NCBI RefSeq assembly: GCF_002257665.1
Contig: NZ_MQWB01000001.1
Span: forward strand, 793,896-857,895
Reading direction: 5' to 3'
Length of the DNA stretch: 64,000 bases
DNA from: Rubricoccus marinus
GTDB taxonomy: Bacteria; Bacteroidota; Rhodothermia; Rhodothermales; Rubricoccaceae
Below, in pieces: positions 1 to 64,000 of this stretch; the stretch's first letter is position 1; the number at the start of each line of letters is the position of its first letter. The translations under genes and the position numbers were made by a program. The notes beneath the pieces are model-generated. The model was not told the origin of the DNA and ran no database searches. It saw only the letters and a program-made list of their open reading frames with translations.

Positions 1-906
1 TCCAACTTCCGATCAGCACGCGTCGATGGCGATCAGACGGGTACCTACGGAAAGACCGAGCCTGCTACGGCCTCGTCGCTGCGGCTGGGGCTGGCGGTTG
101 CAGCGGATGGCGTCGAAACGCCGATGTCCGCAGCGTTCGTCGCGCCCACCGAAGGCGCCGCGCTCGGCGAGGACGACAGTGACGCCTACCGCCTGACGCC
201 CGGTGCCTGGCCCCGCGCGACCGTTTCCACGATGACGCTCGGCGCCGACCCCGTCCCGCTCGCCATCAACGCCCTCCCCGCCGACGCCTCTGGCGAGATC
301 ACGCTCCCCGTCGAGATTGCCGCCGAGGGCTACGCCGCGGGCGACCTGGAGGTGGTCCTCACCTGGACCGGCGCGCTTCCCGAAGGCTGGAGCGCCACGC
401 TCACGGACCGCCACACCGGCGAGCAGCACGTCATCGAACCCGGAGGCGAGGTCCGCCTCACGCTGGGCGTGCCATCGGCCGCCAAGTCTGCGGTCCGGCC
501 TCGCGGCCTGGGCCTTGACATGCTGCCCCCGCAGGCACGTTCTCTTGAGAAGGCGTCCAGCGGAGGCGCCATTTCCTCTGGCGACCGCCTCGCGCTGGTC
601 CTCACGCCCGCGAACGCCGTAAGCACGAGCGAGACGCCAGAGGCCTCTTTCGGCCTCGGCGCTCCGGCGCCGAACCCTGCCAGAGGCCTCGTACGGGTTC
701 CGTACACGCTCTCGGCCTCTGGCGAGGCGCGGGTCTCGGTCTACGACGCGCTGGGCCGCGAGGTCGCAACGTTGGCCTCTGGCGCCCACGCAGCTGGTGC
801 GCACACGGCGACGCTGGACGCGGGCGCGCTCGCGCCGGGCGTGTACGTGGTGCGTCTCTCGACGCCAGAGGCGGCCTCGGTGCAGCGCATCACTGTGGTG
901 CGGTAG
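1..906 (+). CDS. 3' part of a secreted protein with type IX-style C-terminal sorting domain (5' end outside window)
   Basis: The frame is open from the first base, so the start and any catalytic domain lie upstream of the window. The first ~210 visible residues match, in order, the region before the sorting domain of the subtilase at 1098-3851 (shared landmarks YGKTE, SAAFV, LGED, DAYRLTP, GALPEGW), so the two proteins are paralogous over their 3' halves. The last ~85 residues have the layout of the Bacteroidota type A sorting domain: GAPAPNPARG, LGREVATL, GVYVVRL and a terminal VVR. Proteins with this domain normally cross the inner membrane by Sec and the outer membrane by the type IX system; no T9SS component gene is in the window. 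Several in-frame decamers encode ASG or PEA. What the missing N-terminus does cannot be said. Confidence 0.85.
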   Translation, partial: SNFRSARVDGDQTGTYGKTEPATASSLRLGLAVAADGVETPMSAAFVAPTEGAALGEDDSDAYRLTPGAWPRATVSTMTLGADPVPLAINALPADASGEITLPVEIAAEGYAAGDLEVVLTWTGALPEGWSATLTDRHTGEQHVIEPGGEVRLTLGVPSAAKSAVRPRGLGLDMLPPQARSLEKASSGGAISSGDRLALVLTPANAVSTSETPEASFGLGAPAPNPARGLVRVPYTLSASGEARVSVYDALGREVATLASGAHAAGAHTATLDAGALAPGVYVVRLSTPEAASVQRITVVR

Positions 907-932
907 CGCCAGAGGCCCGGCCCTTCGGCTCG

Positions 933-966
933 CGCCCCGTCGGCTTCGGCTGGCGGGGCGTTTTCT
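933..966 (+). terminator. Rho-independent terminator after the first sorting-domain gene
   Basis: A 12-bp stem (CGCCCCGTCGGC paired with GCTGGCGGGGCG, two G-T wobbles) closes a TTCG tetraloop and is followed by TTTTCT. It lies about 25 bases after the stop at 906. Related hairpins recur at 3896-3924 and 6108-6139. Confidence 0.85.
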
Positions 967-1097
967 GTGGTGCCCGCGTCGGGGCGTAACAGGAATGATT
1001 GGTCCCCTTCGCCTGGGATTCACGGTGGGGCGCTCTCATTCCATCGCCGAGTCCTACTCTACCTGGGCTCTCACCTTGCGGACTCGTTCCCGGACCC

Positions 1098-3851
1098 ATG
1101 CCCCGATACCTCCTTGCGCCACTGGCGCTACTCTTCGCTTTCGCCGTCACGCCAGAGGCTCAGACAAATGTGGTTTCGGCAGAGATCGCCCAGGCATTTC
1201 AGGCCAGGGGCGAGGCTCGTGTGGTCATCATGTTGGAGTCGCCAGCCGTCAAGCGCGTTGACCTCACGGATCTTGCCGCCGTGAAGCGTGAGGTTGACGC
1301 CGTGCAAGAGAGCGTCCTCGCAACTCTCGGCGCCAGCAGCTATGTCACTCACCACCAGTACGAGACGGTCCCCGCGCTCGTGCTCACCCTGACCTCAAAG
1401 AAAGCCCTTGACCAGTTGCTGGCACACCCACACGTGCGCAAGGTCGACCTGGATGTGGGCGGTTCGGGAGGCCTTGACGACAGCGTCGCGCTCATCCGCG
1501 CCGACGAGCGCCAGACGAAGGGCAACAGCGGCAGTGGCATCGTCGTGGCGGTTATCGATAGTGGCATCGACACCGACCACGCGGACTTCTCAGGGCGCAT
1601 TGCGCACCAAGAGTGCTTTCTAGATACCGACGGCACCATCAACGGGGTGGGACAGTGCCCCGACGGCAGTGACCGGCAGACGGGTGCGGGTTCAGCCGAA
1701 GACGACCACGGTCACGGGACGCACGTGGCAGGTATCGTGGCCTCTGGCGGGACGGTTTCCTCTGTGGGCGTGGCTCCCGGAGCGGACATTGTGGCCATCA
1801 AGGTCCTCAACAGCAACAACAGCTTTTTCTACTTCTCCGAAATCGTGGCGGCTCTCGATTTTGTGAGCGCGAACCCAGCGCTGGGTGTTCAGGTCATCAA
1901 CATGAGCCTGGGAACGAACGCGCAGTACGCAGGCGATTGTGACGACGCAGCGGCCTTTACCATGGCAGGCGCAGCGGCCATCAACTCGCTCCGCGCCAAT
2001 GGCGTGATTGCGATGGCGAGTGCCGGAAACAATGGGTCCGGAACGACGATGGGAGCACCGGCCTGCATCAGCAACGTGATCTCGGTTGGGGCGACGGACG
2101 ACAACGACAGTGTCACCGGCTTCTCGCAGAGCAACTCGACGACCGATGTCTTTGCCCCGGGCAACGCCATCGTTGCTCCGTGGTTCGATGGTGCAACGGC
2201 GGTGCTCTCTGGTACCAGCATGGCAAGCCCGCACGTGGCGGGCTGCGCGGCTCTGCTTATCGAGTCTGGTGATGCCACGACGCCCGATGCCATTGAGGCT
2301 TTCCTTGAGGCCTCGCCGGTCCTCGTGACAGACGTTACCAATGGACTCTCTTTCCCCCGTCTGGACTGCGCGCCCACATTAACAGCCACGCTGACGGGCG
2401 TGCGCGATTACCGCGTGCTTGCGCTCCCCACCGGCGGCACCTACGACGACCTCCTCGGCCCGCTCTGGACGCAAGGTTTCCAGAACTCAGACGACGCCTC
2501 TGGCGGCTGTTCCGCCTACAGCTACGACGAGACCGCCGCGAGCTTCGAGGGCGGATATACGTGCCTCACCGACCAGGGCGCTACGTTCGCCAGAGGCCGC
2601 GGTGCCTACGTCTACGTTTATGCCGACGATGACCTCGACGCCTCTGGCGTGCAGGGCGGCTTCCCCAAAACGCTGAGCGTGCCCGATCCCGGGTTCACGA
2701 ATAGTGGCGCCCCGTTCACCTTTGCGCCGACGTACACCAACAACCTCGGCGTGCCCAGCTACCAGGAAGGTTGGAATCTCCTCGGTAACCCGCTCACGGC
2801 CGGCATGGACTGGGACGAGACGATCCGTGGCGGCGGTCTCACGCCGACGATCTACGTCCTCGACCCGAACTACTTCGGCGGCGACTACCGGACGTGGACG
2901 GCTGGAATTGGCGGGGACCTGCCCGGAGGCGTCGTTCCGGCGTTCCAGGGCTTTTTTGCCAAGGCCGTCGCTGCGTCTCCAACGCTGGAAGCGCCTCTGG
3001 CGTCGGTCGTGGACCCCGGGCCGGGTGTATACGGCAAGACGGAACGGACACCGCTGCGCCTAGAGCTCTCGACCGCTGCCGGTCCGGTTTCCGCCGCGTT
3101 CGTAGCCGTGGCGCCAGAGGCCGCGCTGGGTGAGGACGTACTAGACGCCTACCGTCTCACGCCAGCGGCCTACCCGCGCACGGTGCTCAGCACGAGCAGC
3201 ATCGGCGCAGAGCCCGTGCCTCTGGCGCTGAACGCGCTGCCGCAAGAGGCCTCTGGCGAGATGGAGGTTCCGCTGACGGTCGCCGCTGAAGGCCACACCG
3301 CCGGGCCTCTGGCGCTGAGCCTCGCGTGGAGCGGCGCGCTCCCCGAGGGGTGGACGGCCACGCTCGTGGACCGCACGCTCGGTACCGCGACGCCTCTGGC
3401 GGAGAGCGGTACCTACGCCTTCACGCTCGACGTGAGCGAGACCGCTAAGCGCTCCGCCGCACTCGGCCTCGACCTGATGTCGTTCACGGCGCCAGAGGCC
3501 AAGACCGGCGGCACGGCAGACTCCGGTGATCGCTTCGTGCTCCGCATCGCGCCCGCAAGCGCCGTGAGCACAGACGCGACGCCAGAGGCCGGGTTCGCGC
3601 TCGGTGCTCCGTCGCCCAACCCCGCGCGGGGCATGATCCGCGTGCCGTACGCGCTCGCGTCCTCTGGCGAGGCGGAGGTCTCAGTAGTGGACGCACTCGG
3701 CCGCGAGGTGGCCGTCCTGGCCTCTGGCGCGCACAGCGCGGGAAGCCACGAGGCGGCGCTGGACGCGAGCACACTCGCGCCGGGCGTGTACGTCGTGCGG
3801 CTGAGCACGCCGGAGGCGTCGGCCGTCCGCCGCGTCACCGTCGTGCGGTAA
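1098..3851 (+). CDS. Secreted subtilisin-like serine protease (S8) with C-terminal sorting domain
   Basis: The ATG at 1098 is preferred over one 99 bases upstream because it opens directly into a signal peptide (MPRYLLAPLALLFAFAVTPEA). Residues ~30-110 resemble an I9-type propeptide. The catalytic triad is visible: Asp154 in AVIDSGIDTDH, His206 in HGHGTHVAG and Ser374 in SGTSMASPH. Residues ~440-640 form a beta-rich region with no family I recognise, followed by the region shared with the gene at 1-906. The type A sorting domain ends the 917-residue protein (SPNPARGM, LGREVAVL, GVYVVRL, VVR). The expected job is an extracellular or surface-anchored protease. Fourteen or so decamers lie in frame, most in the 3' half, encoding PEA, PLA, ASG and once ARG; the catalytic core has few. 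Confidence 0.93.
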   Translation: MPRYLLAPLALLFAFAVTPEAQTNVVSAEIAQAFQARGEARVVIMLESPAVKRVDLTDLAAVKREVDAVQESVLATLGASSYVTHHQYETVPALVLTLTSKKALDQLLAHPHVRKVDLDVGGSGGLDDSVALIRADERQTKGNSGSGIVVAVIDSGIDTDHADFSGRIAHQECFLDTDGTINGVGQCPDGSDRQTGAGSAEDDHGHGTHVAGIVASGGTVSSVGVAPGADIVAIKVLNSNNSFFYFSEIVAALDFVSANPALGVQVINMSLGTNAQYAGDCDDAAAFTMAGAAAINSLRANGVIAMASAGNNGSGTTMGAPACISNVISVGATDDNDSVTGFSQSNSTTDVFAPGNAIVAPWFDGATAVLSGTSMASPHVAGCAALLIESGDATTPDAIEAFLEASPVLVTDVTNGLSFPRLDCAPTLTATLTGVRDYRVLALPTGGTYDDLLGPLWTQGFQNSDDASGGCSAYSYDETAASFEGGYTCLTDQGATFARGRGAYVYVYADDDLDASGVQGGFPKTLSVPDPGFTNSGAPFTFAPTYTNNLGVPSYQEGWNLLGNPLTAGMDWDETIRGGGLTPTIYVLDPNYFGGDYRTWTAGIGGDLPGGVVPAFQGFFAKAVAASPTLEAPLASVVDPGPGVYGKTERTPLRLELSTAAGPVSAAFVAVAPEAALGEDVLDAYRLTPAAYPRTVLSTSSIGAEPVPLALNALPQEASGEMEVPLTVAAEGHTAGPLALSLAWSGALPEGWTATLVDRTLGTATPLAESGTYAFTLDVSETAKRSAALGLDLMSFTAPEAKTGGTADSGDRFVLRIAPASAVSTDATPEAGFALGAPSPNPARGMIRVPYALASSGEAEVSVVDALGREVAVLASGAHSAGSHEAALDASTLAPGVYVVRLSTPEASAVRRVTVVR

Positions 3852-3895
3852 CCTGTTCGCCTGAGGTCCTGTCGTGGGAGCCTCTGACGATTCTC

Positions 3896-3924
3896 GCGCC
3901 CCGTCGGCTCTGCTGACGGGGCGC
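3896..3924. terminator. Hairpin between convergent subtilase and LuxR genes
   Basis: A 10-bp perfect stem GCGCCCCGTC / GACGGGGCGC with a 9-base loop; no T-tract follows, so termination strength is doubtful. It is flanked by a near-decamer (GCCTCTGACG at ~3880) and an inverted exact decamer (~3937). The block from ~3863 aligns with 6077-6139. Confidence 0.55.
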
Positions 3925-3947
3925 GCTGCGTTGGGCGCCAGAGGCCG

Positions 3948-5015
3948 CTACAACGGGCGGATCGCGCGGCCGACCTCGACGCGGGGGACGCCCAGCCGCT
4001 CCAGCACGGCCTCGACGTGGTGCCGCGCCGTGTGCACGCTAATGGCGAGCGCGGCGGCGATCTCGCGGTTGGTCCAGCGCTCCGCCAGCAGCACGGCGAC
4101 CTCGGCCTGGCGTGGCGTGAGGCCGAGGCGGGCGGCGGCCTCTGGCGCCAGAGGCCCGCTCCGGCGCTCGCGGCGCTCCGAGACCGCGACGACGCAGTAC
4201 GCGTCGCGCCCGTCGTGGACCTCGGTGGCCGAGAGGGCATATGTGGCCGCTGAGCCGTCGAGCGCGGCGCGCGGCGTGGGCGCCTCGCTCCAGAACGAGA
4301 GGGCGAGCCGGCTCGCGAGGGCGAGGAGCGCCTCGCGCTTGGGCTCGCGCGAGCACAAGGCGACAAGGCCCGGCGTGCGATGGACGATGCGGCCTGCGCG
4401 ATCGGCGACGAGGCAGGCGAGGCCAGTTGCGTCCAGCGTGGCGCAGAGGCGAGAGCGCGTGCTTCGCATCGCCGTGCACGCGTCGATCCCGGCCGTGAGC
4501 GCGGGGTAGAGAAGGTGTCCGAGTTGGCGCTGCTTCTCCGCGACCGACCGGCCGCGCTCGGTCACGCTGAGCGTGAGCTGAACCACGTCGGCGAGGGCGC
4601 GGGGGCGCGAGACGAGCGGGACGATAAACGAGAGGGCGTCGTACGAGCGGATCGAGGGGAGGAAGTCCTGCGTGTACGCGGTCCGCGCGAGGCGCTCGTA
4701 GGCGGGTCCGTAGATCTCGCGGCGGGTGCAGACGCCCAGGTGGAGGCCTCTGGCGAGAACGCCGCACCTCTCCAGAAGCGGGAAGAACTGCGCGTAGGCG
4801 GCCAACCGGCTGGGATCGACGCCGTCCGTGGACGCTTCCAGGCCCCGCTCGTCGGCCATGGTGAGCACACCGGAGCCCAGGCCCGTCGCGCTGCGCGCGT
4901 GCTCGGTGGCGAGGCCGCGCCACTCCTCTTCGGAGGCGCACGCCAGAGGCGAGGCGAGAACGCGGATGGCGTCGGCCACGCGGCGCTGCTCGGCGGAGGT
5001 GAGAGAAAGAGCCAC
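3948..5015 (-). CDS. LuxR-family transcriptional regulator with N-terminal sensor-like region
   Basis: The last ~60 residues are a LuxR/GerE helix-turn-helix: LTPRQAEVAVLL, then NREIAAALAISVHTARHH and VEAVLERLGV. The preceding ~290 residues show no receiver-domain aspartate pattern; part (CLVADRAGRIVHRTPG) resembles a PAS-like strand-turn-strand, so it is not an obvious two-component response regulator. I chose a GTG start at 5015, 11 bases after the stop of the hydrolase gene; the frame stays open further upstream but would overlap that gene. The arrangement suggests a hydrolase-regulator operon. The target genes and signal are unknown. Confidence 0.75.
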   Translation of the reverse strand: MALSLTSAEQRRVADAIRVLASPLACASEEEWRGLATEHARSATGLGSGVLTMADERGLEASTDGVDPSRLAAYAQFFPLLERCGVLARGLHLGVCTRREIYGPAYERLARTAYTQDFLPSIRSYDALSFIVPLVSRPRALADVVQLTLSVTERGRSVAEKQRQLGHLLYPALTAGIDACTAMRSTRSRLCATLDATGLACLVADRAGRIVHRTPGLVALCSREPKREALLALASRLALSFWSEAPTPRAALDGSAATYALSATEVHDGRDAYCVVAVSERRERRSGPLAPEAAARLGLTPRQAEVAVLLAERWTNREIAAALAISVHTARHHVEAVLERLGVPRVEVGRAIRPL

Positions 5016-5026
5016 AGGCGAACGGT

Positions 5027-5872
5027 TTAGTCGGCAGCGCCAGAGGCTTGGCGCTCCAGCCACTCGCCGGCGACGCGCACGAACGCCTCGGGCTCTTCCA
5101 GGAACGGGAGGTGTCCGCTGTGCTCGAACACGTGGCCCTCCGCCAGAGGCAGACCTGCCAGGAAGTCGGCGTGGGCGTCGGCGGGCGCGGCGACCCAATC
5201 GTGGCGCCCGGAGAGAACGAGCGTGGGCGCGGCGATCTCCGCAAGCCTCTGGCGGGCGTCGTAATCGCCGAGGAGTTCGTAGAACGAGCGCCGGCACGGA
5301 GCGGCGCGGAAGCGGATGCCCGCGGCGTAGGCCGCGAAGTCGTGCGCGTCGGGAGCGTGCGCGTAGAGCGGGAGCAGCGCTGGCATCAACGCCGCGAACT
5401 CAGCGTCGGAGGTGGGGGGCGCGGAAAGGACGGCGTTCAACGCGGCGCGCACATCTGCAGAGAGATCCCGCGCCTGCGCGCGCTCGACCGCTGCGGGGAT
5501 GTGGGCCGCCGCGCTCGGCGTGGCGCACAGGATGAGGCCCGCTACGCGCTCGGGGTAGGCCAGCGCCGCCTCTAGCGCGATGATGCCGCCGTAGGAATGC
5601 CCGAACAAAATCACCCGCTCGTGCCCGCCACGAGCCTCGTCCAACCTCTGGCGCACGTCCTCGACGCCAGCGGCCCACGTGCCGTGCGCAACGGTGCTCC
5701 AGTCGTCGGGGTCGGGGGCGCTGCCGCATCCCAGCAGGTCCACATACGTGAGCCGCGCGTGCTCCGCCAGAGGGTCCAGCCAGGGGCGGAGGGCGGCGCT
5801 ATCCCAGCCGAGGCCGCCGTGGAGCGCGAGCAGAGCGGGGCCGGCGGTGCCTATGGAGTGGGTAGCGAGCAG
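5027..5872 (-). CDS. Alpha/beta hydrolase (proline iminopeptidase / lactone hydrolase-like)
   Basis: The fold is clear: nucleophile elbow GHSYGG, acid in SGRHDW, and the late histidine in EHSGHLPFLEEP, with a helical cap between. The oxyanion-hole motif HGGLGWDS lies upstream of the first ordinary start codon (GTG at 5743). Reading back from there, the frame continues with sensible family sequence (ALLALHGGLGWDS ... LRPWLDPLAEHARLTYVDLLGCG) to about 5872, but I find no ATG, GTG or TTG before the stop at 5902. The real start may be a CTG near 5872, or the 5' end may carry a sequence error or mutation. The substrate is not predictable. It precedes the LuxR gene by 11 bases. Confidence 0.72.
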   Translation of the reverse strand: MLATHSIGTAGPALLALHGGLGWDSAALRPWLDPLAEHARLTYVDLLGCGSAPDPDDWSTVAHGTWAAGVEDVRQRLDEARGGHERVILFGHSYGGIIALEAALAYPERVAGLILCATPSAAAHIPAAVERAQARDLSADVRAALNAVLSAPPTSDAEFAALMPALLPLYAHAPDAHDFAAYAAGIRFRAAPCRRSFYELLGDYDARQRLAEIAAPTLVLSGRHDWVAAPADAHADFLAGLPLAEGHVFEHSGHLPFLEEPEAFVRVAGEWLERQASGAAD

Positions 5873-6107
5873 GAGTTTGTGGGGAAAGCGTGGGGGAAAC
5901 TAGGGCCTGGCGCGCAAACGGCAGGCTGACGGAGGCTGGGCAAAATGGGCAGTCTGTGCCCATGTGCGGGGAGGGGCGTCGCGCGTAGGCTACGAGTGCG
6001 GCATCTGACGGCCTCTGGCGCGAGCCGCGGCGTCGTCAGAGTGGTGATAGGCCGTGTGAAGCACAACGACTCGCCAGAGGCCCTGTGGTGGGAGTCTCTG
6101 GCGAACC

Positions 6108-6140
6108 AGCGCCCCGTCGGCCTCGGCTGGCGGGGCGCTT
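6108..6140 (+). terminator. Terminator-like hairpin without an intact upstream gene
   Basis: AGCGCCCCGTCGGC pairs with GCTGGCGGGGCGCT around a short loop, as in the hairpins at 933 and 3896, followed only by TTGCTG. The 45 bases before it (from ~6077) align with the stretch before the hairpin at 3896, so it appears to be a copied gene end. Confidence 0.55.
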
Positions 6141-6148
6141 GCTGTCGC

Positions 6149-6262
6149 GTCAGAGGCCTCGGGCAGGTTCTGTACGCGCTCTCGGCCTCTGGCGCTCGCG
6201 CCGCGGGCTTGTCCGTCGCAACGCTGGAGGCGTCGGTCGGACACCGCATTACCGTCGTGCGG
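6149..6262 (+). pseudogene. Decayed remnant of a type IX sorting-domain gene 3' end
   Basis: In one frame this stretch reads RGLGQVLYALSASGAR, then VATLEAS, then HRITVVR. That follows the end of the gene at 1-906 (ARGLVRVPYTLSASGEAR ... TATLDAG ... QRITVVR) with the middle of the domain deleted and the stop codon lost (CGGTAG is now CGGGGA). No matching upstream gene exists. The last 14 bases overlap the end of the kinase gene on the other strand. I read it as debris of a duplicated sorting-domain gene. Confidence 0.6.
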
Positions 6263-8702
6263 GGAGGATCTGCTGCGCCCGGCGGGCGGCCTCTGGCGGG
6301 CGGCCGCCCGTGGCTGCAGCGAGGTGGCGCCGGGCGCGGTCGGCCGCAGCGGTATCGCCGTGCGCCTCCGCGATGGCGAGGGCGGCTCTCGCATCTCGCT
6401 CCGCTTGCGCGAACGCGCCGAACCCGAGGCCCGCCTCCGCCTTGAGCGCGTACCACTCCCCGAGGTCCGGGTGATCCGCAGGCATGCGCCTTTCCGCGAC
6501 CGCGACGGCGGACGCGAACGTGGACGCGGCGCGGCGGTACTGGCCCGCGTAAAGCCGCGCCTCACCGAGGTACGCGATCGGGTAGATAACGTGATCAGCC
6601 CCGTACCTCTCCGTGTCGAACGCGATGGCCTCTTGGAGAAGGACCTCCGCCTCCGTGATCTGGCCAAGGTGGCCTCTGGCGCGGCCGAGCGCCATGAGTG
6701 CGCGCGTGGCGCGGCTGTTACGCCGGCCGGCTTCGGCTACCGCAACTCCCAGAGAGGTTTCAAGTGGCTCGATGGACTCTTCCACCCGACCCGCAAGGAA
6801 GAGCGCCTCGCCGAGCCGCGACCACGCTCGCTCTTGCCGCGCGCCGCTGGCTCCGGGACGGAGCATCGTTAAGGTCCGCTCCGCGGTGGCGATGGCCTTT
6901 TCGTGCTCGCCGAGATCGGAATACGCGCGTGAGATCCAGTGCAGGCCGATAAACTCGTATTCCGAGTCCTCGCCGCGGTGATCGCGGTAGAGGCGCTGAC
7001 CGAGCGATAGAACGCTCTCAAAATCAGCCATCGCGTCCCGGGTCGAGGCCAGGCGACGACGGACGCCAGAGGCCTCTTCGCCAGTCGCATCGCTACCGAG
7101 AAGCCCGAGCGACACGGTAAGGAGGGAATCCGCCGTCTGCGGCTCGCCGATCTGGATGTAGGTCTCCGCCAGCACACGGTTGAGGTACGCCCGGAGCGCA
7201 GGGGCCTCCACGCGGCCGACGCGCGCAACGCCTTCGGCGAGCGCCTCTCGCGTCGTAAACTCGCGGCCCTCGGCGTAGTCCGGGCTCGCGGTCTGGAACA
7301 TTCCGGCCAGGAGGTTCGCGGCTTCGGTGGCGCGTTGTGCGGAGCGTTCCGCTTCTGAACGGGCGGTCTCGGCAACGGCCACCGCCTCGCGTTCGTTCGC
7401 GAGCGAGACGAGGGAGAATGCGAGTCCGAGCACGAGCGCCAGAAGCGCAACGGCGCTCGCTCCGACCGCCGCCCGGTGCCGCTTCGCAAAGCGGCCGAAC
7501 ACGTACGCCACCGAGTCCGGCCGGGCCTTTACGGGCCGTCCCGTGAGGTAGCGGTCCAAGTCGTCTGCGAGGTCCGCCGCCGTGCTGTAGCGCCGAGCGG
7601 GATTGAGGTGGAGCGCCTTGAGACAGATCGTGTCGAGGTCCCCGCGGAGCGTGCGGGCGTTTAGAGCCTGCGGCGAAGTCTCTGACGGGGCGCTCCCGTC
7701 GCCAGAGGCGCGCCGTGGGTGGGACGCCGGGACGAGCCTGGACGGGCGCACGGGCTCCACCGTCGGGGCGCCAGAGGCTAGGGTGTCCTCATGCGGCCGT
7801 GCGCCCGTCAGGATCTCGTAGAGCAACGCGCCCAGGCCGTACACGTCGGCCGAGGTCGTCACCGCAGCCGAGGCGTCGTACAGCTCTGGCGCGGCGTAGG
7901 CAGGCGTGAGCACCCGCAGACCCGTCCGCGTCAACGGGTACGTGTCTCCGCCAGAGGCCGCGTTTGCGCCCTCTTCTAAGAGCTTCGCGATGCCGAAGTC
8001 CAGCACGACGGGCCGGGCCTCTGGCGAGCCGTCCGGGCCGTCGCGCTCGGTGACGAGCACGTTCGACGGCTTGAGGTCGCGGTGGACGACGAAGCGGCGG
8101 TGCGCGTGGTCCACCGCGCGGGCGACGGCGGCAATGAGGCGGACCCGGGCCTGCACGTCCAGGCCTCTGGCGTGGGCCCAGGCCGTGATGGGCGCGCCGT
8201 CTACGAACTCGGTGACGAGGTAGGGCACGCCGTCCTCGGTCTCGCCGCCGTCGATGAGCCGCGCGATGCCGGGGTGGTCCAGTGCAGCCAGGAGGACGCG
8301 CTCACGTCGGAGGCGGGCGGCGACGTCGGAGCCGGCGAGGGCGAGTGTCGTGCGGACGACCTTGAGCGCGACGGTCTGTTCGAAGGCGCCATCGGCGCGG
8401 TGGGCGCGGTAGACGCGGCCCATCCCGCCCTCGCCGACGAGCGCGCTGATACGGTACGGGCCGACGCGCGCGCCCTCATGCACGCTCGCGCTCGCATCCT
8501 CTGGCGCCAGAAGCTCGACGAGGGCGCCGGGGTTGTCCAAAATCGGATGGTCCGCCAGGGCTGCGTCGAGGAGCGGTCCGAGCTGCTTGCAAAGAGCGGG
8601 CGGGAGCGCTGCGAGGTACGCCGCGCGATCTTCTGCGCCGAGTTCGAGCGCGGCTTTCAGCGCCGCGTCGAGTTCGGCCCACGTCGGGGGAGTGAGGGTC
8701 AC
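6249..8702 (-). CDS. Membrane-anchored Ser/Thr protein kinase with helical repeat C-terminus
   Basis: An N-terminal helical stretch (1-80) precedes a Hanks-type kinase domain at ~82-385: glycine loop GEGGMGRVY (90-98), lysine K114 in VALKVV, HRDLKPSN (207-214), DFG (235-237) and APE (271-273). One transmembrane helix follows (~412-434), then ~380 residues of helical repeats that look like TPRs. This architecture is common in Planctomycetota, Acidobacteriota and Rhodothermota, often beside an ECF sigma factor; none is present here. The GTG start at 8702 is the first reasonable one and overlaps no gene. It is divergent from the sensor kinase at 9177. Its signal and substrates are unknown. Confidence 0.9.
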   Translation of the reverse strand: MTLTPPTWAELDAALKAALELGAEDRAAYLAALPPALCKQLGPLLDAALADHPILDNPGALVELLAPEDASASVHEGARVGPYRISALVGEGGMGRVYRAHRADGAFEQTVALKVVRTTLALAGSDVAARLRRERVLLAALDHPGIARLIDGGETEDGVPYLVTEFVDGAPITAWAHARGLDVQARVRLIAAVARAVDHAHRRFVVHRDLKPSNVLVTERDGPDGSPEARPVVLDFGIAKLLEEGANAASGGDTYPLTRTGLRVLTPAYAAPELYDASAAVTTSADVYGLGALLYEILTGARPHEDTLASGAPTVEPVRPSRLVPASHPRRASGDGSAPSETSPQALNARTLRGDLDTICLKALHLNPARRYSTAADLADDLDRYLTGRPVKARPDSVAYVFGRFAKRHRAAVGASAVALLALVLGLAFSLVSLANEREAVAVAETARSEAERSAQRATEAANLLAGMFQTASPDYAEGREFTTREALAEGVARVGRVEAPALRAYLNRVLAETYIQIGEPQTADSLLTVSLGLLGSDATGEEASGVRRRLASTRDAMADFESVLSLGQRLYRDHRGEDSEYEFIGLHWISRAYSDLGEHEKAIATAERTLTMLRPGASGARQERAWSRLGEALFLAGRVEESIEPLETSLGVAVAEAGRRNSRATRALMALGRARGHLGQITEAEVLLQEAIAFDTERYGADHVIYPIAYLGEARLYAGQYRRAASTFASAVAVAERRMPADHPDLGEWYALKAEAGLGFGAFAQAERDARAALAIAEAHGDTAAADRARRHLAAATGGRPPEAARRAQQILPARR

Positions 8703-9176
8703 GGCGCTTCGTCCAGCGGCGAGAAGGGGTGGAGGGAGACGCGCGAGCTCATCCGCCGGTCATGAGAAACGTGGGTGCAGAGGGGACGGAATATCAGACG
8801 TTTGCGCACCAGAGGCCGCGAGGGCGCGCGGCCGTTCGAGTCCGAACCCTCCACCCGCACGGCCTGGAAAGATTGGCAGCGTTCGTAGCGCCGTAGTAGG
8901 CCAACTCGTGCCGTGGTTGCGAAGCGCGGTTTGTGGCGGAAACCCCTCAACATACATCGCACAGTTTCCGATAGGACAGCGAAACGATCGGGCGGAGCTC
9001 GCGCGTGACTTCTGGCGCGCGCCTCGTCCTCGGGCACAGCCTCTGGCGTCGAAGCCAGATGTGTGGACATAGATGCCCACGTCTGCCGAGCAGGAGGGTA
9101 ACGCCCTGCTTCGTAGCAGCCTGTGGCGAAAGCGGAGGCCGGCGGGCTACATTTTTCAAACCCTTCCCACCACGCC
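8703..9176. other. Divergent intergenic region between protein kinase and propeller sensor
   Basis: This 474-base gap should hold promoters for both divergent genes. ORFs crossing it look arginine-rich and unstructured, so I see no gene. It has a few decamers or near-decamers and is slightly richer in A+T around 8930-8990. I could not assign a promoter motif. Confidence 0.5.
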
Positions 9177-12100
9177 GTGCCCCGTCGCGCCCGCCTGAGC
9201 CTCGCGTTCTGCGGCCTCGCCCTGCTCCTGTGCGCCGCTGGCGCGCGCGCGCAGGCGCCAGAGGCCGAGGTCCGCATTGACCGGCTGAGCGTCGAGGACG
9301 GCCTCGCGCAGTCCATCGTGACCGCGCTCGTGCAGGACCGCCACGGCTTCCTGTGGATCGGGACCGAGGGCGGGCTGGACCGCTACGACGGCTACACGTT
9401 CACGCCGTACCGCAACGTGCCCGGCGAGTTGGGCTCGCTCTCGTCGTCGTTCGTGAACGCCCTCGTGGAGACGCCGGACGGCGCGATCTGGGTGGGCACG
9501 CACGGCGCGGGCCTGAACCGGCTGGACCCGGCCTCTGGCGTCGCGCGGCGGTTGCGGCACGTGGCGGAGGACCCGGCGACGATCAGCGCCGACCGCATCA
9601 GCGCGCTGTTCGCAGACCGCGACGGGCGGCTGTGGGCCGGGACCGAACGAGGCCTCGACCTCGTGGACCTCACGACAGCCCGCGTCCGCCGCGTCGCCGA
9701 GGCCCAGGAGGTGACCGACATCGCGCAGGACCCCGCCTCTGGCGATCTCTGGGTGGCCACGCACGAGGGCCTCTTGCGCGTCTCGCCCGCCAGCGGCCGG
9801 ATCCTCCGCCGCTACGGCGCCGAGACGCTGGGCGGCGAGCAGGTGGCTGCGGTCTGGACCGACGCCGACGGGACGCTCTGGATCGGGACGGACACGTCCG
9901 GGCTGACGCGCCTGGACCCCCGCACGGGACGGACCGTGCGCTTTGCGGACGTGGGGACCGGCACCCCTGGCGTGGCGGTGCAGGACATCCTGCGCGACGC
10001 CAGAGGCGCGCTCTGGGTGGCGACGATGAGCGGCCTCGTCCGCATGGATGTGCGGCCGCCCCAAACCGAGCGGTGGACCGTTTTCCGCCCGTCGGAGACC
10101 GACCCGGGCTCGATCTCGGCCGAGAGGGTCCGCACGCTCGCGGAAGACCGCACCGGGCTCGTGTGGGCGGGGACGTGGGGCGCGGGGCTCAACAAGGTGC
10201 GGCAGACGCCGTTCCAGCGCTTCGCCGCCGATCCCGGCCGGGTGGGGGCGCTGTCCTCCAACGACGTGATGGGCATGGCCCAAGACCGCGACGGCACGCT
10301 CTGGGTGGGCACCTACGACCGTGGCCTGAACCGCTTGGACCTCGCTACTGGCGCCGCGAGCCAGGACCCCGGGTGGCCGGTGGAGCTGAGGCAGAACGGC
10401 GTCCGCGCCGTCGCGGTGGACGGCCTGGGCGCAATCTGGGCGACCGGCGACGCCCGAGGCCTCTGGCGCCGGGACCCCGGCACGGAGCGCTGGGCGCGCG
10501 TCCCGTTCGAGGACGGCGCAGGCGTGGAGAGCGTGACGCACGTCGCCGCCGCGCCGGACGGCAGCATCTGGGCCGCGACGTACGGCGGCGGGCCGTGCCA
10601 CGCCGAGCCTCTGGCGCAAGAGGTCGTGTGCCCCGCGCGGAACTGGACCGGCGCCCGCGCGCTCCGGTCCGACCTCGCCTACACCGTGTTCGCCGAGGCC
10701 GACGGCCGCCTCTGGGTCAGCCTCTGGGGCTCGGGCGCCGACCTCGTGGACCCCGCCAGAGGCCGCGTCGCGTCGTTCGAGAACCGACCCGAGGACCCCG
10801 CTTCGCTCACGGACAACAACGTCACCTCGTTCTACCGCGACGCCCGCGGAGAGCTCTGGCTCACTACCTACGGCGGCGGCCTCAACCGCTTGCTCAGCAC
10901 GGCCGGCGGCGGCCGCTTCGCGCACATTACCGAGGCCGACGGCCTGCCCAATGGCACTACCTACGGCATCCTCCCCGACGCCAGAGGCGATTTCTGGGTC
11001 TCCACCAACCGCGGCCTCGCCAGGATGGACCCGGCCTCTGGCGAGATGGACACCTTCGGCCCGGACGACGGCCTGCCAGGTGAGGAACTCAACGGCTACT
11101 CCTTTCTCAAGCTCCGCGACGGCCGCATGGCGTTCGGCGGCCTGAGCGGCCTCGCCGTGTTCAACCCGGACGCGATCACGGGCGACGCCCGGCCACCCCA
11201 GGCCGTTGTCACAGCGGTGCGCGTGCTCGGGCGCGAGATCGACGTGCCCGCCACGGGCGCGCCGGCTCCGATCGTGCTGACGCACCAGCAGTCCGCCATC
11301 GCGTTCGACGTCGCGGCGATGGACTTTACCGCCCCGGACCGCAACCGCTACGCGTTTCAGCTAGAAGGGCTGGAGAGCGCGTGGAGCCCGCCCAGCACAC
11401 GCCGGACCGCCGCCTACACCAACCTCCGCCCGGGCCGCTACACCTTCCGCGTCCGCGCCTCTGGCGCCGACGGGGCATGGAACCCGGCAGCGCTCACGAT
11501 CCCCGTCGAAGTCCGGCCCGCGTGGTGGCAGACGTGGGCGTTCCGGCTCGCCGCGGGCGCGGGGCTCCTGGCCCTCGTCGTGCTCGGCGTGCGCGAGGCC
11601 AGCCAGCGCCGCCTCCGAGCCGAGGTGCAGCGGCTCGAAACAGAGCAGCGCCTCCAGGCCGAGCGCGAGCGGATCTCGCGCGACCTCCACGACCACGTCG
11701 GCGGCCAGCTCTCTGGCCTCATCGCCAGCGCCGAGCTGGCGCGCCTGCAGCGCCGCCGGGCGTCTCGCGCCAGAGGCCAGGACGAGCGAGCAGAGGTCGG
11801 GGCCTCTGGCGAGAGGGGGAGAGCAGGCGAGTCCGCCCCGTTCCCACCAGAGGCCGACGCCATCGACCGCATTGAGGAGGACGCGCGCGAGACCATGCGG
11901 CAACTCCGCGAGACCGTTTGGGCGCTTCACCACGAGTCCGTCACGCTCGCCGACTTCCGCAGCCGCCTCGACGCCGACCTCCGCCAGAGGCTCCGCGGCC
12001 ACGAGCGGCCCGTGGCAACCGTCACGCTCGACGGCGACGCCACGCACGTGCTCTCGCCGCTCCAGGCGCTGCACCTCTACCGTATCGCGCGCGAGGCCAT

Positions 12101-12356
12101 CACCAACAGCCTCAAGCACGCCGACGCCGCCCACATCGCCGTCACGATCCGCCACAGCGCGGGCGCGGTAACGGTCGAGATCCGCGATGATGGCACGTTC
12201 CGCGCGCCGGGCGAGGAGGCCTCTGGCGACGGAGCCGCTGCCGAGGTCTCCGGCTTCGGCATGGGCTCGATGCGCGCGCGGACGGAAGCGATCGGCGGGC
12301 GCTTCGACGTAGAGACGGAGGCCGGGACCGTTGTGCGCGTCAGCGTCCCGGTATAG
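9177..12356 (+). CDS. Two-component propeller sensor histidine kinase (Reg_prop / YYY / HisKA_3)
   Basis: The GTG at 9177 leads straight into a signal peptide (PRRARLSLAFCGLALLLCAAGARA); an upstream GTG at 9123 is possible. Residues ~30-690 carry many repeats of the type LWIGT..GGLxRxD, forming a double beta-propeller sensor. A YYY domain follows (FAFQLEG-like RYAFQLEGLESAW, LRPGRYTFRVRA), then one transmembrane helix (WWQTWAFRLAAGAGLLALVVLG). The HisKA_3 dimerisation helix has the phospho-acceptor in ERISRDLHDHVGGQLS, and the ATPase domain shows ITNSLKHA, IRDDG and GFGMGSMRAR. Unlike many Bacteroidota hybrids it has no fused receiver or HTH. No partner response regulator is adjacent. It most likely senses an extracellular glycan or small molecule. 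Confidence 0.93.
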   Translation: MPRRARLSLAFCGLALLLCAAGARAQAPEAEVRIDRLSVEDGLAQSIVTALVQDRHGFLWIGTEGGLDRYDGYTFTPYRNVPGELGSLSSSFVNALVETPDGAIWVGTHGAGLNRLDPASGVARRLRHVAEDPATISADRISALFADRDGRLWAGTERGLDLVDLTTARVRRVAEAQEVTDIAQDPASGDLWVATHEGLLRVSPASGRILRRYGAETLGGEQVAAVWTDADGTLWIGTDTSGLTRLDPRTGRTVRFADVGTGTPGVAVQDILRDARGALWVATMSGLVRMDVRPPQTERWTVFRPSETDPGSISAERVRTLAEDRTGLVWAGTWGAGLNKVRQTPFQRFAADPGRVGALSSNDVMGMAQDRDGTLWVGTYDRGLNRLDLATGAASQDPGWPVELRQNGVRAVAVDGLGAIWATGDARGLWRRDPGTERWARVPFEDGAGVESVTHVAAAPDGSIWAATYGGGPCHAEPLAQEVVCPARNWTGARALRSDLAYTVFAEADGRLWVSLWGSGADLVDPARGRVASFENRPEDPASLTDNNVTSFYRDARGELWLTTYGGGLNRLLSTAGGGRFAHITEADGLPNGTTYGILPDARGDFWVSTNRGLARMDPASGEMDTFGPDDGLPGEELNGYSFLKLRDGRMAFGGLSGLAVFNPDAITGDARPPQAVVTAVRVLGREIDVPATGAPAPIVLTHQQSAIAFDVAAMDFTAPDRNRYAFQLEGLESAWSPPSTRRTAAYTNLRPGRYTFRVRASGADGAWNPAALTIPVEVRPAWWQTWAFRLAAGAGLLALVVLGVREASQRRLRAEVQRLETEQRLQAERERISRDLHDHVGGQLSGLIASAELARLQRRRASRARGQDERAEVGASGERGRAGESAPFPPEADAIDRIEEDARETMRQLRETVWALHHESVTLADFRSRLDADLRQRLRGHERPVATVTLDGDATHVLSPLQALHLYRIAREAITNSLKHADAAHIAVTIRHSAGAVTVEIRDDGTFRAPGEEASGDGAAAEVSGFGMGSMRARTEAIGGRFDVETEAGTVVRVSVPV

Positions 12357-12774
12357 AGGACCCGGGCGCACACGGAAGGCCTCTGGCGCAATGCGCCCGC
12401 TTCGGCCCGCCAGGGAGAACCGTGGGTTCGGGAGAACTGCGCGGGACCTCTTCACCCGCTGCGGGCACGAGCTCGCAATGTGTAGCACGAGTGAACATGG
12501 CGTATTTCAGATCGGATACAATCTCTGGAAGGGCGTTATCCCTTTGGAAACGGACTTTCTAAGGCGATACTCCCAGCGCTCCCCATCGCGGGGCAGCAAT
12601 GAGCGGGGGCCGAGCGACTGTGGTGGGACGCCCGGCCCCCGTTTTTCGGCGCGATGGAGGCGTGGAACGGCCGCCTCCCGTGTTCTGGGGAGGGGCGAGG
12701 GGATTCGGGGGGCGCACCTTGGGACTCTCGCGCTGGCGCACCGTCAGCGACCTTGGTCCCCGCCTTTTCCAGCC
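12357..12774. other. Gene-free region, AT-richer core, possible small RNA
   Basis: The 418 bases hold no credible protein. Bases ~12480-12570 are clearly richer in A+T than the surroundings. They are followed by a short GC hairpin (~12578-12600) and a strong terminator hairpin (12604-12646). A transcript starting near 12560 and ending at ~12646 would be a compact structured RNA; alternatively this is only the trailer of the sensor gene. Confidence 0.4.
12604..12646 (+). terminator. Rho-independent terminator
   Basis: A 9-bp stem CGGGGGCCG / CGGCCCCCG with a 20-base loop containing TGTGGTGGGA, followed by TTTTT. It could end the sensor gene 250 bases upstream or a small RNA. Confidence 0.8.
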
Positions 12775-13278
12775 ATGCCTCGCCTGCTCCTACTCCTCGC
12801 CTTCGCGCTCGCCTTCTCCGGCTGTTCCATCTTTGGTGGCTCCGACGATTCGGACTGCGGCAGCGGCGACCTCGCCAGCGGCTCGCTCAGCGCCACCGTC
12901 GCGGGCAACGCCTTCGACGCGGTCTGCGTCCAGGGCCAGCTCTCCAGCGGCGCCCTCGCCATCGGCGGCAACCTCGGCGCGACCGAGGGCGGCAGCCAGA
13001 AGCAGATCAACATCACGCTTCCCGGCGCGCAGGCGGGCCAGACGTACCAGATCGGCGCGCTCGGCACGGCCACCATCGCGACCTACTCCGAGCTCAGCAT
13101 CGACGATCCGACCGACACCAGCCGGCTCTACACCGCCGCCCCGGGCGCCGGCAGCGGCTCCATCACCGTGGACGCCGTCTCGGCCTCTGGCGCCAGCGGC
13201 TCCTTCGAGTTCACCGCGCGGAACAGCGACGGCCAGACGGTCGCGGTCACGGGCGGACGCTTCGACATCGATTTCTAG
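12775..13278 (+). CDS. Small lipoprotein of unknown function
   Basis: The ATG at 12775 starts a lipoprotein signal MPRLLLLLAFALAFSGC with lipobox FSGC; the frame is open upstream but has no coding character. The mature ~150 residues are rich in Gly, Ser, Ala and Thr, with two cysteines soon after the lipidated one and a probable all-beta fold (SLSATVAG, FEFTARNS, GGRFDIDF). It resembles generic Bacteroidota DUF6252-like secreted lipoproteins in outline only. It ends just before a decamer hairpin shared with convergent proC. Confidence 0.75.
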   Translation: MPRLLLLLAFALAFSGCSIFGGSDDSDCGSGDLASGSLSATVAGNAFDAVCVQGQLSSGALAIGGNLGATEGGSQKQINITLPGAQAGQTYQIGALGTATIATYSELSIDDPTDTSRLYTAAPGAGSGSITVDAVSASGASGSFEFTARNSDGQTVAVTGGRFDIDF

Positions 13279-13329
13279 CCCGCATCCGCATCCGCTAGAG
13301 GCTCTCCCCGTAGAGCGCTCAGGGCGGTC

Positions 13330-13370
13330 GCGCCAGAGGTGTCGTGGTGGGACCTCTGGCGCTTCTTTGT
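13330..13370. terminator. Decamer-built hairpin between convergent lipoprotein and proC
   Basis: The stem GCGCCAGAGGT / ACCTCTGGCGC is a decamer and its inverse around the loop GTCGTGGTGGG, followed by TTCTTTGTTT. It lies between two stops, 13278 (+) and 13373 (-), and is well placed to terminate the plus-strand transcript. Confidence 0.75.
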
Positions 13371-13372
13371 TT

Positions 13373-14197
13373 CTAGCCGTCGAGGTCGCTGAGCTGGCGG
13401 CTGCGCTCGGTCGCGATCTGCACCGCGTCGATCATCATGGTGCGGAGGCCGTGCTTTTCTAGCTCGGCGACGGCCGCGATGGTGGTCCCGCCGGGCGTGG
13501 TCACCTGATCGCGGAGGATGGCGGGGTGCTCGCCGGTTTCCTGCGCCAGCCGCGCGGCACCCAGAACGGTCTGCACCGCGAGGCGGCTGGACGTGGGGCG
13601 CGGCAGTCCCTGCTTGACGCCCGCGTCCGTTAGCCCCTCGATCAGCATGAACACGTAGGCCGGTCCGCTGCCCGAGAGCCCCGTCACGGCGTCCATCAGG
13701 TTCTCCGTCACCACCTCCACAATGCCGACGGCCTCGAAAACGGCCTGCGCCGTCGCGACGTGGCTCTCGTCGGCCCATTCGCCAGCGGCCAGGGCCGTCG
13801 CGCCTTCGTCTACGAGCGCCGGCGTGTTCGGCATCGCGCGGACGACGGGGAGCTCTTGGCCGAGCGCGCGGGAAAGCGCGCCCGTCGGCACGCCGGCAAG
13901 CGTGGAGAGCACGAGAGTGCCCGGCGCGACGTGCGGCCGGATCTCCTCCATCAGCGCCGCCACGTTCTGCGGCTTTACGCTGATGATCACGATGCTCGCG
14001 CCCGAGACCGCGCCGCGGTTGTCGTCGGAGACGTGGACGCCTGGAAACCTCTGGCGCAGCGCCTCGCGCGCGGCCTCGCCCCGGCGCGTCGCGCGGATCT
14101 GATCGGCCGGGAGGTCGCCGCCGCGCAAGAGGCCGCCGACGAGGGCGCTGCCGATGTTGCCGGCCCCGAGGACGGCGAGGGTGTGGTCGCGAAGCAT
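13373..14197 (-). CDS. proC: Pyrroline-5-carboxylate reductase
   Basis: Catalyses the last step of proline synthesis, NAD(P)H-dependent reduction of pyrroline-5-carboxylate, in the cytoplasm. The Rossmann motif VLGAGNIGSALVGGLL is at residues ~9-24. The C-terminal dimer domain holds the family signature region: GLSGSGPAYVFMLIEGL, TDAGVKQGLPR and TTPGGTTIAAV. At 274 residues it matches the family length. Only a near-match of the decamer (14047) lies inside it, fewer than its neighbours. It is transcribed away from the shell-protein genes, so no operon link is implied. Confidence 0.95.
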   Translation of the reverse strand: MLRDHTLAVLGAGNIGSALVGGLLRGGDLPADQIRATRRGEAAREALRQRFPGVHVSDDNRGAVSGASIVIISVKPQNVAALMEEIRPHVAPGTLVLSTLAGVPTGALSRALGQELPVVRAMPNTPALVDEGATALAAGEWADESHVATAQAVFEAVGIVEVVTENLMDAVTGLSGSGPAYVFMLIEGLTDAGVKQGLPRPTSSRLAVQTVLGAARLAQETGEHPAILRDQVTTPGGTTIAAVAELEKHGLRTMMIDAVQIATERSRQLSDLDG

Positions 14198-14381
14198 AGC
14201 AGGGGAGGGGGAGAACGGGGAAGTTCGGGCCGCTCTCCGGCGCCAGAGGTGGAGATGAGCCCGATTTTCCGACCCTGGCCTCTGGCGCCAGCGGCGCGTT
14301 GACGCTCTCGCGCGCGAGGCGGTACCTTGCCTGCCCGGCGCTCCACGCAGGCGCGCCCCCCAATCTCAGCAGAACCCCACA

Positions 14382-14672
14382 ATGGCAGACGGAGACTACG
14401 GCGCCGCGCTTGGCATGGTCGAGACCCGCGGGCTCGTCGGTGCAATCGAAGCCGCCGACGCGATGGTGAAAGCCGCTCGCGTGAACCTCATCGGCAAGGA
14501 GCAGATCGGCGGCGGTTTCGTGACCGTCATGGTCCGCGGCGACGTCGGCGCGGTCAAGGCATCCACGGACGCAGGCGCCGCCGCGGCAGAGCGCGTGGGC
14601 GAGCTCGTCTCGGTGCACGTGATCCCACGCCCGCACTCGGAAGTCGAAGCGATCCTCCCCGACGCTTCCTAA
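14382..14672 (+). CDS. Bacterial microcompartment shell protein (BMC-H, CcmK/PduA/EutM type)
   Basis: A 96-residue single BMC domain: [55 protein letters not shown] and a late [12 protein letters not shown]. Such proteins form hexamers that tile the facets of microcompartment shells. It contains no copy of the window's decamer. The stop is six bases before the second BMC gene. No signature enzyme, encapsulation peptide or vertex (BMC-P) gene is in the window, so the cargo is unknown. Confidence 0.93.
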
Positions 14673-14678
14673 AGACCT

Positions 14679-15197
14679 GTGGACCGCTCCGAGTTCTCGG
14701 ACATCGGCGCGCTCGGCATGTTGGAGACGCACGGCCTCGTCGCCGCCATCGAGGCGGCCGATGCCATGCTCAAAGCCGCCCCCGTGCGGCTCCTCCAGCA
14801 GCAGCGCACCAACCCCGCCCTCATCACGCACTTCGTGGTGGGGGAGGTCGGCGCGGTCCAGGCGGCCGTGGACGCGGGCCGCATGGCGGCCGAGCGCGTA
14901 GGGCGCGTCGCCGCAGCGCACGTGATTCCTCGCCCCGGCGAAGGCCTCCTGAGCACGATCGTGTTCCCGGAGACCGGGAAACCCAAGACGGCGCCGTCCA
15001 AAGCGCCCGATAAGGCCTCCGAAACTGAAGGCGCCAGTGGCCCGCCGGATGCGGCCTCTGGCGCGGACTACGCGTCGATGACGGTCCGCGAGTTGCGCTC
15101 GCTCGCGAGAGACCAGCAAGACGAGGCGATGTCGGGCCGCGAGATCGCCCGCGCGACAAAGGCGGAGCTCGTGGCCTACCTCTCGGAGGTCGCCTAG
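14679..15197 (+). CDS. BMC-domain shell protein with C-terminal SAP/Rho-N-like extension
   Basis: Residues ~9-95 repeat the BMC-H pattern of the previous gene ([49 protein letters not shown]). The GTG start at 14679 is supported by alignment with that gene. A Pro/Ala/Ser linker (~108-133) follows, partly made by a decamer (AASGAD). The last ~38 residues ([14 protein letters not shown] ... [13 protein letters not shown]) look like a Rho-N/SAP helix-extended-helix, a nucleic-acid or protein-binding module found at the end of a few shell proteins. Seven bases separate it from the YbbR gene. Confidence 0.88.
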
Positions 15198-15204
15198 CGC
15201 CTCC

Positions 15205-16215
15205 ATGGCCGCCCCGTCGCTCCGGACCCGGCTCCGAACGCTGTTCCCACGCTCCGACGGGCGTGGGTCCGAGGAGCCGGATACGGGTCGCAACGGGCTC
15301 GCGCTGAGCCTGTCCTTCTTGGTCGCGCTCGTGCTCTGGTTCACGTTCTCCATGCAGGAGACGTACACCACTACGATCGAGGTGCCGCTGGAGATCGCGG
15401 CGCTGCCCGACGATCAGGCGCTACGCCAGAGGCCTCCTCAGACGGCGCGCGTTAGCGTGCAAGGGCAGGGCGAAGCGCTGCTCTCGCTGACGTGGAGCCC
15501 CCCGCGCGTGCGCCTTTTCGCTGACGGGCCGACCGTGGACGTGGCCGCTTCTGTTTCGGAGTCGGGGTTGCCTGCGGGCGTGACCGTTCTCGGCGCGCAG
15601 CCGCGATCCATCCGCTTGGACCTGGACGAACGCGTCACGCGGGACCTGCCGATCCGGCTCAGAGGCTCCGTTCGCGCCGCCGCGCCGTTCGACCTCTTGA
15701 ACACGCCACAACTGACCCCGGACACCGTCCGGATCACGGGATCACGAGCGCTCCTGGAAAGCTTCCAGTCGTGGCCGACGGCCCCGTTTGTCCGCAACGA
15801 CGTGCGGAACGACCTCTCGACGCCGCTCGCGCTTTCGGACACGCTGGCTGGCCTCGTGGAACGCTCCATTACCACAACGGTCCTGACGGCGACCGTGGGG
15901 GAGTTCACGCGAGGGGAGATCACGCTGGACGTAGAGGTGGAGAACCTTCCGCCGGGGATCGAGACCGTTCGGTTTGAGCCCAAGCGCGTGGCGGTGGAGT
16001 ACCGCGTGCCGGTGGGGGCGGCGTACGCGCAGGTGGAGCGCGCGGGCCTACGCGCAGTCGTGGACTACGCCGACATCGCGCGGGACTCCACCTCGGGTAG
16101 CGTCAGGGTAGGCATCCGCGTCCCCGAGAACATCGACGTGCGCGACGAGCGCGCGAGTCCCTCGCGCGTGGAGTACTTCTTGGTGCGCCGCGCTCCCTCG
16201 CCAGAGGACGAGTAG
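15205..16215 (+). CDS. YbbR-like domain protein
   Basis: One N-terminal transmembrane helix (~residues 30-50: LALSLSFLVALVLWFTFSM) is followed by repeated extracytoplasmic YbbR-like beta domains (TTTIEVPLEI, DLPIRLRG, ITLDVEVENLPPGI). In Firmicutes YbbR (CdaR) regulates the c-di-AMP synthase CdaA, and in Bacteroidota it usually follows a cdaA homologue. Here no cyclase gene is adjacent and the gene instead follows two shell proteins with a 7-base gap, so they may be co-transcribed. Length 336 residues. Confidence 0.82.
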   Translation: MAAPSLRTRLRTLFPRSDGRGSEEPDTGRNGLALSLSFLVALVLWFTFSMQETYTTTIEVPLEIAALPDDQALRQRPPQTARVSVQGQGEALLSLTWSPPRVRLFADGPTVDVAASVSESGLPAGVTVLGAQPRSIRLDLDERVTRDLPIRLRGSVRAAAPFDLLNTPQLTPDTVRITGSRALLESFQSWPTAPFVRNDVRNDLSTPLALSDTLAGLVERSITTTVLTATVGEFTRGEITLDVEVENLPPGIETVRFEPKRVAVEYRVPVGAAYAQVERAGLRAVVDYADIARDSTSGSVRVGIRVPENIDVRDERASPSRVEYFLVRRAPSPEDE

Positions 16216-16217
16216 AG

Positions 16218-16250
16218 CCTCTGGCGCGCTCGGCAGCATCGCGCCAGAGG
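16218..16250. terminator. Inverted decamer pair between convergent YbbR and MBL genes
   Basis: CCTCTGGCGCG and CGCGCCAGAGG form an 11-bp stem with an 11-base loop in the 45-base gap between two stop codons. No T-tract is evident. Confidence 0.55.
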
Positions 16251-16260
16251 TCGGGCGGCT

Positions 16261-17193
16261 CTAGGCGGCGTAGGGGGCCGGCGTAAAGCGGAAGCCTCCC
16301 CCGTCCCGGCCCACGCGGCCGATGCCGGGGAACGGCATGTGGCTCGCGAACAGGTGCACCCTTTCGTCTGCGGCGCGGCCGAGAAGCTGCCGCCGCGTTG
16401 TCGCAGCCTGGGCGTCCATGTCGAAGCCGAAAAGCCATTCCGGGTGGGCGAAAAACGCCGCCGGGTGTGCTACGGCGTCGCTCACGATCATCAGGCGCGC
16501 CTCGCCAGAGGCCAGGACGAAGGCCATGTGGCCAGGCGTGTGGCCGTGGGCCGCAACGGCGGTAAAGCCCGGGACGAGTTCGTCGCCGTCGGCGTAGGTC
16601 TGCACGTTGGAGGCCGATTGCAGCGCAGCTTTTGCGGCGCTGGCCCCCTCGTTGTCGCCAGCGGCGGCGTCCAGGAACGCCATCTCTGGGGCGGGGAAGT
16701 GAACGCTCGCGTTGGGAAACGCGGGGGTGCCGCCCGGCGCAAGCCCGCCGATGTGGTCGCCGTGGAAGTGCGAGATCGCGACCCGCGTGACGGCCTCTGG
16801 CGCGATGCCGAGCGCCCGCATGGTGCCCATGAGGTCACCGCCGCCCGTCCCGGTATCGACGAGGACTGTTTCCTCCCCGGCGCGGATGAGCAGCACGCTC
16901 ACGTCCGTCGGGACGCCATCGGTGGGGAGGCCGTGGCTCTCCAAGAGCGCCGTGACGGCCTCTGGCGCCACGTTCGTGCCGACGGCTGAAAGCGGAAGTA
17001 CAAAGCCAGCGTCGCGGATCACGGTAACAGTCGCGCCGCCGACGGCAAAGGTGTGAGCGCTGACGGTGTGGTGGTCGGCCGCGGTGGGGGGCGTGTCGGA
17101 CGTGGCGGCGCGCGCGGCGGTGGGAAGTGCGGCGGCAACGCCAAAGGCGCCGAGGCCCTTGAGAGCGGCGCGGCGGGAGAGAGGGGTGGTCAT
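16261..17193 (-). CDS. Tat-exported metallo-beta-lactamase-fold hydrolase
   Basis: The ATG at 17193 opens a twin-arginine signal (SRRAALKGLGAFGVAAALP, cleavage near ARAA). The mature protein has the MBL metal motif SHFHGDHIGG, a following AHGHTPGH, the acid in IVSDAV and a late ASHMPFPGIG, as in the secreted quorum-quenching lactonase-like / AttM-like group. Zinc-dependent hydrolysis is expected; the substrate is unknown. The frame continues upstream of 17193 without coding character. A tatA gene lies at 51921. Two decamers sit in frame as PEA and others as ASG. Confidence 0.87.
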   Translation of the reverse strand: MTTPLSRRAALKGLGAFGVAAALPTAARAATSDTPPTAADHHTVSAHTFAVGGATVTVIRDAGFVLPLSAVGTNVAPEAVTALLESHGLPTDGVPTDVSVLLIRAGEETVLVDTGTGGGDLMGTMRALGIAPEAVTRVAISHFHGDHIGGLAPGGTPAFPNASVHFPAPEMAFLDAAAGDNEGASAAKAALQSASNVQTYADGDELVPGFTAVAAHGHTPGHMAFVLASGEARLMIVSDAVAHPAAFFAHPEWLFGFDMDAQAATTRRQLLGRAADERVHLFASHMPFPGIGRVGRDGGGFRFTPAPYAA

Positions 17194-17220
17194 GGTCGGG
17201 CGGAGATGGGACTCTGATCT

Positions 17221-19119
17221 ATGTTGCAACAACCATCGGCGTTCCCAGGGGACCAAGAGCCCGGAGGTGAGGCGGTAGCGCAACCGTTTGCGCCGCCTAT
17301 TAAGTGGGATACGGGATGGGCCGATGAAGACCCCTGTCCCGATGCTAACCCTTTGGAGTCCCTCGCCTTTCTTGTTCTCGCCCCGCTTGCTGCCGTGCTC
17401 ATGCTGGCGGTCGGGTTCGTGGCGTGGCGGCGACGGGACCGAGCGGGGGGATGGGCCCTTGTGGCGTTCTCGGCTGCGGAACTGGGGTGGCTCGTGATGG
17501 ACTCCCTCTCGCTGGTCGCGCCCTCGCCAGAGGCCGCGGTGTGGTTCGCGAAGGGGACGTTGCTCTTCTCGCCCCAACTCGGGAATGCCTGGGTGGCGTT
17601 TGTGCTGAGCTACACCGAGCGCTTCTCGCGCGCGGCTCAGACTGTGGTCTGGGCGCTCGTGGCCTGGGCCTTCGTCTACGGCCTGCTCAGCCTCACCAAC
17701 GACACGCACGGGCTGATCTGGTCGGAGGTGGACGTTGTGCCGGACGGACTCTTTTTCCGCGTCACCTACGCGTTGGGACCGGTGGCGTGGGTGCAGTCCG
17801 CGTTTTCGTGGGCGCTCGTGTTGTCCTCGCTCGGGGCGGTGCTGTGGGCGTACACGGGCGCCGACGCTCGCTCGCGCGCGCTTTCGCAGTGGATCGTGGC
17901 AGGCGCGCTGGTGCCGGTCGTGTTCAACGTGGTCTTTCTGGTGGGCCTCGGGCCTCTGGCGAAGGATTTCAGCCCCATCGCGATGGCCGTTTCATCAGGC
18001 GCCTTTGCCCTGGGCCTCGCGCGGTACCGCTTGTTGGATTTGCAACCGATCGCGCGGGCCGCTCTCGTCAACAGCCTGCCGGATGGGATGATGGCGATCG
18101 ACGCCAGAGGCCGCGTGATCGACGTGAACCCGGCGATGAAAGCTCTCCTCGGCGACGGGGTGGCCCCTGTCGGGAAGCCTCTGGCGGAGGTGGCGCCGCG
18201 TCTGGAACAGGCGATCTCCGCTGGCGGCGGCCCGTTCCACCTGACGGCGGGCGGAGTGACCACACACTTCGACCTTAGCGTCTCGCCCCTTCTAAGCCGG
18301 AGCGGGCGCCAATTCGGTCAACTCGTGCTCCTGCACGATGTCACGCAGCGCCGCGCCGAGCGCGCCGAGCTCCGGCGGATCAACGCCGCCCTCCACAGCG
18401 CGAACGCGGAGCTCCGCGCCCAGAACGACGAACTCGACGCCTTTGGCCACACCGTCGCGCACGACCTCAAGAACTCGATCCAGGGCGTCCTGGGCTACGC
18501 CGAGATCCTCCGCGACGACGGCCCTGAACTGGACACGGACACGCATCGAGTGCTGAGTGACGACCTGGTGCGCTCGGCGTACAAGATGGACAGCATCGTG
18601 CACGAGCTGCTGCTTCTGGCGGGTGTGCGGAAGGCCGACGTAGAGCCGCGCCCGGTAAACATGGGCGGCGTCGTGCAGGAGGCGATGGACCGCGTCCGGG
18701 ACGCCCGAGGGGCCTCTGGCGCTGGGTGGTCCTGCCCTGCGGCGTGGCCCGTCGTCCTGGGCCACGCGCCCTGGGTGGAGGAGATCTGGATGAACTACCT
18801 CTCGAACGCGTCCAAGTACGGCGGACCGACGGTGACGCTCGGAGCCGAGGCGACCGACAGGGGCGTCGCGCGGTTCTGGGTGCACGACGACGGTGCGGGC
18901 CTGACGCCAGAGGCGCAGGCGCGGCTGTTTGTGCCGTTCTCGCGGGTCGGTACGCAGGCCGTCGAGGGCCACGGGCTCGGCCTCTCCATCGTGCGGCGCA
19001 TCGTGGAGCGGTTGGGCGGGACCTGCGGCGTCGAGAGCGCGCCAGGGTTGGGCACCCGGTTCTGGTTCGCGCTCCCGCTGGAGGGCGTCGAAACCGAAAC
19101 CGCGCTGGCGATCGGCTGA
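17221..19119 (+). CDS. Sensor histidine kinase: N-terminal 7TM, PAS, HisKA, HATPase
   Basis: Residues ~45-275 contain seven hydrophobic helices of the His_kinase_N 7TM type. A PAS domain follows (PDGMMAIDARGRVIDVNPAM ... VLLHDVTQRRAE). A coiled linker leads to HisKA with the phospho-acceptor in FGHTVAHDLKNSIQG, then the ATPase with MNYLSNASKYGG, HDDGAGLTPEAQARLF and GHGLGLSIVRRI. The ATG at 17221 leaves only 27 bases to the divergent MBL start, and the first ~44 residues look non-helical, so the real start may be a TTG near 17354. No response regulator is adjacent. Confidence 0.88.
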   Translation: MLQQPSAFPGDQEPGGEAVAQPFAPPIKWDTGWADEDPCPDANPLESLAFLVLAPLAAVLMLAVGFVAWRRRDRAGGWALVAFSAAELGWLVMDSLSLVAPSPEAAVWFAKGTLLFSPQLGNAWVAFVLSYTERFSRAAQTVVWALVAWAFVYGLLSLTNDTHGLIWSEVDVVPDGLFFRVTYALGPVAWVQSAFSWALVLSSLGAVLWAYTGADARSRALSQWIVAGALVPVVFNVVFLVGLGPLAKDFSPIAMAVSSGAFALGLARYRLLDLQPIARAALVNSLPDGMMAIDARGRVIDVNPAMKALLGDGVAPVGKPLAEVAPRLEQAISAGGGPFHLTAGGVTTHFDLSVSPLLSRSGRQFGQLVLLHDVTQRRAERAELRRINAALHSANAELRAQNDELDAFGHTVAHDLKNSIQGVLGYAEILRDDGPELDTDTHRVLSDDLVRSAYKMDSIVHELLLLAGVRKADVEPRPVNMGGVVQEAMDRVRDARGASGAGWSCPAAWPVVLGHAPWVEEIWMNYLSNASKYGGPTVTLGAEATDRGVARFWVHDDGAGLTPEAQARLFVPFSRVGTQAVEGHGLGLSIVRRIVERLGGTCGVESAPGLGTRFWFALPLEGVETETALAIG

Positions 19120-19220
19120 GGCGTCTTTAAGCGCCAGAGGCCAGAGAATTGCGTCACCACCCGCTAGAGGTGGACCGTGGAATGCGAGTGGCGCCGCGCG
19201 AAGGCTCGCCTTGACGGGAA

Positions 19221-19245
19221 CTGCACAGTGCGTTCATCTGTGCAG
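19221..19245. promoter_or_regulatory. Perfect inverted repeat upstream of paoA, operator or 5'-UTR hairpin
   Basis: CTGCACAG and CTGTGCAG (8 bp each) are separated by nine bases, 133 bases before the paoA start, in a gap of 258 bases between the sensor kinase and the molybdenum hydroxylase operon. It is not made of decamers. It could be a regulator site or a hairpin in the leader. Confidence 0.4.
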
Positions 19246-19377
19246 AACCCGTGACTGTCGTCTCGCTGGAGCCTCTGGCGTCGCCGGAGTCCATTCGCTC
19301 CCAGGCGTGCTCCTGTGTTTCCGCTCCCGAAGCACACGGCCACGCGTCGTCCTCGTCCGCTCCACTCCCCTCCGTCT

Positions 19378-19953
19378 ATGTCTGACCCCCGCACCGTCGG
19401 CGTCTCGGTCACGGTCAACGGCGAGGCCCACCGCCTCGATCTCGACCCGCGCGTGAGCCTGCTCGATTTGCTCCGGCTCCACCTCGACCTCACCGGCTCC
19501 AAAAAGGGGTGCAACCAGGGCGCCTGCGGCGCTTGCACGGTGCTGCTCGATGGCGAGCGCGTCAACGCCTGCCTCGTCCTCGCCGTGAGCTGCGACGGGC
19601 AGGAGGTCACGACGATCGAGGGCATCGGCACGCCAGAGGCCCTGGCGCCGATCCAAGACGCCTTTATCGAGCACGACGGCTTTCAGTGCGGCTACTGCAC
19701 GCCGGGTCAGATCCTCTCCAGCGTCGCGCTCATGGACGAGGCCGCCAGAGGCCTCCCCAGCGTGATCGACGTGGACGCGCCGCCGTGCTCCGCCGCCGAG
19801 CTCTCCGACGAGGAGATCTCCGAGCGGATGAGCGGCAACATCTGCCGCTGCGGGGCCTACCCCGGAATCCGAAAGGCGATCCACGCGGTCGCCTCTGGCG
19901 CCGCCTCCACCTCCCGCGTCGCCTCCGGTGCCGCCCAGCCCGCGACCGCATGA
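19378..19953 (+). CDS. paoA: Aldehyde oxidoreductase, [2Fe-2S] subunit
   Basis: Small electron-transfer subunit of a xanthine-oxidase-family enzyme. Cys45, Cys50, Cys53 (GCNQGACGAC) and Cys65 form the plant-ferredoxin-type cluster. The second cluster uses GFQCGYCTPGQ and GNICRCGAYPGI. I take the ATG at 19378 (MSDPRTVGV). Unlike E. coli PaoA it has no twin-arginine signal, so the complex is probably cytoplasmic. Its TGA overlaps the ATG of paoB (ATGA). Confidence 0.94.
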   Translation: MSDPRTVGVSVTVNGEAHRLDLDPRVSLLDLLRLHLDLTGSKKGCNQGACGACTVLLDGERVNACLVLAVSCDGQEVTTIEGIGTPEALAPIQDAFIEHDGFQCGYCTPGQILSSVALMDEAARGLPSVIDVDAPPCSAAELSDEEISERMSGNICRCGAYPGIRKAIHAVASGAASTSRVASGAAQPATA

Positions 19954-20963
19954 CGCCCTTTTCCTACTCCCGGCCCACGAGCGTCGCCGACGCCGTCGCT
20001 GCGCTCGCCGAGCCCGGCGCCCGCCTGATGGGCGGCGGCACCAACTTCGTAGACCTGATGCGCAAGGGCGTCGAGGCGCCCGATCACGTCGTGGACGTGC
20101 ACGGCCTGCCGCTCGGCACCATCGGTGAGGCCTCTGGCGGCGGGCTCCGCATCGGCGCGCTCGTCTCCAACACGGCCCTCGCGAGCGACGAGCGCGTGCG
20201 CCGCGACTACCGGATGCTCTCCGAGGCGCTGCTCTCCGGCGCCACGCAGCAGCTCCGCAACCGCGCCACGACCGCCGGTAACGTGCTCCAGCGGACGCGG
20301 TGCACCTATTTCATGGAGCCGGAGTACCCCTGCAACAAGCGGGAGCCCGGCAGCGGCTGCCCTGCCAAGACGGGCTTCAACCGCATCCACGCGATCCTGG
20401 GCGAGAGCGAGCACTGCATCGCGACGCACCCGTCCGACATGTGCGTGGCGATGGCGGCGCTGGACGCGACCGTCCACGTGACCGGCTCGCAGGGAGACCG
20501 CGAGATCCCGTTCGTGGACTTCCACCTGCTCCCGGGCGACTCGCCAGAGGCCGAAACGGTCCTCCGTGCCGACGACGTCATCACCGCCATCACGCTTCCT
20601 GAGGCCTCTGGCGCGAGCCGCAACTCGGTCTACGTCAAGGTCCGCGACCGGCAGAGCTACGCCTTCGCGCTCGTCAGCGTCGCTGCCGGGATCGAGCTGG
20701 ACGCCAGCGGCCAGATCGCCGACGTGCGGATCGCCCTCGGCGGCGTGGCGCACAAGCCCTGGCGCGCCTCTGGCGCCGAAGGGTTGCTCCGAGGCAGCGC
20801 TCCCACCGAGGACGCCTTCCGCGAAGCCGGCGAGGCCATCGTGGCCGACGCCAACGGCTACGGCCACAACGATTTCAAGATCACCCTCGCCCCGCGCACC
20901 GTCGCCCTCGCCCTCAACAAGGCGCTCGGCCTCGCGCAGCGCGCCACCGGAGACGCCCGATGA
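19950..20963 (+). CDS. paoB: Aldehyde oxidoreductase, FAD-binding subunit
   Basis: FAD domain of the CoxM/PaoB type: LMGGGTNFVDLM for pyrophosphate binding, RNRATTAGNVLQRTRC, and a C-terminal CO-dehydrogenase flavoprotein domain. Cysteines in RCTYF, YPCNKREPGSGCPA match the extra [4Fe-4S] cluster that distinguishes PaoB from other family members. Length 337 residues. Its start and its stop each overlap the neighbouring gene by four bases, so translation is likely coupled and subunit ratios fixed. Confidence 0.94.
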   Translation: MTPFSYSRPTSVADAVAALAEPGARLMGGGTNFVDLMRKGVEAPDHVVDVHGLPLGTIGEASGGGLRIGALVSNTALASDERVRRDYRMLSEALLSGATQQLRNRATTAGNVLQRTRCTYFMEPEYPCNKREPGSGCPAKTGFNRIHAILGESEHCIATHPSDMCVAMAALDATVHVTGSQGDREIPFVDFHLLPGDSPEAETVLRADDVITAITLPEASGASRNSVYVKVRDRQSYAFALVSVAAGIELDASGQIADVRIALGGVAHKPWRASGAEGLLRGSAPTEDAFREAGEAIVADANGYGHNDFKITLAPRTVALALNKALGLAQRATGDAR

Positions 20964-23323
20964 ACACGCACCCCACCTCCGTTATCGGGCAGTCCACGCG
21001 GCGCGTGACCGGCCCGCTGAAGGTCTCCGGACAGGCCACCTACGCCGCCGAGTTCTCCAAGGACTTCGGCGACGAACTGGCCCACGCCGTGATCGTCAAC
21101 GCGTTCGCCGCCAGCGGCCGCATCACCTCCATCGACATCGCCGAGGCGGAGGCGGCCTCTGGCGTGATCCGCGTGTTTACGCACGAGAACGCGCCGGAGC
21201 TGCCGTACAAGGAGCCGCTCATGCGCCCGCAGGTGCAGCCCCAGGTGGGCGACCCGCTCCGCCCGCTCCAAACCGACCAGATCTACTTCAGCGGCCAGGC
21301 CGTCGCGGTCGTCGTGGCGGAGTCGTTGGAAGAGGCCGAGCACGCCGCGACGCTCGTGCGCGTGCACGTGGACGAGACGCCCGCCGATACCGACCTCCAC
21401 GCCGCGCGCCAGAGGCCTCTGGCGGAGGAAAAGCAGGACACGCCGCGCGTCTCGGCGCCGAAGAAGCCCGCCGAGAACGCCAAGATGACCGGCCGCCCCG
21501 CCGATGTCACCGTCGGCGACCCCGACGCGGCGTTTGAGTCGGCGGCGCACACGGTCGATCTGGAGATCGAGGTCAAAACGCTCGTCAACAACCCCATCGA
21601 GCCGCACGCGACGATCGCGTGGTGGGAGGGCAGCCACCTCACGGTCCACGACAAGAACCAGTGGGTGGACAACGCGCGCAAAAAGCTCGCGCTGGCCTTT
21701 GGCATCCGCGAGCAGGAGATCGACCTCAAGGTGGACGCGCTCAACAAGGCGAAGGACGCTGTCGAAGACGCGCTCGGCGTCGAGGAGTCCAGCGTGCGCG
21801 TGGTCTCGCCGTTTACGGGCGGCGGCTTCGGCTCCGGCCTGCGGACGTGGCCGCACACGTTTCTGGCCGCCCTGGCCGCGCGCGAGCTGGAACGGCCCGT
21901 TCGGCTCGTGCTCTCGCGCCAGCAGATGTTCAACTCGGTCGGCCACAGGCCGCACAACGTCAACCGCGTGCGCCTCGGCGCCGACGCGGACGGGCGGTTG
22001 CAGAGCGTGATCCACGAGGCGTGGCAGGAGACCTCGGTGTACGAGGAGTACACGATGAACCTGCTCAACACCACGCGCATGGCCTACGCCACGTCCAACC
22101 TGCGCACGACGTACCGGTTGGTCCCGCTCAACGTCCAGAGCCCGACATCGATGCGGGCGCCCGGCGAGGCCTCTGGCGCGCACGCGCTCGAGCTCTCGAT
22201 GGACGCCCTCGCCTACGAGATCGGGATGGACCCGCTGGAGCTCCGGCGGCGCAACAACTCCACGCACGACGTGCAGGGCACGCCGTTCTCGTCCAAGCAC
22301 CTCGCCGAGGCCTACGACCTCGGCGCCGAGCGCATCGGCTGGGCCGACCGCACGATGGCGCCGCGCTCCATGCGCGACGGTGATGACCTGATCGGCCTCG
22401 GCGTCTCGTCGGCGTTTTACCCCGCCAACCGGCTCAAGGCCAGCGCGTCGGCTCGGCTCCGCCCTGATGGCACGGCGCAGATCCACAGCGCGTCCTCGGA
22501 CATGGGCCCCGGCACCTACGTCTCCATGACGATGGTCGCCGCCGACACGCTCGGCCTGCCGATGGAGAAGGTGGAGTTCGCCCTCGGAGATAGCGACTTC
22601 CCGCACGCGCCCGTCCACGGCGGCTCCATGACGATGGCCTCGGTTGGCCCCGCCGTTAAAGCCGCTTGCGAGGCCGCCGTGCAGTCCGCCATCAAAGTGG
22701 CCGTCGACGATGACGCCTCGCCTCTGGCGGGCGCGAAGGCGAGCGACGTGCGGCTGGAGCACGGCGAACTCATCGGGCCGGGCGGGCGCGAGCCGCTCAT
22801 GGACGTCGTCAAGCGACACGGCGAATCCATCGAGGCGACGGCGTCTTCGGGGCCGAACAAGCTCCAGATGCTGATGCCCTCGGATTACGCCTTCCATTCC
22901 TACGGCTGCGTGTTCGCTCGCGTCCGCGTGGACAGTCGGACCGGCGAGCCGCGCGTCGAGAAGGTGGTCGCGGTCAACGATGTCGGCAAGGTCATCAACC
23001 CCAAGACGGCCGCCTCGCAGACCATCGGCGGCGTCGTGATGGGCATCGGGATGGCGCTGATGGAGGAGGCCGTGTTGGACCCGGTCTACCACCGCTACGC
23101 CAACGATTCCTTTGCCGAGTACCACGTCGTCACCAACCGCGACGCGCCCGAAATCGAGGCGCACTTCGTCGGCGAGCCGGACTACAAGCTGAACCCGCTC
23201 GGCGCCAGAGGCGTCGGCGAGATCGCGACCGTCGGCACGTCCTCGGCGGTCGTCAACGCGCTCTACCACGCCACGGGCGTGCGCGCGCTCGACCTCCCGG
23301 CGACGCTCGACAAGTTCCTCTAG
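20960..23323 (+). CDS. paoC: Aldehyde oxidoreductase, molybdenum cofactor-binding subunit
   Basis: Catalytic subunit of 787 residues (E. coli PaoC about 730). The N-terminal aldehyde oxidase/xanthine dehydrogenase a/b hammerhead domain is followed by the cofactor-binding domain: TGGGFGSGLR, RAPGEASGAHALE, SDMGPGTY and the C-terminal GVGEIATVG with the expected catalytic Glu. The enzyme should oxidise aldehydes or heteroaromatics using water and a molybdopterin cytosine dinucleotide cofactor. A palindromic decamer pair at 21407-21424 encodes ARQRPLAEE in a surface-looking stretch, about 150 residues from the start; this may be an insertion relative to relatives. Confidence 0.95.
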   Translation: MNTHPTSVIGQSTRRVTGPLKVSGQATYAAEFSKDFGDELAHAVIVNAFAASGRITSIDIAEAEAASGVIRVFTHENAPELPYKEPLMRPQVQPQVGDPLRPLQTDQIYFSGQAVAVVVAESLEEAEHAATLVRVHVDETPADTDLHAARQRPLAEEKQDTPRVSAPKKPAENAKMTGRPADVTVGDPDAAFESAAHTVDLEIEVKTLVNNPIEPHATIAWWEGSHLTVHDKNQWVDNARKKLALAFGIREQEIDLKVDALNKAKDAVEDALGVEESSVRVVSPFTGGGFGSGLRTWPHTFLAALAARELERPVRLVLSRQQMFNSVGHRPHNVNRVRLGADADGRLQSVIHEAWQETSVYEEYTMNLLNTTRMAYATSNLRTTYRLVPLNVQSPTSMRAPGEASGAHALELSMDALAYEIGMDPLELRRRNNSTHDVQGTPFSSKHLAEAYDLGAERIGWADRTMAPRSMRDGDDLIGLGVSSAFYPANRLKASASARLRPDGTAQIHSASSDMGPGTYVSMTMVAADTLGLPMEKVEFALGDSDFPHAPVHGGSMTMASVGPAVKAACEAAVQSAIKVAVDDDASPLAGAKASDVRLEHGELIGPGGREPLMDVVKRHGESIEATASSGPNKLQMLMPSDYAFHSYGCVFARVRVDSRTGEPRVEKVVAVNDVGKVINPKTAASQTIGGVVMGIGMALMEEAVLDPVYHRYANDSFAEYHVVTNRDAPEIEAHFVGEPDYKLNPLGARGVGEIATVGTSSAVVNALYHATGVRALDLPATLDKFL

Positions 23324-23377
23324 TGCCGGCCCCGCTCTCCCTGGCCTCTGGCGCCGATCTTCTCGCCAGAGGCCGTC

Positions 23378-24508
23378 ATGCGTGAACTCAAGGACATCGC
23401 CGCCCGCGCGAGTGTGCTCCGCCAGAGGCGCGAGCCGTTCACCGTCGCGACGGTTGTGCGCGTGGAGGGCTCGGCGTATCGGCGCGAGGGCGCCCGGATG
23501 CTCGTGGAGCGCGATGGGCAGGCGACCGGTGCCGTCAGCGGCGGCTGTTTGGAGGGCGAGGTGATCCACCAAACGCGAGAGGCGCTGGCCTCTGGCGAGC
23601 CGCTGCTCGTGAGCTACCGGCTGGGCCACGGCGACCCGATGCTGGACGCCGTCCTCGGCTTCGGGAGCGGCTGCGACGGGACTGTCTGGCTCTTGATTGA
23701 GCCCGTTTTACCCGGAGCCGACGTCCCACTCGGGCCCCTGGCGGCGACCGCCGCGCTGGACTCGCGCCACACCGGCTCGCTCGCGACGGTCTTCGCGTCG
23801 GAAGATCCCGCGCTCGTCGGGCGGCGGCGCCTCGCGCTGGACGGTGAGGCGCCGCGCTCGACGCTCTCCCCGTCGCTCGACGCGCGCGTCGCCTCGGCCC
23901 TGGCCTCTGGCGCCAGAGGCCCGCATCGGCCGGCCGTGTTGCATCTCGACGGCGCCGACGTTCTCGTTGAGCCCGTTCGCCCGCCGATCCGCCTGGCCGT
24001 TTTCGGGCACGGACCCGACGCCGTCCCGCTCGTTCGCGCCGCGTACGCGCTAGGGTGGGCGACGACGCTTGTCGGCACACGCCCGCCCGAGGAACTGGCC
24101 GCGCGCTTTCCTGAGGCCGACGAGCGCCGGGTACTCACGCACGCCGAGGAGGTGCAGGAGCACATCGAGATCGACGCGCGTACCGCCGCCGTTGTGCTCA
24201 CCCACGTCTACCTCCGCGACCGCGTGCTCTTGCGCGGACTTCTCGCCTCTGGCGCGTTCTACGTGGGCGCGCTAGGCTCGCGCGGACGCGCCGCCCGCCT
24301 CCGCGCCGACCTCGCCGACGCGGGCGTTACGCCAGAGGCCATCGCGAGGCTGCGCGCACCCGTCGGGCTGGACCTGGGCGCCGAAACGCCCGAGGAGATC
24401 GCCGTCGCCATCGTTGCCGAGGTCCTCGCCGCCGACCGCGGGCGCTACGCGAGGCCGCTGGCGCAAACTGCCGTGACCGCGCCAGAGGCCGCGTCGTGCA
24501 GCACCTGA
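23378..24508 (+). CDS. XdhC/PaoD-family molybdenum cofactor chaperone
   Basis: The N-terminal XdhC_CoxI domain shows VRVEGSAYRREGARMLV and SGGCLEGEV with its conserved Cys. The C-terminal Rossmann-like XdhC_C domain shows RLAVFGHGPDAVPLV, TAAVVLTH, GALGSRGRAA and APVGLDLGAETPEEIA. Such proteins bind and sulfurate the cofactor and insert it into the large subunit. It starts 54 bases after paoC and overlaps mocA by 13 bases. Length 376 residues. A tail-to-tail decamer palindrome (23901-23918) encodes LASGARGP in the linker between the two domains, a tolerant place. Confidence 0.93.
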   Translation: MRELKDIAARASVLRQRREPFTVATVVRVEGSAYRREGARMLVERDGQATGAVSGGCLEGEVIHQTREALASGEPLLVSYRLGHGDPMLDAVLGFGSGCDGTVWLLIEPVLPGADVPLGPLAATAALDSRHTGSLATVFASEDPALVGRRRLALDGEAPRSTLSPSLDARVASALASGARGPHRPAVLHLDGADVLVEPVRPPIRLAVFGHGPDAVPLVRAAYALGWATTLVGTRPPEELAARFPEADERRVLTHAEEVQEHIEIDARTAAVVLTHVYLRDRVLLRGLLASGAFYVGALGSRGRAARLRADLADAGVTPEAIARLRAPVGLDLGAETPEEIAVAIVAEVLAADRGRYARPLAQTAVTAPEAASCST

Positions 24509-25083
24509 CGGCGCTCGTCCTCGCCGCGGGCCGGTCGTCGCGGATGCCGCGCGAGAATAAGCTCCTGGCCGACCTGTGCGGCGAGCCCGTCCTGACGCAC
24601 GTTCTGCGTCTCGCGTCTGGCGCGCCGTTCACCAGTGCCGTCGTCGTGACCGGACACGACCGCGAGGCCGTCGAATCGCTGGCCTCTGGCGTAGGACTCC
24701 GCACCGTCCACAACGCCGAGTGGCGCGAGGGCATGGGCACTTCGCTCGCCGTAGGCGCTAAAGCGGTCTCGCCAGAGGCCGACGCGCTGGCGGTTCTCCT
24801 GGGCGACGTGCCGCTCGTGCGGCGCGCCACGCTGGAGCGCCTCTGGCGCGAGGCGTCGCCCGAAGCCATCGTGCGGCCGATCTATCGTGGCCAGCCGGGG
24901 CACCCGGTCGTCTTCGGCCGCGCGTTTCTCCCGGACCTCCTCCGCGTCCGCGGCGACGACGGCGCGCGCTCGGTTCTCCAGGCCCACGCCGCGCACGTCG
25001 TCCGCGTCCCGACCGACGATGAGGGCGTGGCGATGGACGCCGACACGCCAGAGGCTCTCGCGAGGCTCCGCACCCGGTTCTGA
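24496..25083 (+). CDS. mocA: Molybdenum cofactor cytidylyltransferase
   Basis: The NTP-transferase signature LVLAAGRSSRMPRENKLLADL, the GDVPLV metal-binding stretch, and PIYRGQPGHPVVFG identify the MocA/MobA-like fold. It adds CMP to molybdopterin, making the cytosine dinucleotide form used by PaoABC, which fits its place at the end of the operon. The GTG at 24496 lies inside the 3' end of the xdhC-like gene. Length 195 residues, typical. Decamers encode ASG, PEA and LWR. Confidence 0.92.
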   Translation: MQHLTALVLAAGRSSRMPRENKLLADLCGEPVLTHVLRLASGAPFTSAVVVTGHDREAVESLASGVGLRTVHNAEWREGMGTSLAVGAKAVSPEADALAVLLGDVPLVRRATLERLWREASPEAIVRPIYRGQPGHPVVFGRAFLPDLLRVRGDDGARSVLQAHAAHVVRVPTDDEGVAMDADTPEALARLRTRF

Positions 25084-25134
25084 GGGGAGGCGCGGACTCA
25101 CACCTTCGGCACCGCGCCTCCGGCCCGTCCGCTC

Positions 25135-25152
25135 CGCCAGAGGCCTCTGGCG
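25135..25152. terminator. 18-bp decamer palindrome between convergent mocA and TonB receptor genes
   Basis: CGCCAGAGGCCTCTGGCG, two decamers sharing a GGCC centre. It abuts the stop codon of the minus-strand gene at 25153 and lies 52 bases after the mocA stop. A bidirectional termination or stabilisation hairpin is likely, though no T-tract is present. Confidence 0.6.
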
Positions 25153-27507
25153 CTACAGTTCCAGCGCGTAGCTCAGCACCGGGAGCGGGTAGCCCTCGCG
25201 AATCTCGACGACATCGCGTACCCGCAAGTCGTAGTCCCACGCGCTGTCTTTCGCGAGCAGGGCGTTCTTGAGTTGGAGCGACCAGACATGCGCAGCACGG
25301 CGTCCGTTGACGCGGTAGGTCAGCGTCAGGTCGGCCACCCACGAAGCCGGACTACGGTCTTCGAAGGCACGCGACTCGTCGTAGATGACCTCCTCGCGCA
25401 GACGCGAGAGCGCGACGTCGACGGGGCTGCGGCGCTCGCCGCCGACGGCCGAGACGCGTACGTTGACGCCTAGCAGGTTAGCGCGGCCCACGCGCACCTC
25501 GTGCCCAGCCAGGGCGTTCACCGCGTAGCGCTGATCGAACCGTGTCGGGCGCCAGAGGCCGTCGCCGCCACGGTAGCGCGACCGGTACAGCGACCCGGTC
25601 GCGAGGGCGTAGAAGCCGCCGCGCAGGGACCGCTCCACGGTCATCTCGATCCCGATGTTCTCGCCCACGCCGTCGTTGACGAGCGCTTCGGCGAAGGTCC
25701 AGTCCTGGCGGATGTTGAGCAGCGAGAACGAGCTGTCGGCGATCACGGGCACGTCGAACAGCCGCTGCGCATAGGCCTCGGCCTGCACGCGGACCGCGTT
25801 TGAGAGCTGCCGGGAATAGCCCGCGACGAGATGGTGCGCGCGTGCGAGTCCGAGGTCGCGGTTCGGCTCCGACATGCCATCGGGTCGCACGAGGTAGAAC
25901 CGCAGGTCCTCCCGCTGGCTGTGGAGCCCGTACCCGAGCGTGATCTCCTGGCCTCTAGCGAAGGCCCAGGACGCTCCCACGCGGGGCTCGATCGTCGTCT
26001 GGCCCGTCAGGGCGAAGTGCTGCGCATGGGCGCCGGCATTCAGCGTAACGCCAGAGGCCAGCGTCAGGCGCGACTGGGCGAAGGCCTCCAGCCACTCGCT
26101 CGTCCCGCTCCCGACGGCCACGGGCGCCAGAGGCGGTTGCTGATCGGGGGCGATCCGGAGGTCGAGGTCGTACCCGATCCGTTGGAGGCTGACGCCTGTG
26201 GTCGTGAGGTGGCGGGGGCTCCACTTGTGTGTGAGCGTGGCGCCGAGGCTCGCACGCGAGGTCGTTTTCTTCAGCGTGAGGTCGGGCTGGAGGTCGAGGT
26301 CGTCGGAAAAATGCTGCTGGTCCCACTCGGTGCGCTGCGCGGTGAGGGCCGCCGTGGTGCGGAGGTAGGTCCGCGTGCCGAGCACGAGGTGGTGGGAGAG
26401 GCCGCTGGCGCCGACGCCGAGGTCGACATCGAAGCGGGTGCGATCCCAGAAATCCGAGGTCCAGGTCGTGGAGTCGGGGTTCTCGACGAGCGTTTGCCCG
26501 TCCAGGCCGCCAATGCCCCAGAGCTCGAACCGTCCGGCGCCTCGGGTAGGGAAGGCGAGTTTGAAGGAGAGATCCTGGTAGGTCGCGCCGGCATCGGTCG
26601 GGAGCAGCGGCAGGAGCAGGCCAAGCGTGGAGTACCGATAGTTGACGAGGTACGTGGAGGGGGCACCCATCTGGATCGGACCCTCAGATGCGACCTCCAG
26701 GCCGATAAGTCCCGCTTTCAGCGTGTGCTCGCGCGTGGCGGGGTTGCCCGTGCGGAAGTGCATTTCGAACACGCCGGAGAGAGCGTTCCCGTACTCAGCC
26801 GGGAAGGCGCCCGTGAACACGTCGGAGTCTGCCAGCAACTCCCCACTGAAGAGCGTCAGGCCGCCGCCGCCGGCTACCGAGAGCCCTGCGAAGTGGTTGG
26901 GGTTCGGAATCTCGACGCCTTCGAGACGCCAGAGGACGCCTTTGGGAGCGTTGCCACGGATGGCGATGGCGTTGTCGGCGATGCCACTGCCGGTGGGCGC
27001 GACGCCCGCGAAAGACGCCGCGAGCCGGGCGGGGTCGTCCACCGCGCCTGCAAAGCGGCTCGTCTGCTCAGCTGAAAACGAGCGGGCGCTCACCGTCGCC
27101 ATTTCGTTGCGAGGCCGACCGTCCAGTCGAGCCGCGCTGACGACCACCTCCTCGCCTGCCAGGACAGCCTCTGACAGCGCGATCTCCAGAACGGTCTCCT
27201 GGCCCGCGCTAACGAGCACGTTGGGAAGCCGGAGCGACTCATACCCGAGGGAGCGGACTTCGAGAGTGTGTCGGCCGAGCGGGACGCGCTCCACGGCGAA
27301 GCGCCCGTCGGTGTCGCTCGCAGACCCCAGCAGAGGTTCGGAGTCAACGACGAGGACCGTCGCGCCGATGACTGGCGCGCGGGTGTCGCGGTCCAGCACC
27401 GAGCCGCGGATGGTTTGCACCGACTGCGCGAGCGCGGCAGACGGAAGGAGAAGCAGGAGCAGCAGGAGAGAGCGCACGGAGAGAGGTGGGCAAGAGGGGC
27501 GGCCCAT
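25153..27507 (-). CDS. TonB-dependent outer-membrane receptor with carboxypeptidase-like N-domain
   Basis: A signal peptide (SVRSLLLLLLLLPSAALAQ) is followed by a CarboxypepD_reg domain at ~30-115 (IRGSVLDRDTRAPVIGATV ... RHTLEVRSLGYES). The plug shows AIAIRGNAPKGVLWRLEGVEIPNP and AFPAEYGNALSGVFE. The remaining ~500 residues are a beta-barrel ending VLSYALEL. At 784 residues it is of the shorter, non-SusC class. It should import a nutrient or cofactor across the outer membrane using TonB energy; the ligand is unknown. The AraC-type regulator gene lies just upstream on the same strand and may control it. Confidence 0.92.
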   Translation of the reverse strand: MGRPSCPPLSVRSLLLLLLLLPSAALAQSVQTIRGSVLDRDTRAPVIGATVLVVDSEPLLGSASDTDGRFAVERVPLGRHTLEVRSLGYESLRLPNVLVSAGQETVLEIALSEAVLAGEEVVVSAARLDGRPRNEMATVSARSFSAEQTSRFAGAVDDPARLAASFAGVAPTGSGIADNAIAIRGNAPKGVLWRLEGVEIPNPNHFAGLSVAGGGGLTLFSGELLADSDVFTGAFPAEYGNALSGVFEMHFRTGNPATREHTLKAGLIGLEVASEGPIQMGAPSTYLVNYRYSTLGLLLPLLPTDAGATYQDLSFKLAFPTRGAGRFELWGIGGLDGQTLVENPDSTTWTSDFWDRTRFDVDLGVGASGLSHHLVLGTRTYLRTTAALTAQRTEWDQQHFSDDLDLQPDLTLKKTTSRASLGATLTHKWSPRHLTTTGVSLQRIGYDLDLRIAPDQQPPLAPVAVGSGTSEWLEAFAQSRLTLASGVTLNAGAHAQHFALTGQTTIEPRVGASWAFARGQEITLGYGLHSQREDLRFYLVRPDGMSEPNRDLGLARAHHLVAGYSRQLSNAVRVQAEAYAQRLFDVPVIADSSFSLLNIRQDWTFAEALVNDGVGENIGIEMTVERSLRGGFYALATGSLYRSRYRGGDGLWRPTRFDQRYAVNALAGHEVRVGRANLLGVNVRVSAVGGERRSPVDVALSRLREEVIYDESRAFEDRSPASWVADLTLTYRVNGRRAAHVWSLQLKNALLAKDSAWDYDLRVRDVVEIREGYPLPVLSYALEL

Positions 27508-27614
27508 CCCCGGACGGGGCAGCCGTCCCGCAGCCTACCCGGCAGGCCTCTGGCGAGCGCTCACGCCCGTCCATCTGGACCCCGTATCAGGTCCCATCCC
27601 GCTGGTCTGGACTC

Positions 27615-28820
27615 TCAGGCGGCCGTGTTTTGCCTCTGGCGGTAGGCCGAGGGCGTCAGGCCGGTGAGCCGCTTGAACGCCGCATTGAACGACGACTTCG
27701 CGTTGAACCCTGCCTCCATCCCGATCGCTAAGACCGTCAGGTGGGCGCAGGCCGGGTCCACGAGCCGCTCTTGTACCTCGCGCACGCGGTACCCGTTGAC
27801 GAAGTCGTAGTAGCTCTGCCCGAGGTGCGTGTTGAGCACCTCGGTGAGGTTGTGCGGCGTGATGCCGAGAGCGTCAGCGAGGTCTGACAGCGTGAGGTCG
27901 CCACGCCGGTAGATGTGCTCGGTTTCCATGAGCGCGAGCAGCCGCTCGCGGTGCCGTGCCGCTTCCTCCGGCCGCATCCCGGAGCGCGCGTACGCAGGCT
28001 CTGACGGGGCCTCTGGCGCAGGTGAAGCCTCATGGTCCTGTACCGTCGCGCCAGAGGCCGGATCGGGAGCGAAGAGGCTCGGGTGGCGCAGGCCGAAGTA
28101 GCCGAGCGCGTACACGAAGACCGTCACGCTGAGAAGGGTGAGATCGTCGTAGATGGCGCTCGGGTCCATCCCCAGCGTCGGCACGTGGTCTCGGACGCCG
28201 GCGGCGTAGAGCACGGTGACGACTGTGAGCAGAGCGAGCACGCTGACGGCGAGCGCGCGAAGCCAGCGGAGCGAAACCGAATCGACGGGCGCCTCCTGGT
28301 CGCGCACCCGGGCGCGGTGCCGCCGAAGCAGCGCCACCACGAGGGCGATGTAGACGAAGCCGTGGACGAGCTTCAGGGGGTTGATGATGGTCAACGCCCC
28401 GGTCTGGAACGACGCTCCGGGGTCGTTTAGCAGCGCCAGCTTCTCCGTGCCGGGCAGAAGGTAGTAGGGGACGAGGAACAGCGACAGCAGCACGAACGGC
28501 GCCAGATGCCACAGGTCGGTCCGCTTCATCTCCGGGCGCTCGGCTGTGAACGTGCGGACGTAGAGATAGAACAGCGGGCCGTACAGAAACCCGATCGGCA
28601 GGTCCAGACCGATGAGGGCCGGAACGACCGCGCTCGCGTCCGTGGCGTGGTACACCGCCATCGCGAGGTCGATCGAGAACACGAGCACGACTGCGGCGAG
28701 CAGCCGGTTGGGTAGCGCGTTGCGGTGCCGGCTCGCGAGCACGGCGGCGAGGAACAGCCCCTGGGTGGCTCCCAGCAGGTAGATCACTGCCATCGCGTTG
28801 CTGAAGCTCGGGCCGTCCAT
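27615..28820 (-). CDS. AraC-family regulator with N-terminal multi-helix membrane domain
   Basis: Residues ~8-235 contain about seven hydrophobic helices (AVIYLLGATQGLFLAAVLAS first, LLSVTVFVYALGYFGLRH last). The C-terminal ~110 residues are an AraC double helix-turn-helix: TLSDLADALGITPHNLTEVLN and AIGMEAGFNAKSSFNAAFKRLTG, ending TPSAYRQR. Such membrane-bound AraC proteins are common in Bacteroidota. Its gene precedes the TonB receptor gene by 107 bases on the same strand, so that gene is the obvious candidate target. Decamers code PEA/ASG only in the linker between the two domains. Confidence 0.9.
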   Translation of the reverse strand: MDGPSFSNAMAVIYLLGATQGLFLAAVLASRHRNALPNRLLAAVVLVFSIDLAMAVYHATDASAVVPALIGLDLPIGFLYGPLFYLYVRTFTAERPEMKRTDLWHLAPFVLLSLFLVPYYLLPGTEKLALLNDPGASFQTGALTIINPLKLVHGFVYIALVVALLRRHRARVRDQEAPVDSVSLRWLRALAVSVLALLTVVTVLYAAGVRDHVPTLGMDPSAIYDDLTLLSVTVFVYALGYFGLRHPSLFAPDPASGATVQDHEASPAPEAPSEPAYARSGMRPEEAARHRERLLALMETEHIYRRGDLTLSDLADALGITPHNLTEVLNTHLGQSYYDFVNGYRVREVQERLVDPACAHLTVLAIGMEAGFNAKSSFNAAFKRLTGLTPSAYRQRQNTAA

Positions 28821-28884
28821 CCGAAGGGGGCTGGTGTAGGGCCCAAGGTATCGGTCTCCAGAGACATCCCGTGCCTCGGGTGCG

Positions 28885-28902
28885 CCTCTGGCGCCAGAGG
28901 CG
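28885..28902. repeat. 18-bp tail-to-tail decamer palindrome
   Basis: GCCTCTGGCGCCAGAGGC in the 105-base gap between mgsA/rarA and the AraC gene, both on the minus strand. A head-to-head pair (28934-28951) follows only 31 bases away, inside the 3' end of mgsA, where it encodes PEASGE. Confidence 0.75.
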
Positions 28903-28925
28903 CGTCGGCAGCGCGCGCGTGCGGC

Positions 28926-30362
28926 TCAGCTCTCGCCAGAGGCCTCTGGCGCCTCGCTCTCGCCAGAGGTTTCGGTTCCCGTCGCCTGTGGCGCGTCTTC
29001 CTCCGCGTAGCGCCGCACGCGCTTCTCGATGGACTCCGCTTCGTCGCGCGCGCGCAACTGCTCCAGGCGCACCCGCAAGCGGCCCTCGTAGCCCTGGTCG
29101 GAGGGCTCGTAGAAATACGTGCCCTGCATCCCGCCCGGGAGGTACTGCTCCGGCACGTAGTGGTCCTGATAGGCGTGGGGGTACTTGTAGCCTTTGCCGT
29201 GGCCCAGGCCCTTTTTGTCTCGCGAGCCGTCCTTGAGGGCGTTCGGCGGGTCCTCGGTCCGCTCCTTTTCCACGTGCGCGAGAGCGGAGAAAAACGCGAA
29301 TCCGCTGTTGCTCTTCGGCGCCGTCGCGAGGTAGAGGCAGCACTCGGCGAGCATGAAGCGGCCCTCGGGCATCCCCACGCGGTCGAACGCCTCGGCGCAG
29401 GCGACGGCCATGCGCATCGCGTTGGGGTCGGCCATGCCGATGTCCTCGCCGGCGAAGATCAGCATCCGGCGGAAGACGAAGCGCGGGTCCTCGCCGGCGT
29501 AGATCATCTTCGCCATCCAGTACAGCGCCGCGTCGGGGTCCGACCCGCGCATGCTCTTGATAAACGCGCTGATGGTGTCGTAGTGCGCGTCGCCGTCCTT
29601 GTCGTACAGCACGGCGCGCTTCTGGATCGATTCCTCGGCCTCCAGCAGGCCGATCTCGATGGCGCCAGAGGCCGCGGGGGGCGTCGTCTCGACGGCCAAC
29701 TCTAGCGCGCCGAGGATGGAGCGCGCATCGCCGTTGGAGGTGCTGACCAGGTGCGCCATCGCCTCTGGCGCGAGGACGACGTTTTGGCGGCCGTAGCCAC
29801 GGTCGGGGTCGCCCAGCGCCTGGCGCGCGATCTGCTCCAGGTCGGCCTCCGTCAGCGGCTGGAGCTCAAAGATGCGCGAGCGTGAAACGAGCGCCTTGTT
29901 GACCTCGAAGTACGGGTTCTCGGTCGTCGCGCCGACAAACGTGACGGTCCCGTTCTCGACGTGCGGGAGCAGCGCGTCCTGCTGGGACTTGTTGAAGCGG
30001 TGCACCTCGTCCACGAACAGGATCGTGCCCTGACCGTGGTGCTTGAGCCTCTGGCGCGCGGCGTCGATCTGCGCCCGAATGTCGGCCACGCCTGCGAGGA
30101 CGGCGTTGAGGCTCGCGAAGTGCTTGCTCGTCGTGTTCGCGATGATCCTCGCGAGCGTGGTCTTGCCGGTTCCGGGCGGGCCGAACAGGATGAGGCTCGT
30201 CACGCGGTCGGCCTCGACAGCGCGGCGGAGCAGCTTGCCCTGTGCGAGGAGGTGGCCCTGGCCCGCGAACTCGTCCAGCGTGCGGGGGCGCATGCGGTCC
30301 GCCAGAGGCGCGGAGCGTTGGCGGCGAGCGGTGGCGGCGGCGTCGAAAAGGTCGTCGGGCAT
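28926..30362 (-). CDS. rarA: Replication-associated recombination protein A (AAA+ ATPase MgsA/RarA)
   Basis: Walker A FGPPGTGKTT, Walker B ILFVDEVHRF, sensor GATTENP and the C-terminal tetramerisation region (DPDAALYWMAKMIYAGEDPRF, GMPEGRFMLAECCLYLA, YKYPHAY) are all present. The family acts at stalled replication forks. I take the ATG at 30362 (MPDDLFDAAATARRQ); the frame remains open upstream without family similarity. Length 478 residues, about 30 more than E. coli. The extra C-terminal tail (PQATGTETSGESEAPEASGES) is low-complexity and largely decamer-derived. Confidence 0.95.
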   Translation of the reverse strand: MPDDLFDAAATARRQRSAPLADRMRPRTLDEFAGQGHLLAQGKLLRRAVEADRVTSLILFGPPGTGKTTLARIIANTTSKHFASLNAVLAGVADIRAQIDAARQRLKHHGQGTILFVDEVHRFNKSQQDALLPHVENGTVTFVGATTENPYFEVNKALVSRSRIFELQPLTEADLEQIARQALGDPDRGYGRQNVVLAPEAMAHLVSTSNGDARSILGALELAVETTPPAASGAIEIGLLEAEESIQKRAVLYDKDGDAHYDTISAFIKSMRGSDPDAALYWMAKMIYAGEDPRFVFRRMLIFAGEDIGMADPNAMRMAVACAEAFDRVGMPEGRFMLAECCLYLATAPKSNSGFAFFSALAHVEKERTEDPPNALKDGSRDKKGLGHGKGYKYPHAYQDHYVPEQYLPGGMQGTYFYEPSDQGYEGRLRVRLEQLRARDEAESIEKRVRRYAEEDAPQATGTETSGESEAPEASGES

Positions 30363-30447
30363 GGCGCAAGATGCCGACCTGAGCGGGCGTTGGCGCAAGA
30401 GGCCCGCAGCGTTCTGCGTGAAGCCTCGGGCGCTAGTCCCGCTGGTC

Positions 30448-30723
30448 CTAGCCTCGGGCGAGGAGGTCCTGCGTCTCGGGGTGGCTCTCCATGTACGACT
30501 CGACAAACGGGCACTCGGGAAGCACCTTGAGGTCGTTCTCGCGCGCGTGCTGGAGCCCGGCCTCAACCAGCTGGCTGCCGATGTCCTGCCCGCGGTCGGG
30601 CTCGGGGACGCGCGTGTGGACAAACGCGATGGTGCCGCCGCCGGCCCGGTACCCGAGTTCGGCGGTGCCGTGCTCGGTATCGGCAGTAAAGCGGTTGTGG
30701 GCGGAGTCGTGTTGGACAGTCAT
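30448..30723 (-). CDS. Small GNAT-type N-acetyltransferase (COG2388-like)
   Basis: A 91-residue protein with the short GCN5-related fold of the YidJ/COG2388 group: ELGYRAGGGTIAFVHTRVP, RGQDIGSQLVEAGL and LPECPFVESYMESHPE. The conserved Cys/Pro stretch LPECPFV is the family hallmark. The ATG at 30723 (MTVQHDS) is preferred over one nine codons upstream. The biochemical substrate of this group is not established. It is 85 bases upstream of rarA and on the same strand. Confidence 0.85.
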   Translation of the reverse strand: MTVQHDSAHNRFTADTEHGTAELGYRAGGGTIAFVHTRVPEPDRGQDIGSQLVEAGLQHARENDLKVLPECPFVESYMESHPETQDLLARG

Positions 30724-30848
30724 GGCGGCTGGAAGGGGGGCGCGGTGCACGACGCGCGGACCGCCACGGATCCGCCAGAGGCCCCAACGCCACGCGCCGA
30801 CGGTGACCCATCCGTGGCTCTAGACGCCCGGCCGCTGGCGCCAGAGGC

Positions 30849-30893
30849 AAGCGCGAGGCAGCTTCACGCAGTACCCGGTACCCAGCACCCAGC
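30849..30893. repeat. Imperfect heptamer tandem repeat with conserved left flank
   Basis: AGCGCGAGGCAGCTTCAC is followed by GTACCCG, GTACCCA, GCACCCA (30871-30891). A GGCGCCAGAGGC decamer junction immediately precedes it. The flank and the heptamer pattern match 59303-59360 and 40514-40548. It sits in the trailer just after the SDR gene stop (30896, minus strand). Confidence 0.65.
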
Positions 30894-30895
30894 GG

Positions 30896-31639
30896 CTACA
30901 GGTCGCCCTCCTGGGGTCGGATCAGGATCTCTTCGACGACTGCGCCGCGCGGCATTGAGGTCGCGGCGACGACGGCCTGCGCGATGGCCTCTGGCGGCAT
31001 GAGCCGGTGCGGCGGTACGTCCACGCCCTCCCACGACGGCGTGAGCGTTGCGCCGGGGAGGACCGTGATGACGCGGAGGCCCCGGCTCTTGGTTTCCTCG
31101 CGGAGCGTCCGCGCGAGGCCGAGCAGGCCGTGTTTCGCCGCGCCGTACGCGGCCCCGCCGGGGTACCCGCGCGTGCTCGCCACGCTCGCCATGAACACGA
31201 TGTCGCCAGAGGCGTCCGCCTCCGCGCCAGAGGCCCCGGCGTCGCCCCGGGCCAGCATCGCGGGAAGGAAGGACTGCGTGACCAGAAACGCGCTCGTGAG
31301 GTTGACCTCGATCTGGGAGCGGAAGGCCTCTGGCGTGATCTCCAAAAACGTCCCGGGCACGAACACGCCGGCGTTGTTCACGAGGATGTCGGGCGCGCCA
31401 AAGCGGTCCAGGACCTCGCCGGAGGCGCGCGCTACCTGGTCCCCGTCGGTCACGTCGCACGCGAAGACCTCGGCCTCGGCGCCCGCTTCGCGGCACTCCG
31501 CGGCAACGGCTTCGAGGTTTCTGACGTTGCGCGCGAGAAGGGCGAGCCGGACGCCAGAGGCCTGGGGCGCCCGCGCGTAGCCGAGCGCGACGGCGCGGCC
31601 GATGCCTTGGCTCGCGCCGGTGATGACGATGGTCGGCAT
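30896..31639 (-). CDS. Short-chain dehydrogenase/reductase
   Basis: Classical SDR of 247 residues: cofactor motif TGASQGIGRAVA, NNAGVFVPG, catalytic Ser in FMASVAST and YGAAKHG (Tyr and Lys), then VLPGATLTPSW. It is closest in outline to the 3-oxoacyl-reductase-like, non-specific SDRs; the substrate cannot be told. A second SDR gene starts 80 bases away in the opposite direction, so the two may share a promoter region. A long insert between N-terminal Rossmann and active site (GDAGASGAEADASGD) is made mostly of decamers. Confidence 0.88.
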   Translation of the reverse strand: MPTIVITGASQGIGRAVALGYARAPQASGVRLALLARNVRNLEAVAAECREAGAEAEVFACDVTDGDQVARASGEVLDRFGAPDILVNNAGVFVPGTFLEITPEAFRSQIEVNLTSAFLVTQSFLPAMLARGDAGASGAEADASGDIVFMASVASTRGYPGGAAYGAAKHGLLGLARTLREETKSRGLRVITVLPGATLTPSWEGVDVPPHRLMPPEAIAQAVVAATSMPRGAVVEEILIRPQEGDL

Positions 31640-31719
31640 AGTGGGGAAGAGGGAAAGGCGGGGGAACGCGCCGCCAGAGGCGCGGGTCCGAACGGCCTAC
31701 TCACCCCCGATCCGTCCGT

Positions 31720-32499
31720 ATGCCCCTGCTCTCGTCCGATTCCGTCGCCCTCGTTACTGGCTCCAGCCGCGGCGCGGGTGCCGCCATCGCCAAGGCCCTC
31801 GCGCGCGAAGGCGCCGCCGTGTGCGTCAACTACCTCCACAGCGCCGACAAGGCCTCTGGCGTCGTGGCCGAGATCGAGGCCGCGGGCGGCCGCGCGTTCG
31901 CGCACGGGGCCGACGTGACCGATCGCGACGCCGTGCAGGGCATGATCGAGGCGATTCAGGAGCGTTACGGCCGCATCGACATCGCCGTCTCGAACGCGCT
32001 GCCGTCCTACTCCTTCGATCCGTCCGCGCGCTACGTCGGGATCGAGACCGCCGAGTGGGAGGACTTCAACCGCCAGTACGAGGGCGCCGTGCGGGCCGCG
32101 TTCCACCTCGCGCAGGCGCTCACGCCCGTCATGCGGGAGCAGGCCTCTGGCGGCTCCATCGTGCACATCGGCACCAACCTCGTGTACAACCCGGTCGTGA
32201 CGTACCACGACTACACCGCCGCCAAGGCCGGGCTCGTCGGCCTCACACGGACGCTCGCGAAGGAGCTCGGTCCCCACGGCATCCGGGTCAACCTCGTGGC
32301 CGGCGGCCTGCTCCAGACGACGGACGCCAGCGCGGTGACCTCCGACGAGGTGTTCGAGTTCGTCCGGCAGGGCACGCCGCTGCAGCAGACCGTCACGCCA
32401 GAGGAGTTCGCCGACGCCGTCCTCTTTTTCGCCTCGCCGCTCTCGCGGACTGTCACCGGCCAGTCGCTCGCCGTCGACGGCGGCCTGACGATGGCGTAG
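31720..32499 (+). CDS. Short-chain dehydrogenase, 3-oxoacyl-[ACP] reductase-like
   Basis: A 259-residue classical SDR: TGSSRGAGAAIAKALAREG, VSNALPSY in place of the usual NNAG, Ser-rich SIVHIGTN and the active-site YHDYTAAKAGL, with a C-terminal TGQSLAVDGGLTMA. The C-terminal pattern is typical of FabG-like reductases, but the altered NAG motif argues for another substrate. It is divergent from the SDR at 30896 and followed by a gene-free stretch with two decamer palindromes. Confidence 0.88.
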   Translation: MPLLSSDSVALVTGSSRGAGAAIAKALAREGAAVCVNYLHSADKASGVVAEIEAAGGRAFAHGADVTDRDAVQGMIEAIQERYGRIDIAVSNALPSYSFDPSARYVGIETAEWEDFNRQYEGAVRAAFHLAQALTPVMREQASGGSIVHIGTNLVYNPVVTYHDYTAAKAGLVGLTRTLAKELGPHGIRVNLVAGGLLQTTDASAVTSDEVFEFVRQGTPLQQTVTPEEFADAVLFFASPLSRTVTGQSLAVDGGLTMA

Positions 32500-32537
32500 G
32501 GGGGAGAAGGATAGGGGATGCGCGATGGAGGGATGAG

Positions 32538-32563
32538 CCGTGCCTCTGGCGCCAGAGGCACGG
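32538..32563. repeat. 26-bp perfect palindrome built on a tail-to-tail decamer pair
   Basis: GCCTCTGGCGCCAGAGGC is extended by CCGT on the left and ACGG on the right, so the perfect dyad is longer than the decamers. It lies 39 bases after the SDR stop at 32499 and could end that transcript; TTCTGC follows. Confidence 0.7.
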
Positions 32564-32597
32564 TTCTGCACGAAAGGCGAGGGACAGTAGGTCTCGG

Positions 32598-32621
32598 GCT
32601 CGCCAGAGGCCTCTGGCGAGC
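32598..32621. repeat. 24-bp perfect palindrome built on a head-to-head decamer pair
   Basis: CGCCAGAGGCCTCTGGCG with symmetric extension GCT/AGC, 35 bases after the preceding palindrome and of the opposite arrangement. It lies 77 bases before the M23-like lipoprotein gene. Confidence 0.7.
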
Positions 32622-32698
32622 GCTGGACGGGGGGCGGCGTTCTGTGCCGCGGCGGCACAGGCCTACCATCGCTCCTCGCTCTCGCGTAATCTGGCGCG

Positions 32699-33484
32699 AT
32701 GCGACGGACCTTCCTGCTCTTCCTGTTTCTCTCGGCGTGCAGCGCCGACGTGCCACCGACGCTTCCGGAGTTCGTCCACGTCCGCCTGGACGGCGACTCT
32801 CTCCGCATCGGCGCGCGCAACCCGCTCGCCTCGCCCGCGACGTTCGCCGTCGAGGCGCCAGAGGCCTCGCGCACCGTCGTGCTCGCGGCAAAGGACAGCG
32901 CGGAGATCGTCACGCTCCCTCTCGCCGGCCGCGACTCAGCCGCTGTGGCGGGCGGCCTCCGCGTCTCGGCGATCGTCGGGGACTACCGCGCCCAGCCCGA
33001 CACGTCGGCGCGGTACGCGTTCCCGTTTCCGCGGGGGCGCTCGTACAGCGTGATCCAGGCGTATGAGGGCTCGTTTTCTCACACCAGCGACTACTCGCGC
33101 TACGCGGTCGACTTCTCGCTCGCGGTCGGCGATACGGTGACGGCGGCGCGGGATGGCGTCGTGGCGACGGTCGTGGAGCGGTACACGCGAGGCGGCAACG
33201 ACCGCTCGCTGCGCGACGAGGCCAACTTCGTCACGCTACACCACGCCGACGGGATGCTCTCGCAGTACGTCCACCTCGCGCCCGATGGCGCGCTCGTCGA
33301 GCCGGGCGACTCGGTGCGCGTCGGCGACGCCATCGGCATCTCCGGAAGCACGGGATTCACGAGCCGGCCCCACCTCCACTTCAACGTTCTCCGGCCGGTC
33401 GTCGGCGATGCGGGGTCGATCCCGGTGCGGTTTGAGCGCGTCGAAGGCCGCGCGCTCCGCAAGGGGGACCGCGCCCGGCACTAA
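32699..33484 (+). CDS. Lipoprotein with M23-like (LytM) peptidase domain
   Basis: The signal MRRTFLLFLFLSAC ends in the lipobox LSAC. Residues ~30-105 are an uncharacterised beta region. The M23 fold follows: YSVIQAYEGSFSHTSDYSRYAVDFSL, VTAARDGVVATV, VHLAPDGALVEPGDSVRVGDAIGISGSTGFTSRPHLHF. The HxH motif (HLHF) and the VDF aspartate are present, while the usual N-terminal HxGxD spacing is changed, so activity is likely but not certain. Some relatives are inactive scaffolds. The expected place is the periplasmic face, on peptidoglycan. Confidence 0.85.
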   Translation: MRRTFLLFLFLSACSADVPPTLPEFVHVRLDGDSLRIGARNPLASPATFAVEAPEASRTVVLAAKDSAEIVTLPLAGRDSAAVAGGLRVSAIVGDYRAQPDTSARYAFPFPRGRSYSVIQAYEGSFSHTSDYSRYAVDFSLAVGDTVTAARDGVVATVVERYTRGGNDRSLRDEANFVTLHHADGMLSQYVHLAPDGALVEPGDSVRVGDAIGISGSTGFTSRPHLHFNVLRPVVGDAGSIPVRFERVEGRALRKGDRARH

Positions 33485-33502
33485 GGCCTCCGACGCCAGA
33501 GG

Positions 33503-33838
33503 CTAGACCTCCTCCAGCGTGGACGTGCCCGTGCCGCCGTCGGTCCACTCCCAGACCTCATGGAGGCGCAGGCGGCCGTCCGGCAGCACCTCCGGGACCG
33601 AGTGGCAGGAGCCCGTCCGCATCGCGCCAGAGGCATCTACATGCGCGTATCGCATATCCAACGCGCCTCTGGCGTCGACCGTCGCGATCAGCGTGCCCAT
33701 CTGGACCTCGCCGCCGCGGTAGGTGGCCCACACCACGTTGCCTTTCTGGCGGTAGTCGAACCGCGTGGCCTCGCCCACGTCGCCCTCGCCAGAGGCCGTC
33801 GGCGCAAAGCGGCGGCCGTCATAGTTGGGTCGGCTCAT
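33503..33838 (-). CDS. Small conserved protein of unknown function (about 110 residues)
   Basis: Starts MSRPNYDGRRFAP and carries a repeated strand pattern: ATRFDYRQKGNVVWATYRGG, QMGTLIATVD, LDMRYAHVD, GSCHSVPEVLPDGRLRLHEVWEWT, ending TSTLEEV. I recognise it as a widespread small cytoplasmic family that databases sometimes label an N-acetylglutamate synthase; I see no acetyltransferase motif and would not trust that name. It looks like a small beta-barrel. It is convergent with the M23-like gene and 19 bases from it, with a decamer in the gap. Confidence 0.75.
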   Translation of the reverse strand: MSRPNYDGRRFAPTASGEGDVGEATRFDYRQKGNVVWATYRGGEVQMGTLIATVDARGALDMRYAHVDASGAMRTGSCHSVPEVLPDGRLRLHEVWEWTDGGTGTSTLEEV

Positions 33839-33914
33839 GTCTCTGACGGGAAAGAGGAGAGGGCCGCCTCTGGCGCAGAGGCCGGTGCGAACCGATGAGC
33901 GACGCCAGAGGCGG

Positions 33915-34598
33915 CTACCGAACGGCGAGGCGCATAAACTCGGCGCGCGTGTTGTCGTTGTCGAGAAAGGCGCCGCTCATGGCGCTCGTCGTCGTGGACG
34001 AGTTCTGCTTCTCGGCGCCGCGCATCATCATGCACAGGTGCTGCGCTTCGATGACGACGGCCACGCCCTCGGGCTCCAGCACGCGCTCGATGGCGTCGCG
34101 GATCTGGATGGTCAGGCGCTCCTGCACCTGGAGCCGCCGCGCGAACACGTCCACGATGCGCGGGATCTTGCTGAGCCCGACGATCTTGCCGTTGGGGATG
34201 TACGCCACGTGCGCCTTGCCGAAAAACGGCAGCATGTGGTGCTCGCACAGGCTGTAGACCTCGATATCCTTGACGAGCACCATCTCGGAGTACGACTCCT
34301 CGAACACGGCGCTTCGCAAGATGGCCTCGGGATCGAGTTGGTACCCGTGGGTGAGGAACTGCATCGCCTTCGCGACGCGCTCGGGCGTCTTGAGCAGCCC
34401 CTCGCGCTCGGGGTCCTCGCCCACGAGTTGCAACTGCCGGTGCGTCAGCGTCGAGAGCTCTCGCGTTGTGGCCTCGTGGTACACGTCCTGCCGCTCGTAG
34501 AGGAGCGGTGAGGCGAACTCGGTCGCGCGGTCACTCGCACCGCCGGGTTCGCCGACGGTGTTGGCAAAGGCGTCAGAATCGTGGGAAAAGCTACTCAC
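33915..34598 (-). CDS. folE: GTP cyclohydrolase I
   Basis: Converts GTP to 7,8-dihydroneopterin triphosphate, the entry step for folate, queuosine and pterins. Zinc ligands are seen in [14 protein letters not shown] and [10 protein letters not shown], and the substrate pocket in [23 protein letters not shown]. The 227-residue length is normal. The GTG start overlaps the queD stop by eight bases, so folE is the second gene of a queD-folE operon. No exact decamer lies inside it. Confidence 0.96.
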
Positions 34599-35007
34599 CT
34601 CGGTATACCACGCTGTTGTTGGGGGTCTCGCGGAGGACGAGCTCGTAAAGGCGTCCGCTGCCCGGGATGGCGTCTTGGAGCTGCTCCCAGATCGCGATGG
34701 CGAGCGTTTCCGTAGAGGTCATGCGGCCCTTTAGAAACGGTACGTCCAAGTTCAGGTTTTTGTGATCCAGCGGCTCTTCCACGCGGTCGCGGATGACCTG
34801 CTTGAGGTCGGCGAGGTCCACCACGAAGCCGGTTTCAGGATCGGGCTCTCCGGCCACGGTCACGTCCAACTCGTAGTTGTGTCCGTGCCAGTTGGAGCTG
34901 TTGCACTTGCCGAAGGTCTCGCGATTCCAGTCGTCGGACTTCTCGGGGTTGTGGAGGCGGTGGGCCGCATTGAAGTGGGCCTTCCGCGTGACGTAAACGG
35001 TGGGCAT
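34591..35007 (-). CDS. queD: 6-carboxy-tetrahydropterin synthase / 6-pyruvoyl-tetrahydropterin synthase family
   Basis: Acts on the FolE product. Zinc-binding histidines are in HFNAAHRL and WHGHNYEL, the catalytic Cys is in [12 protein letters not shown], and the late Glu in TSTETLAI and VLRETPNN. The ATG at 35007 ([12 protein letters not shown]) gives 138 residues; the frame extends upstream without family similarity. Bacteroidota proteins of this family feed either queuosine or a pterin pathway; queC and queE are not in the window, so the choice is open. No decamer occurs inside. Confidence 0.93.
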
Positions 35008-35260
35008 GGGCGGGGGCGGTGTCGTTTCGCGAGGGTACCCCGAGCCTCTGGCGGCGTTCCGAGCCGGCCGGGGGGCGCCCGGCACTGGGATCGCCAGAGG
35101 CCCCACGTGGGTCCGCTGGCGTCGGCCGTGCGCTGCGGCGCCGTTCTCGGATCGCGCGAAGCGCCAGAGGCCGGGCACCACCCGGGCACGTGGGGCGTTC
35201 GCCCCGCGGTTCTCGCGAGAGGACTCCATCGCTACTCTGTGTGACCCCTCCGCCGATCCT

Positions 35261-35665
35261 ATGCTCGTTCGTTTCGCCGCCCTCGCCCTCCTCGCGCTGC
35301 CTCTGACGGCGCAGGCCCAGACCTCTCCTCTGATTGCCGACGACCCCGTCGGCGGCGTGCTGGACGCTGGGGATAGCATCTTCGGAGACGGCTCCTACTT
35401 CGATCTCTACACATACTACGGCACGCCCGGCGAGACGGTCGTGATCACGCTGCGCTCCTCGGACTTCGACGCCTACCTCATCGGCGGGCCGACGTTGGAG
35501 GAGGCGCTGGCCGTGATGCACGAGGACGACGACAGCGGCGGCGGAACGGACGCGGAGCTGGTCGTCGAGATCGGCGCCTCGGGCGAGTACGTGGTCCTCG
35601 CCAACACGTATGAGGAAGGGGGAACGGGCGCCTACGTGATCGTCGCCAGCTCGCCGGTGGAGTAG
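35261..35665 (+). CDS. Secreted protein with a single PPC-like domain
   Basis: The ATG at 35261 opens a signal peptide (MLVRFAALALLALPLTAQAQ). The rest is one ~110-residue beta-sandwich of the bacterial pre-peptidase C-terminal type: GDGSYFDLYTYYGTPGETVVITLRSSDFDAYL, DDDSGGGTDAELVVEIGASGEYVVLANT. The same module occurs five times in the next gene, 92 bases downstream, so this looks like a stand-alone copy. A role in binding or stabilising that protein is only a guess. Confidence 0.8.
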   Translation: MLVRFAALALLALPLTAQAQTSPLIADDPVGGVLDAGDSIFGDGSYFDLYTYYGTPGETVVITLRSSDFDAYLIGGPTLEEALAVMHEDDDSGGGTDAELVVEIGASGEYVVLANTYEEGGTGAYVIVASSPVE

Positions 35666-35671
35666 CGCCCG

Positions 35672-35689
35672 GCCTCTGGCGCCAGAGGC
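35672..35689. repeat. 18-bp tail-to-tail decamer palindrome between PPC genes
   Basis: GCCTCTGGCGCCAGAGGC, six bases after the stop of the single-PPC gene and before the start at 35758. A second, unrelated hairpin (CTCAG TATT CTGAG, ~35724-35737) follows in the leader of the next gene. Confidence 0.7.
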
Positions 35690-35757
35690 TCCCGTGATCT
35701 CGGGATGGAAGGGGAAAGGCGTGCTCAGTATTCTGAGCGCACACAGCGTTTCCCACC

Positions 35758-38403
35758 ATGATGTCCCTTCGCGCGCCTCTCGTTGTCCTCGTCGCTCTGC
35801 TGACCGCAGCGCCCGCCTTTGCCCAGTTCGGCAGCGGGCCGCGGCGGATCGCCGATGGGGAAACGCTCCAAGGAACGCTCACGGCCTCAGACCCGAGGTT
35901 GGACGACGGCTCGCACTACGACCTGTACGTCTACCGCGGTGCGGCCGGGGAAACGGTCACGTTCACGATGCGCTCGGCGGATTTTGACGCGTACCTGATC
36001 GGGCCGGACGTGACGAACGACGACGGCGCGGGCGGGACCGACGCCGAGCTGACGCTCACGCTAGACGCCTCTGGCGAGGTCCAACTCCGCGCCAACTCGA
36101 TCTCCGCGGGCGCCACCGGGCGGTACTCCCTCCAGGCGGCGTCTATTTCGGGCGGCACCGGGCAGATCGTCGGGCGCCTGATCCAATCCGGTGAGACGCT
36201 GCGCGGCACGCTAGAGGCCTCGGACCCGACGCTGAGCGACGGCTCGCACGTGGACCTCTACACCTACCGCGGGACGCCCGGCGAGACGGTCACGTTCACG
36301 ATGCGCTCGACCGCGTTCGACGCGTACATGACGGTCGGCCAAGTGACCGATGGCACCTTCGCGCCAGAGGCCAACGACGACGATGGCGCGGGGGGGACGG
36401 ACGCGCAGCTCGTGCTCTCGGTCGGCCCGTCAGGGCAATTCGTGGTACAGGCCAACTCCGTGCGCGGCGGCGCGACGGGCGCGTACACGCTTTTTGCCGA
36501 GGCCTCTGGCGGGCCCGGCCCGCTCGCCTCTGGCGACGCTCAGCCGATCTCGGCGGGCACCCCGGTCCGCGCGGACCTCTCCGACGCCGACCCCCGCCTC
36601 CGCGATAATTCCGCCTACGACCTCTACGTCTACGAGGGCGCCGCTGGCGAGGCCATCGAGGTCTTCCTCGCCTCCGTCGACTTCGACGCCTACCTCATGG
36701 GCGGCGCCACGCCAGAGGCCGCGCTCAGCGCCTCCACGACGAACGACGACGATGGCGGCGGCACCAACGCGCGGCTCCGCGTGGAAACGGGGACCGACGG
36801 GCGCTACTACATCGTGGCGAACGCGTACGCGCCGGAGTCCCGGGGCGGCTACACGCTCTCCATCCGCAGCGTCGGCGGGGGCGCGGCGCCCTCCGGCCTC
36901 GCGATGATCTCCATGGGGGAGACCGTGCAGGGACAGCTCGATGTCTCGGACCCGACGCTTTCGTCCGACGGCACGCACTTCGACGTGTACGGCTATCAGG
37001 GGCGCGCCGGGGAAGAGATCGTCGTCACGCTCACTTCGGACGATTTCGACCCGTACCTGCTGCTGAGCCGCTACTTCGGTGACGAGGTGGAGGCCGTATC
37101 CCAAGACGACGACAACGGGCCGGGCCTGGGCTCGCGCGTCCGTGTCACGCTCGCGCAGAGCGGGACGTATCTCGCCATCGCCAACTCCGTCGGCGCCGGC
37201 GCGACAGGGCGCTACGCGCTCACCATCCAGCGCCCGGAGGACGTGACGGACATGGAGGACGCGGCCGAGGGCTTCGCCACGTTGGACATCGGCACGCCCG
37301 CCAGAGGCGTGCTGGAGGCGGGGGACCGGCAGCTCGCGGACGAATCCTACGCCGACCTCTACGTGCTACGTGGGGCCCCTGGCGAGACCGTCGCGGTCAC
37401 GATGCGCTCCGCGGACTTCGACGCGTACCTCGGCGTCAGCTCGCTCGAAGGCGGCGAGCTCACCAGCATCGGCCAGGACGACGACGGCGCGGGCGGCAGC
37501 GATGCGCGCGTCGAGTTCACGCTTGGCGGCGCGGGGATCTACGCCATCCAGGCCAACTCCTACGCCGCGGGGGCGACGGGCGCCTACACGCTGACCGCCG
37601 AGCGCGTGGCCTCTGGCGAGACGACGCGGCCGGGCACGATGACCACGACGTCCAACGCCCGGTTTACAGGCAAGTGGGCGCCGCTGCAGTACACCGAGAC
37701 CGGCGACTACGCCGAGATCCGCGAAGCCGTGGCGGCGGAGCGGCGGCTGGAAACCGTCGCCGAGCGCTTAAACTCGCGCTACCCGCTGCCCACCAACGTG
37801 CCCGTCTCCTTCAAGGAGTGCACCGAGCCCGGCGCCACGCGGCCCAACGCCAACGCGTTCTACAACCCGAACGCCGGCGAGATCGTGTTCTGCTACGAGC
37901 TCATGGACGACCTCATCACGCAGTTCAGCGCGGGCCTCGCGCCGGAGCAGGTGGACGAAGCCGTGACCGGCGCCTACGACTTCATCATCCTCCACGAAGT
38001 GGGCCACGCGCTTACGCACCAGCTCGATCTGCCCATCACCGGCCGAGAGGAGGACGTTGCCGACCAGTTCGCGACGCTCGCGCTGCTTCGCCAGGGCGAC
38101 AAAGGCGCGACGGCTGCGCTCAACGGCGTCAGCTACCTCTACGGCAGCGGCGGCAACACGTTTGGGCGCCGCTCGCTCGCCGATGAGCACTCGCTAGGCC
38201 CGCAGCGCTTGTTCAACGTGCAGTGCTGGATCCTGGGCTCGGACCTGGAGAAGTACGCGTGGCTCGTCCTGGACAGCGAGACGGGGGAGGAGCGCGAGGA
38301 TGACTACGCCCTCACTATCGACCGCGCGCGGCGGTGCACGGGCGAGTACACGCAGATGGAGAAGTCCTTTACGCGCCTGCTGGACCTCGCGTACGGCAAT
38401 TGA
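35758..38403 (+). CDS. Secreted protein with five PPC-like repeats and a zinc metallopeptidase-like domain (DUF4344)
   Basis: A signal peptide (MMSLRAPLVVLVALLTAAPAFAQ) is followed by five ~105-residue repeats with the same core, DLYxYxGxxGExVxxTMRSxDFDAYL, a D-D-D-G-rich turn, then ANSxxxGATGxYxL. From ~residue 640 a different domain contains ILHEVGHALTHQ (His746, Glu747, His750) and EEDVADQFATLALL, the DUF4344-type putative metallopeptidase. The protein has no sorting domain, so it is probably periplasmic or exported another way. Aspartate-rich turns suggest calcium binding. Length 881 residues. Confidence 0.86.
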   Translation: MMSLRAPLVVLVALLTAAPAFAQFGSGPRRIADGETLQGTLTASDPRLDDGSHYDLYVYRGAAGETVTFTMRSADFDAYLIGPDVTNDDGAGGTDAELTLTLDASGEVQLRANSISAGATGRYSLQAASISGGTGQIVGRLIQSGETLRGTLEASDPTLSDGSHVDLYTYRGTPGETVTFTMRSTAFDAYMTVGQVTDGTFAPEANDDDGAGGTDAQLVLSVGPSGQFVVQANSVRGGATGAYTLFAEASGGPGPLASGDAQPISAGTPVRADLSDADPRLRDNSAYDLYVYEGAAGEAIEVFLASVDFDAYLMGGATPEAALSASTTNDDDGGGTNARLRVETGTDGRYYIVANAYAPESRGGYTLSIRSVGGGAAPSGLAMISMGETVQGQLDVSDPTLSSDGTHFDVYGYQGRAGEEIVVTLTSDDFDPYLLLSRYFGDEVEAVSQDDDNGPGLGSRVRVTLAQSGTYLAIANSVGAGATGRYALTIQRPEDVTDMEDAAEGFATLDIGTPARGVLEAGDRQLADESYADLYVLRGAPGETVAVTMRSADFDAYLGVSSLEGGELTSIGQDDDGAGGSDARVEFTLGGAGIYAIQANSYAAGATGAYTLTAERVASGETTRPGTMTTTSNARFTGKWAPLQYTETGDYAEIREAVAAERRLETVAERLNSRYPLPTNVPVSFKECTEPGATRPNANAFYNPNAGEIVFCYELMDDLITQFSAGLAPEQVDEAVTGAYDFIILHEVGHALTHQLDLPITGREEDVADQFATLALLRQGDKGATAALNGVSYLYGSGGNTFGRRSLADEHSLGPQRLFNVQCWILGSDLEKYAWLVLDSETGEEREDDYALTIDRARRCTGEYTQMEKSFTRLLDLAYGN

Positions 38404-38564
38404 GCCTCGACGATCCGCCTCTGGCGCCGAGCCGAGAGCCCTGCGGGGCTTCGGACGCCAGAGGCCCGTGCTGAGGAGACGACGAGAGCGAGCACCGCGC
38501 CGCCAGAGGCCCGCTTAGCTTGGCGGCCTCTGGCGCCGATACCTCCGTCTAACGCTCTCCCCCT

Positions 38565-38909
38565 GTGGCCGACGACCCCACCCTGTTCGAACGCATCGCC
38601 TCTGGCGACATCCCGGCCGACCTCGTCTACGAAGACGACCGCGCGATCGCGTTCCGCGACATTCACCCCGTTGCGCCGACGCACATCCTCGTGGTCCCGC
38701 GCAAGCCGATCCCGCGCGCGGACGCCATCGAGCCTGAGGACGAAGGCCTCGTCGGGCACCTGTTCACGGTCGCCCGCCAGGTGGCCGCAGACGAAGGGCT
38801 GACCGATTACCGGCTCGTGATGAACTGTGGCGAAGGCGCCGGGCAGTCCGTTTTCCACCTCCACCTCCACCTCCTCGGGGGCCGCGACTTTTCGTGGCCG
38901 CCGGGCTGA
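38565..38909 (+). CDS. HIT-family (HINT-like) nucleotide hydrolase/transferase
   Basis: A 114-residue histidine-triad protein. The triad is in SVFHLHLHLLGGR near the C-terminus; other landmarks are FERIASGDIPADLVYEDD, AFRDIHPVAPTHILVVPRKPI and NCGEGAGQ. HINT proteins hydrolyse AMP-N and AMP-O adducts. The GTG at 38565 is the only suitable start. The first 12 residues include a decamer-coded ASG (RIASGDIPA), a position often carrying KG or EG in relatives. The ABC ATPase gene starts 38 bases downstream. Confidence 0.93.
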   Translation: MADDPTLFERIASGDIPADLVYEDDRAIAFRDIHPVAPTHILVVPRKPIPRADAIEPEDEGLVGHLFTVARQVAADEGLTDYRLVMNCGEGAGQSVFHLHLHLLGGRDFSWPPG

Positions 38910-38947
38910 CCCCGACGCCAGAGGCCCCGGCCTCCGGCTCCCGCCCC

Positions 38948-39727
38948 ATGATTCAGGTAGACGACGTCCACGTCGGCTTCGACGGCAACGAGATTCTGCA
39001 CGGCATCTCGTTCGCGGTCGAGCCTGGGCGCGTGGCGGGCTACATCGGCCCCAACGGCGCGGGCAAAACGACGACGATGCGCCTGCTGACGGGCACGCTC
39101 GCGCCGGATTCCGGTCGCGTCGTCGTGGGCGGCGTGGACGTGGCGAAGGACGCCGTCGGCGCGAAGCGGCGCTTCGGGTTCGTGCCCGAGCACGGGCACC
39201 TCTACGAGAGCTTCAGCCCGGAGGAGTACCTCCGCTTTATCGGACGGATGCATGGGCTCGGCGAGAAGCCTCTGGCGGAGCGCGCGGGCGCGATGCTGTC
39301 CTTCTGGGGCCTGGAAGCGAACGCCCTGCAGCCGATGGCGAGCTTCTCGAAGGGCATGAAGCAAAAGGTGCTGATCTCGGCTGCGCTCCTGCACGACCCG
39401 CCCGTTTTGCTGCTCGACGAGCCGCTCTCGGGTCTGGACGCCTACGCTGTGCTCCAGGTGCGCGCGCTTCTCCGTGCTCTCGCGCGGCAAGGCACGACCG
39501 TTTTCTACTCCTCACACCTCCTGGATGCCGTCGAAAAGGTGGCCGACCAGGTCATCCTCATCCGCGACGGCGCGATCCTCGCCGACGGCTCGCCCGCTCA
39601 GATCCTCGAAGCGGCGGGCGAGGGCTCTCTCGAAGGCGCTTTCTCGCGCCTCACCTCCGCCGCCGACGCTGAGGCCGAGGCCGAGGCGCTCATCGCGTCC
39701 GCCTTTGGCCGCGCGGAGTCGATCTAA
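38948..39727 (+). CDS. ABC transporter ATP-binding protein (ABC-2 type)
   Basis: Walker A GPNGAGKTT, signature FSKGMKQKV (weak form of LSGGQ), Walker B VLLLDEP and the switch His in FYSSHLLDAVEKVA. The ATG at 38948 (MIQVDDVHVGF) fits the usual N-terminus. The C-terminal ~30 residues are an acidic, alanine-rich helix (DAEAEAEALIASAF). No permease gene is adjacent on the same strand; the convergent neighbour encodes CcmB, itself a permease, but the ATPase is longer than CcmA, so pairing is uncertain. Confidence 0.9.
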   Translation: MIQVDDVHVGFDGNEILHGISFAVEPGRVAGYIGPNGAGKTTTMRLLTGTLAPDSGRVVVGGVDVAKDAVGAKRRFGFVPEHGHLYESFSPEEYLRFIGRMHGLGEKPLAERAGAMLSFWGLEANALQPMASFSKGMKQKVLISAALLHDPPVLLLDEPLSGLDAYAVLQVRALLRALARQGTTVFYSSHLLDAVEKVADQVILIRDGAILADGSPAQILEAAGEGSLEGAFSRLTSAADAEAEAEALIASAFGRAESI

Positions 39728-39736
39728 GCCCCGCGC

Positions 39737-39754
39737 GCCTCTGGCGCCAGAGGC
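39737..39754. terminator. 18-bp decamer palindrome filling the gap between convergent ABC and ccmB genes
   Basis: GCCTCTGGCGCCAGAGGC ends at the base before the ccmB stop codon (39755) and starts nine bases after the ATPase stop (39727). There is room for nothing else in the 27-base gap, which makes a shared bidirectional terminator likely. Confidence 0.65.
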
Positions 39755-40432
39755 TCAGTCCTTCCAGACGTACTCGAAGAGCAGAAACGAGACGGTTGTA
39801 GTGAGCCCGGCGTAGGACGCGAGGAGCAGCAGGTCTTGCTGGGCTGCTTCCCACGCGCCGGATTCAGCGCCAGAGGCCGAGAGCGTCAGGCCGACGCCGG
39901 AGGACAGGAGCGGGATGAGAAGTGGAAACGCGAGGACGGGCAGCAGCGGACCTGCGGCGCGTGCTCGCGCCAGAAGCGCCGAGAGCAGCGTCGTCGTGCT
40001 CGCGAGCCCCAGCCCGCCCAGCCCCAGCGCGGCCCAGTAGAGCGACGGCGCGCCGAGCGAGGTCGGGATGAGGATGCGCATTCCCAACCCCGCGACGAGC
40101 GCGAGCGCGAGCGTGAGCACGACGTTGAACAGCAGCTTCCCCGCGTAGACGGCCTCTGGCGGCGCCGCGAGCCGGAGCAGCAGCGTGGTCCCGCGCTCCT
40201 CCTCGGCCATAAACGCCCGCCCGAGCCCGATGGCGCCAGCGAACACGACCACGATCCACAACAGCGCTGCCGCCACGGTTGAGCCCACCGCGATCCGCCC
40301 CAGCGAGAACCGCACGAGGATGAGCGCCGCGGCGACGAACATCGCGAGCGCCCCTAGCGCCGTCCGGCTGCGGAGTTCGAGGCGCGCGTCATTGAGGAAC
40401 ACGGCCCAGGTAGCGGAGAGGAAGCGGGACAA
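39755..40432 (-). CDS. ccmB: Heme exporter protein B-like membrane protein (CcmB)
   Basis: A 225-residue protein with six hydrophobic segments and the CcmB pattern: FLNDARLELRSRTALGALAMF, FAGAIGLGRAFMAEEERGTTLLLRLAAPPEAVYAGKLLFN. In the Ccm system CcmAB is an ATPase-permease pair that releases holo-CcmE during cytochrome c maturation. No ccmA, ccmC, ccmE or ccmF is visible in the window, so the partners must be elsewhere or this permease works with the convergent ABC ATPase. PEA at residue ~100 is decamer-coded. Confidence 0.88.
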   Translation of the reverse strand: MSRFLSATWAVFLNDARLELRSRTALGALAMFVAAALILVRFSLGRIAVGSTVAAALLWIVVVFAGAIGLGRAFMAEEERGTTLLLRLAAPPEAVYAGKLLFNVVLTLALALVAGLGMRILIPTSLGAPSLYWAALGLGGLGLASTTTLLSALLARARAAGPLLPVLAFPLLIPLLSSGVGLTLSASGAESGAWEAAQQDLLLLASYAGLTTTVSFLLFEYVWKD

Positions 40433-40513
40433 GAGCGAACGGGGAGTGGAGAGGGTTGGACGGGAGGCCTCGGAGAAGTTCCGCCCGGCCTCTGGCGCCA
40501 GAGGGGGCGGGGG

Positions 40514-40548
40514 AGCAGCTTCACTCGGAACTCGGAACTCGGAACTCG
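40514..40548. repeat. ACTCGGA heptamer tandem repeat with conserved left flank
   Basis: AGCAGCTTC is followed by ACTCGGA three times and a partial fourth copy. A decamer palindrome (~40488-40505) immediately precedes it. It lies in the divergent leader of ccmB and the ADP-ribosylglycohydrolase gene. Same family as 30849-30893 and 59303-59360. Confidence 0.7.
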
Positions 40549-40594
40549 CGCGAGCGCCAGAGGCTTCTCACGAGCACGCCCTCCCCATACCTGA

Positions 40595-41485
40595 ATGTCC
40601 GACCGCGTCCGCGGCCTCCTTCTCGGCCTCGCCATCGGCGACGCGCTCGGGATGCCCATCGAAGGCCTGAGCCACCAGAACGTCCGCACCTACTACAAAG
40701 GCATCAAGGGCTTCCGTGCCGACGAGAAGCGCGGCGAACTGGAGGCCGGGCAGTGGACCTCGGACACCCAGAACGCCCTCGCGCTCGCCGCCGCCCTCGC
40801 CGAGCACCCCGGCGACCTCACGCGCGCTCAGGTCCTCTGGCGCCAGAGGCGCGGCGTCGAACTCCGCCGGCCCGTTGACCGGCCGTACGCCACGAGCGCG
40901 TCCGCCGCGGCGGTGGCTCCGCTCGGCGCGTGGTGGGCTGGGACGGACGCGCCTCTGGCGGAGGCGCTCACGTGGACGCGCGCGCTTCTCGCGGATGTGG
41001 ACGACCGCCCAGACGCGCTGGTCGCCGCGCTCGCACAGGCCGACGCCGCACGGCGTGCACTCGGCGCCCCAGCCGACACGGTGGAGGGAGCCGACTTCGT
41101 CTCGCAGGCCGCTGATGCCGCCCGCGCCGCCGAGTCCGAGATCGGGGCCTCTGGCGCCGTCTCGCGCCGCCTTGATCTGTTGGCCGGTCGCCTGTTCGAG
41201 TTCCCGCTCGACCTCCAGGACCTCTGCGACGACACCGGCCCCGCCGCCGACGAGACCTTCCCGTTCGCGCTCGCGATGGCCGCCAGAGGCCCCGCGCTCG
41301 CCGAAGCGTCACTCCTCGCCGCCATCAACGTCGGTGGCGACGCCAACACGGTGGGCGCGATCCTCGGCGCGCTGCTGGGTGCGTTCAACGGCGCGAGCGC
41401 CTTCCCGGACGAATGGCGCGACGGCGTCGAGGCCTCTGGCGAGATCCTCGCGACGGCCGACGCATTGGCAACGGCTCTGGGATAG
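40595..41485 (+). CDS. ADP-ribosylglycohydrolase family protein
   Basis: N-terminal GLLLGLAIGDALGMPIEG, then WTSDTQNALALA (the metal-binding WTDDT motif with Ser for Asp) and the late INVGGDANTVGAILGALLGA (usually GGDTDT). These place it in the DraG/ARH family, which removes ADP-ribose using two Mg ions; the substitutions at two metal-binding acids make activity uncertain. A tail-to-tail decamer pair at ~40837-40853 is read in an unusual frame as VLWRQRRG inside the protein, possibly an insertion in a loop. Confidence 0.87.
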   Translation: MSDRVRGLLLGLAIGDALGMPIEGLSHQNVRTYYKGIKGFRADEKRGELEAGQWTSDTQNALALAAALAEHPGDLTRAQVLWRQRRGVELRRPVDRPYATSASAAAVAPLGAWWAGTDAPLAEALTWTRALLADVDDRPDALVAALAQADAARRALGAPADTVEGADFVSQAADAARAAESEIGASGAVSRRLDLLAGRLFEFPLDLQDLCDDTGPAADETFPFALAMAARGPALAEASLLAAINVGGDANTVGAILGALLGAFNGASAFPDEWRDGVEASGEILATADALATALG

Positions 41486-41502
41486 CCTCTGGCGCCAGAG
41501 GC
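41485..41502. terminator. 18-bp decamer palindrome after the ADP-ribosylglycohydrolase gene
   Basis: GCCTCTGGCGCCAGAGGC begins at the last base of the stop codon. The 109-base gap to the convergent murB stop (41595) holds nothing else that I recognise. Confidence 0.6.
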
Positions 41503-41594
41503 CTGGAGTCGGCTGCACGCGCGGAGTGCCCGTAGAGACGCACAACTGGCGTGTCCTCGGCATCGAGTTGAAGCCGCGCGCCTACGCCAGAAGC

Positions 41595-42686
41595 CTACCG
41601 GCGCTCGGCGTCCGCGTGCGCCTCGGGGTGGCCGCCGGGCGGGACACCGTCGGTGAACCCGTCCTCGTTTTCCCATCCGTGCGCGGGGACATCACCCAGG
41701 TCGCCGAAGTCGCCGATCATCCCGATCTCCGTCGAGAGCCGGTAGCCCTGCTCCCGCTCGACGGTCTCCTGCACGTAGCCGATCAGGTGCCGCACGTCGC
41801 GCGCCGTCGCGCCGCCAGTGTTGATGAGGATGTTGGCGTGTTTGTGCGTCACCATCGCGCCACCGATCCGCGTGCCCTTGAGCCCGCACCAGTCCGCGAG
41901 CCGGCCTGCGCCCACGCCGTCGATCTTCTTGAAGATGCTCCCCGCCGAAGGCTCGGTCGCCAGAGGCGGATGCCGCGCGCCGCGCCATTCCAGGTTGCTC
42001 TCGATGGTGCTTGTGAGCACCTCCGGGGCCTCTGGCGCCAGGCGGAACGTCGCCGCGAGCACGATCACGTCCGGGCGGATGTGGAGCGTGGAGAAGTCGT
42101 ATCCGAAGTCGAACCAATCATGGTCCACGGTCTCTCGCGAGCCGTCCTCCATCAGCAAGTCCGCGCTTTCCACCACCTCCTCGATAAACATCGTCCGGGA
42201 GCGGTCCGGCGAGAGGAAGTGAAGGTTCTGCCACAGCGCGCCCCCCACGCTGGACGGAATCCCGGCGTAGTGCTCTAGCCCGCTGAGGTTCGCCGCGACG
42301 GCCTGCCGGATCAGCGGCTCCCAGACGACGGTCCCGCTCTCGGCCCACACCCGGCCGCTGGCGGCGTCGGTCTCCACGTGCGCCGCGCGGTTGCGAATTA
42401 CGACGCCCCGGAAGCCGCCGTCACCCACCAAGATGTTGGCGCCCAGCCCGAGCACGAACAGCGGCACCTCGTGCTCGCGCGCCGCGACAACGGCCGCCGC
42501 CAGCTCGTCCGCCGAATGCGCCTCCACGAACAAGTCCGCCGCCCCGCCGATCTTGAACGTCGTGTACGGCGCCAGAGGCTCGTTCTCGCGGATGGTGCGG
42601 ACCTCTGGCGTGAGCGCCTCGCGCAGCGCCGCAAGCCGTGTGGTCAGTTCGGAAGGGGAGACGGAGACGGGTTCGACGTGCGCCAC
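41595..42686 (-). CDS. murB: UDP-N-acetylenolpyruvoylglucosamine reductase
   Basis: Second committed step of peptidoglycan precursor synthesis. FAD motifs YTTFKIGGAADLF and GLGANILVGDGGFRGVVI, then GIPSSVGGALWQN, the catalytic Ser in EPSAGSIFKK, and NTGGATARDVRHLI are present. Three-domain type I-like layout with 363 residues, slightly longer than E. coli because of a C-terminal tail (GWENEDGFTDGVPPGGHPEAHADAERR) that carries no known motif. The start at 42686 (MAHVEPVSV) may be a few codons early. Confidence 0.95.
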   Translation of the reverse strand: MAHVEPVSVSPSELTTRLAALREALTPEVRTIRENEPLAPYTTFKIGGAADLFVEAHSADELAAAVVAAREHEVPLFVLGLGANILVGDGGFRGVVIRNRAAHVETDAASGRVWAESGTVVWEPLIRQAVAANLSGLEHYAGIPSSVGGALWQNLHFLSPDRSRTMFIEEVVESADLLMEDGSRETVDHDWFDFGYDFSTLHIRPDVIVLAATFRLAPEAPEVLTSTIESNLEWRGARHPPLATEPSAGSIFKKIDGVGAGRLADWCGLKGTRIGGAMVTHKHANILINTGGATARDVRHLIGYVQETVEREQGYRLSTEIGMIGDFGDLGDVPAHGWENEDGFTDGVPPGGHPEAHADAERR

Positions 42687-42781
42687 GGAGACGGGAGGGT
42701 GGTGGACTTCTGGCGAGACCTCCGCCAGAGGTCGCCTAGTTTAGGCGCACTCCCCGCCTCTCGCGTTCCGCGCCCGTTCAC

Positions 42782-43156
42782 GTGCCCCGTGCTGCCGCTC
42801 CCAATCCTGCGCCAGAGGCCCGCGACGATTTCTACGCGCGGGTGTGGGCCGTTGTCGGGCGCATTCCGGCGGGCCGCGTGACCACCTACGGGCACGTCGC
42901 GCGGTACCTAGACGCACCACGGGCATCGCGCGCCGTCGGGTGGGCGCTCAAGGCCGTCGCGGCCTCGGAGCGGAGCCTCTTGGAGATCCCATGCCACCGC
43001 GTCGTCAACCGAGTCGGCGCGCTCTCCGGCCGGCTCCACTTCCCCACGCCGTCCGCGATGGAGGAGCGGCTTCTGGCGGAAGGCGTCGCGTTCACGCCAG
43101 AGGCGCGGGTGGACCTGGAGGCCCACTTGTGGGACCCGCAGCACCCCCACCGTTGA
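42782..43156 (+). CDS. MGMT-family DNA alkyltransferase-like protein
   Basis: A single C-terminal-type MGMT domain of 124 residues: DDFYARVWAVVGRIPAGRVTTYGHVARYL and the active-site EIPCHRVVNRVGALSG. It keeps the reactive Cys in PCHRV, whereas alkyltransferase-like proteins have Trp there; lacking the N-terminal Ada-like half, it may be either a minimal repair enzyme or a damage-recognition protein. GTG start at 42782. It is divergent from murB; the 95-base gap carries decamer-like copies. Confidence 0.9.
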   Translation: MPRAAAPNPAPEARDDFYARVWAVVGRIPAGRVTTYGHVARYLDAPRASRAVGWALKAVAASERSLLEIPCHRVVNRVGALSGRLHFPTPSAMEERLLAEGVAFTPEARVDLEAHLWDPQHPHR

Positions 43157-43385
43157 CCTTCGCTTGGCGACCGCTCGCCAGAGGCCGCGTTGCGCTCGCC
43201 GTGCGAGGCGGACCGTTCAGGCTCTGAAACGGCTGTCAGGATGCGCAGTCTGACCGTTGGCGGGCCGAGAGTGGCTGAGCGGCTAGAGGGTGTGTTACCA
43301 TTAGGAGACTTCACAGACAGTCCCTACCCCGAGGCTTCTCGGTGCTGCCTGTGAGTTCGATTTCCCTACCACCGCATCGGTACCC

Positions 43386-46300
43386 ATGCGAATCTCTATA
43401 CCCTCACGGGCGTGGTCATCCCTGACGAAGTCCCTTGGGCTCTTTGGGATCCTCCTCGCCTGTCTCGCGGCGAATCCCGCGCACGCACAGCAGACCGGGC
43501 TCATCTCCGGTCAGATCCTCGACGCCGAGTCCGGCGACCCCGTCATCGGCGCAACCGTCCGCATCGCAGCGCTCAACCGCGGCGCTGCGGCGGACGTTGA
43601 TGGCAACTATTCCTTTGCTGTCCCAGCAGGTGCTTACGACCTCGTTGCGAGCTCCGTCGGGTACGTCACCATCGAGCGCCGCGTGACGGTTGCCGCAGGG
43701 CAGACGGTTACGCTGAACCTCGCGCTCCAACCAGACCTGGACCTGCTGGACGAGATCGTCGTGACCGGAGCTCTCTCCGAGCGCTCGATCGGACGCTCGG
43801 AGGTTGCCGTGTCCCGCGTGGACGTGGAGGCCCTTACGGAGCAGAACGAGTACCAAGACGTCTCGCAGCTCTTGAACGGCAAGGTGGCCGGTGTCAACGT
43901 GCAGCCCTCCTCGGGCAACGTCGGCGGTGGTATCCGCTTCAACGTCCGCTCCGGTGGTGGTCTCAACGGTAGCGGCCAGCCGCTCATCTTCGTGGACGGC
44001 GTCCGCATCGATGACTCGCAGGTCACCGGCTTCGGCGTGGGCGGTCAGGGCACGAGCGCCCTTGCCGACATCAACCCCAACGACATCGAGTCCATCGACG
44101 TGTTGAAGGGTCCGGCGGCTGCAGCGCTGTACGGAACCGATGCCTCGAACGGCGTGGTCATCATCACCACGAAGTCCGGCAAGATCGCGGGCTCCGGTGC
44201 GGCTCCGTTCAACATCACGCTCCGCTCCACCGTTGGCGAGAACAGCCAGCAGACGGAGTACACCGCTGACAACGCCTTCCAGACCTTCGAGGACGCAAAC
44301 CGCATCTTCCAGGACGGCGCGATCTACGAGAACGGCGTCAGCATCTCCGGTGGCTCCCAGACGGTCCGCTACTTCGGCCAGTACAACCGCCGCGACGAAG
44401 AGGGCATCGTGCCCAACAACATCTTCGACCGCACCTCGCTCCGCGCCAACTTCGACGCGTTCCCCTCTGACAAGCTTCAGCTGGGCGTCAACTTTGGCTT
44501 TACGCAGAGCGCCACGAGCCGTCCGCAGAACGACAACAACGTGATCGGCTTCCTTGGCAACACGCTGTTGCGCCCGGCCTCGTACCTCTTCACGGACTCC
44601 ATCGCGGTCAACGCGGCGGAGAACACCCAGCGCAGCAACCGCTTCCTCGGTTCCGTTGAGGCGTCGTACTCCCCGTTCAAGGCGCTCACCTTCCGCGGCA
44701 ACGTCGGCCTCGATGCGTCGGACCTCCGCCAGGACGACTCCGCGCCTCCGGGGCTCGCTTACCCGGGCGTGGGTACGCGCGGCTCCCGTGGCATCTACAA
44801 CCGCGAGCGGGATCAGGTCTCGTTCGCCGCAAGCGGCCGCTACCAGTTCAACGCCACGGAAGAGCTGAACCTTCAGACTTCGATTGGCTTGCAGGGCTAT
44901 GACGCACGCACGCGCTCGTTCAACCTGCAGAACTTTACCTTCGCGACGGACCTGATCACCGACATCGGGACGGGTACGGAGTACCAGGCCTCTGGCGAGT
45001 TCCAGTCCGGCGAGCGTCAGCTCGGCCTCCTCGCAGACCAGTCCATCTCCTACGGCAACCTGTTCAACGGCTCCTTCGGGTTCCGTCAGGACTACGCCAC
45101 CGCGATCGGTGGAGAGACGCCCAGCATCTTCTACCCGTTCGCTCGTGGCGCCGTCCGCCTCGACGCTCTCGATGCTACGCCTAGCTTCTTCAGCCTCCTG
45201 AAGCTCCGCGCGGCGTACGGCCAGAGCGGTCAGCTTCCGGGCACGCTCAACGCGCAGCGCCTCCTCTACGGTGCCGCCGTCGGTGGCTTCGGCTCTGGAG
45301 CCGTTCCTGCCGTTATCGGCAACCCGGACATCAAGCCGGAGCGCGTGAGCGAGTTCGAAACGGGTCTCGACCTCGAACTCGGCAACCGCCTGACGGCAGA
45401 GTTCACGTACTACATCCAGCGCGTTACCGACTCAATCGTGGGTGTGAACCAGGCGCCGTCTACGGGCCAGGTCGCATCGCTCGTGCCGCTCAACGTGGGA
45501 CGCGTCGACGGGCAGGGCATCGAGTTGGGCCTCCGCGGCACCGTCCTCGATATGGCCGCAGCGTCGCTCGAACTCGGCGCGGTCCTGAGCTACCAGACCA
45601 ACGAGGTCAAGGAGCTTGGCATCAACCCGTTCACGCTCAACCCGAACGCCCCGCTGTACGACGGCTTCGACGTCAACGTGATTCGTCCGGGCACGTGCGC
45701 GTACCAGACGGATGTCCCCGACGATTACAGCCCGCGTCAGACCGCGGAAGACTGCCCGACGTTCATCACGGACGGCTTGCCGCGCTCCGGATTCTACACG
45801 ACGCCCGTCAACGGCGCTCTGTTCAACGACGCCGGCGCCTACATCGGCGTCGACGCAGGCATCAACGAGGACAACGTCGACCTCTACATGGATCGCCTGG
45901 AGTCCGGCGAGTGCGAGTACAACCCGACCAGCGGTGACTCTCGCTGCTTCTACGGCACGCCGTACCCCGAGTACAACGGCTCGTTCACGGCGAACATCTC
46001 GCTGTTCCGGGACTTCCGCGTCTACGCCCTCTTCGACTGGGCTGTGGGCCTCAAGGTGCTGAACAACACGCGCAACTTCCAGCTTGCCTTCGGCAACGAC
46101 CGTGAGCGCGCGGAGCTCGCCGACCAGCTCGGCATCGGCTCCACCGATGACTTCCCGAACCTGACGCCAGGTACGCAGGAGTACACCGACGCCGCGAACG
46201 CATACGCTCGCACCAGCCGGAACTTCGACGCCAACCTGATCGAGGACGCGGACTACATCAAGTTCCGCGAGCTCAGCATCAGCTACGACCTCGCAGGCCT

Positions 46301-46499
46301 CTTGCGCCGCGTGCCGCAGTCCCCCGTTCGGACCGCGCAGTTCACGATTGCTGGCCGCAACCTGTTCACCTCAACGCCCTACAGCGGTGTGGACCCCGAG
46401 GTCAACTTCGCCGGCGCACGTAGCCTCTCGCAGGGCCAGGACTTCCTGACGCTGCAGAACCCCCGTGTGATCTACGCCACGCTCACGGTTGGCATCTGA
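43386..46499 (+). CDS. SusC/RagA-family TonB-linked outer-membrane protein
   Basis: Signal peptide (~1-34, ending NPAHAQ), CarboxypepD_reg domain at ~38-120 (ISGQILDAESGDPVIGATV), plug with the SusC hallmark SGGGLNGSGQPLIFVDGVRI and LKGPAAAALYGTDASNGVVIITTKSG, then a ~750-residue barrel ending NPRVIYATLTVGI. With the SusD-like lipoprotein it should form a pedal-bin importer for a glycan or peptide. Codon use differs from its neighbours (more GGT, CGT and TCC, hardly any AGA/AGG), and the 3.1-kb gene has one exact decamer (~44988). Strong codon bias suggests high expression. No glycosidase or regulator gene sits nearby to name the substrate. Confidence 0.96.
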   Translation: MRISIPSRAWSSLTKSLGLFGILLACLAANPAHAQQTGLISGQILDAESGDPVIGATVRIAALNRGAAADVDGNYSFAVPAGAYDLVASSVGYVTIERRVTVAAGQTVTLNLALQPDLDLLDEIVVTGALSERSIGRSEVAVSRVDVEALTEQNEYQDVSQLLNGKVAGVNVQPSSGNVGGGIRFNVRSGGGLNGSGQPLIFVDGVRIDDSQVTGFGVGGQGTSALADINPNDIESIDVLKGPAAAALYGTDASNGVVIITTKSGKIAGSGAAPFNITLRSTVGENSQQTEYTADNAFQTFEDANRIFQDGAIYENGVSISGGSQTVRYFGQYNRRDEEGIVPNNIFDRTSLRANFDAFPSDKLQLGVNFGFTQSATSRPQNDNNVIGFLGNTLLRPASYLFTDSIAVNAAENTQRSNRFLGSVEASYSPFKALTFRGNVGLDASDLRQDDSAPPGLAYPGVGTRGSRGIYNRERDQVSFAASGRYQFNATEELNLQTSIGLQGYDARTRSFNLQNFTFATDLITDIGTGTEYQASGEFQSGERQLGLLADQSISYGNLFNGSFGFRQDYATAIGGETPSIFYPFARGAVRLDALDATPSFFSLLKLRAAYGQSGQLPGTLNAQRLLYGAAVGGFGSGAVPAVIGNPDIKPERVSEFETGLDLELGNRLTAEFTYYIQRVTDSIVGVNQAPSTGQVASLVPLNVGRVDGQGIELGLRGTVLDMAAASLELGAVLSYQTNEVKELGINPFTLNPNAPLYDGFDVNVIRPGTCAYQTDVPDDYSPRQTAEDCPTFITDGLPRSGFYTTPVNGALFNDAGAYIGVDAGINEDNVDLYMDRLESGECEYNPTSGDSRCFYGTPYPEYNGSFTANISLFRDFRVYALFDWAVGLKVLNNTRNFQLAFGNDRERAELADQLGIGSTDDFPNLTPGTQEYTDAANAYARTSRNFDANLIEDADYIKFRELSISYDLAGLLRRVPQSPVRTAQFTIAGRNLFTSTPYSGVDPEVNFAGARSLSQGQDFLTLQNPRVIYATLTVGI

Positions 46500-46508
46500 T
46501 GCCCTCCC

Positions 46509-46542
46509 TCGGCCCGCAGCACGAGGCTGTGTTGCGGGCCGA
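46509..46542 (+). promoter_or_regulatory. Intercistronic stem-loop between susC and susD
   Basis: TCGGCCCGCA and TGCGGGCCGA form a perfect 10-bp stem with a 14-base loop, nine bases after the susC stop. No T-tract follows, so it is more likely a stability or partial-attenuation element setting the SusC:SusD ratio than a full terminator. Confidence 0.6.
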
Positions 46543-46577
46543 CTCCGTGACTTCGCGTGACCAGATCCCAAACTTCC

Positions 46578-47756
46578 ATGTATAAGAACATCCTTCTTGC
46601 CGCTCTGATTACAGGAGCCGGCTCTCTCACAGCCTGCGACTCGTTTGTCAACGACGTCAACGGCCCGGTGGACTTGGTGCCATCGGATTCTCTCGACAAC
46701 CCCGCCAACCTGGATTTCGTCATCACGGGGGTCCAGCAGCGATTTGCAACGACGCACGGAACTGCGGTCCTTCTCGCCGACGGCCTGAGCGACGCGTACC
46801 TGTTCGCAGACGGAACGACCGGCGCGACCTTCCCGACCTACATCGAGATCGATGACGGGGAGATCACGTTGGACAACAACTCCGTTGACGGCCTCTACAC
46901 CAACGTCAACGAGCTCCGCTTCCTCGCGGACGACCTCCTTGCCCGCGTTACGGATCGGGTGGAGTTCCGCGATGGAGACGAGGATCTGCGCGACCGTGCG
47001 TTCTTTACCGCGTACTTCTACGGAGGCGTGGCGCGGTACTACCTCGCGACGTACTTCGGTCTCGAAGAGCGTCTTGGAGGCGGCACCATCGATGCCGGTC
47101 CGTTCATCCCCTCGGCCGAGCTGTACGCTCAGGCAATCGAGCGGATGACCTCCGCGCTCGACTACGTCGACGCGGGCTCTCGCGAGGCGAAGATCGTGAA
47201 CTCGTCGATCGCACGTGTGCACCTGTACAATGGCAACCTCGACGCCGCGGCTACCTTCGCGGCAAACGGGCTGGCACCGGGTGACGCTCCGTTCGTGGCG
47301 CAGTACAACGCGCAGTCCAACAACCCCGTCTGGATCGGCGCTGGCCGTGGTCGTACGCAGTTCGCTGCAGACGCGCGCTTCGGCGATGATGGCGATGACC
47401 TCACGCCAACGGAGCCGTACGAGCTGGACTTCATCCGCCAGGCGGTCTACCTCCTCGACTCGGATCCCATTCCGTTCATCTCCGCAGAGGAGACGAGCCT
47501 GATCCGTGCCGAGGCCGCTCTCGACGACGGTGACGATGACGGCGCTCTCGCCTTTATCAACGAGGCCCGTGGCGACCGCGATGATCTCGACTCCGTAGAT
47601 CTGGACGTCCTCATCGAGCAGCGCGATCAGATCCTGTTCACCCAGGGCGCTCGCCTCGTGGACCAGCGTCGGTTCGACCGCTGGCACCTGGGACCGAACA
47701 CCTGGCAGTACCTGCCGATCACGCAGACGGAACGGAACTCCAACCCGAACCTGTAA
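46578..47756 (+). CDS. SusD/RagB-family lipoprotein
   Basis: Lipoprotein signal MYKNILLAALITGAGSLTAC (lipobox LTAC); the ATG at 46578 is chosen for this. The body is helical with TPR-like pairs and the family endings SAEETSLIRAEAAL, ALAFINEARGDR, LIEQRDQILFTQGARLVDQRRF and WHLGPNTWQYLPITQTERNSNPN. At 392 residues it is shorter than classical SusD (about 500), like the smaller SusD-like proteins of Rhodothermota. It forms the surface lid of the SusC importer. I find no decamer in the gene. Confidence 0.93.
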   Translation: MYKNILLAALITGAGSLTACDSFVNDVNGPVDLVPSDSLDNPANLDFVITGVQQRFATTHGTAVLLADGLSDAYLFADGTTGATFPTYIEIDDGEITLDNNSVDGLYTNVNELRFLADDLLARVTDRVEFRDGDEDLRDRAFFTAYFYGGVARYYLATYFGLEERLGGGTIDAGPFIPSAELYAQAIERMTSALDYVDAGSREAKIVNSSIARVHLYNGNLDAAATFAANGLAPGDAPFVAQYNAQSNNPVWIGAGRGRTQFAADARFGDDGDDLTPTEPYELDFIRQAVYLLDSDPIPFISAEETSLIRAEAALDDGDDDGALAFINEARGDRDDLDSVDLDVLIEQRDQILFTQGARLVDQRRFDRWHLGPNTWQYLPITQTERNSNPNL

Positions 47757-47777
47757 GCGAGATCCCGATGGACAAGT

Positions 47778-47812
47778 AGAAGCCCGGAGTGCTCTCAGCG
47801 CTCCGGGCTTCT
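47778..47812 (+). terminator. Terminator hairpin after susD
   Basis: AGAAGCCCGGAG and CTCCGGGCTTCT form a perfect 12-bp stem with an 11-base loop; only CGTATG follows, so the T-tract is weak. It is the clearest non-decamer hairpin at a convergent junction in the window and closes the susCD operon. Confidence 0.75.
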
Positions 47813-47867
47813 CGTATGCGGTGACGACGGTGAAGCGCTGACCCGGATAGGCTGCTCCGCGCTACGG

Positions 47868-48596
47868 CTACCGTGCCCGCGTCCAAACGAGAATGGCGCC
47901 GCACTGCGTTTGGTTGATGTCAGCCGAGAACTCAGCAGGGACTTCAGCGGGGCCTTTGTAGATCTCGACAGCGAGCACGCCGTCCAGCGGGACCGTGTCC
48001 AGTTGCATCGCGAGGCCTCTGGCGGCGACGCCGTCGAAAAAGACGGCGGGGGAGCAGTCTCGGCGGCGGGTAGAGGTGATGCGGGTCTGGCCGAACTGGG
48101 ACTCGATGCGCAAACCGGTCACCCCTCGGAATATGTCGGAGAAGCGGATGGCGCCCGCTTCTTCGAGTTCCTCGATCGTCTTGAAGGTGCCGCTGCGCGT
48201 ATCGCGGCGTTCGTAGAAGCCAGAGCGTTGGAGGCGCGCGGCGTTGAACTTGTCGGCCTCCACGTTGATGGCGTCCAGCGCCACGGCCTCTGGCGGCAGC
48301 AGGAACGTGACCCGGGAAGAGCGAGAAAGTACGAGGGTGGTGTCCGTCGCCGTGTAGCCAAGAAAGGCCGCAGCGATCTCCTGCTCCCCGGGTGCGAGGT
48401 CGCTGAAAAGGGCCCGCCCGTCGACGTTCGTCGTCCTCAGCTCGTTGCCGACGGCAACGTTAGCCCCTGCCAGAGGCGCTTGGGTGTCGGCATCGCGGAC
48501 AACGATGAGGAGGCGAAGCGCGGGTGTCGTCGGCTCCTGAGCCGCGAGATCGGCCGGAAGCAGGGAAAACGCGCAGAGAGCGAGGAGGAAACGCAT
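47868..48596 (-). CDS. Carboxypeptidase-like regulatory plus TonB-plug-only protein
   Basis: Signal peptide (MRFLLALCAFSLLPADLAAQ), CarboxypepD_reg domain (RLLIVVRDADTQAPLAGANVAVG ... AAFLGYTATDTTLVL) and a plug-like end (IEELEEAGAIRFSDIFRGVTGLRI, CSPAVFFDGVA, VEIYKGPAEVPAEF). The 242-residue protein stops after the plug (CGAILVWTRAR) with no beta-barrel. Similar barrel-less proteins are known in Gemmatimonadota and Rhodothermota with unknown roles; it is complete rather than obviously truncated. It may act in the periplasm on TonB systems. It is convergent with susD. Confidence 0.83.
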   Translation of the reverse strand: MRFLLALCAFSLLPADLAAQEPTTPALRLLIVVRDADTQAPLAGANVAVGNELRTTNVDGRALFSDLAPGEQEIAAAFLGYTATDTTLVLSRSSRVTFLLPPEAVALDAINVEADKFNAARLQRSGFYERRDTRSGTFKTIEELEEAGAIRFSDIFRGVTGLRIESQFGQTRITSTRRRDCSPAVFFDGVAARGLAMQLDTVPLDGVLAVEIYKGPAEVPAEFSADINQTQCGAILVWTRAR

Positions 48597-48664
48597 AGCA
48601 GGACGTGAAGCTCAGCTACCAAAGAACGGGTACGGCTCCTCTGGCGCAAGTCCCGCCGGAATCC

Positions 48665-49969
48665 CTACGCGCCGTCCATGCTGACAGTCCCTTTGCCGGC
48701 CACGGCATCCAGCGCGTCCCAGAAGCCGGGAAAGGAGACCGATGCCGCCTCAGCGCCATGGATCGTCGTCGCGCCAGAGGCCGAGAGGGCCGCGATGGCC
48801 GCGGCCATCGCGATGCGGTGGTCGCCTCTGGCGTGGACCTCGGCGCCGCGCAACGGGGTGCCGCCCTGAATCACGAGACCGTCTGACCGCTCCTCGATGG
48901 TGGCGCCCATCGCGCGGAGAAACTCGGCGGTGACGGCGATGCGGTCGGTTTCCTTGACGCGGAGCTCGGCCGCGTCGCGGATCACGGTTTGGCCGCTGGC
49001 GTGGGCCGCGGTGACGGCCAGGACCGGGATCTCATCGATCAGGTTGGGGATGATCGCGCCGCCGATCTCGACGCCGACGAGACCGCCAGAGGCCTCGACG
49101 CGGAGGTTCGCCAGAGGCTCGCCGGCGTAGTCGCGCTCGTGCATCGTGGTGATCTTCGCGCCCATCGCGCCGAGAACGTCGATCAGCGCCGTGCGGCTGG
49201 GGTTCAGGCCTACGCCGGACATCTCGATCACGCCGTCCTCGGCAAGAGCCCCCGCGACGAGGAAAAAGGACGCCGCGGAAACGTCTTTGGGCACGACGCG
49301 GAGCCGCGCTCGGATCTCGCGTCCGCCTTCGATGGAGACGTGCCGCTCGCCGTCGAAGTCGATGGCGTCCAGGCCGAGCATGCGCTCGGTGTGGTCGCGC
49401 GAAGGCTCGGTCTCGACCACCGTGGTCTCGCCTCTGGCGGAGAGCCCAGCGAGGAGGACGGCGCTTTTGACCTGAGCGCTCGCCACGGGCAGGCGATAGG
49501 TGATCGGCGTCAGCTCGCGACCACGGATCGTGATCGGCGCGTGGCCGTCGGTGAGCGAGATGTCGGCGCCCATCTCGCGCAGCGGGGCCGCGATGCGCTC
49601 CATCGGGCGGCCCGAGAGCGAGGCGTCGCCGGTGAGAACGCTCTCAAACGGGAGTCCGGCAAGGACGCCCGCCAGAAGCCGCATCGTCGTCCCGGAGTTG
49701 CCGCAGTCCAGCGGAGCCTCTGGCGTGCGGAGCCCGCCGGGTCCGCGGCCGGTGATAAACAGGCTGCCGTCGCGCTCCTCCATCTCCACGCCCAGTTGGC
49801 GCAAGCACGAAAGCGTGCTCTGCGGGTCCTCCGCCTCGGAGAAGCCGACGATCTCGCTCACGCCAGAGGCCAGCGCGGCGAAGATGGCCGCGCGGTGCGC
49901 GATGGACTTGTCGGGAGGGAGAACCGGCGAGCCGGCAAGAGCCGGGGCGGGGTGGACGGTAACGGTCAT
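48665..49969 (-). CDS. aroA: 3-phosphoshikimate 1-carboxyvinyltransferase (EPSP synthase)
   Basis: Sixth step of the shikimate pathway. LPPDKSIAHRAAIFAAL, LDCGNSGTTMRLLAG, GDASLSGRPMERI, RVKETDRI and GDHRIAMAAAIAAL are all present. The ATG at 49969 gives 434 residues, the normal length. It overlaps the stop of the upstream lipoprotein gene as ATGA, so translation is probably coupled to it, an odd pairing. The LDCGNSGTT motif with Gly after the Ser/Asn fits class I or II; I did not try to decide between them. Several decamers lie in frame (PEA, ASG, ARG forms). Confidence 0.96.
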   Translation of the reverse strand: MTVTVHPAPALAGSPVLPPDKSIAHRAAIFAALASGVSEIVGFSEAEDPQSTLSCLRQLGVEMEERDGSLFITGRGPGGLRTPEAPLDCGNSGTTMRLLAGVLAGLPFESVLTGDASLSGRPMERIAAPLREMGADISLTDGHAPITIRGRELTPITYRLPVASAQVKSAVLLAGLSARGETTVVETEPSRDHTERMLGLDAIDFDGERHVSIEGGREIRARLRVVPKDVSAASFFLVAGALAEDGVIEMSGVGLNPSRTALIDVLGAMGAKITTMHERDYAGEPLANLRVEASGGLVGVEIGGAIIPNLIDEIPVLAVTAAHASGQTVIRDAAELRVKETDRIAVTAEFLRAMGATIEERSDGLVIQGGTPLRGAEVHARGDHRIAMAAAIAALSASGATTIHGAEAASVSFPGFWDALDAVAGKGTVSMDGA

Positions 49970-50724
49970 TCTGCGGTGTACACGACAGGCCACGCCTCTG
50001 GCGGGGGGATGTCGTCGGGGATCGTGTCACCGCACGCGCGCTGGCGGACCTCGCTCAGCTCCATCTCGTCGCCAGAGGCGAGCGCGTAGGTGATAAAGTT
50101 GCCGCAATCGCCGATGCCTCTGGCGCGGCCAAAGGTGGTGACGACGCGGTCGGTGAGGCGGTCCCAGGACGGCGTGGAGAACGTGGTCTCGGAGGCGTCC
50201 ATCGGCTGCCCGTTTTCGTCCGTCGCGGGGGCACGGAGAAGCGTGGCGCGGTCGCCGCGGATGCGGACCAGGGCGTAGCTGCCCTGGTAGGCCCCGAAGT
50301 CGCAGGTCACCGCGACGACGGCCTCGGTCTCCGTGATCAGGCCGACATCGAGCGTGCCGCGCGCCCAGTGCGCGCCCTCCGTTGGCGTCGGCTCGTAGAC
50401 CGCGGCGCCGTTTTCGTCGATGTAGGTGTCGCACGCGCGCCTCCAGCCGACCGCTTCGTCGAGTTCGGCGGCAAGCGCTTGGGCCCGTAGCGTTTCGGCT
50501 TCGTCCGGCCCCGCGTCGTCGATCTCGTCGCCAGAGGCTTCGTCCAGCATCTCAGACCCCTCGGCGTCGAACCGGAGGCCTTTCGCCTCGGCGAGCCACG
50601 CCTGCGCGTCGAAGCCGGAGGCGGTCTCGCCAGAGGCCTCTGGCGCAGCGCCGGTGGTCTCGGGTGCGTCGGCGCACCCGGCGAGGAGCAGCCCGAAAAG
50701 GGCGAGGGGGAGGAGTCGGGCCAT
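49966..50724 (-). CDS. Lipoprotein with DUF1176-like domain
   Basis: The ATG at 50724 starts a lipoprotein signal MARLLPLALFGLLLAGC. An acidic, Ala-rich spacer partly made of decamers (APEASGETASG) leads to a domain with CDTYIDENGAAVYEP, VAVTCDFGAYQGSYALVRI and a C-terminal GRARGIGDCGNFITYAL ... WPVVYTAE, the pattern of DUF1176 proteins. The four cysteines of the mature domain could form two disulfides. Function unknown. Its stop overlaps the aroA start by four bases; the frame extends upstream of 50724 only as non-coding overlap with add. Confidence 0.82.
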   Translation of the reverse strand: MARLLPLALFGLLLAGCADAPETTGAAPEASGETASGFDAQAWLAEAKGLRFDAEGSEMLDEASGDEIDDAGPDEAETLRAQALAAELDEAVGWRRACDTYIDENGAAVYEPTPTEGAHWARGTLDVGLITETEAVVAVTCDFGAYQGSYALVRIRGDRATLLRAPATDENGQPMDASETTFSTPSWDRLTDRVVTTFGRARGIGDCGNFITYALASGDEMELSEVRQRACGDTIPDDIPPPEAWPVVYTAE

Positions 50725-50735
50725 ATCGCCAGAGG

Positions 50736-51773
50736 CTAGGCGTCGCCCGCGAGCTCGCGGGTGACCTGGGAGAGGAGGGACTGCTTCTCGGGCCACGGCA
50801 GGAACGCGTAGCGGAAGCCGTTGAGCGCGATCTCGCGCAGCGCGTCGGCGGGGATCCCGCAGCGCGTGTGCGCGAGCCACAGCTCGTCCGTGACCGTCGT
50901 GTGGGAGAAGAGGCGGTTGTCCGTGTTGATGGTAACGGGGACGCCCGCGCGGACGTATTCCGCGACCGGGTGCGCCTCGTAGCTGGCGACGACGTGCGTC
51001 TGCACGTTGCTCGTGGGGCAGACCTCCAGCGGGATCTGACGGTCCACGAAGTAGCGGAGCAACTCGGGGTCCTGGCCCAGCGTAACGCCGTGGCCGATGC
51101 GGTGCGCGCCGCATTTGAACAGCGCCTGCCGGATGCTGGCCGGGCCGAAGCTCTCACCGGCGTGGACCGTGATGTTGAGGAGCTCCTTGCGCGCGAGGTA
51201 AAACGCCGCGCCGTGCATCTCGGCGGGGTTGCCGCTCTCGCCGCCGGCGAGGTCGAAGCCCAGCACGCCGCGCTCGCGGTAGCTCGCGGCCAGTTCGGCT
51301 TGGGCGAGGCTCGCGCTCTCACGCCGGTCACGCAGCCCGCACACGATGAGGCCCGTTTTGATGCCGTGGTCGCGCTCGGCGTCGGCGAGGCCGGCCAGAA
51401 CGGCGTCGTTGACCTGCCACATGGTGAGGCCCTCGTCGGTGTGGAGAACGGGTCCGTAGCGGACCTCCATGTACCGGACGTTTTCCTTCGCGGCGTCCTC
51501 GGCCAACTCGTACGCGATGCGGTGGAGCGCGTCGCGCGTCTGCATCAACGGGATGGAGTAGCCGAACCACGCGAGGTACTCTTCCAGCGTGGCGCGGCGG
51601 TCGATCTTCTGCAGCTCGTCTGCCATGCCCTGCTCCGTATCGGCGGGCAGCAGGTCGGGTTTGCCCTGCTCTCTGGCGAGGTCCAGCATCGTAGAGAGCC
51701 GGAGCGAGCCGTCGAGGTGGCAGTGGAGTTCAGCCTTGGGCCAGGCGAGGATGTCGTCGCGAGTGAGAGCCAT
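50736..51773 (-). CDS. add: Adenosine deaminase
   Basis: Zinc-dependent deamination of adenosine to inosine in purine salvage. KAELHCHLDGSLR supplies two zinc histidines, followed by VTVHAGE-like NITVHAGESFG, HRIGHGVTL, LEVCPTSNVQT and VTINTDNRLFS, where the metal aspartate sits in TDN rather than TDDP, as in actinobacterial relatives. The ATG at 51773 (MALTRDDILAW) gives 345 residues; the frame continues far upstream without coding sense. It precedes the DUF1176 lipoprotein gene by 11 bases, so add, the lipoprotein gene and aroA may form one transcript. Only decamer-like near matches are seen in the gene. Confidence 0.95.
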   Translation of the reverse strand: MALTRDDILAWPKAELHCHLDGSLRLSTMLDLAREQGKPDLLPADTEQGMADELQKIDRRATLEEYLAWFGYSIPLMQTRDALHRIAYELAEDAAKENVRYMEVRYGPVLHTDEGLTMWQVNDAVLAGLADAERDHGIKTGLIVCGLRDRRESASLAQAELAASYRERGVLGFDLAGGESGNPAEMHGAAFYLARKELLNITVHAGESFGPASIRQALFKCGAHRIGHGVTLGQDPELLRYFVDRQIPLEVCPTSNVQTHVVASYEAHPVAEYVRAGVPVTINTDNRLFSHTTVTDELWLAHTRCGIPADALREIALNGFRYAFLPWPEKQSLLSQVTRELAGDA

Positions 51774-51803
51774 TGGGGGGCGTGGTGTCGTCCGCGAAGC
51801 TAC

Positions 51804-51821
51804 GCCTCTGGCGCCAGAGGC
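51804..51821. repeat. 18-bp decamer palindrome in the divergent add/tatA gap
   Basis: GCCTCTGGCGCCAGAGGC lies between two divergent starts (51773 minus, 51921 plus), where a terminator makes no sense. It shows that paired decamers are not confined to gene ends. Confidence 0.75.
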
Positions 51822-51920
51822 CCGGCCGCGCGCGTGCGAAGTCGCGGTGGACTGGGAGCCTCGCGAGCGCTCGCACGTACCTTCATACACGCACATCCGG
51901 CCGCTACACGGCCACACGCT

Positions 51921-52211
51921 ATGAGTCTCGGACCCTGGGAGATCGCATTCATCTTCCTCGCCATCCTCCTCCTCTTTGGCGCCAAGCGCATCCCAGAGAT
52001 CGCGCGCGGCCTCGGCAAAGGCATCCGCGAGTTCAAGGACGCCACCAACGACATCAAGCAGGAGCTGAACGTGACGGACACGACGCCGCGGCAGGTGCCG
52101 CAGCAGACGCAGTACGTCGCGCCGCCGCAGGCCGTCCCGCCGCCTGCGCAGCACGCCGCCCCCGCACCGCCCGTTGCGCCGCCCGCTGAGGGCCAGGCGC
52201 TCAGCGAGTAA
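51921..52211 (+). CDS. tatA: Twin-arginine translocase subunit TatA/TatE
   Basis: A 96-residue protein with one N-terminal transmembrane helix (GPWEIAFIFLAILLLFGAKRIPE), the conserved hinge FGAKRIPEIARGLGKGIREFKDA amphipathic helix and a proline-rich cytoplasmic tail (PQAVPPPAQHAAPAPP). It supplies the pore of the Tat system, used here at least by the MBL-fold protein at 16261. tatB and tatC are not adjacent; Bacteroidota often have scattered single tatA genes. No decamer lies inside. Confidence 0.94.
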   Translation: MSLGPWEIAFIFLAILLLFGAKRIPEIARGLGKGIREFKDATNDIKQELNVTDTTPRQVPQQTQYVAPPQAVPPPAQHAAPAPPVAPPAEGQALSE

Positions 52212-52216
52212 CGCCC

Positions 52217-52234
52217 GCCTCTGGCGCCAGAGGT
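52217..52234 (+). repeat. Near-perfect decamer palindrome after tatA
   Basis: GCCTCTGGCGCCAGAGGT, six bases after the tatA stop, followed by another decamer at ~52247. It probably forms the tatA trailer hairpin. Confidence 0.6.
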
Positions 52235-52364
52235 GCCGTCCGTATACGCCAGAGGCCTCGGCTGCGCCGCCGGGCCTCCGGCTTCGTCGTTTCCTACGGG
52301 TCTCGGGCCCGCCGCGGGGTGAGATTGTCCCGCGCAGTCTCTTCCTGACCTCCACTTCTCCGAC

Positions 52365-53246
52365 ATGAGCATCCTCGTCAATCAGAACACTCGCCTCGTC
52401 GTCCAGGGCTTCACCGGCAAGGAAGGCTCCTTCCACGCCGAGCAGATGATGGAGTACGGCACGAACGTCGTCGCAGGCGTCACGCCCGGCAAGGGCGGCA
52501 GCAAGCACCTCGACCGGCCGGTCTACAACACGGTCCGCGAGGCGGTCGAGAAGGAGGGCGCCAACACGTCGGTGATCTTCGTGCCGCCGCCGTTCGCCGC
52601 TGACGCGATCCTGGAGGCGGCCGACGCGGGCGTCGAGCTGATCATCTGCATCACCGAGGGCATCCCCGTTCAGGACATGATCCCGGTCAAGCCCGCCCTG
52701 CAGCGCCGCGGCGTCCGCATGATCGGGCCGAACTGCCCGGGCGTTCTGACCCCTGGCGACTCGGTCAAGGTCGGCATCATGCCGACGATGATCTTCTCGC
52801 CCGGCAACGTTGGCGTCGTCTCGCGCTCCGGCACGCTCACCTACGAGGCGGTCGACCAGCTCACGCGCGCCGGACTCGGCCAGAGCACAGCGGTCGGCAT
52901 CGGCGGTGACCCCATCATCGGTACGCAGTTCATCGACGCGGTCAAGCTGTTCGACGCGGACCCCGAGACCGAAGCCATCGTGATGATCGGCGAGATCGGC
53001 GGCGCAGCGGAGGAGGAGGCCGCGGCCTACATCAAGGCCAACGTCAAGAAACCCGTCTTCGGCTTTATCGCGGGCCGCACGGCACCTCCCGGACGCCGCA
53101 TGGGCCACGCCGGCGCCATCGTCTCCGGCGGCAAGGGCACGGCAGAGGCCAAGCTCGAAGCCATGCGCGACGCCGGCATCACGACCGTCGAGAACCTCTC
53201 GACGCTCGGCGACACGGTCAAGGCGCACTTCGACGCCGTCGCGTAG
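52365..53246 (+). CDS. sucD: Succinate-CoA ligase, ADP-forming, alpha subunit
   Basis: TCA-cycle enzyme subunit that carries the phosphohistidine. CoA-binding domain [36 protein letters not shown], and the active-site His in [20 protein letters not shown] are present. Length 293 residues, as expected. The beta subunit gene sucC is not adjacent, as in many Bacteroidota. The gene contains no decamer although both flanks are packed with them. Confidence 0.97.
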
Positions 53247-53267
53247 CGACCCCGCTTTGCATTTTGG

Positions 53268-53300
53268 GCCGCCGGTTCCTCGTGAGCCGGCGGCTTTTTT
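53268..53300 (+). terminator. Strong Rho-independent terminator after sucD
   Basis: An 11-bp stem GCCGCCGGTTC / GTGAGCCGGCGGC-type arm (one G-T wobble) with a 5-base loop, followed directly by TTTTTT at 53295-53300. It is 22 bases after the stop. A decamer palindrome touches its 3' end. Confidence 0.9.
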
Positions 53301-53320
53301 GCGCCAGAGGCCTCTGGCGC
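53301..53320. repeat. 20-bp head-to-head decamer palindrome abutting the sucD terminator
   Basis: CGCCAGAGGCCTCTGGCG with one extra G/C pair on each side. It begins at the base after the T-tract of the terminator. As the transcript should already have ended, it is unlikely to be needed for termination. Confidence 0.75.
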
Positions 53321-53413
53321 GCGTCCCTCTCTCCAGCTCTCAGAAGAGGGGCGCCGTGCCGACATTGGCACTCGTCTCTGGCGCCAGAGGCCCGCATCTG
53401 CTCCACGCTTGCT

Positions 53414-54043
53414 ATGAACATCAAGTCCGCCCAATTCGTGACCGCCGCGCCCGGCTGGGCGCAGATGCCGGAAGACGGCACGCCAGAGGTCGCCTTTCTC
53501 GGGCGCTCCAACGTGGGCAAAAGCTCGCTGCTCAACGCGATGCTGGGGCGCAAGGCGCTCGCCCACACGAGTGGTACTCCGGGCAAGACGCAGGCGCTGA
53601 ACTACTACCGCATCAACGGGCGGCACGAGCAGCAGGACGGCGCGCTGGGGCAGGGCGGCTTTTTCCTGGTGGACCTGCCGGGCTACGGGTACGCGAAGGT
53701 GTCCCAGAAGGTGAGGGCGAAGTGGCAGCAGCTGATCGGGCAGTACGCGATCGGCCGGGCCGAGACGGGCCAACTCCGCGCCATCGTACACCTCGTAGAC
53801 GGCCGCCACCCGCCGACGAAGCTGGACACCGAACTCGCTCTCCTCTTGCGCGAAAGCGCCGCGCCTCACATCGTGGCGTTGACCAAGGGCGACAAGCTCT
53901 CCGGCAACACGCGCCCAAAGGCGGAGGCGACCGCTCGGAAGCACTTCAAGGCGCTCGGCCTGGAGCTTCCGGTTGTGACCACTTCGGCGCAGACGAAGCG
54001 AGGCATCGAGGACCTGTGGAAGTGGGTAGAGCCCAACCTGTAG
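53414..54043 (+). CDS. engB: Ribosome biogenesis GTPase EngB/YsxC
   Basis: Essential small GTPase in 50S assembly. G1 FLGRSNVGKSSLLNAML, G2 region TPGKTQALNYY, G3 DLPGYGYAKV and G4 TKGDKL are present, with SAQTKRGIEDL near the end as the G5 region. The ATG at 53414 (MNIKSAQFV) fits the usual N-terminus; the frame is open back through the terminator. Length 209 residues. It has only a near-decamer (53481) in frame as PEV. Confidence 0.96.
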   Translation: MNIKSAQFVTAAPGWAQMPEDGTPEVAFLGRSNVGKSSLLNAMLGRKALAHTSGTPGKTQALNYYRINGRHEQQDGALGQGGFFLVDLPGYGYAKVSQKVRAKWQQLIGQYAIGRAETGQLRAIVHLVDGRHPPTKLDTELALLLRESAAPHIVALTKGDKLSGNTRPKAEATARKHFKALGLELPVVTTSAQTKRGIEDLWKWVEPNL

Positions 54044-54062
54044 CCTCTGGCGGGTGGGGGCG

Positions 54063-54620
54063 CTACTGCTGAGCGGCGCCAGAGGCCTCTGGCGCCAAAG
54101 GTTGCGCCGAGCCAGTCCCGCTGATGCGGCGCCACGTCCACTCGGCGGCGAGCCCGAACGGGATCGCGGTGATGGCGAACGGAAGGGCCAGCATGAGCAG
54201 ACCGAAAAGGGAGCCCGGCGACGGCGGCGTCCCCGTGGTCCCCGCGATCCACATGCCGAGGCCCAGGGCGCCGATCACGCCAGAGGCCACCGTGACCGCG
54301 ATCCCGAGTTCGACGCCGTGGCCGAACCATCGGGCAAAAAGCAGGGCGTACTCGCTGCCCACGAACGCCGCCGCGAGCGCCGAGGCAAATAGAGGGCCGA
54401 GGATGTCTTCAAACGCGATGTTGACGCCGCAGTCCCCTCCACACATGGAGTCGGGAGAGTCGGACAGCACGAACCGGAGGACGGGAAAGGCCGCCAACCA
54501 GTACAGCACGGCGGCTGCGGCGAAGAGAAGAGCGGGCGTAAGGCGGGAGCGCACAAGACGGGTGGCGGCGCGGTGCCAGCCAGTTCCGGCCGCGCGGCTC
54601 TGAGGATACCGCGAGGGCAC
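54063..54620 (-). CDS. Hypothetical multi-pass membrane protein
   Basis: A 185-residue protein with four probable transmembrane helices (LTPALLFAAAAVLYWLAAFPVL, LGPLFASALAAAFVGSEYALL, GIAVTVASGVIGALGLGMWIAG, LFGLLMLALPFAITAIPFGLA) and a short loop MCGGDCG between the first two. No family recognised. GTG start at 54620. Its C-terminal tail (QPLAPEASGAAQQ) is encoded by a 22-bp decamer palindrome at 54075-54096, so the last residues are repeat-derived. It is convergent with engB. Confidence 0.65.
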   Translation of the reverse strand: MPSRYPQSRAAGTGWHRAATRLVRSRLTPALLFAAAAVLYWLAAFPVLRFVLSDSPDSMCGGDCGVNIAFEDILGPLFASALAAAFVGSEYALLFARWFGHGVELGIAVTVASGVIGALGLGMWIAGTTGTPPSPGSLFGLLMLALPFAITAIPFGLAAEWTWRRISGTGSAQPLAPEASGAAQQ

Positions 54621-54641
54621 GACCCAAAGGAGAGCCGACTG

Positions 54642-54659
54642 GCCTCTGGCGCCAGAGGC
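54642..54659. repeat. 18-bp tail-to-tail decamer palindrome
   Basis: GCCTCTGGCGCCAGAGGC between two minus-strand genes, ten bases after the stop of the lipoprotein gene at 54670 (reading minus), where it may act as its terminator. Confidence 0.65.
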
Positions 54660-54669
54660 GAGATCTGGG

Positions 54670-55014
54670 CTATCCGCCGACGCGGAGCAGCGTGGTGCGC
54701 ATGCCCGTGACGGGGCTGCTGAGGTCCAGCGTGTCGCCGCTCACGCGCGCGACGAACTGCTCGGCGCCTTGCTGGTCGCGCAGGGTGAGGAGCGTATCCG
54801 AGCGCAAGAGGTAGCGCGCCGAGAACGTCTGCGCGTCGCCCACGCTGGGACGGACGACGATCTGCGCGCGACCGTCAGCAAAGAAGGTGTAGCGCGTCAT
54901 GATGCCGTCATCGTCGGCACCGATCTGGCGCCACGTGCCGACGAGGTCGCCGCTGGCGTCGCCGCACGCCGCCAGCGGCGCGAAGAGCAGGAGCAGGAGG
55001 GAGGCTGTGCGCAT
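54670..55014 (-). CDS. Small lipoprotein, lipocalin-like
   Basis: Lipoprotein signal MRTASLLLLLFAPLAAC followed by GDASGDLVGTWRQIG, and strands TRYTFFADGRAQIVVR, ARYLLRSDTLLTL and DTLDLSSPV. The GTW start and alternating strands suggest a lipocalin-like DUF of the type common in Bacteroidota (LGTWxxx). Length 114 residues. Function unknown. It is divergent from the rhomboid gene with a 38-base gap. Confidence 0.75.
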   Translation of the reverse strand: MRTASLLLLLFAPLAACGDASGDLVGTWRQIGADDDGIMTRYTFFADGRAQIVVRPSVGDAQTFSARYLLRSDTLLTLRDQQGAEQFVARVSGDTLDLSSPVTGMRTTLLRVGG

Positions 55015-55052
55015 GGTGCCGGTAACTTACCCGTCCTCCCCAGCCTCGCCTG

Positions 55053-55667
55053 ATGCTCGCCGAACTGATTCAGACGCCCGTCTCGCTCTTCTTTCTCACG
55101 CTCAACCTCCTCGTCGGCGCGTACTCGCTGTTCGTGGACCCGAGCCTGATCGGGAAGTGGGCCTTCCGGCCGTACGTCGTCCGCCAGAGGCACGAGTTGG
55201 GCCGGTGGGTGACCGCCGGATTCGTACACGTGGGCCTTGCGCACCTCGCGTTCAACATGATCACGCTGTACTACTTCGGCCCGCAGATCGAGGGCGTGCT
55301 GGGCCCGTGGCGCTTCCTGGCGATCTACCTCGGCAGCGAACTCGCGGCCAACGCGCTGACGTACTGGCGCCACAAGGACGACCCCAATTACTCCGCCGTT
55401 GGGGCTTCTGGCGCGATCTCGGGCGTGCTGTTCTCGTTCGTGCTCTTCGCGCCGTTCGCGATGCTCGGCGTCATGTTCATCATCCCGATGCCCGCCATCG
55501 TGTTCGCCGTGCTGTACGTCGCGCTGAGCATCTACTCGTCCAAGCAGGGCGGGGGCCGCATCGCGCACGAGGCGCACCTCGGCGGCGCGCTCGGCGGAGT
55601 GGTCCTGACGATCCTGCTATACCCACCCGTGATCGGCATCTTTCTGAGCGAACTGGGGTTGGGCTAA
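55053..55667 (+). CDS. Rhomboid-family intramembrane serine protease
   Basis: Six hydrophobic segments in 204 residues. The catalytic Ser is in AVGASGAISGVLF and the His in IAHEAHLGGALGG; the N-terminal loop has the usual WVTAGFVHVGLAHLAFNM. Rhomboids cleave membrane proteins within the bilayer. The substrate is unknown. An HxxN-type stretch (HLAFNM) matches the oxyanion-stabilising motif. Confidence 0.93.
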   Translation: MLAELIQTPVSLFFLTLNLLVGAYSLFVDPSLIGKWAFRPYVVRQRHELGRWVTAGFVHVGLAHLAFNMITLYYFGPQIEGVLGPWRFLAIYLGSELAANALTYWRHKDDPNYSAVGASGAISGVLFSFVLFAPFAMLGVMFIIPMPAIVFAVLYVALSIYSSKQGGGRIAHEAHLGGALGGVVLTILLYPPVIGIFLSELGLG

Positions 55668-55810
55668 GACGCCCTACCCAAACCGGCAGTCATGGCGAGC
55701 GCAAGCGACACGATCTCGACACGCTGAGTGTGGGGGAACAGGATCGCCGCGCTCATCGCGAGGACACCCTTATGGGTTTGTGAGGCGATCTAACCTGCAC
55801 TTGGGCATCT

Positions 55811-55834
55811 GCCAGAGGCTTGCGCACCTCTGGC
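55811..55834. repeat. Looped inverted decamer pair in the rhomboid/lipoprotein gap
   Basis: GCCAGAGG and CCTCTGGC flank an 8-base loop; the left copy has T in place of the first C. It lies about 40 bases before the GTG at 55872. Confidence 0.6.
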
Positions 55835-55871
55835 GAAACGCGTACTGTGCGGCTCCTTTGCCGCAACGCTC

Positions 55872-56360
55872 GTGCGCATCCCAATCCTACTCGTTTGCCT
55901 GCTGGCGCTCGCCGCCTGCGACTCCACCTCGGACTCTGAAGGCGTCGCCAGAGGCCAGTTCGAGGCCACGCTGACTGGCGCTGTCGACGCGTCGCTACGC
56001 GGGACCGCCGTGGCTCAGCGTCGCAGCGATGTGGGCGAGGAGTCGCTCGTGGTGATCACGATGCTGGAGGGCGGCTTCTCCGGCCGCGCGCTCTCGCTGA
56101 TCGGCGATGAGCAGTCGTTTGCGCGCAGCGGCACGGTGTCTCTCGGAAGCGACGAGGCCATCGCGCTCGTCTACACCGACCTCCGCGGCGATACGGGCGA
56201 GACGCTGTACGCCAGAGGCGGGAGCGTCACCTTTACTCAGACGAGCGAGAGCCGCATCGTCGGGACGTTCTCGGCCCAGCTGAGCGTTATCGACGCGCCC
56301 ACCTCCACAGCGGCCGAGGTGGAGGGATCGTTCGATGCGGTGAACCTCCCTCTTCCTTGA
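55872..56360 (+). CDS. Small lipoprotein of unknown function
   Basis: GTG start; signal MRIPILLVCLLALAAC with lipobox LAAC. The mature ~145 residues look all-beta (GQFEATLTGAVDASLRGTAV, GRALSLIGDEQSF, SVTFTQTSESRIVGTFSAQL). The layout is like the Bacteroidota lipoproteins that carry an RGTA-type strand near the N-terminus, for example the one at 12775. It ends six bases from the stop of the convergent HAD gene, the only convergent pair here without room for a hairpin. Confidence 0.72.
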   Translation: MRIPILLVCLLALAACDSTSDSEGVARGQFEATLTGAVDASLRGTAVAQRRSDVGEESLVVITMLEGGFSGRALSLIGDEQSFARSGTVSLGSDEAIALVYTDLRGDTGETLYARGGSVTFTQTSESRIVGTFSAQLSVIDAPTSTAAEVEGSFDAVNLPLP

Positions 56361-56366
56361 GGGCTT

Positions 56367-57071
56367 CTAAGCGCCCGCGAGGCGCAGCACGTCGGCCCAG
56401 TCGGTAAACGCCAGAGAGGCGAAGTTGTCGTGCTCCGGGTCGCCGTCTTTCCATGCGACGGTCCAACCCGCCTGTGTGCCGCCTTCCACGTCGGAGTGGA
56501 GCGAGTCGCCGACGTAGAGGATGGCCTCTGGCGGCACGCCCGCACGTTCGGTCGCGAGGTCGAACGCCGCTGGAGTCGGCTTCCAGGCGCCGATCTCCTC
56601 GGCGATGAGGACGGCCTCTGGCGCGCAACGCTCGGCGATCTCCGGCAGGTGCGCCAGCTTGGCCCGCTGCTGCTCCTTGAACCCGTTGGTGAGGACCCCG
56701 ACCGGGAGCACGTCCGCAACGGCGTGGAACGCCTCGCGCGCGCCAGCGGCCCAGTCCCAGTGCGCGCTGTAGCGGTCCAAGTACACGCCAGAGGCAGTGT
56801 CAGGGTCGAGAGCGGTCACGCCCAGGGCGCTCAGCGTGTGGGCAAAGCGGAGGCGCTTGAGTTCCTCCTTGGTGATCTGGCCGCGCCCGTACTGCCGCCA
56901 CAATGGCCCGTTGTGGGTGCGGTAGGCCGTGTGGAGGTCGCTGAACTCCAGGTGCCCCAGGTGCTCCGCGTGGTGGGCGTGAAAGTCCGCGAGGGCGCGG
57001 TGCTCGGCCAGCCGGTGGTCGAGAAGCGTGTCGTCGAGGTCGAAGTAGACGAACTGCGGGGCTGCGGACAT
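56367..57071 (-). CDS. HAD-superfamily hydrolase (YjjG-like phosphatase)
   Basis: HAD motif I FDLDDTLLDH, motif II VLTNGF, motif III Lys in AEEIGAWKP and motif IV GDSLHSDVEGGTQAGW. The helical cap lies between motifs I and II. It resembles YjjG/PynA nucleotidases and other noncanonical-pyrimidine phosphatases, but specificity cannot be read. The ATG at 57071 (MSAAPQFVYF) is close to motif I; an ATG 16 codons upstream is also possible. Decamers encode PEA and ASG. Confidence 0.92.
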   Translation of the reverse strand: MSAAPQFVYFDLDDTLLDHRLAEHRALADFHAHHAEHLGHLEFSDLHTAYRTHNGPLWRQYGRGQITKEELKRLRFAHTLSALGVTALDPDTASGVYLDRYSAHWDWAAGAREAFHAVADVLPVGVLTNGFKEQQRAKLAHLPEIAERCAPEAVLIAEEIGAWKPTPAAFDLATERAGVPPEAILYVGDSLHSDVEGGTQAGWTVAWKDGDPEHDNFASLAFTDWADVLRLAGA

Positions 57072-57128
57072 GGGGACGGGGGCTGTCAGAGATGAGGGGC
57101 GCGCCTGGGCATCCATCATACGGCCCGG

Positions 57129-57146
57129 GCCTCTGGCGCCAGAGGC
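57129..57146. repeat. 18-bp decamer palindrome between minus-strand genes
   Basis: GCCTCTGGCGCCAGAGGC, extended by CGG/CCG to a 24-bp dyad, in the 132-base gap between the YghO-like gene (stop at 57204, minus) and the HAD gene start. Confidence 0.7.
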
Positions 57147-57203
57147 CCGACGGCTTGGAGAAACAGGGGAGCAAAGGAAACGGCCGGGATGACGCTCCGG
57201 TCT

Positions 57204-58364
57204 CTAGTCCTCGGAGCCCTCAGGCCCGCGCGGCGCCCCCAGGCCCTTCTCGAACATCGCGTACTCCTTGTCGCGGGCGCAGCCCAGCTTCTCCAGAGAG
57301 TTGACGAGCGAGGCGTTGTTGTCCAGCACCCAGCTCAACTCTGCCGCCTCGTAGCCCATCTCGCGGCCGTTCACGATGGTGTGGTGGATGAGAAGCGCGT
57401 CCAAGCCCAGGTTGCGGTGCTCCGGTAGGATGCCCATCAGCGCCATGCGGATCTCGTAGATGCCGCCGGCTTTGATGGTCCCGAGCAGCTTGGGCAGGCC
57501 GAGCGGGAGCAGGCGCCCCTTCGGGAGCTTTTTGAGCGCGCGGTTGAGGTTGGGGAGGCTCGCGGCAAATGCCACAGGCTCGCCGTTCAGTTCGGCGAAC
57601 AGGAAGATGTCCTTCTCGATGACCGGCTTGAGCTCTTTGGCGAGGTGCAGCGCCTCGTGCTCGGTGTAGGGCACGTGGCCCCAGTTCTCGGCCCAGGCCA
57701 CGTTGTAGATCCGCATGGCCGCCGCGATGTCCTCGTCGAAGCGGTTCATGTCCAGCGTGCGGATAGTCACCCCGGGGTTGCGGCGCTGCACGATCTGCGC
57801 GCCTCGCTCCATGCGCGCGGCGTTGATGTACGCCTCGTGGACGTAGAAGGCCCACATCGTCATGGCCCGCTCGAATCCGTAGCGCGTGAGGTACTCCTCG
57901 TAATAGGGGTAGTTGTACGGGAGCAGGATGGCGGGCGGGCGGTGGAAGCCGTCCACGAGCAGGCCAGCCACGTCGTTCATGCTCGGGTTCGTCGGCCCAC
58001 GCATGCCGGTAAGGCCCTTGCCCCGCAGCCAGTCGCTCGCGGCGTCGAGCAGCGCCTCGGCCACGGCGTAGTCCTCGACGGTCTCGAAAAAGCCGAAGAA
58101 GCCATTGCCGTCGGCGTACTTCTCCAGGTGCTTGCCGTTCTTGATCGCCGCGATCCGCCCAACGGTCTCGCCGTCGCGCTCGGCCAGGAACAGCTCGATC
58201 TCGCCGTGCTCGAAGAATGGGTTCTTCTTGGGGTTGAGCACGTTCGCCTGGTCCATGCGCAGCGGCGGCACGAAGTGCGTAGCGCCGGCATAGTGCGCGT
58301 AGGGGAAGTCGAGAAAGGTGCGGCGGTCGGAGCCGTTCTGGACGCGGCGGACGGAGACGGACAT
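57204..58364 (-). CDS. YghO-like GNAT-family protein
   Basis: A 386-residue protein: FLDFPYAHYAGATHFVPPLRMDQ, NPKKNPFFEHGEIELFLAERDGETVGRIAAI, DGNGFFGFFETVED, GMRGPTNPSMNDVAGLLVDGF, and a C-terminal acetyltransferase-like half with YEIRMALMGILPEHRNLGLDALLIHH. The pattern matches the E. coli YghO group, whose reaction is not established to my knowledge. The ATG at 58364 (MSVSVRRVQ) fits; the frame is open upstream. I noticed no decamer inside its body. Confidence 0.85.
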   Translation of the reverse strand: MSVSVRRVQNGSDRRTFLDFPYAHYAGATHFVPPLRMDQANVLNPKKNPFFEHGEIELFLAERDGETVGRIAAIKNGKHLEKYADGNGFFGFFETVEDYAVAEALLDAASDWLRGKGLTGMRGPTNPSMNDVAGLLVDGFHRPPAILLPYNYPYYEEYLTRYGFERAMTMWAFYVHEAYINAARMERGAQIVQRRNPGVTIRTLDMNRFDEDIAAAMRIYNVAWAENWGHVPYTEHEALHLAKELKPVIEKDIFLFAELNGEPVAFAASLPNLNRALKKLPKGRLLPLGLPKLLGTIKAGGIYEIRMALMGILPEHRNLGLDALLIHHTIVNGREMGYEAAELSWVLDNNASLVNSLEKLGCARDKEYAMFEKGLGAPRGPEGSED

Positions 58365-58430
58365 GGGGCGCAGGGGGAGGCGCGCAAAGGTAGCGCCGGC
58401 GCCCACACCCCCTGGCGGCCAGGACGCCTC

Positions 58431-58457
58431 TGGCGCCTCCCGCCCGCGCCAGAGGCC
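58431..58457. repeat. Looped inverted decamer pair in a divergent gap
   Basis: GCCTCTGGCG and CGCCAGAGGC face each other across about nine bases between divergent starts (58364 minus, 58527 plus), again not at a gene end. Confidence 0.6.
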
Positions 58458-58526
58458 ACACGGGGAGCCCATGACGGGCGCGCGGCGGGAATCCCGTAGT
58501 GACGGGTGAACTCCTCTTCCTGACCC

Positions 58527-59183
58527 ATGACCCTCCGATTTCTCGTTCTCGCCCTCGCTTTCTCACTCACCGCCTGCGGCGGAGACGACGTCTCCACCGA
58601 CGAGGTCCAGGAGACCGGCGCACCGTCCACCGCCTTCGGGCGGGCCGCGCAGGGCATGGGTGCCCTGAAAGACATGGCGGACCAGATGGAGGAGAGCGCC
58701 AACACGGCCCCGGCTGAGCCGGTCAACCACCGCGTCCTCGCCGAAGTGCTGCCCGAGGAGGCTGCCGGCTTCCCACAGGCGAGCACCGAAGGCGAGTCCC
58801 AGAGCATGGGCGGCGCCTTTTCCATCTCGCAGCGCTCGGCGGTCTACGAAACCGAAGGCGAAGACGGCCAGATCACCGTCGAGGTCATGGACCTCGGCGG
58901 GCTGCCCAGCGTGGCCATGTTCGGCGCGCCGTGGGCGATGATGGACGTGGACAAAGAGACCGACACCACCTACGAGCGCACGATCACCTACCAGGGCCAG
59001 CGCGGCTACCGGAAGTACGACACCGAGCGCCGCCGTGGCGAGCTAAGCGCACTGATCGAGAACCGCTACCTCGTCAAGGTCTCCGGCCGCGACGTAGAGG
59101 ACGCACAGATGGAAGAGGCGCTCCAGGCCGTCGATACGCGGCGGCTCGCGAGCATGAAGGACGAAGGCCGCCCGGCCTCCTGA
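58527..59183 (+). CDS. Lipoprotein of unknown function
   Basis: Signal MTLRFLVLALAFSLTAC with lipobox LTAC. A flexible acidic stretch follows, then ~150 residues with NHRVLAEVLPEEAAGF, ITVEVMDLGGLPSVAMFGA and RGYRKYDTERRRGELSALIENRYLVKVSG. The last part (a strand carrying a self-consistency LIENRYLVKVSGRDV pattern) is seen in Bacteroidota proteins of unknown function. Length 218 residues. It contains few decamers; the stop is followed immediately by one and a heptamer array. Confidence 0.78.
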   Translation: MTLRFLVLALAFSLTACGGDDVSTDEVQETGAPSTAFGRAAQGMGALKDMADQMEESANTAPAEPVNHRVLAEVLPEEAAGFPQASTEGESQSMGGAFSISQRSAVYETEGEDGQITVEVMDLGGLPSVAMFGAPWAMMDVDKETDTTYERTITYQGQRGYRKYDTERRRGELSALIENRYLVKVSGRDVEDAQMEEALQAVDTRRLASMKDEGRPAS

Positions 59184-59190
59184 GCCTCTG

Positions 59191-59239
59191 GCGTAATGCG
59201 TAATGCGTAATGCGTAATGCGTAATGCGTAATGCGTGAG
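59191..59239. repeat. GCGTAAT heptamer tandem array
   Basis: Six perfect copies of GCGTAAT and a degenerate seventh (GCGTGAG). The first three bases are the end of a decamer (GCCTCTGGCG at 59184-59193), so the array starts within it. It lies directly after a lipoprotein gene. The same heptamer is tandem at 63960-64000. Confidence 0.9.
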
Positions 59240-59284
59240 GGGCGCGGCTTTTTTTGTTCCGGTGAGGCAGCGTTTCCTTGTCCG

Positions 59285-59302
59285 GCCTCTGGCGCCAGAG
59301 GC
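59285..59302. repeat. 18-bp decamer palindrome preceding a heptamer array
   Basis: GCCTCTGGCGCCAGAGGC, joined directly to the GAGCGCGAAGCAGCTT flank of the array at 59303-59360. Confidence 0.8.
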
Positions 59303-59360
59303 GAGCGCGAAGCAGCTTTACTCGGTACTCGGTACTCGGTACTCGGTACTCGGTACTCGG
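59303..59360. repeat. TACTCGG heptamer tandem array with conserved left flank
   Basis: The flank GAGCGCGAAGCAGCTT is followed by six perfect copies of TACTCGG (59319-59360). The flank matches 30849-30866 with few changes and partly 40514-40522; all three sites follow a GGCGCCAGAGG junction. It lies in the leader of the nrnA-like gene, about 107 bases before its start. Confidence 0.9.
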
Positions 59361-59467
59361 TACCCATGCCGGCGCGTGAAGTCCGGGCGCATCGCCAGAG
59401 GCCGGGGTGGCAGCGGGGAGCCGCGGCTGCGGCGGCGCGTAGCTTCGACGCCCGCTTCTGCTCTCGC

Positions 59468-60583
59468 ATGTCTGTTCTCGACTCCCCCGACCTCGCCACC
59501 ATCCGCGACGCGCTTCTGGCGGCGCAACGCGTCGTCATCACGACGCACATCCGGCCGGACGGCGACGCGCTCGGCAGCGAGATCGCCGTCGGGCGGTGGC
59601 TACGCGGCATGGGCAAGGCGGTCTACTGCCTCAACGCCGATCCCGAGCCCAAACCGCTCCGCTGGCTGCTGGACGAGCAGCCTAAAAAGCTCGTCCGCAC
59701 CTACGACCCCGGCGCGCTCAGCCACGCCGAACTCATCGCGAGCGCCGACGCGCTGCTGATTGTGGACGTCAACGCCGAGCACCGCTTGGGCAGCGTCGGC
59801 AAGCCGTTCCGGGACGCCGCCGCCGCGGGCAAGCCGGTCTACCTCCTGGACCACCACCCGGACCCCGAGACGTGGTTCACGGCCTCGTGCGTCCGCACGG
59901 ACGCCGCCGCCGCTGGCGAGATCGTCTACGACCTCATCGCCGGGCACGACCCCAGCGCCATCGACCGCGCCATCGCGACGGCGCTCTACGTCGCGATCAT
60001 GACGGACACCGGCTCGTTCCGCTTCGGCTCCACGACGCCGCGCACGCACGCCATCATCTCGGACCTCTTGGAGCGCGGCGACTTCAAGCCCGAGCCCATC
60101 CACGTCGCGCTGTACGACGGCAAGACGCCAGAGGCGCTGCGCCTGCTCGGCCGCGCGCTGGGCTCCATCCGCAGCCACTACGACGGACGTCTGACCTCGA
60201 TGACGGTCTCGCAGGAGATGCTGAGCGCCTCTGGCGCCGACTTCCAGGACACCGAGGGGCTGATCCAGTACGCCCTCGCGATGGAGGGCGCCGTCGCATC
60301 GGTGATCTTCCTGGAGACGCTGAGCGGAATCAAGATCTCGTTCCGCTCCAAAGGCGACTGCCCCATCAACGGCTGGGCTGGGCGCTACGGCGGCGGCGGG
60401 CACGCCAACGCCTCGGGCGCGTACGTCAAGAACCGCCCGCTGGAGCAGGTCCGCAAAGACGTGATCGACTCGGCTCCCGTGCACGTTGTCGCTCCGCCGG
60501 AGGCTGTCGCGGAGGCCGAGGAAGGCCACGAGCTTTCCGAGGAGGAACTCGCGCTGCTCGCCCAGTTCCAGAGCAACCGCTAG
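59468..60583 (+). CDS. nrnA: DHH/DHHA1 phosphoesterase, NrnA-like (nanoRNase / pAp phosphatase)
   Basis: DHH motifs VVITTHIRPDGDALGSE, LIVDVNAEHR, LLDHHPDPETWF and ALYVAIMTDTGSFRF, and the DHHA1 domain ending GWAGRYGGGGHANASGAYV. NrnA enzymes degrade short RNAs and dephosphorylate pAp. The ATG at 59468 (MSVLDSPDLATIRDAL) fits the family; the frame is open upstream through the heptamer array, which it would read as LGTRYSV repeats. Length 371 residues with an acidic C-terminal tail. Confidence 0.93.
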   Translation: MSVLDSPDLATIRDALLAAQRVVITTHIRPDGDALGSEIAVGRWLRGMGKAVYCLNADPEPKPLRWLLDEQPKKLVRTYDPGALSHAELIASADALLIVDVNAEHRLGSVGKPFRDAAAAGKPVYLLDHHPDPETWFTASCVRTDAAAAGEIVYDLIAGHDPSAIDRAIATALYVAIMTDTGSFRFGSTTPRTHAIISDLLERGDFKPEPIHVALYDGKTPEALRLLGRALGSIRSHYDGRLTSMTVSQEMLSASGADFQDTEGLIQYALAMEGAVASVIFLETLSGIKISFRSKGDCPINGWAGRYGGGGHANASGAYVKNRPLEQVRKDVIDSAPVHVVAPPEAVAEAEEGHELSEEELALLAQFQSNR

Positions 60584-60705
60584 GCCGCCCGGCGTCCGCG
60601 AACTCCTGTTCGCCTCTGGCGCGTTTCCTCCGTGACCTCGCGCGACACGCCCCGACCGGACGGTCTCTGGCGCCAGAGGCCCACTTTTTATCTCCCGCCC
60701 CCGCT

Positions 60706-62151
60706 ATGACTCCCGCTCCTCTTTCCGATCTCGACGCCGATCTCGTGTGCCTCTTCCTCGACGGAGAGGCGGCGCCAGAGGCGTGGACCGAGGCATACGG
60801 CTCTGCCGCCGCTTCGGCCGCCGCCGATGCCGCGGCCTCTGGCGGCCCGGCGGCTTTCTACCCCGCAGGTGGCCCGACGCGCGTCGTGATCGTGCCTCTG
60901 GCGAAGGAGGTGGAGGGCGCGGAGCGGTGGCGGTGGAGCGGCGCGAGCGCTGCGGCGGTCGCCTCTGGCGTGAAAGCCGAGCTCGTGACGCTGGACGCAC
61001 CGGACGCCGCCTCCGCCGAGGCCGCACTGGAGGGCTTCCTGCTCGGCGCCTACCGCTTTGACCGCTACCGCACGAAGCCCGACGAGACGCCAGAGGCCGA
61101 GGTCACGGTCCGCATCCCCGAAGGCGCCACGCCCGACGAGAACGCCGCCCGCGTCCGCGCCGAGGCGACGAACGCCGCCCGCGATCTGGTCAACATGTCG
61201 CCAGACGAGAAGATGCCGGCCGACCTCGCGGACGCCATGCGCGAGGGCGCACAGGCCGTCGGGCTGCGCGTGGAGGTGTGGGACGAGGAGCGGATCGAGG
61301 ACGAGGACATGGGCGGTCTCCTCGCGGTCAACCGCGGCAGCCTGGATCCGGCGCGGTTCGTCGTGATCGAGCACGCGCCAGAGGCGGCCTCTGGCGACGG
61401 GCCGGTGGTTCTCGTGGGCAAAGGCGTCACCTACGACACCGGCGGCCTCTCGCTGAAGCCGACGAAAAACTCGATGGACAAGATGAAGGCCGACATGGGC
61501 GGCAGCGCAGCCGTCTACGGCGCCATGCTGGCGCTCGCGCGGCTGGACGTGCCCGTCCACGTGATCGCGCTGATCCCGATGTCCGACAACCGCCCCGGCC
61601 TGCGCGCCTACGTCCCGGGCGACGTCATCCACATGCACTCCGGCGCCACCGTCGAGGTGCTCAACACGGACGCCGAGGGCCGGATGCTCCTCGCCGACGC
61701 GCTCTCGTACGCCAGAGGCCTGAAGCCCAGCCTTGCGGTGAGTGTGGCGACGCTTACCGGCGCGCAGGGCGTGGCGCTCGGCGAGCGCGTGGCCGCCGCC
61801 ATCACGCGCGAAGGCGAGGGGCGCGACATCCTCCACCGCCAGTTTATTGGCGCCGGCGAGGCCTCTGGCGACCGCGTGTGGCCGCTCCCGCTGTTCCCGC
61901 ACTACGCGGCGCAACTCAAGAGCGACGTGGCGGACCTCAAAAACGTCGGTGGCGCGATGGCCGGGACCATCACCGCAGCGGCCTTCTTGGACCACTTCAC
62001 GCGCGACGACGAGGGCGAGCCCGCCTATCCGTGGATCCACCTCGACATCGCGCGGCCGTCTTTTCTCGACTCGCCGTTCGGGATGCACCCCAAAGGCGCC
62101 ACCGGCTTTGGCGTCCGCCTCCTGCTGGACGCGATTTCAGAGTCCGCCTGA
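60706..62151 (+). CDS. Leucyl aminopeptidase (M17 family)
   Basis: The C-terminal catalytic domain has VGKGVTYDTGGLSLKP (metal-binding Lys and Asp), SMDKMKADMGGSAAVYGAM, and the signature NTDAEGRMLLADAL, with two-metal ligands as in PepA. The N-terminal domain is divergent and Ala-rich, carrying several decamer-coded ASG/PEA. The ATG at 60706 (MTPAPLSDLDADL) is chosen because the upstream frame overlaps the nrnA-like gene. Length 481 residues. A decamer-like palindrome (~60665) and TTTTTA precede it. It likely finishes cytosolic peptide turnover. Confidence 0.94.
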   Translation: MTPAPLSDLDADLVCLFLDGEAAPEAWTEAYGSAAASAAADAAASGGPAAFYPAGGPTRVVIVPLAKEVEGAERWRWSGASAAAVASGVKAELVTLDAPDAASAEAALEGFLLGAYRFDRYRTKPDETPEAEVTVRIPEGATPDENAARVRAEATNAARDLVNMSPDEKMPADLADAMREGAQAVGLRVEVWDEERIEDEDMGGLLAVNRGSLDPARFVVIEHAPEAASGDGPVVLVGKGVTYDTGGLSLKPTKNSMDKMKADMGGSAAVYGAMLALARLDVPVHVIALIPMSDNRPGLRAYVPGDVIHMHSGATVEVLNTDAEGRMLLADALSYARGLKPSLAVSVATLTGAQGVALGERVAAAITREGEGRDILHRQFIGAGEASGDRVWPLPLFPHYAAQLKSDVADLKNVGGAMAGTITAAAFLDHFTRDDEGEPAYPWIHLDIARPSFLDSPFGMHPKGATGFGVRLLLDAISESA

Positions 62152-62203
62152 CAGACCCTCGGCAGCGCGCGGCGTTACCGTGCACGCCCCTTCCCCTGGC
62201 TCC

Positions 62204-62938
62204 ATGATGACCTCCCGCCTCTGGCGCGCCGCGCTCCCCGCGTTTCTCGTGCTCGCCGCCTGCGAACGCGCCCCCGACGCTCCCCCGGCTGACGGCTCCA
62301 ACCCCGACGCGACCGTCGGCGTTGAACTCCCCGCTGGGGCCACTGCGGACGGCCAGCTAAGCGGCGTCAACCCCGGCTTTCTCGGCGCGACGGCGCCAGA
62401 GGACGCCTACGACCTGGGCGACGGTGCGGTCTGCTACATCTACGCCAACCACGTCGTGCGCGTCTCGCCGCGGACCGAAGGCGGCATCACCGGCGAGCCG
62501 CGCGGCGACGAGGTCGCGGTCCTCGCCAGAGGCGAGACAGGCGCGCGTGAGCAGTGCTCCGAGCCCGGCCGCATCGTGACGCAAGAGGACGAGGCCGACA
62601 CCTTTGCGGGCATCGAGGGCGACGTGCTGTTCCTGGACCGCGCCTCTGGCGAGGCCGGCCGGATGCTGATCGCGATGGACCTGGACGCGAACGACGAGGT
62701 GCTGATCGAGGACGCGTACGAGGGCGACACAGTCGAGATCGAGAACGGAGGTCTCCGCTTCGGCACGTTGGAGCGCACCACGACTGCGGCGGCGGACCTG
62801 GTGGGCGTGGAGTGTGAGCAAGGCGCCGAGTTCGTCGAATCCGGCCTGGAAATCGGCATCGTGCGTCTGGTCGAGTACGACATCGACGCCCGCGAGCGCC
62901 GCGAGACGGACCGCCGCGTCTGCATCCCGCTCGACTGA
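62204..62938 (+). CDS. Lipoprotein of unknown function
   Basis: Signal MMTSRLWRAALPAFLVLAAC with lipobox LAAC; the signal itself contains a decamer-coded LWR. The mature region is acidic and beta-rich (GDGAVCYIYANHVVRVSP, EGDVLFLDRASGEAGRMLIAMD, GLEIGIVRLVEYDID) and ends in RRVCIPLD. Four cysteines besides the lipidated one may form disulfides. Length 244 residues. No family recognised. It ends shortly before a decamer palindrome and pdxA. Confidence 0.75.
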   Translation: MMTSRLWRAALPAFLVLAACERAPDAPPADGSNPDATVGVELPAGATADGQLSGVNPGFLGATAPEDAYDLGDGAVCYIYANHVVRVSPRTEGGITGEPRGDEVAVLARGETGAREQCSEPGRIVTQEDEADTFAGIEGDVLFLDRASGEAGRMLIAMDLDANDEVLIEDAYEGDTVEIENGGLRFGTLERTTTAAADLVGVECEQGAEFVESGLEIGIVRLVEYDIDARERRETDRRVCIPLD

Positions 62939-62946
62939 TCCCATCG

Positions 62947-62964
62947 GCCTCTGGCGCCAGAGGC
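62947..62964 (+). repeat. 18-bp decamer palindrome between lipoprotein and pdxA genes
   Basis: GCCTCTGGCGCCAGAGGC followed by TTTGTA, nine bases after the lipoprotein stop and 17 before the pdxA start; a plausible weak terminator. Confidence 0.7.
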
Positions 62965-62981
62965 TTTGTAGAGGCACGTCT

Positions 62982-63977
62982 ATGCGTCCCACGCTCGCGC
63001 TCACGCTTGGAGATCCCAACGGGATCGGCCCCGAGATCGTCCTGAAGGCCGCGCGAGACGCCGGCCTCGCGCCTCTGGCGCGGCTCGTGGCCGTCGGTCC
63101 CGCGAACGTGTTGGAGGCGCAGGCGGACGCGCTCGGGCTAGGACCCATCACGCGGCTGGATGGCTTTGCGGACGTAGCACCAGAAGGCACGCTCGGCGTG
63201 ATCGACACGGGGGACGCCGAGACCGAGTGGGGCCGCACGACGGCCTCTGGCGGCCGCGCCGCCATCGACGCGGTCGCGCGGGCGTGCGACGCGTGCCTCT
63301 CGGGTGAGGCCGACGGCATGGTCACGGCACCACTCTCCAAAGAGGCGATCTCGCTGGCGGGCGTCTCGTTTCCCGGTCACACAGAGTACCTCCAAGACCG
63401 GACCGGCGCCCCAGACGTGGTGATGGTGCTGGCCTCGAACCTCGCCAGAGGCGCACTCCGCGTGGCGCTCACCACCGTTCACGAACCCATCGCGCGCGTG
63501 GCCGCCCTCGTCACGCAGGAGCGGATCGGGACCGTGCTGAACACGCTCGACGCCGGGCTGCGCCAGAGGCTCGGCGTGCCGGAGCCACGCATCGCGGTTC
63601 TCGGCCTCAACCCTCACGCGAGTGATGGCGGCGTGATCGGCGCGGAAGATCTCACGGTCGTAGCCCCGGCGGTGGAGGCAGCGCGGGCGCGCGGCGTCAA
63701 CGCCAGCGGCCCGTTTCCGGCCGACGCGTTTTTCGGTCGCGGCTCGTGGTCACGAGTGGACGCAGTCCTCGCGATGTACCACGACCAGGGCCTCGCGCCG
63801 TTCAAAGCGCTCGCGATGGGCGGCGGTGTGAATCTCACGCTCGGGCTCCCCATCGTGCGCACGAGCCCGGACCACGGTACGGCCTTCGACATCGCGGGCC
63901 GTGGCATCGCGGACGCCTCCAGCTTTGCCGAGGCGGTGCGGATGGCGGCCGAGATGGCTGTAATGCGTAATGCGTAA
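62982..63977 (+). CDS. pdxA: 4-hydroxythreonine-4-phosphate dehydrogenase
   Basis: NAD-dependent step of DXP-dependent pyridoxal phosphate synthesis. MRPTLALTLGDPNGIGPEIVLKA, the metal-binding PGHTEYLQD-type FPGHTEYLQDRTG, GLNPHASDGG and AMYHDQGLAPFKALAMGGGVNLTLGLPIVRTSPDHGTAFDIAG are present. Length 331 residues, as in E. coli. The last codons (GTA ATG CGT AAT GCG TAA) are supplied by the GCGTAAT array that begins at ~63960, so the gene ends VMRNA; the array has replaced or reached the natural 3' end. Confidence 0.95.
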   Translation: MRPTLALTLGDPNGIGPEIVLKAARDAGLAPLARLVAVGPANVLEAQADALGLGPITRLDGFADVAPEGTLGVIDTGDAETEWGRTTASGGRAAIDAVARACDACLSGEADGMVTAPLSKEAISLAGVSFPGHTEYLQDRTGAPDVVMVLASNLARGALRVALTTVHEPIARVAALVTQERIGTVLNTLDAGLRQRLGVPEPRIAVLGLNPHASDGGVIGAEDLTVVAPAVEAARARGVNASGPFPADAFFGRGSWSRVDAVLAMYHDQGLAPFKALAMGGGVNLTLGLPIVRTSPDHGTAFDIAGRGIADASSFAEAVRMAAEMAVMRNA

Positions 63978-64000
63978 TGCGTAATGCGTAATGCGTAATG
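63960..64000. repeat. GCGTAAT heptamer tandem array at the end of pdxA, running off the window
   Basis: Five full copies of the heptamer (read here as GTAATGC) and a sixth cut by the window edge. The first copies are inside pdxA and include its stop codon. Same unit as 59191-59239, 4.7 kb away. Confidence 0.9.

What the first reader, a model, noticed from the sequence alone, without database searches (positions are those of the whole stretch)
1..64000. A decamer, GCCTCTGGCG / CGCCAGAGGC, saturates the whole window
Seen: I count 21 exact copies in bases 1-4000 (about one per 190 bp), and similar density through most of the rest, in both orientations, inside and outside genes. Composition alone (two A/T and eight G/C bases at ~68% G+C) predicts about 0.6 copies on both strands of 64 kb, so the excess is several hundredfold. 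The core is a broken palindrome, GCC-TCT-GGC, so it keeps an orientation. Known parallels are HIP1 (GCGATCGC) in cyanobacteria, and the uptake sequences of Neisseria and Haemophilus, but the sequence differs and the density exceeds typical uptake sequences. It may be a methylation, uptake, repair, recombination or chromosome-structure signal. I know of no description.
Basis: partly seen in the sequence, partly recalled or inferred. Interest (0 to 1): 0.93.

Follow-up and report, generated by a model that had tools for sequence, protein, structure and literature searches.

The report
Genome-saturating decamer, likely DNA uptake tag
One ten-letter DNA word recurs 14,176 times in this bacterium's genome, and related species carry different words with the same placement pattern; it is likely a "self" tag for taking up DNA of the same kind, which would put such tags in an order of bacteria where our literature searches found none described.

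Summary
GCCTCTGGCG occurs 239 times in the window (shuffles: 0.59) and 14,176 times in the 4.43-Mb genome, 7,049 and 7,127 per strand; the reversed word occurs 61 times. The organism is a Rhodothermales bacterium (best named matches). No other of 113 genomes of the order has more than 99 copies. But relatives carry their own words: GCTGGCGG in G001 and G007, CCGAGGCGG in G004, G006 and G008. Where sampled, these words are about 2 to 4.5 times denser outside genes and favour inverted neighbours within 60 bp, and pile up after stop codons; control words in G000 do not. Coding copies arose by substitution in place (146 of 162 sites ungapped against G001). Two contigs with conjugation genes are nearly free of the word. 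ComEC is in 9 of 9 family genomes. The pattern matches Neisseriaceae uptake sequences and their dialects (PMC3630211) better than HIP1, Chi or KOPS. Best reading: an uptake-sequence system spread by transformation. Uptake is untested; the congener shows no pilus-ATPase match, and methylases are only partly excluded.

The parts
1..64000 (.). 239 exact copies of GCCTCTGGCG / CGCCAGAGGC, mean spacing 266 bp
3112..3945 (.). example of a dense cluster: nine copies in 834 bp, both orientations
   Evidence: position list
4138..4155 (.). overlapping inverted pair (offset 8); one of 19 neighbouring offset-8 pairs in the window (12 '+-', 7 '-+')
28884..28951 (.). two overlapping inverted pairs of opposite type: 28884-28901 ('+-') between the minus-strand genes 27615-28820 and 28926-30623, and 28934-28951 ('-+') just inside the 3' end of the latter
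43186..48014 (.). motif-poor stretch (one copy, at 44988) over a TonB-receptor-like gene (43386-46499) and its neighbour (46557-47756); G+C 0.64 against 0.69 for the window; possibly a recent import (inferred)

Best explanation
GCCTCTGGCG is likely a DNA uptake sequence: a tag that the cell's transformation machinery is predicted to prefer when it takes up free DNA, so that DNA of its own kind would be imported and recombined more often. Shown: 14,176 copies, balanced on the strands, changed in place by substitution, densest where protein constraint is absent, nearly absent from two contigs that carry conjugation genes, and replaced in relatives by other words (GCTGGCGG, CCGAGGCGG) with the same placement. 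Inferred: fragments that carry the word are taken up preferentially and recombine into the chromosome, so each mutation towards the word is copied at the expense of the old allele (molecular drive), and it accumulates wherever the protein sequence tolerates it. Inferred: a receptor, perhaps a minor pilin, reads the GGCG-containing core; shifts in its specificity would produce the dialects. Inferred: the excess of inverted neighbours has two sources, use of pairs as hairpins at gene ends and an advantage of carrying both orientations on one short fragment.
For: Abundance and sharpness; 2,939 perfect and 1,248 one-mismatch copies (background about 331) in 804 kb (sums of the table). Dialects: GCTGGCGG 8,020 and 7,454 copies in G001 and G007 (reversed controls 1,599 and 2,023); CCGAGGCGG 4,084, 3,300 and 2,523 in G004, G006, G008 (controls 459, 241, 304). 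On a ComEC tree G004, G006 and G008 form one clade with G007 beside it, and G000 and G001 are sisters, so two switches from an ancestral GCTGGCGG suffice. Seven of 157 G000 sites lie on a G001 GCTGGCGG site in exact register (0.17 expected per offset). Placement, between against inside genes per kb: 8.66/2.81 in G000, 3.82/1.96 in G001, 4.27/2.18 in G007, 3.07/0.69 in G004, 2.18/0.67 in G006. First 20 bp after stops in G000: 28.9/kb (32.2 with another edge rule), while five control words stay at 0.1-0.4/kb there. Inverted neighbours within 60 bp, opposite:same 397:188, 51:5, 16:7, 22:1, 13:1 (G000, G001, G007, G004, G006); inside G000 genes 179 of 226 pairs, shuffle mean 112.9, maximum 131 of 500. 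Substitution in place. Contigs C14 and C15 0.33 and 0.09/kb against 3.7/kb on the chromosome; VirB11-type T2SSE on both, VirB4 and VirB8 on C15. ComEC 9 of 9; a T2SSF-T2SSE (PilC-PilB-like) gene pair in G000.
Against: No uptake or binding data. G001 has a dialect but no match to T2SSE or T2SSF, though it is a 91%-complete, 300-contig assembly; G008 also has no T2SSF match. No prepilin-like gene was found by a regular expression in the sampled fifth of the chromosome plus three plasmid-like contigs, and no receptor is identified. 8.7 copies per kb between genes is more than one tag per fragment would need. Hairpins at gene ends have only a weak T excess downstream (about 0.19 over ten bases, 0.11 behind pairs in genes). 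Motif-poor contigs may simply be recent arrivals. The two GCTGGCGG genomes are also the two with full-length PF02384 methylases.
Confidence: 0.58

Rival explanations
1. A HIP1-like word: a methyltransferase plus a methylation-dependent repair process converts near-matches into the word, with no role in uptake.
For: HIP1 in cyanobacteria is likewise super-abundant and is replaced in some strains by other words with matching methyltransferases (abstract and section 2.2 of PMC4390886). G000 carries one Type ISP-like adenine methyltransferase on contig C15. G001 and G007, which share GCTGGCGG, are the two genomes with full-length PF02384 matches (best 4.2e-66 and 7.6e-94), while G006 and G008 have none and G004 a partial one.
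Against: HIPs are palindromes; these words are not. PF01555 has no match in G000, G001 or G007; PF02384 in G000 matches only on C15, itself nearly motif-free. G004, G006 and G008 share CCGAGGCGG but no common PF01555 or PF02384 gene: G006 alone has a PF01555 match over the cut-off, G008 one below it. Vsr matches only in G004 and G005. Such a process should act on resident plasmids too.
Confidence: 0.18
2. Selected function at each site: the copies are binding sites or hairpins (transcription terminators, nucleoid organisers) kept by selection.
For: Piling within 20 bp of stop codons, highest density between convergent genes (13.5/kb), overlapping inverted pairs.
Against: Two thirds of copies (1,951 of 2,939) are inside genes, in all six frames; T-tracts are weak; almost the whole set turned over between congeners, which site-by-site selection would hardly allow. 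DUS show the same secondary use (passages of PMC3630211).
Confidence: 0.12
3. A purely mutational spread: template switching between nearby inverted copies writes new copies, without uptake.
For: Excess of inverted neighbours up to 300 bp inside genes; several bases changed per site (mean 3.9 of 10 against G001).
Against: Does not explain why one word is favoured, why it is rarer in genes, or why C14 and C15 lack it; 134 of 146 ungapped sites have no G001 GCTGGCGG site within 6 bp. Purging of direct repeats could cause part of the same asymmetry, but inside genes opposite pairs (179) exceed, and same pairs (47) fall below, the roughly 115 expected of each from density alone (my arithmetic; edges ignored).
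Confidence: 0.08
4. An assembly or base-calling artefact.
For: None found; considered because the word is absent from the congener.
Against: Long open frames run through the copies; separate assemblies of relatives show their own words with the same placement.
Confidence: 0.01

Closest known systems
DNA uptake sequences (DUS) and their dialects, Neisseriaceae (PMC3630211, abstract and passages seen)
   Same: overrepresented 10-12-mers, about 940 to 3,600 copies per genome in the passages seen, dialects congruent with phylogeny, permissive intergenic regions, inverted pairs in high numbers in all dialect genomes and tied to terminators
   Different: other phylum, unrelated sequence, about 14,000 copies, a GGCG-containing core, inverted preference also strong inside genes up to 300 bp, no receptor known, function untested
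Uptake signal sequences (USS), Pasteurellaceae (PMC2346458, abstract and passages seen)
   Same: hundreds to thousands of copies, one orientation commoner in the reading frame, inverted forms between genes
   Different: sequence, phylum, density; the bias to gene termini reported there is weak here (intragenic deciles)
HIP1 and alternate HIPs, cyanobacteria (PMC4390886: abstract, section 2.2, passages)
   Same: extreme over-representation (300-2,700 per Mb in most cyanobacteria there, about 3,200 per Mb here), replacement by other words in some relatives
   Different: palindromic octamers tied to methyltransferases; here non-palindromic, with no methylase found on the G000 chromosome in the two families searched
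Chi and KOPS (recalled; Chi named in a passage of PMC4390886)
   Same: short, frequent, oriented words
   Different: no strand polarity here

Membership tests
DNA uptake sequence (DUS/USS) | Short non-palindromic word in hundreds to thousands of exact copies, both strands | tested here: met
   14,176 copies, 7,049/7,127
DNA uptake sequence (DUS/USS) | Enriched in permissive, non-coding DNA | tested here: met
   8.66 against 2.81 per kb; gene calls are my own and unvalidated
DNA uptake sequence (DUS/USS) | Inverted pairs at gene ends acting as terminators | tested here: inconclusive
   pairs and stop-codon piling met; T-tracts weak
DNA uptake sequence (DUS/USS) | Related species carry the same word or dialects of it | tested here: met
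   three words in 6 of 9 family genomes, consistent with a ComEC tree; G002 and G005 show no marked excess of any of the three, G003 a threefold excess of CCGAGGCGG over its control (338 against 111) at low density
DNA uptake sequence (DUS/USS) | Atypical (here: low) density in conjugative elements | tested here: met
   C14 0.33/kb, C15 0.09/kb, chromosome 3.7/kb; conjugative nature predicted from VirB genes, best supported for C15
DNA uptake sequence (DUS/USS) | Natural-transformation machinery encoded | tested here: inconclusive
   ComEC 9 of 9; T2SSE 8 of 9 and T2SSF 7 of 9, both missing in G001
DNA uptake sequence (DUS/USS) | The word raises DNA uptake or transformation; a receptor binds it | not testable with these tools
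   needs an experiment; no receptor found
HIP (highly iterated palindrome) | Palindromic word | tested here: not met
   GCCTCTGGCG, GCTGGCGG and CCGAGGCGG are not palindromes (sequence)
HIP (highly iterated palindrome) | Methyltransferase specific for the word | tested here: inconclusive
   G000: PF01555 none, PF02384 only on contig C15; G001 and G007 have full-length PF02384; PF00145, PF02086 and PF07669 not searched
HIP (highly iterated palindrome) | One-base deviations biased to first and last base | tested here: not met
   totals by position 1-10: 251, 44, 118, 361, 32, 107, 237, 21, 33, 44 (sums of the table): first base high, last base low, fourth highest
Chi / KOPS | Orientation follows the replichore | tested here: not met
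   balanced genome-wide and in seven spaced stretches

The most novel reading that the evidence does not exclude
A third, independently evolved uptake-sequence lineage, in Rhodothermales, with at least three dialects and two switches inside one family, denser than any uptake sequence I saw in print (3.7 per kb of chromosome, 8.7 per kb between genes), and with a placement rule I did not see described: neighbours within about 300 bp, even inside genes, prefer opposite orientation, as if the receptor reads direction on short fragments.
Probability: 0.48. Interest if true: 0.88.

Novelty: new variant of a known kind. Interest (0 to 1): 0.8.

Why it matters
[quoted passage not shown] In Bacteroidota, Riemerella columbina is reported to prefer its own DNA, but the top decamers I saw for two Riemerella species were A-rich and their role was left open (passages of PMC7965970). 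An independent case in another branch, with dialect switches between close relatives, would let one ask how a receptor and 14,000 genomic sites change together, whether drive alone explains accumulation, and how strongly it can bend proteins: 258 of 388 AGA codons (66.5%) and 636 of 1,277 TCT codons (49.8%) in the sampled genes lie inside the word. It would also give a marker of recently imported DNA in these genomes.

Tried and rejected
Chance or composition: rejected. Artefact: rejected. Insertion of a 10-bp unit: rejected for most coding copies; 146 of 162 sites align to G001 without a gap, though gaps are commoner at motif sites (16 of 162) than at random ones (36 of 1,860), so motif sites lie in variable places or a minority arose by insertion. 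Replication polarity: rejected. Plain codon preference as the cause of GCTGGCGG: rejected because in G001 it is denser outside genes and favours inverted pairs, while the two control words there do not. Viral copies: one 18-base double motif has no match in viral contigs. Print: the word itself is in 27 papers; the 15 listed titles concern unrelated subjects and I opened none; searches for uptake sequences with Bacteroidetes (none), with Bacteroidota, Rhodothermota or Flavobacteria (15 of 1,048 titles seen) and for the suspected family (10 of 10 titles seen) showed no description. A ComEC tree was first built from wrong frames and redone.

Full report
OBSERVATION. The decamer is present as described: 239 exact copies in the window against 0.59 in shuffles, 122 and 117 on the two strands, mean spacing 266 bp. 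The window is G000:C1:793896-857895 of a 4.43-Mb assembly in 15 contigs; the assembly has 7,049 + 7,127 copies, while the word read backwards has 61. The word is sharp: in 804 kb of chromosome (the window, bases 1-600,000 of C1 and seven spaced 20-kb stretches) there are 2,939 perfect copies and 1,248 with one mismatch, for which a background model gives about 331 (sums of the table).

ORGANISM. With a RarA-like protein of the window the best named matches are Rhodothermales: an uncultured Rhodothermaceae bacterium, a Rhodothermus-labelled MAG, Salinibacter altiplanensis and others. I suspect the family Rubricoccaceae from recalled G+C content; that was not tested.

DISTRIBUTION. Among 39 relatives and then 113 other genomes of the order (the sets overlap) none has more than 99 copies; the one congener, G001, has 99 against 101 for the control. 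A few genomes exceed their control at low counts, such as G010 with 25 against 3. K-mer enrichment in sampled DNA of relatives showed other words: GCTGGCGG in G001 and G007, CCGAGGCGG in G004 and G006. Whole-genome counts: GCTGGCGG 8,020 in G001 (control 1,599), 7,454 in G007 (2,023), 1,111 in G000 (1,125), 2,656 in G004 (2,044), 1,924 in G006 (2,116); CCGAGGCGG 4,084 in G004 (459), 3,300 in G006 (241), 2,523 in G008 (304), 491 in G000 (308), 633 in G001 (442), 494 in G007 (327). The reversed-word control is imperfect: several other genomes of the order show ratios of 3 to 5 for CCGAGGCGG at low density. What sets G004, G006 and G008 apart is higher absolute density and, for G004 and G006, the placement described next; G008 was too thinly sampled for placement. 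In the comEC loci alone (3.5-3.8 kb) the counts of the three words are 16/2/0 in G000, 0/9/0 in G001, 0/11/0 in G007, 0/5/3 in G004, 0/1/2 in G006 and 0/2/4 in G008.

PLACEMENT. With my own codon-based gene calls (unvalidated; missed small genes count as intergenic) the densities between and inside genes are 8.66 and 2.81 per kb in G000, 3.82 and 1.96 in G001, 4.27 and 2.18 in G007, 3.07 and 0.69 in G004, 2.18 and 0.67 in G006. Control words are equal or rarer between genes in G000, G001, G004 and G006; in G007 two are slightly denser there on three copies each. Inside G000 genes all six frames are used, led by Ala-Ser-Gly (649) and Pro-Glu (496). In sampled genes 258 of 388 AGA and 636 of 1,277 TCT codons lie inside the word. 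Copies pile up after stop codons in G000: 28.9 per kb in the first 20 bp (32.2 with another edge rule), falling to 5-15 further on, while five control words show 0.1-0.4 per kb in that bin. G001, G004 and G006 words also peak there, at 11.2, 12.3 and 10.1 per kb (no control words were run for these three). Exact peaks lie on the last base of the stop and just after it.

INVERTED NEIGHBOURS. Pairs closer than 60 bp are mostly opposite: 397 against 188 in G000, 51:5 in G001, 16:7 in G007, 22:1 in G004, 13:1 in G006, whereas the control word CGAGCGCG has 18 opposite and 40 same in G000. Overlapping pairs at offset 8 are common in G000 (164 and 113). With those removed, 179 of 226 close pairs inside single genes are opposite; 500 orientation shuffles give a mean of 112.9 and a maximum of 131, and the excess persists to 300 bp (448 of 739, maximum 406) but not to 1,000 (993 of 1,962). 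Between genes it is 117 of 166 below 60 bp (maximum 104) and within the shuffles beyond. At gene ends such pairs could form hairpins, but the T excess behind them is weak, so classical terminators are at most part of the story.

ORIGIN OF COPIES. Sixty-two G001 orthologues (at least 50% identity; weaker and overlapping hits, and genes with masked bases, dropped) cover 162 motif sites: 146 ungapped, differing from the word in 3.9 of 10 bases on average, against 2.3 for random decamers. G007, G004 and G006 give the same picture with 47, 81 and 95 ungapped sites. In G001 the two T positions are G or C in 93 and 96 of 146 sites. Twelve of 146 sites have a G001 GCTGGCGG site within 6 bp against 55 of 1,824 random ones (Fisher P 0.003); seven of 157 lie in the register that shares CTGGCG, against 0.17 expected per offset. 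Shared protein sequence adds to this, so it is suggestive only. Most sites are new. Density against protein conservation is not monotonic for G001 (2.97, 3.33, 2.32 per kb by identity third) and falls for G007 (3.15, 2.03, 1.65).

REPLICONS. Chromosome samples carry 3.05 to 3.95 copies per kb with balanced strands. Contigs C14 (90 kb) and C15 (65 kb) have 0.33 and 0.09 per kb; each has a VirB11-type T2SSE protein, and C15 also VirB4 and VirB8 families and a ParA-like protein, so they look like conjugative plasmids, C15 more surely. C10 (139 kb) is patchy at 0.63 per kb. Neisserial conjugative elements have been recognised by atypical DUS distributions (abstract of PMC7371117).

MACHINERY. ComEC: 9 of 9 family genomes. 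T2SSE: 8 of 9, T2SSF: 7 of 9; G001 lacks both and G008 lacks T2SSF. G000 has an adjacent T2SSF-T2SSE gene pair on the chromosome, a second T2SSE-like gene in a cluster whose other members had no informative Pfam match, and T2SSE and T2SSF matches on contig C11 (not fetched). No prepilin was found in the sampled part. Methylases: PF01555 none in G000, G001, G004, G007; PF02384 in G000 only the Type ISP-like enzyme on C15, but full-length matches in G001 and G007, the two genomes that share GCTGGCGG, which counts for the methylation rival; Vsr only in G004 and G005.

DIALECT HISTORY. A ComEC tree gives (G000,G001), (G007,(G006,(G004,G008))) and (G003,(G002,G005)); one gene, midpoint rooting. GCTGGCGG as the older word and two replacements fit it.

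COMPARISON. In Neisseriaceae, overrepresented 10-mers were found as dialects with about 940 to 3,600 copies in the passages I saw, inverted pairs in all dialect genomes and permissive intergenic regions (PMC3630211). Accumulation by point mutation under biased uptake, in non-coding and unconstrained coding DNA, is a published drive model (passages of PMC1939737). HIP1 shares abundance but is palindromic and methylase-linked. The step that defines uptake sequences, preferential uptake, is untested here, so I say it works like one and do not claim proof of membership.

Noticed in passing
L028:14540-18172 (G000 contig C15): A 1,210-aa Type ISP-like adenine methyltransferase on a plasmid-like contig, the only PF02384 match in the genome.
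   Followed up: partly
window 43186-48014: Motif desert over a TonB-receptor-like gene and its neighbour with lower G+C; several of the largest motif gaps elsewhere lie over genes that look secreted or outer-membrane by eye, often with lower G+C, perhaps recent imports.
   Followed up: partly
L025 and L149-L154 (G000 contig C10): A 139-kb contig with patchy motif density (blocks near 2 per kb beside empty blocks) and a strand bias of 57 to 31, with a UmuC-like gene and, by eye, ParA-like and efflux-pump-like genes.
   Followed up: partly
L029 and L031 (G001): Inverted GCTGGCGG pairs at spacing 27 ('+-', 8 cases) enclose CCGAG/CTCGG-like letters in all 4 of the 4 examples printed, as if part of a larger hairpin element.
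   Followed up: no
L076:1-21359: The named Rhodothermales locus from OX638293 has strongly enriched octamers TTGACCAA (28 against 0.7) and CCCCGTCA (35 against 1.5), perhaps a local repeat array.
   Followed up: no
G007 loci L063-L065: Decamer AAGCGGGGAA, 10 copies in 60 kb with almost none expected, perhaps a local repeat array.
   Followed up: no
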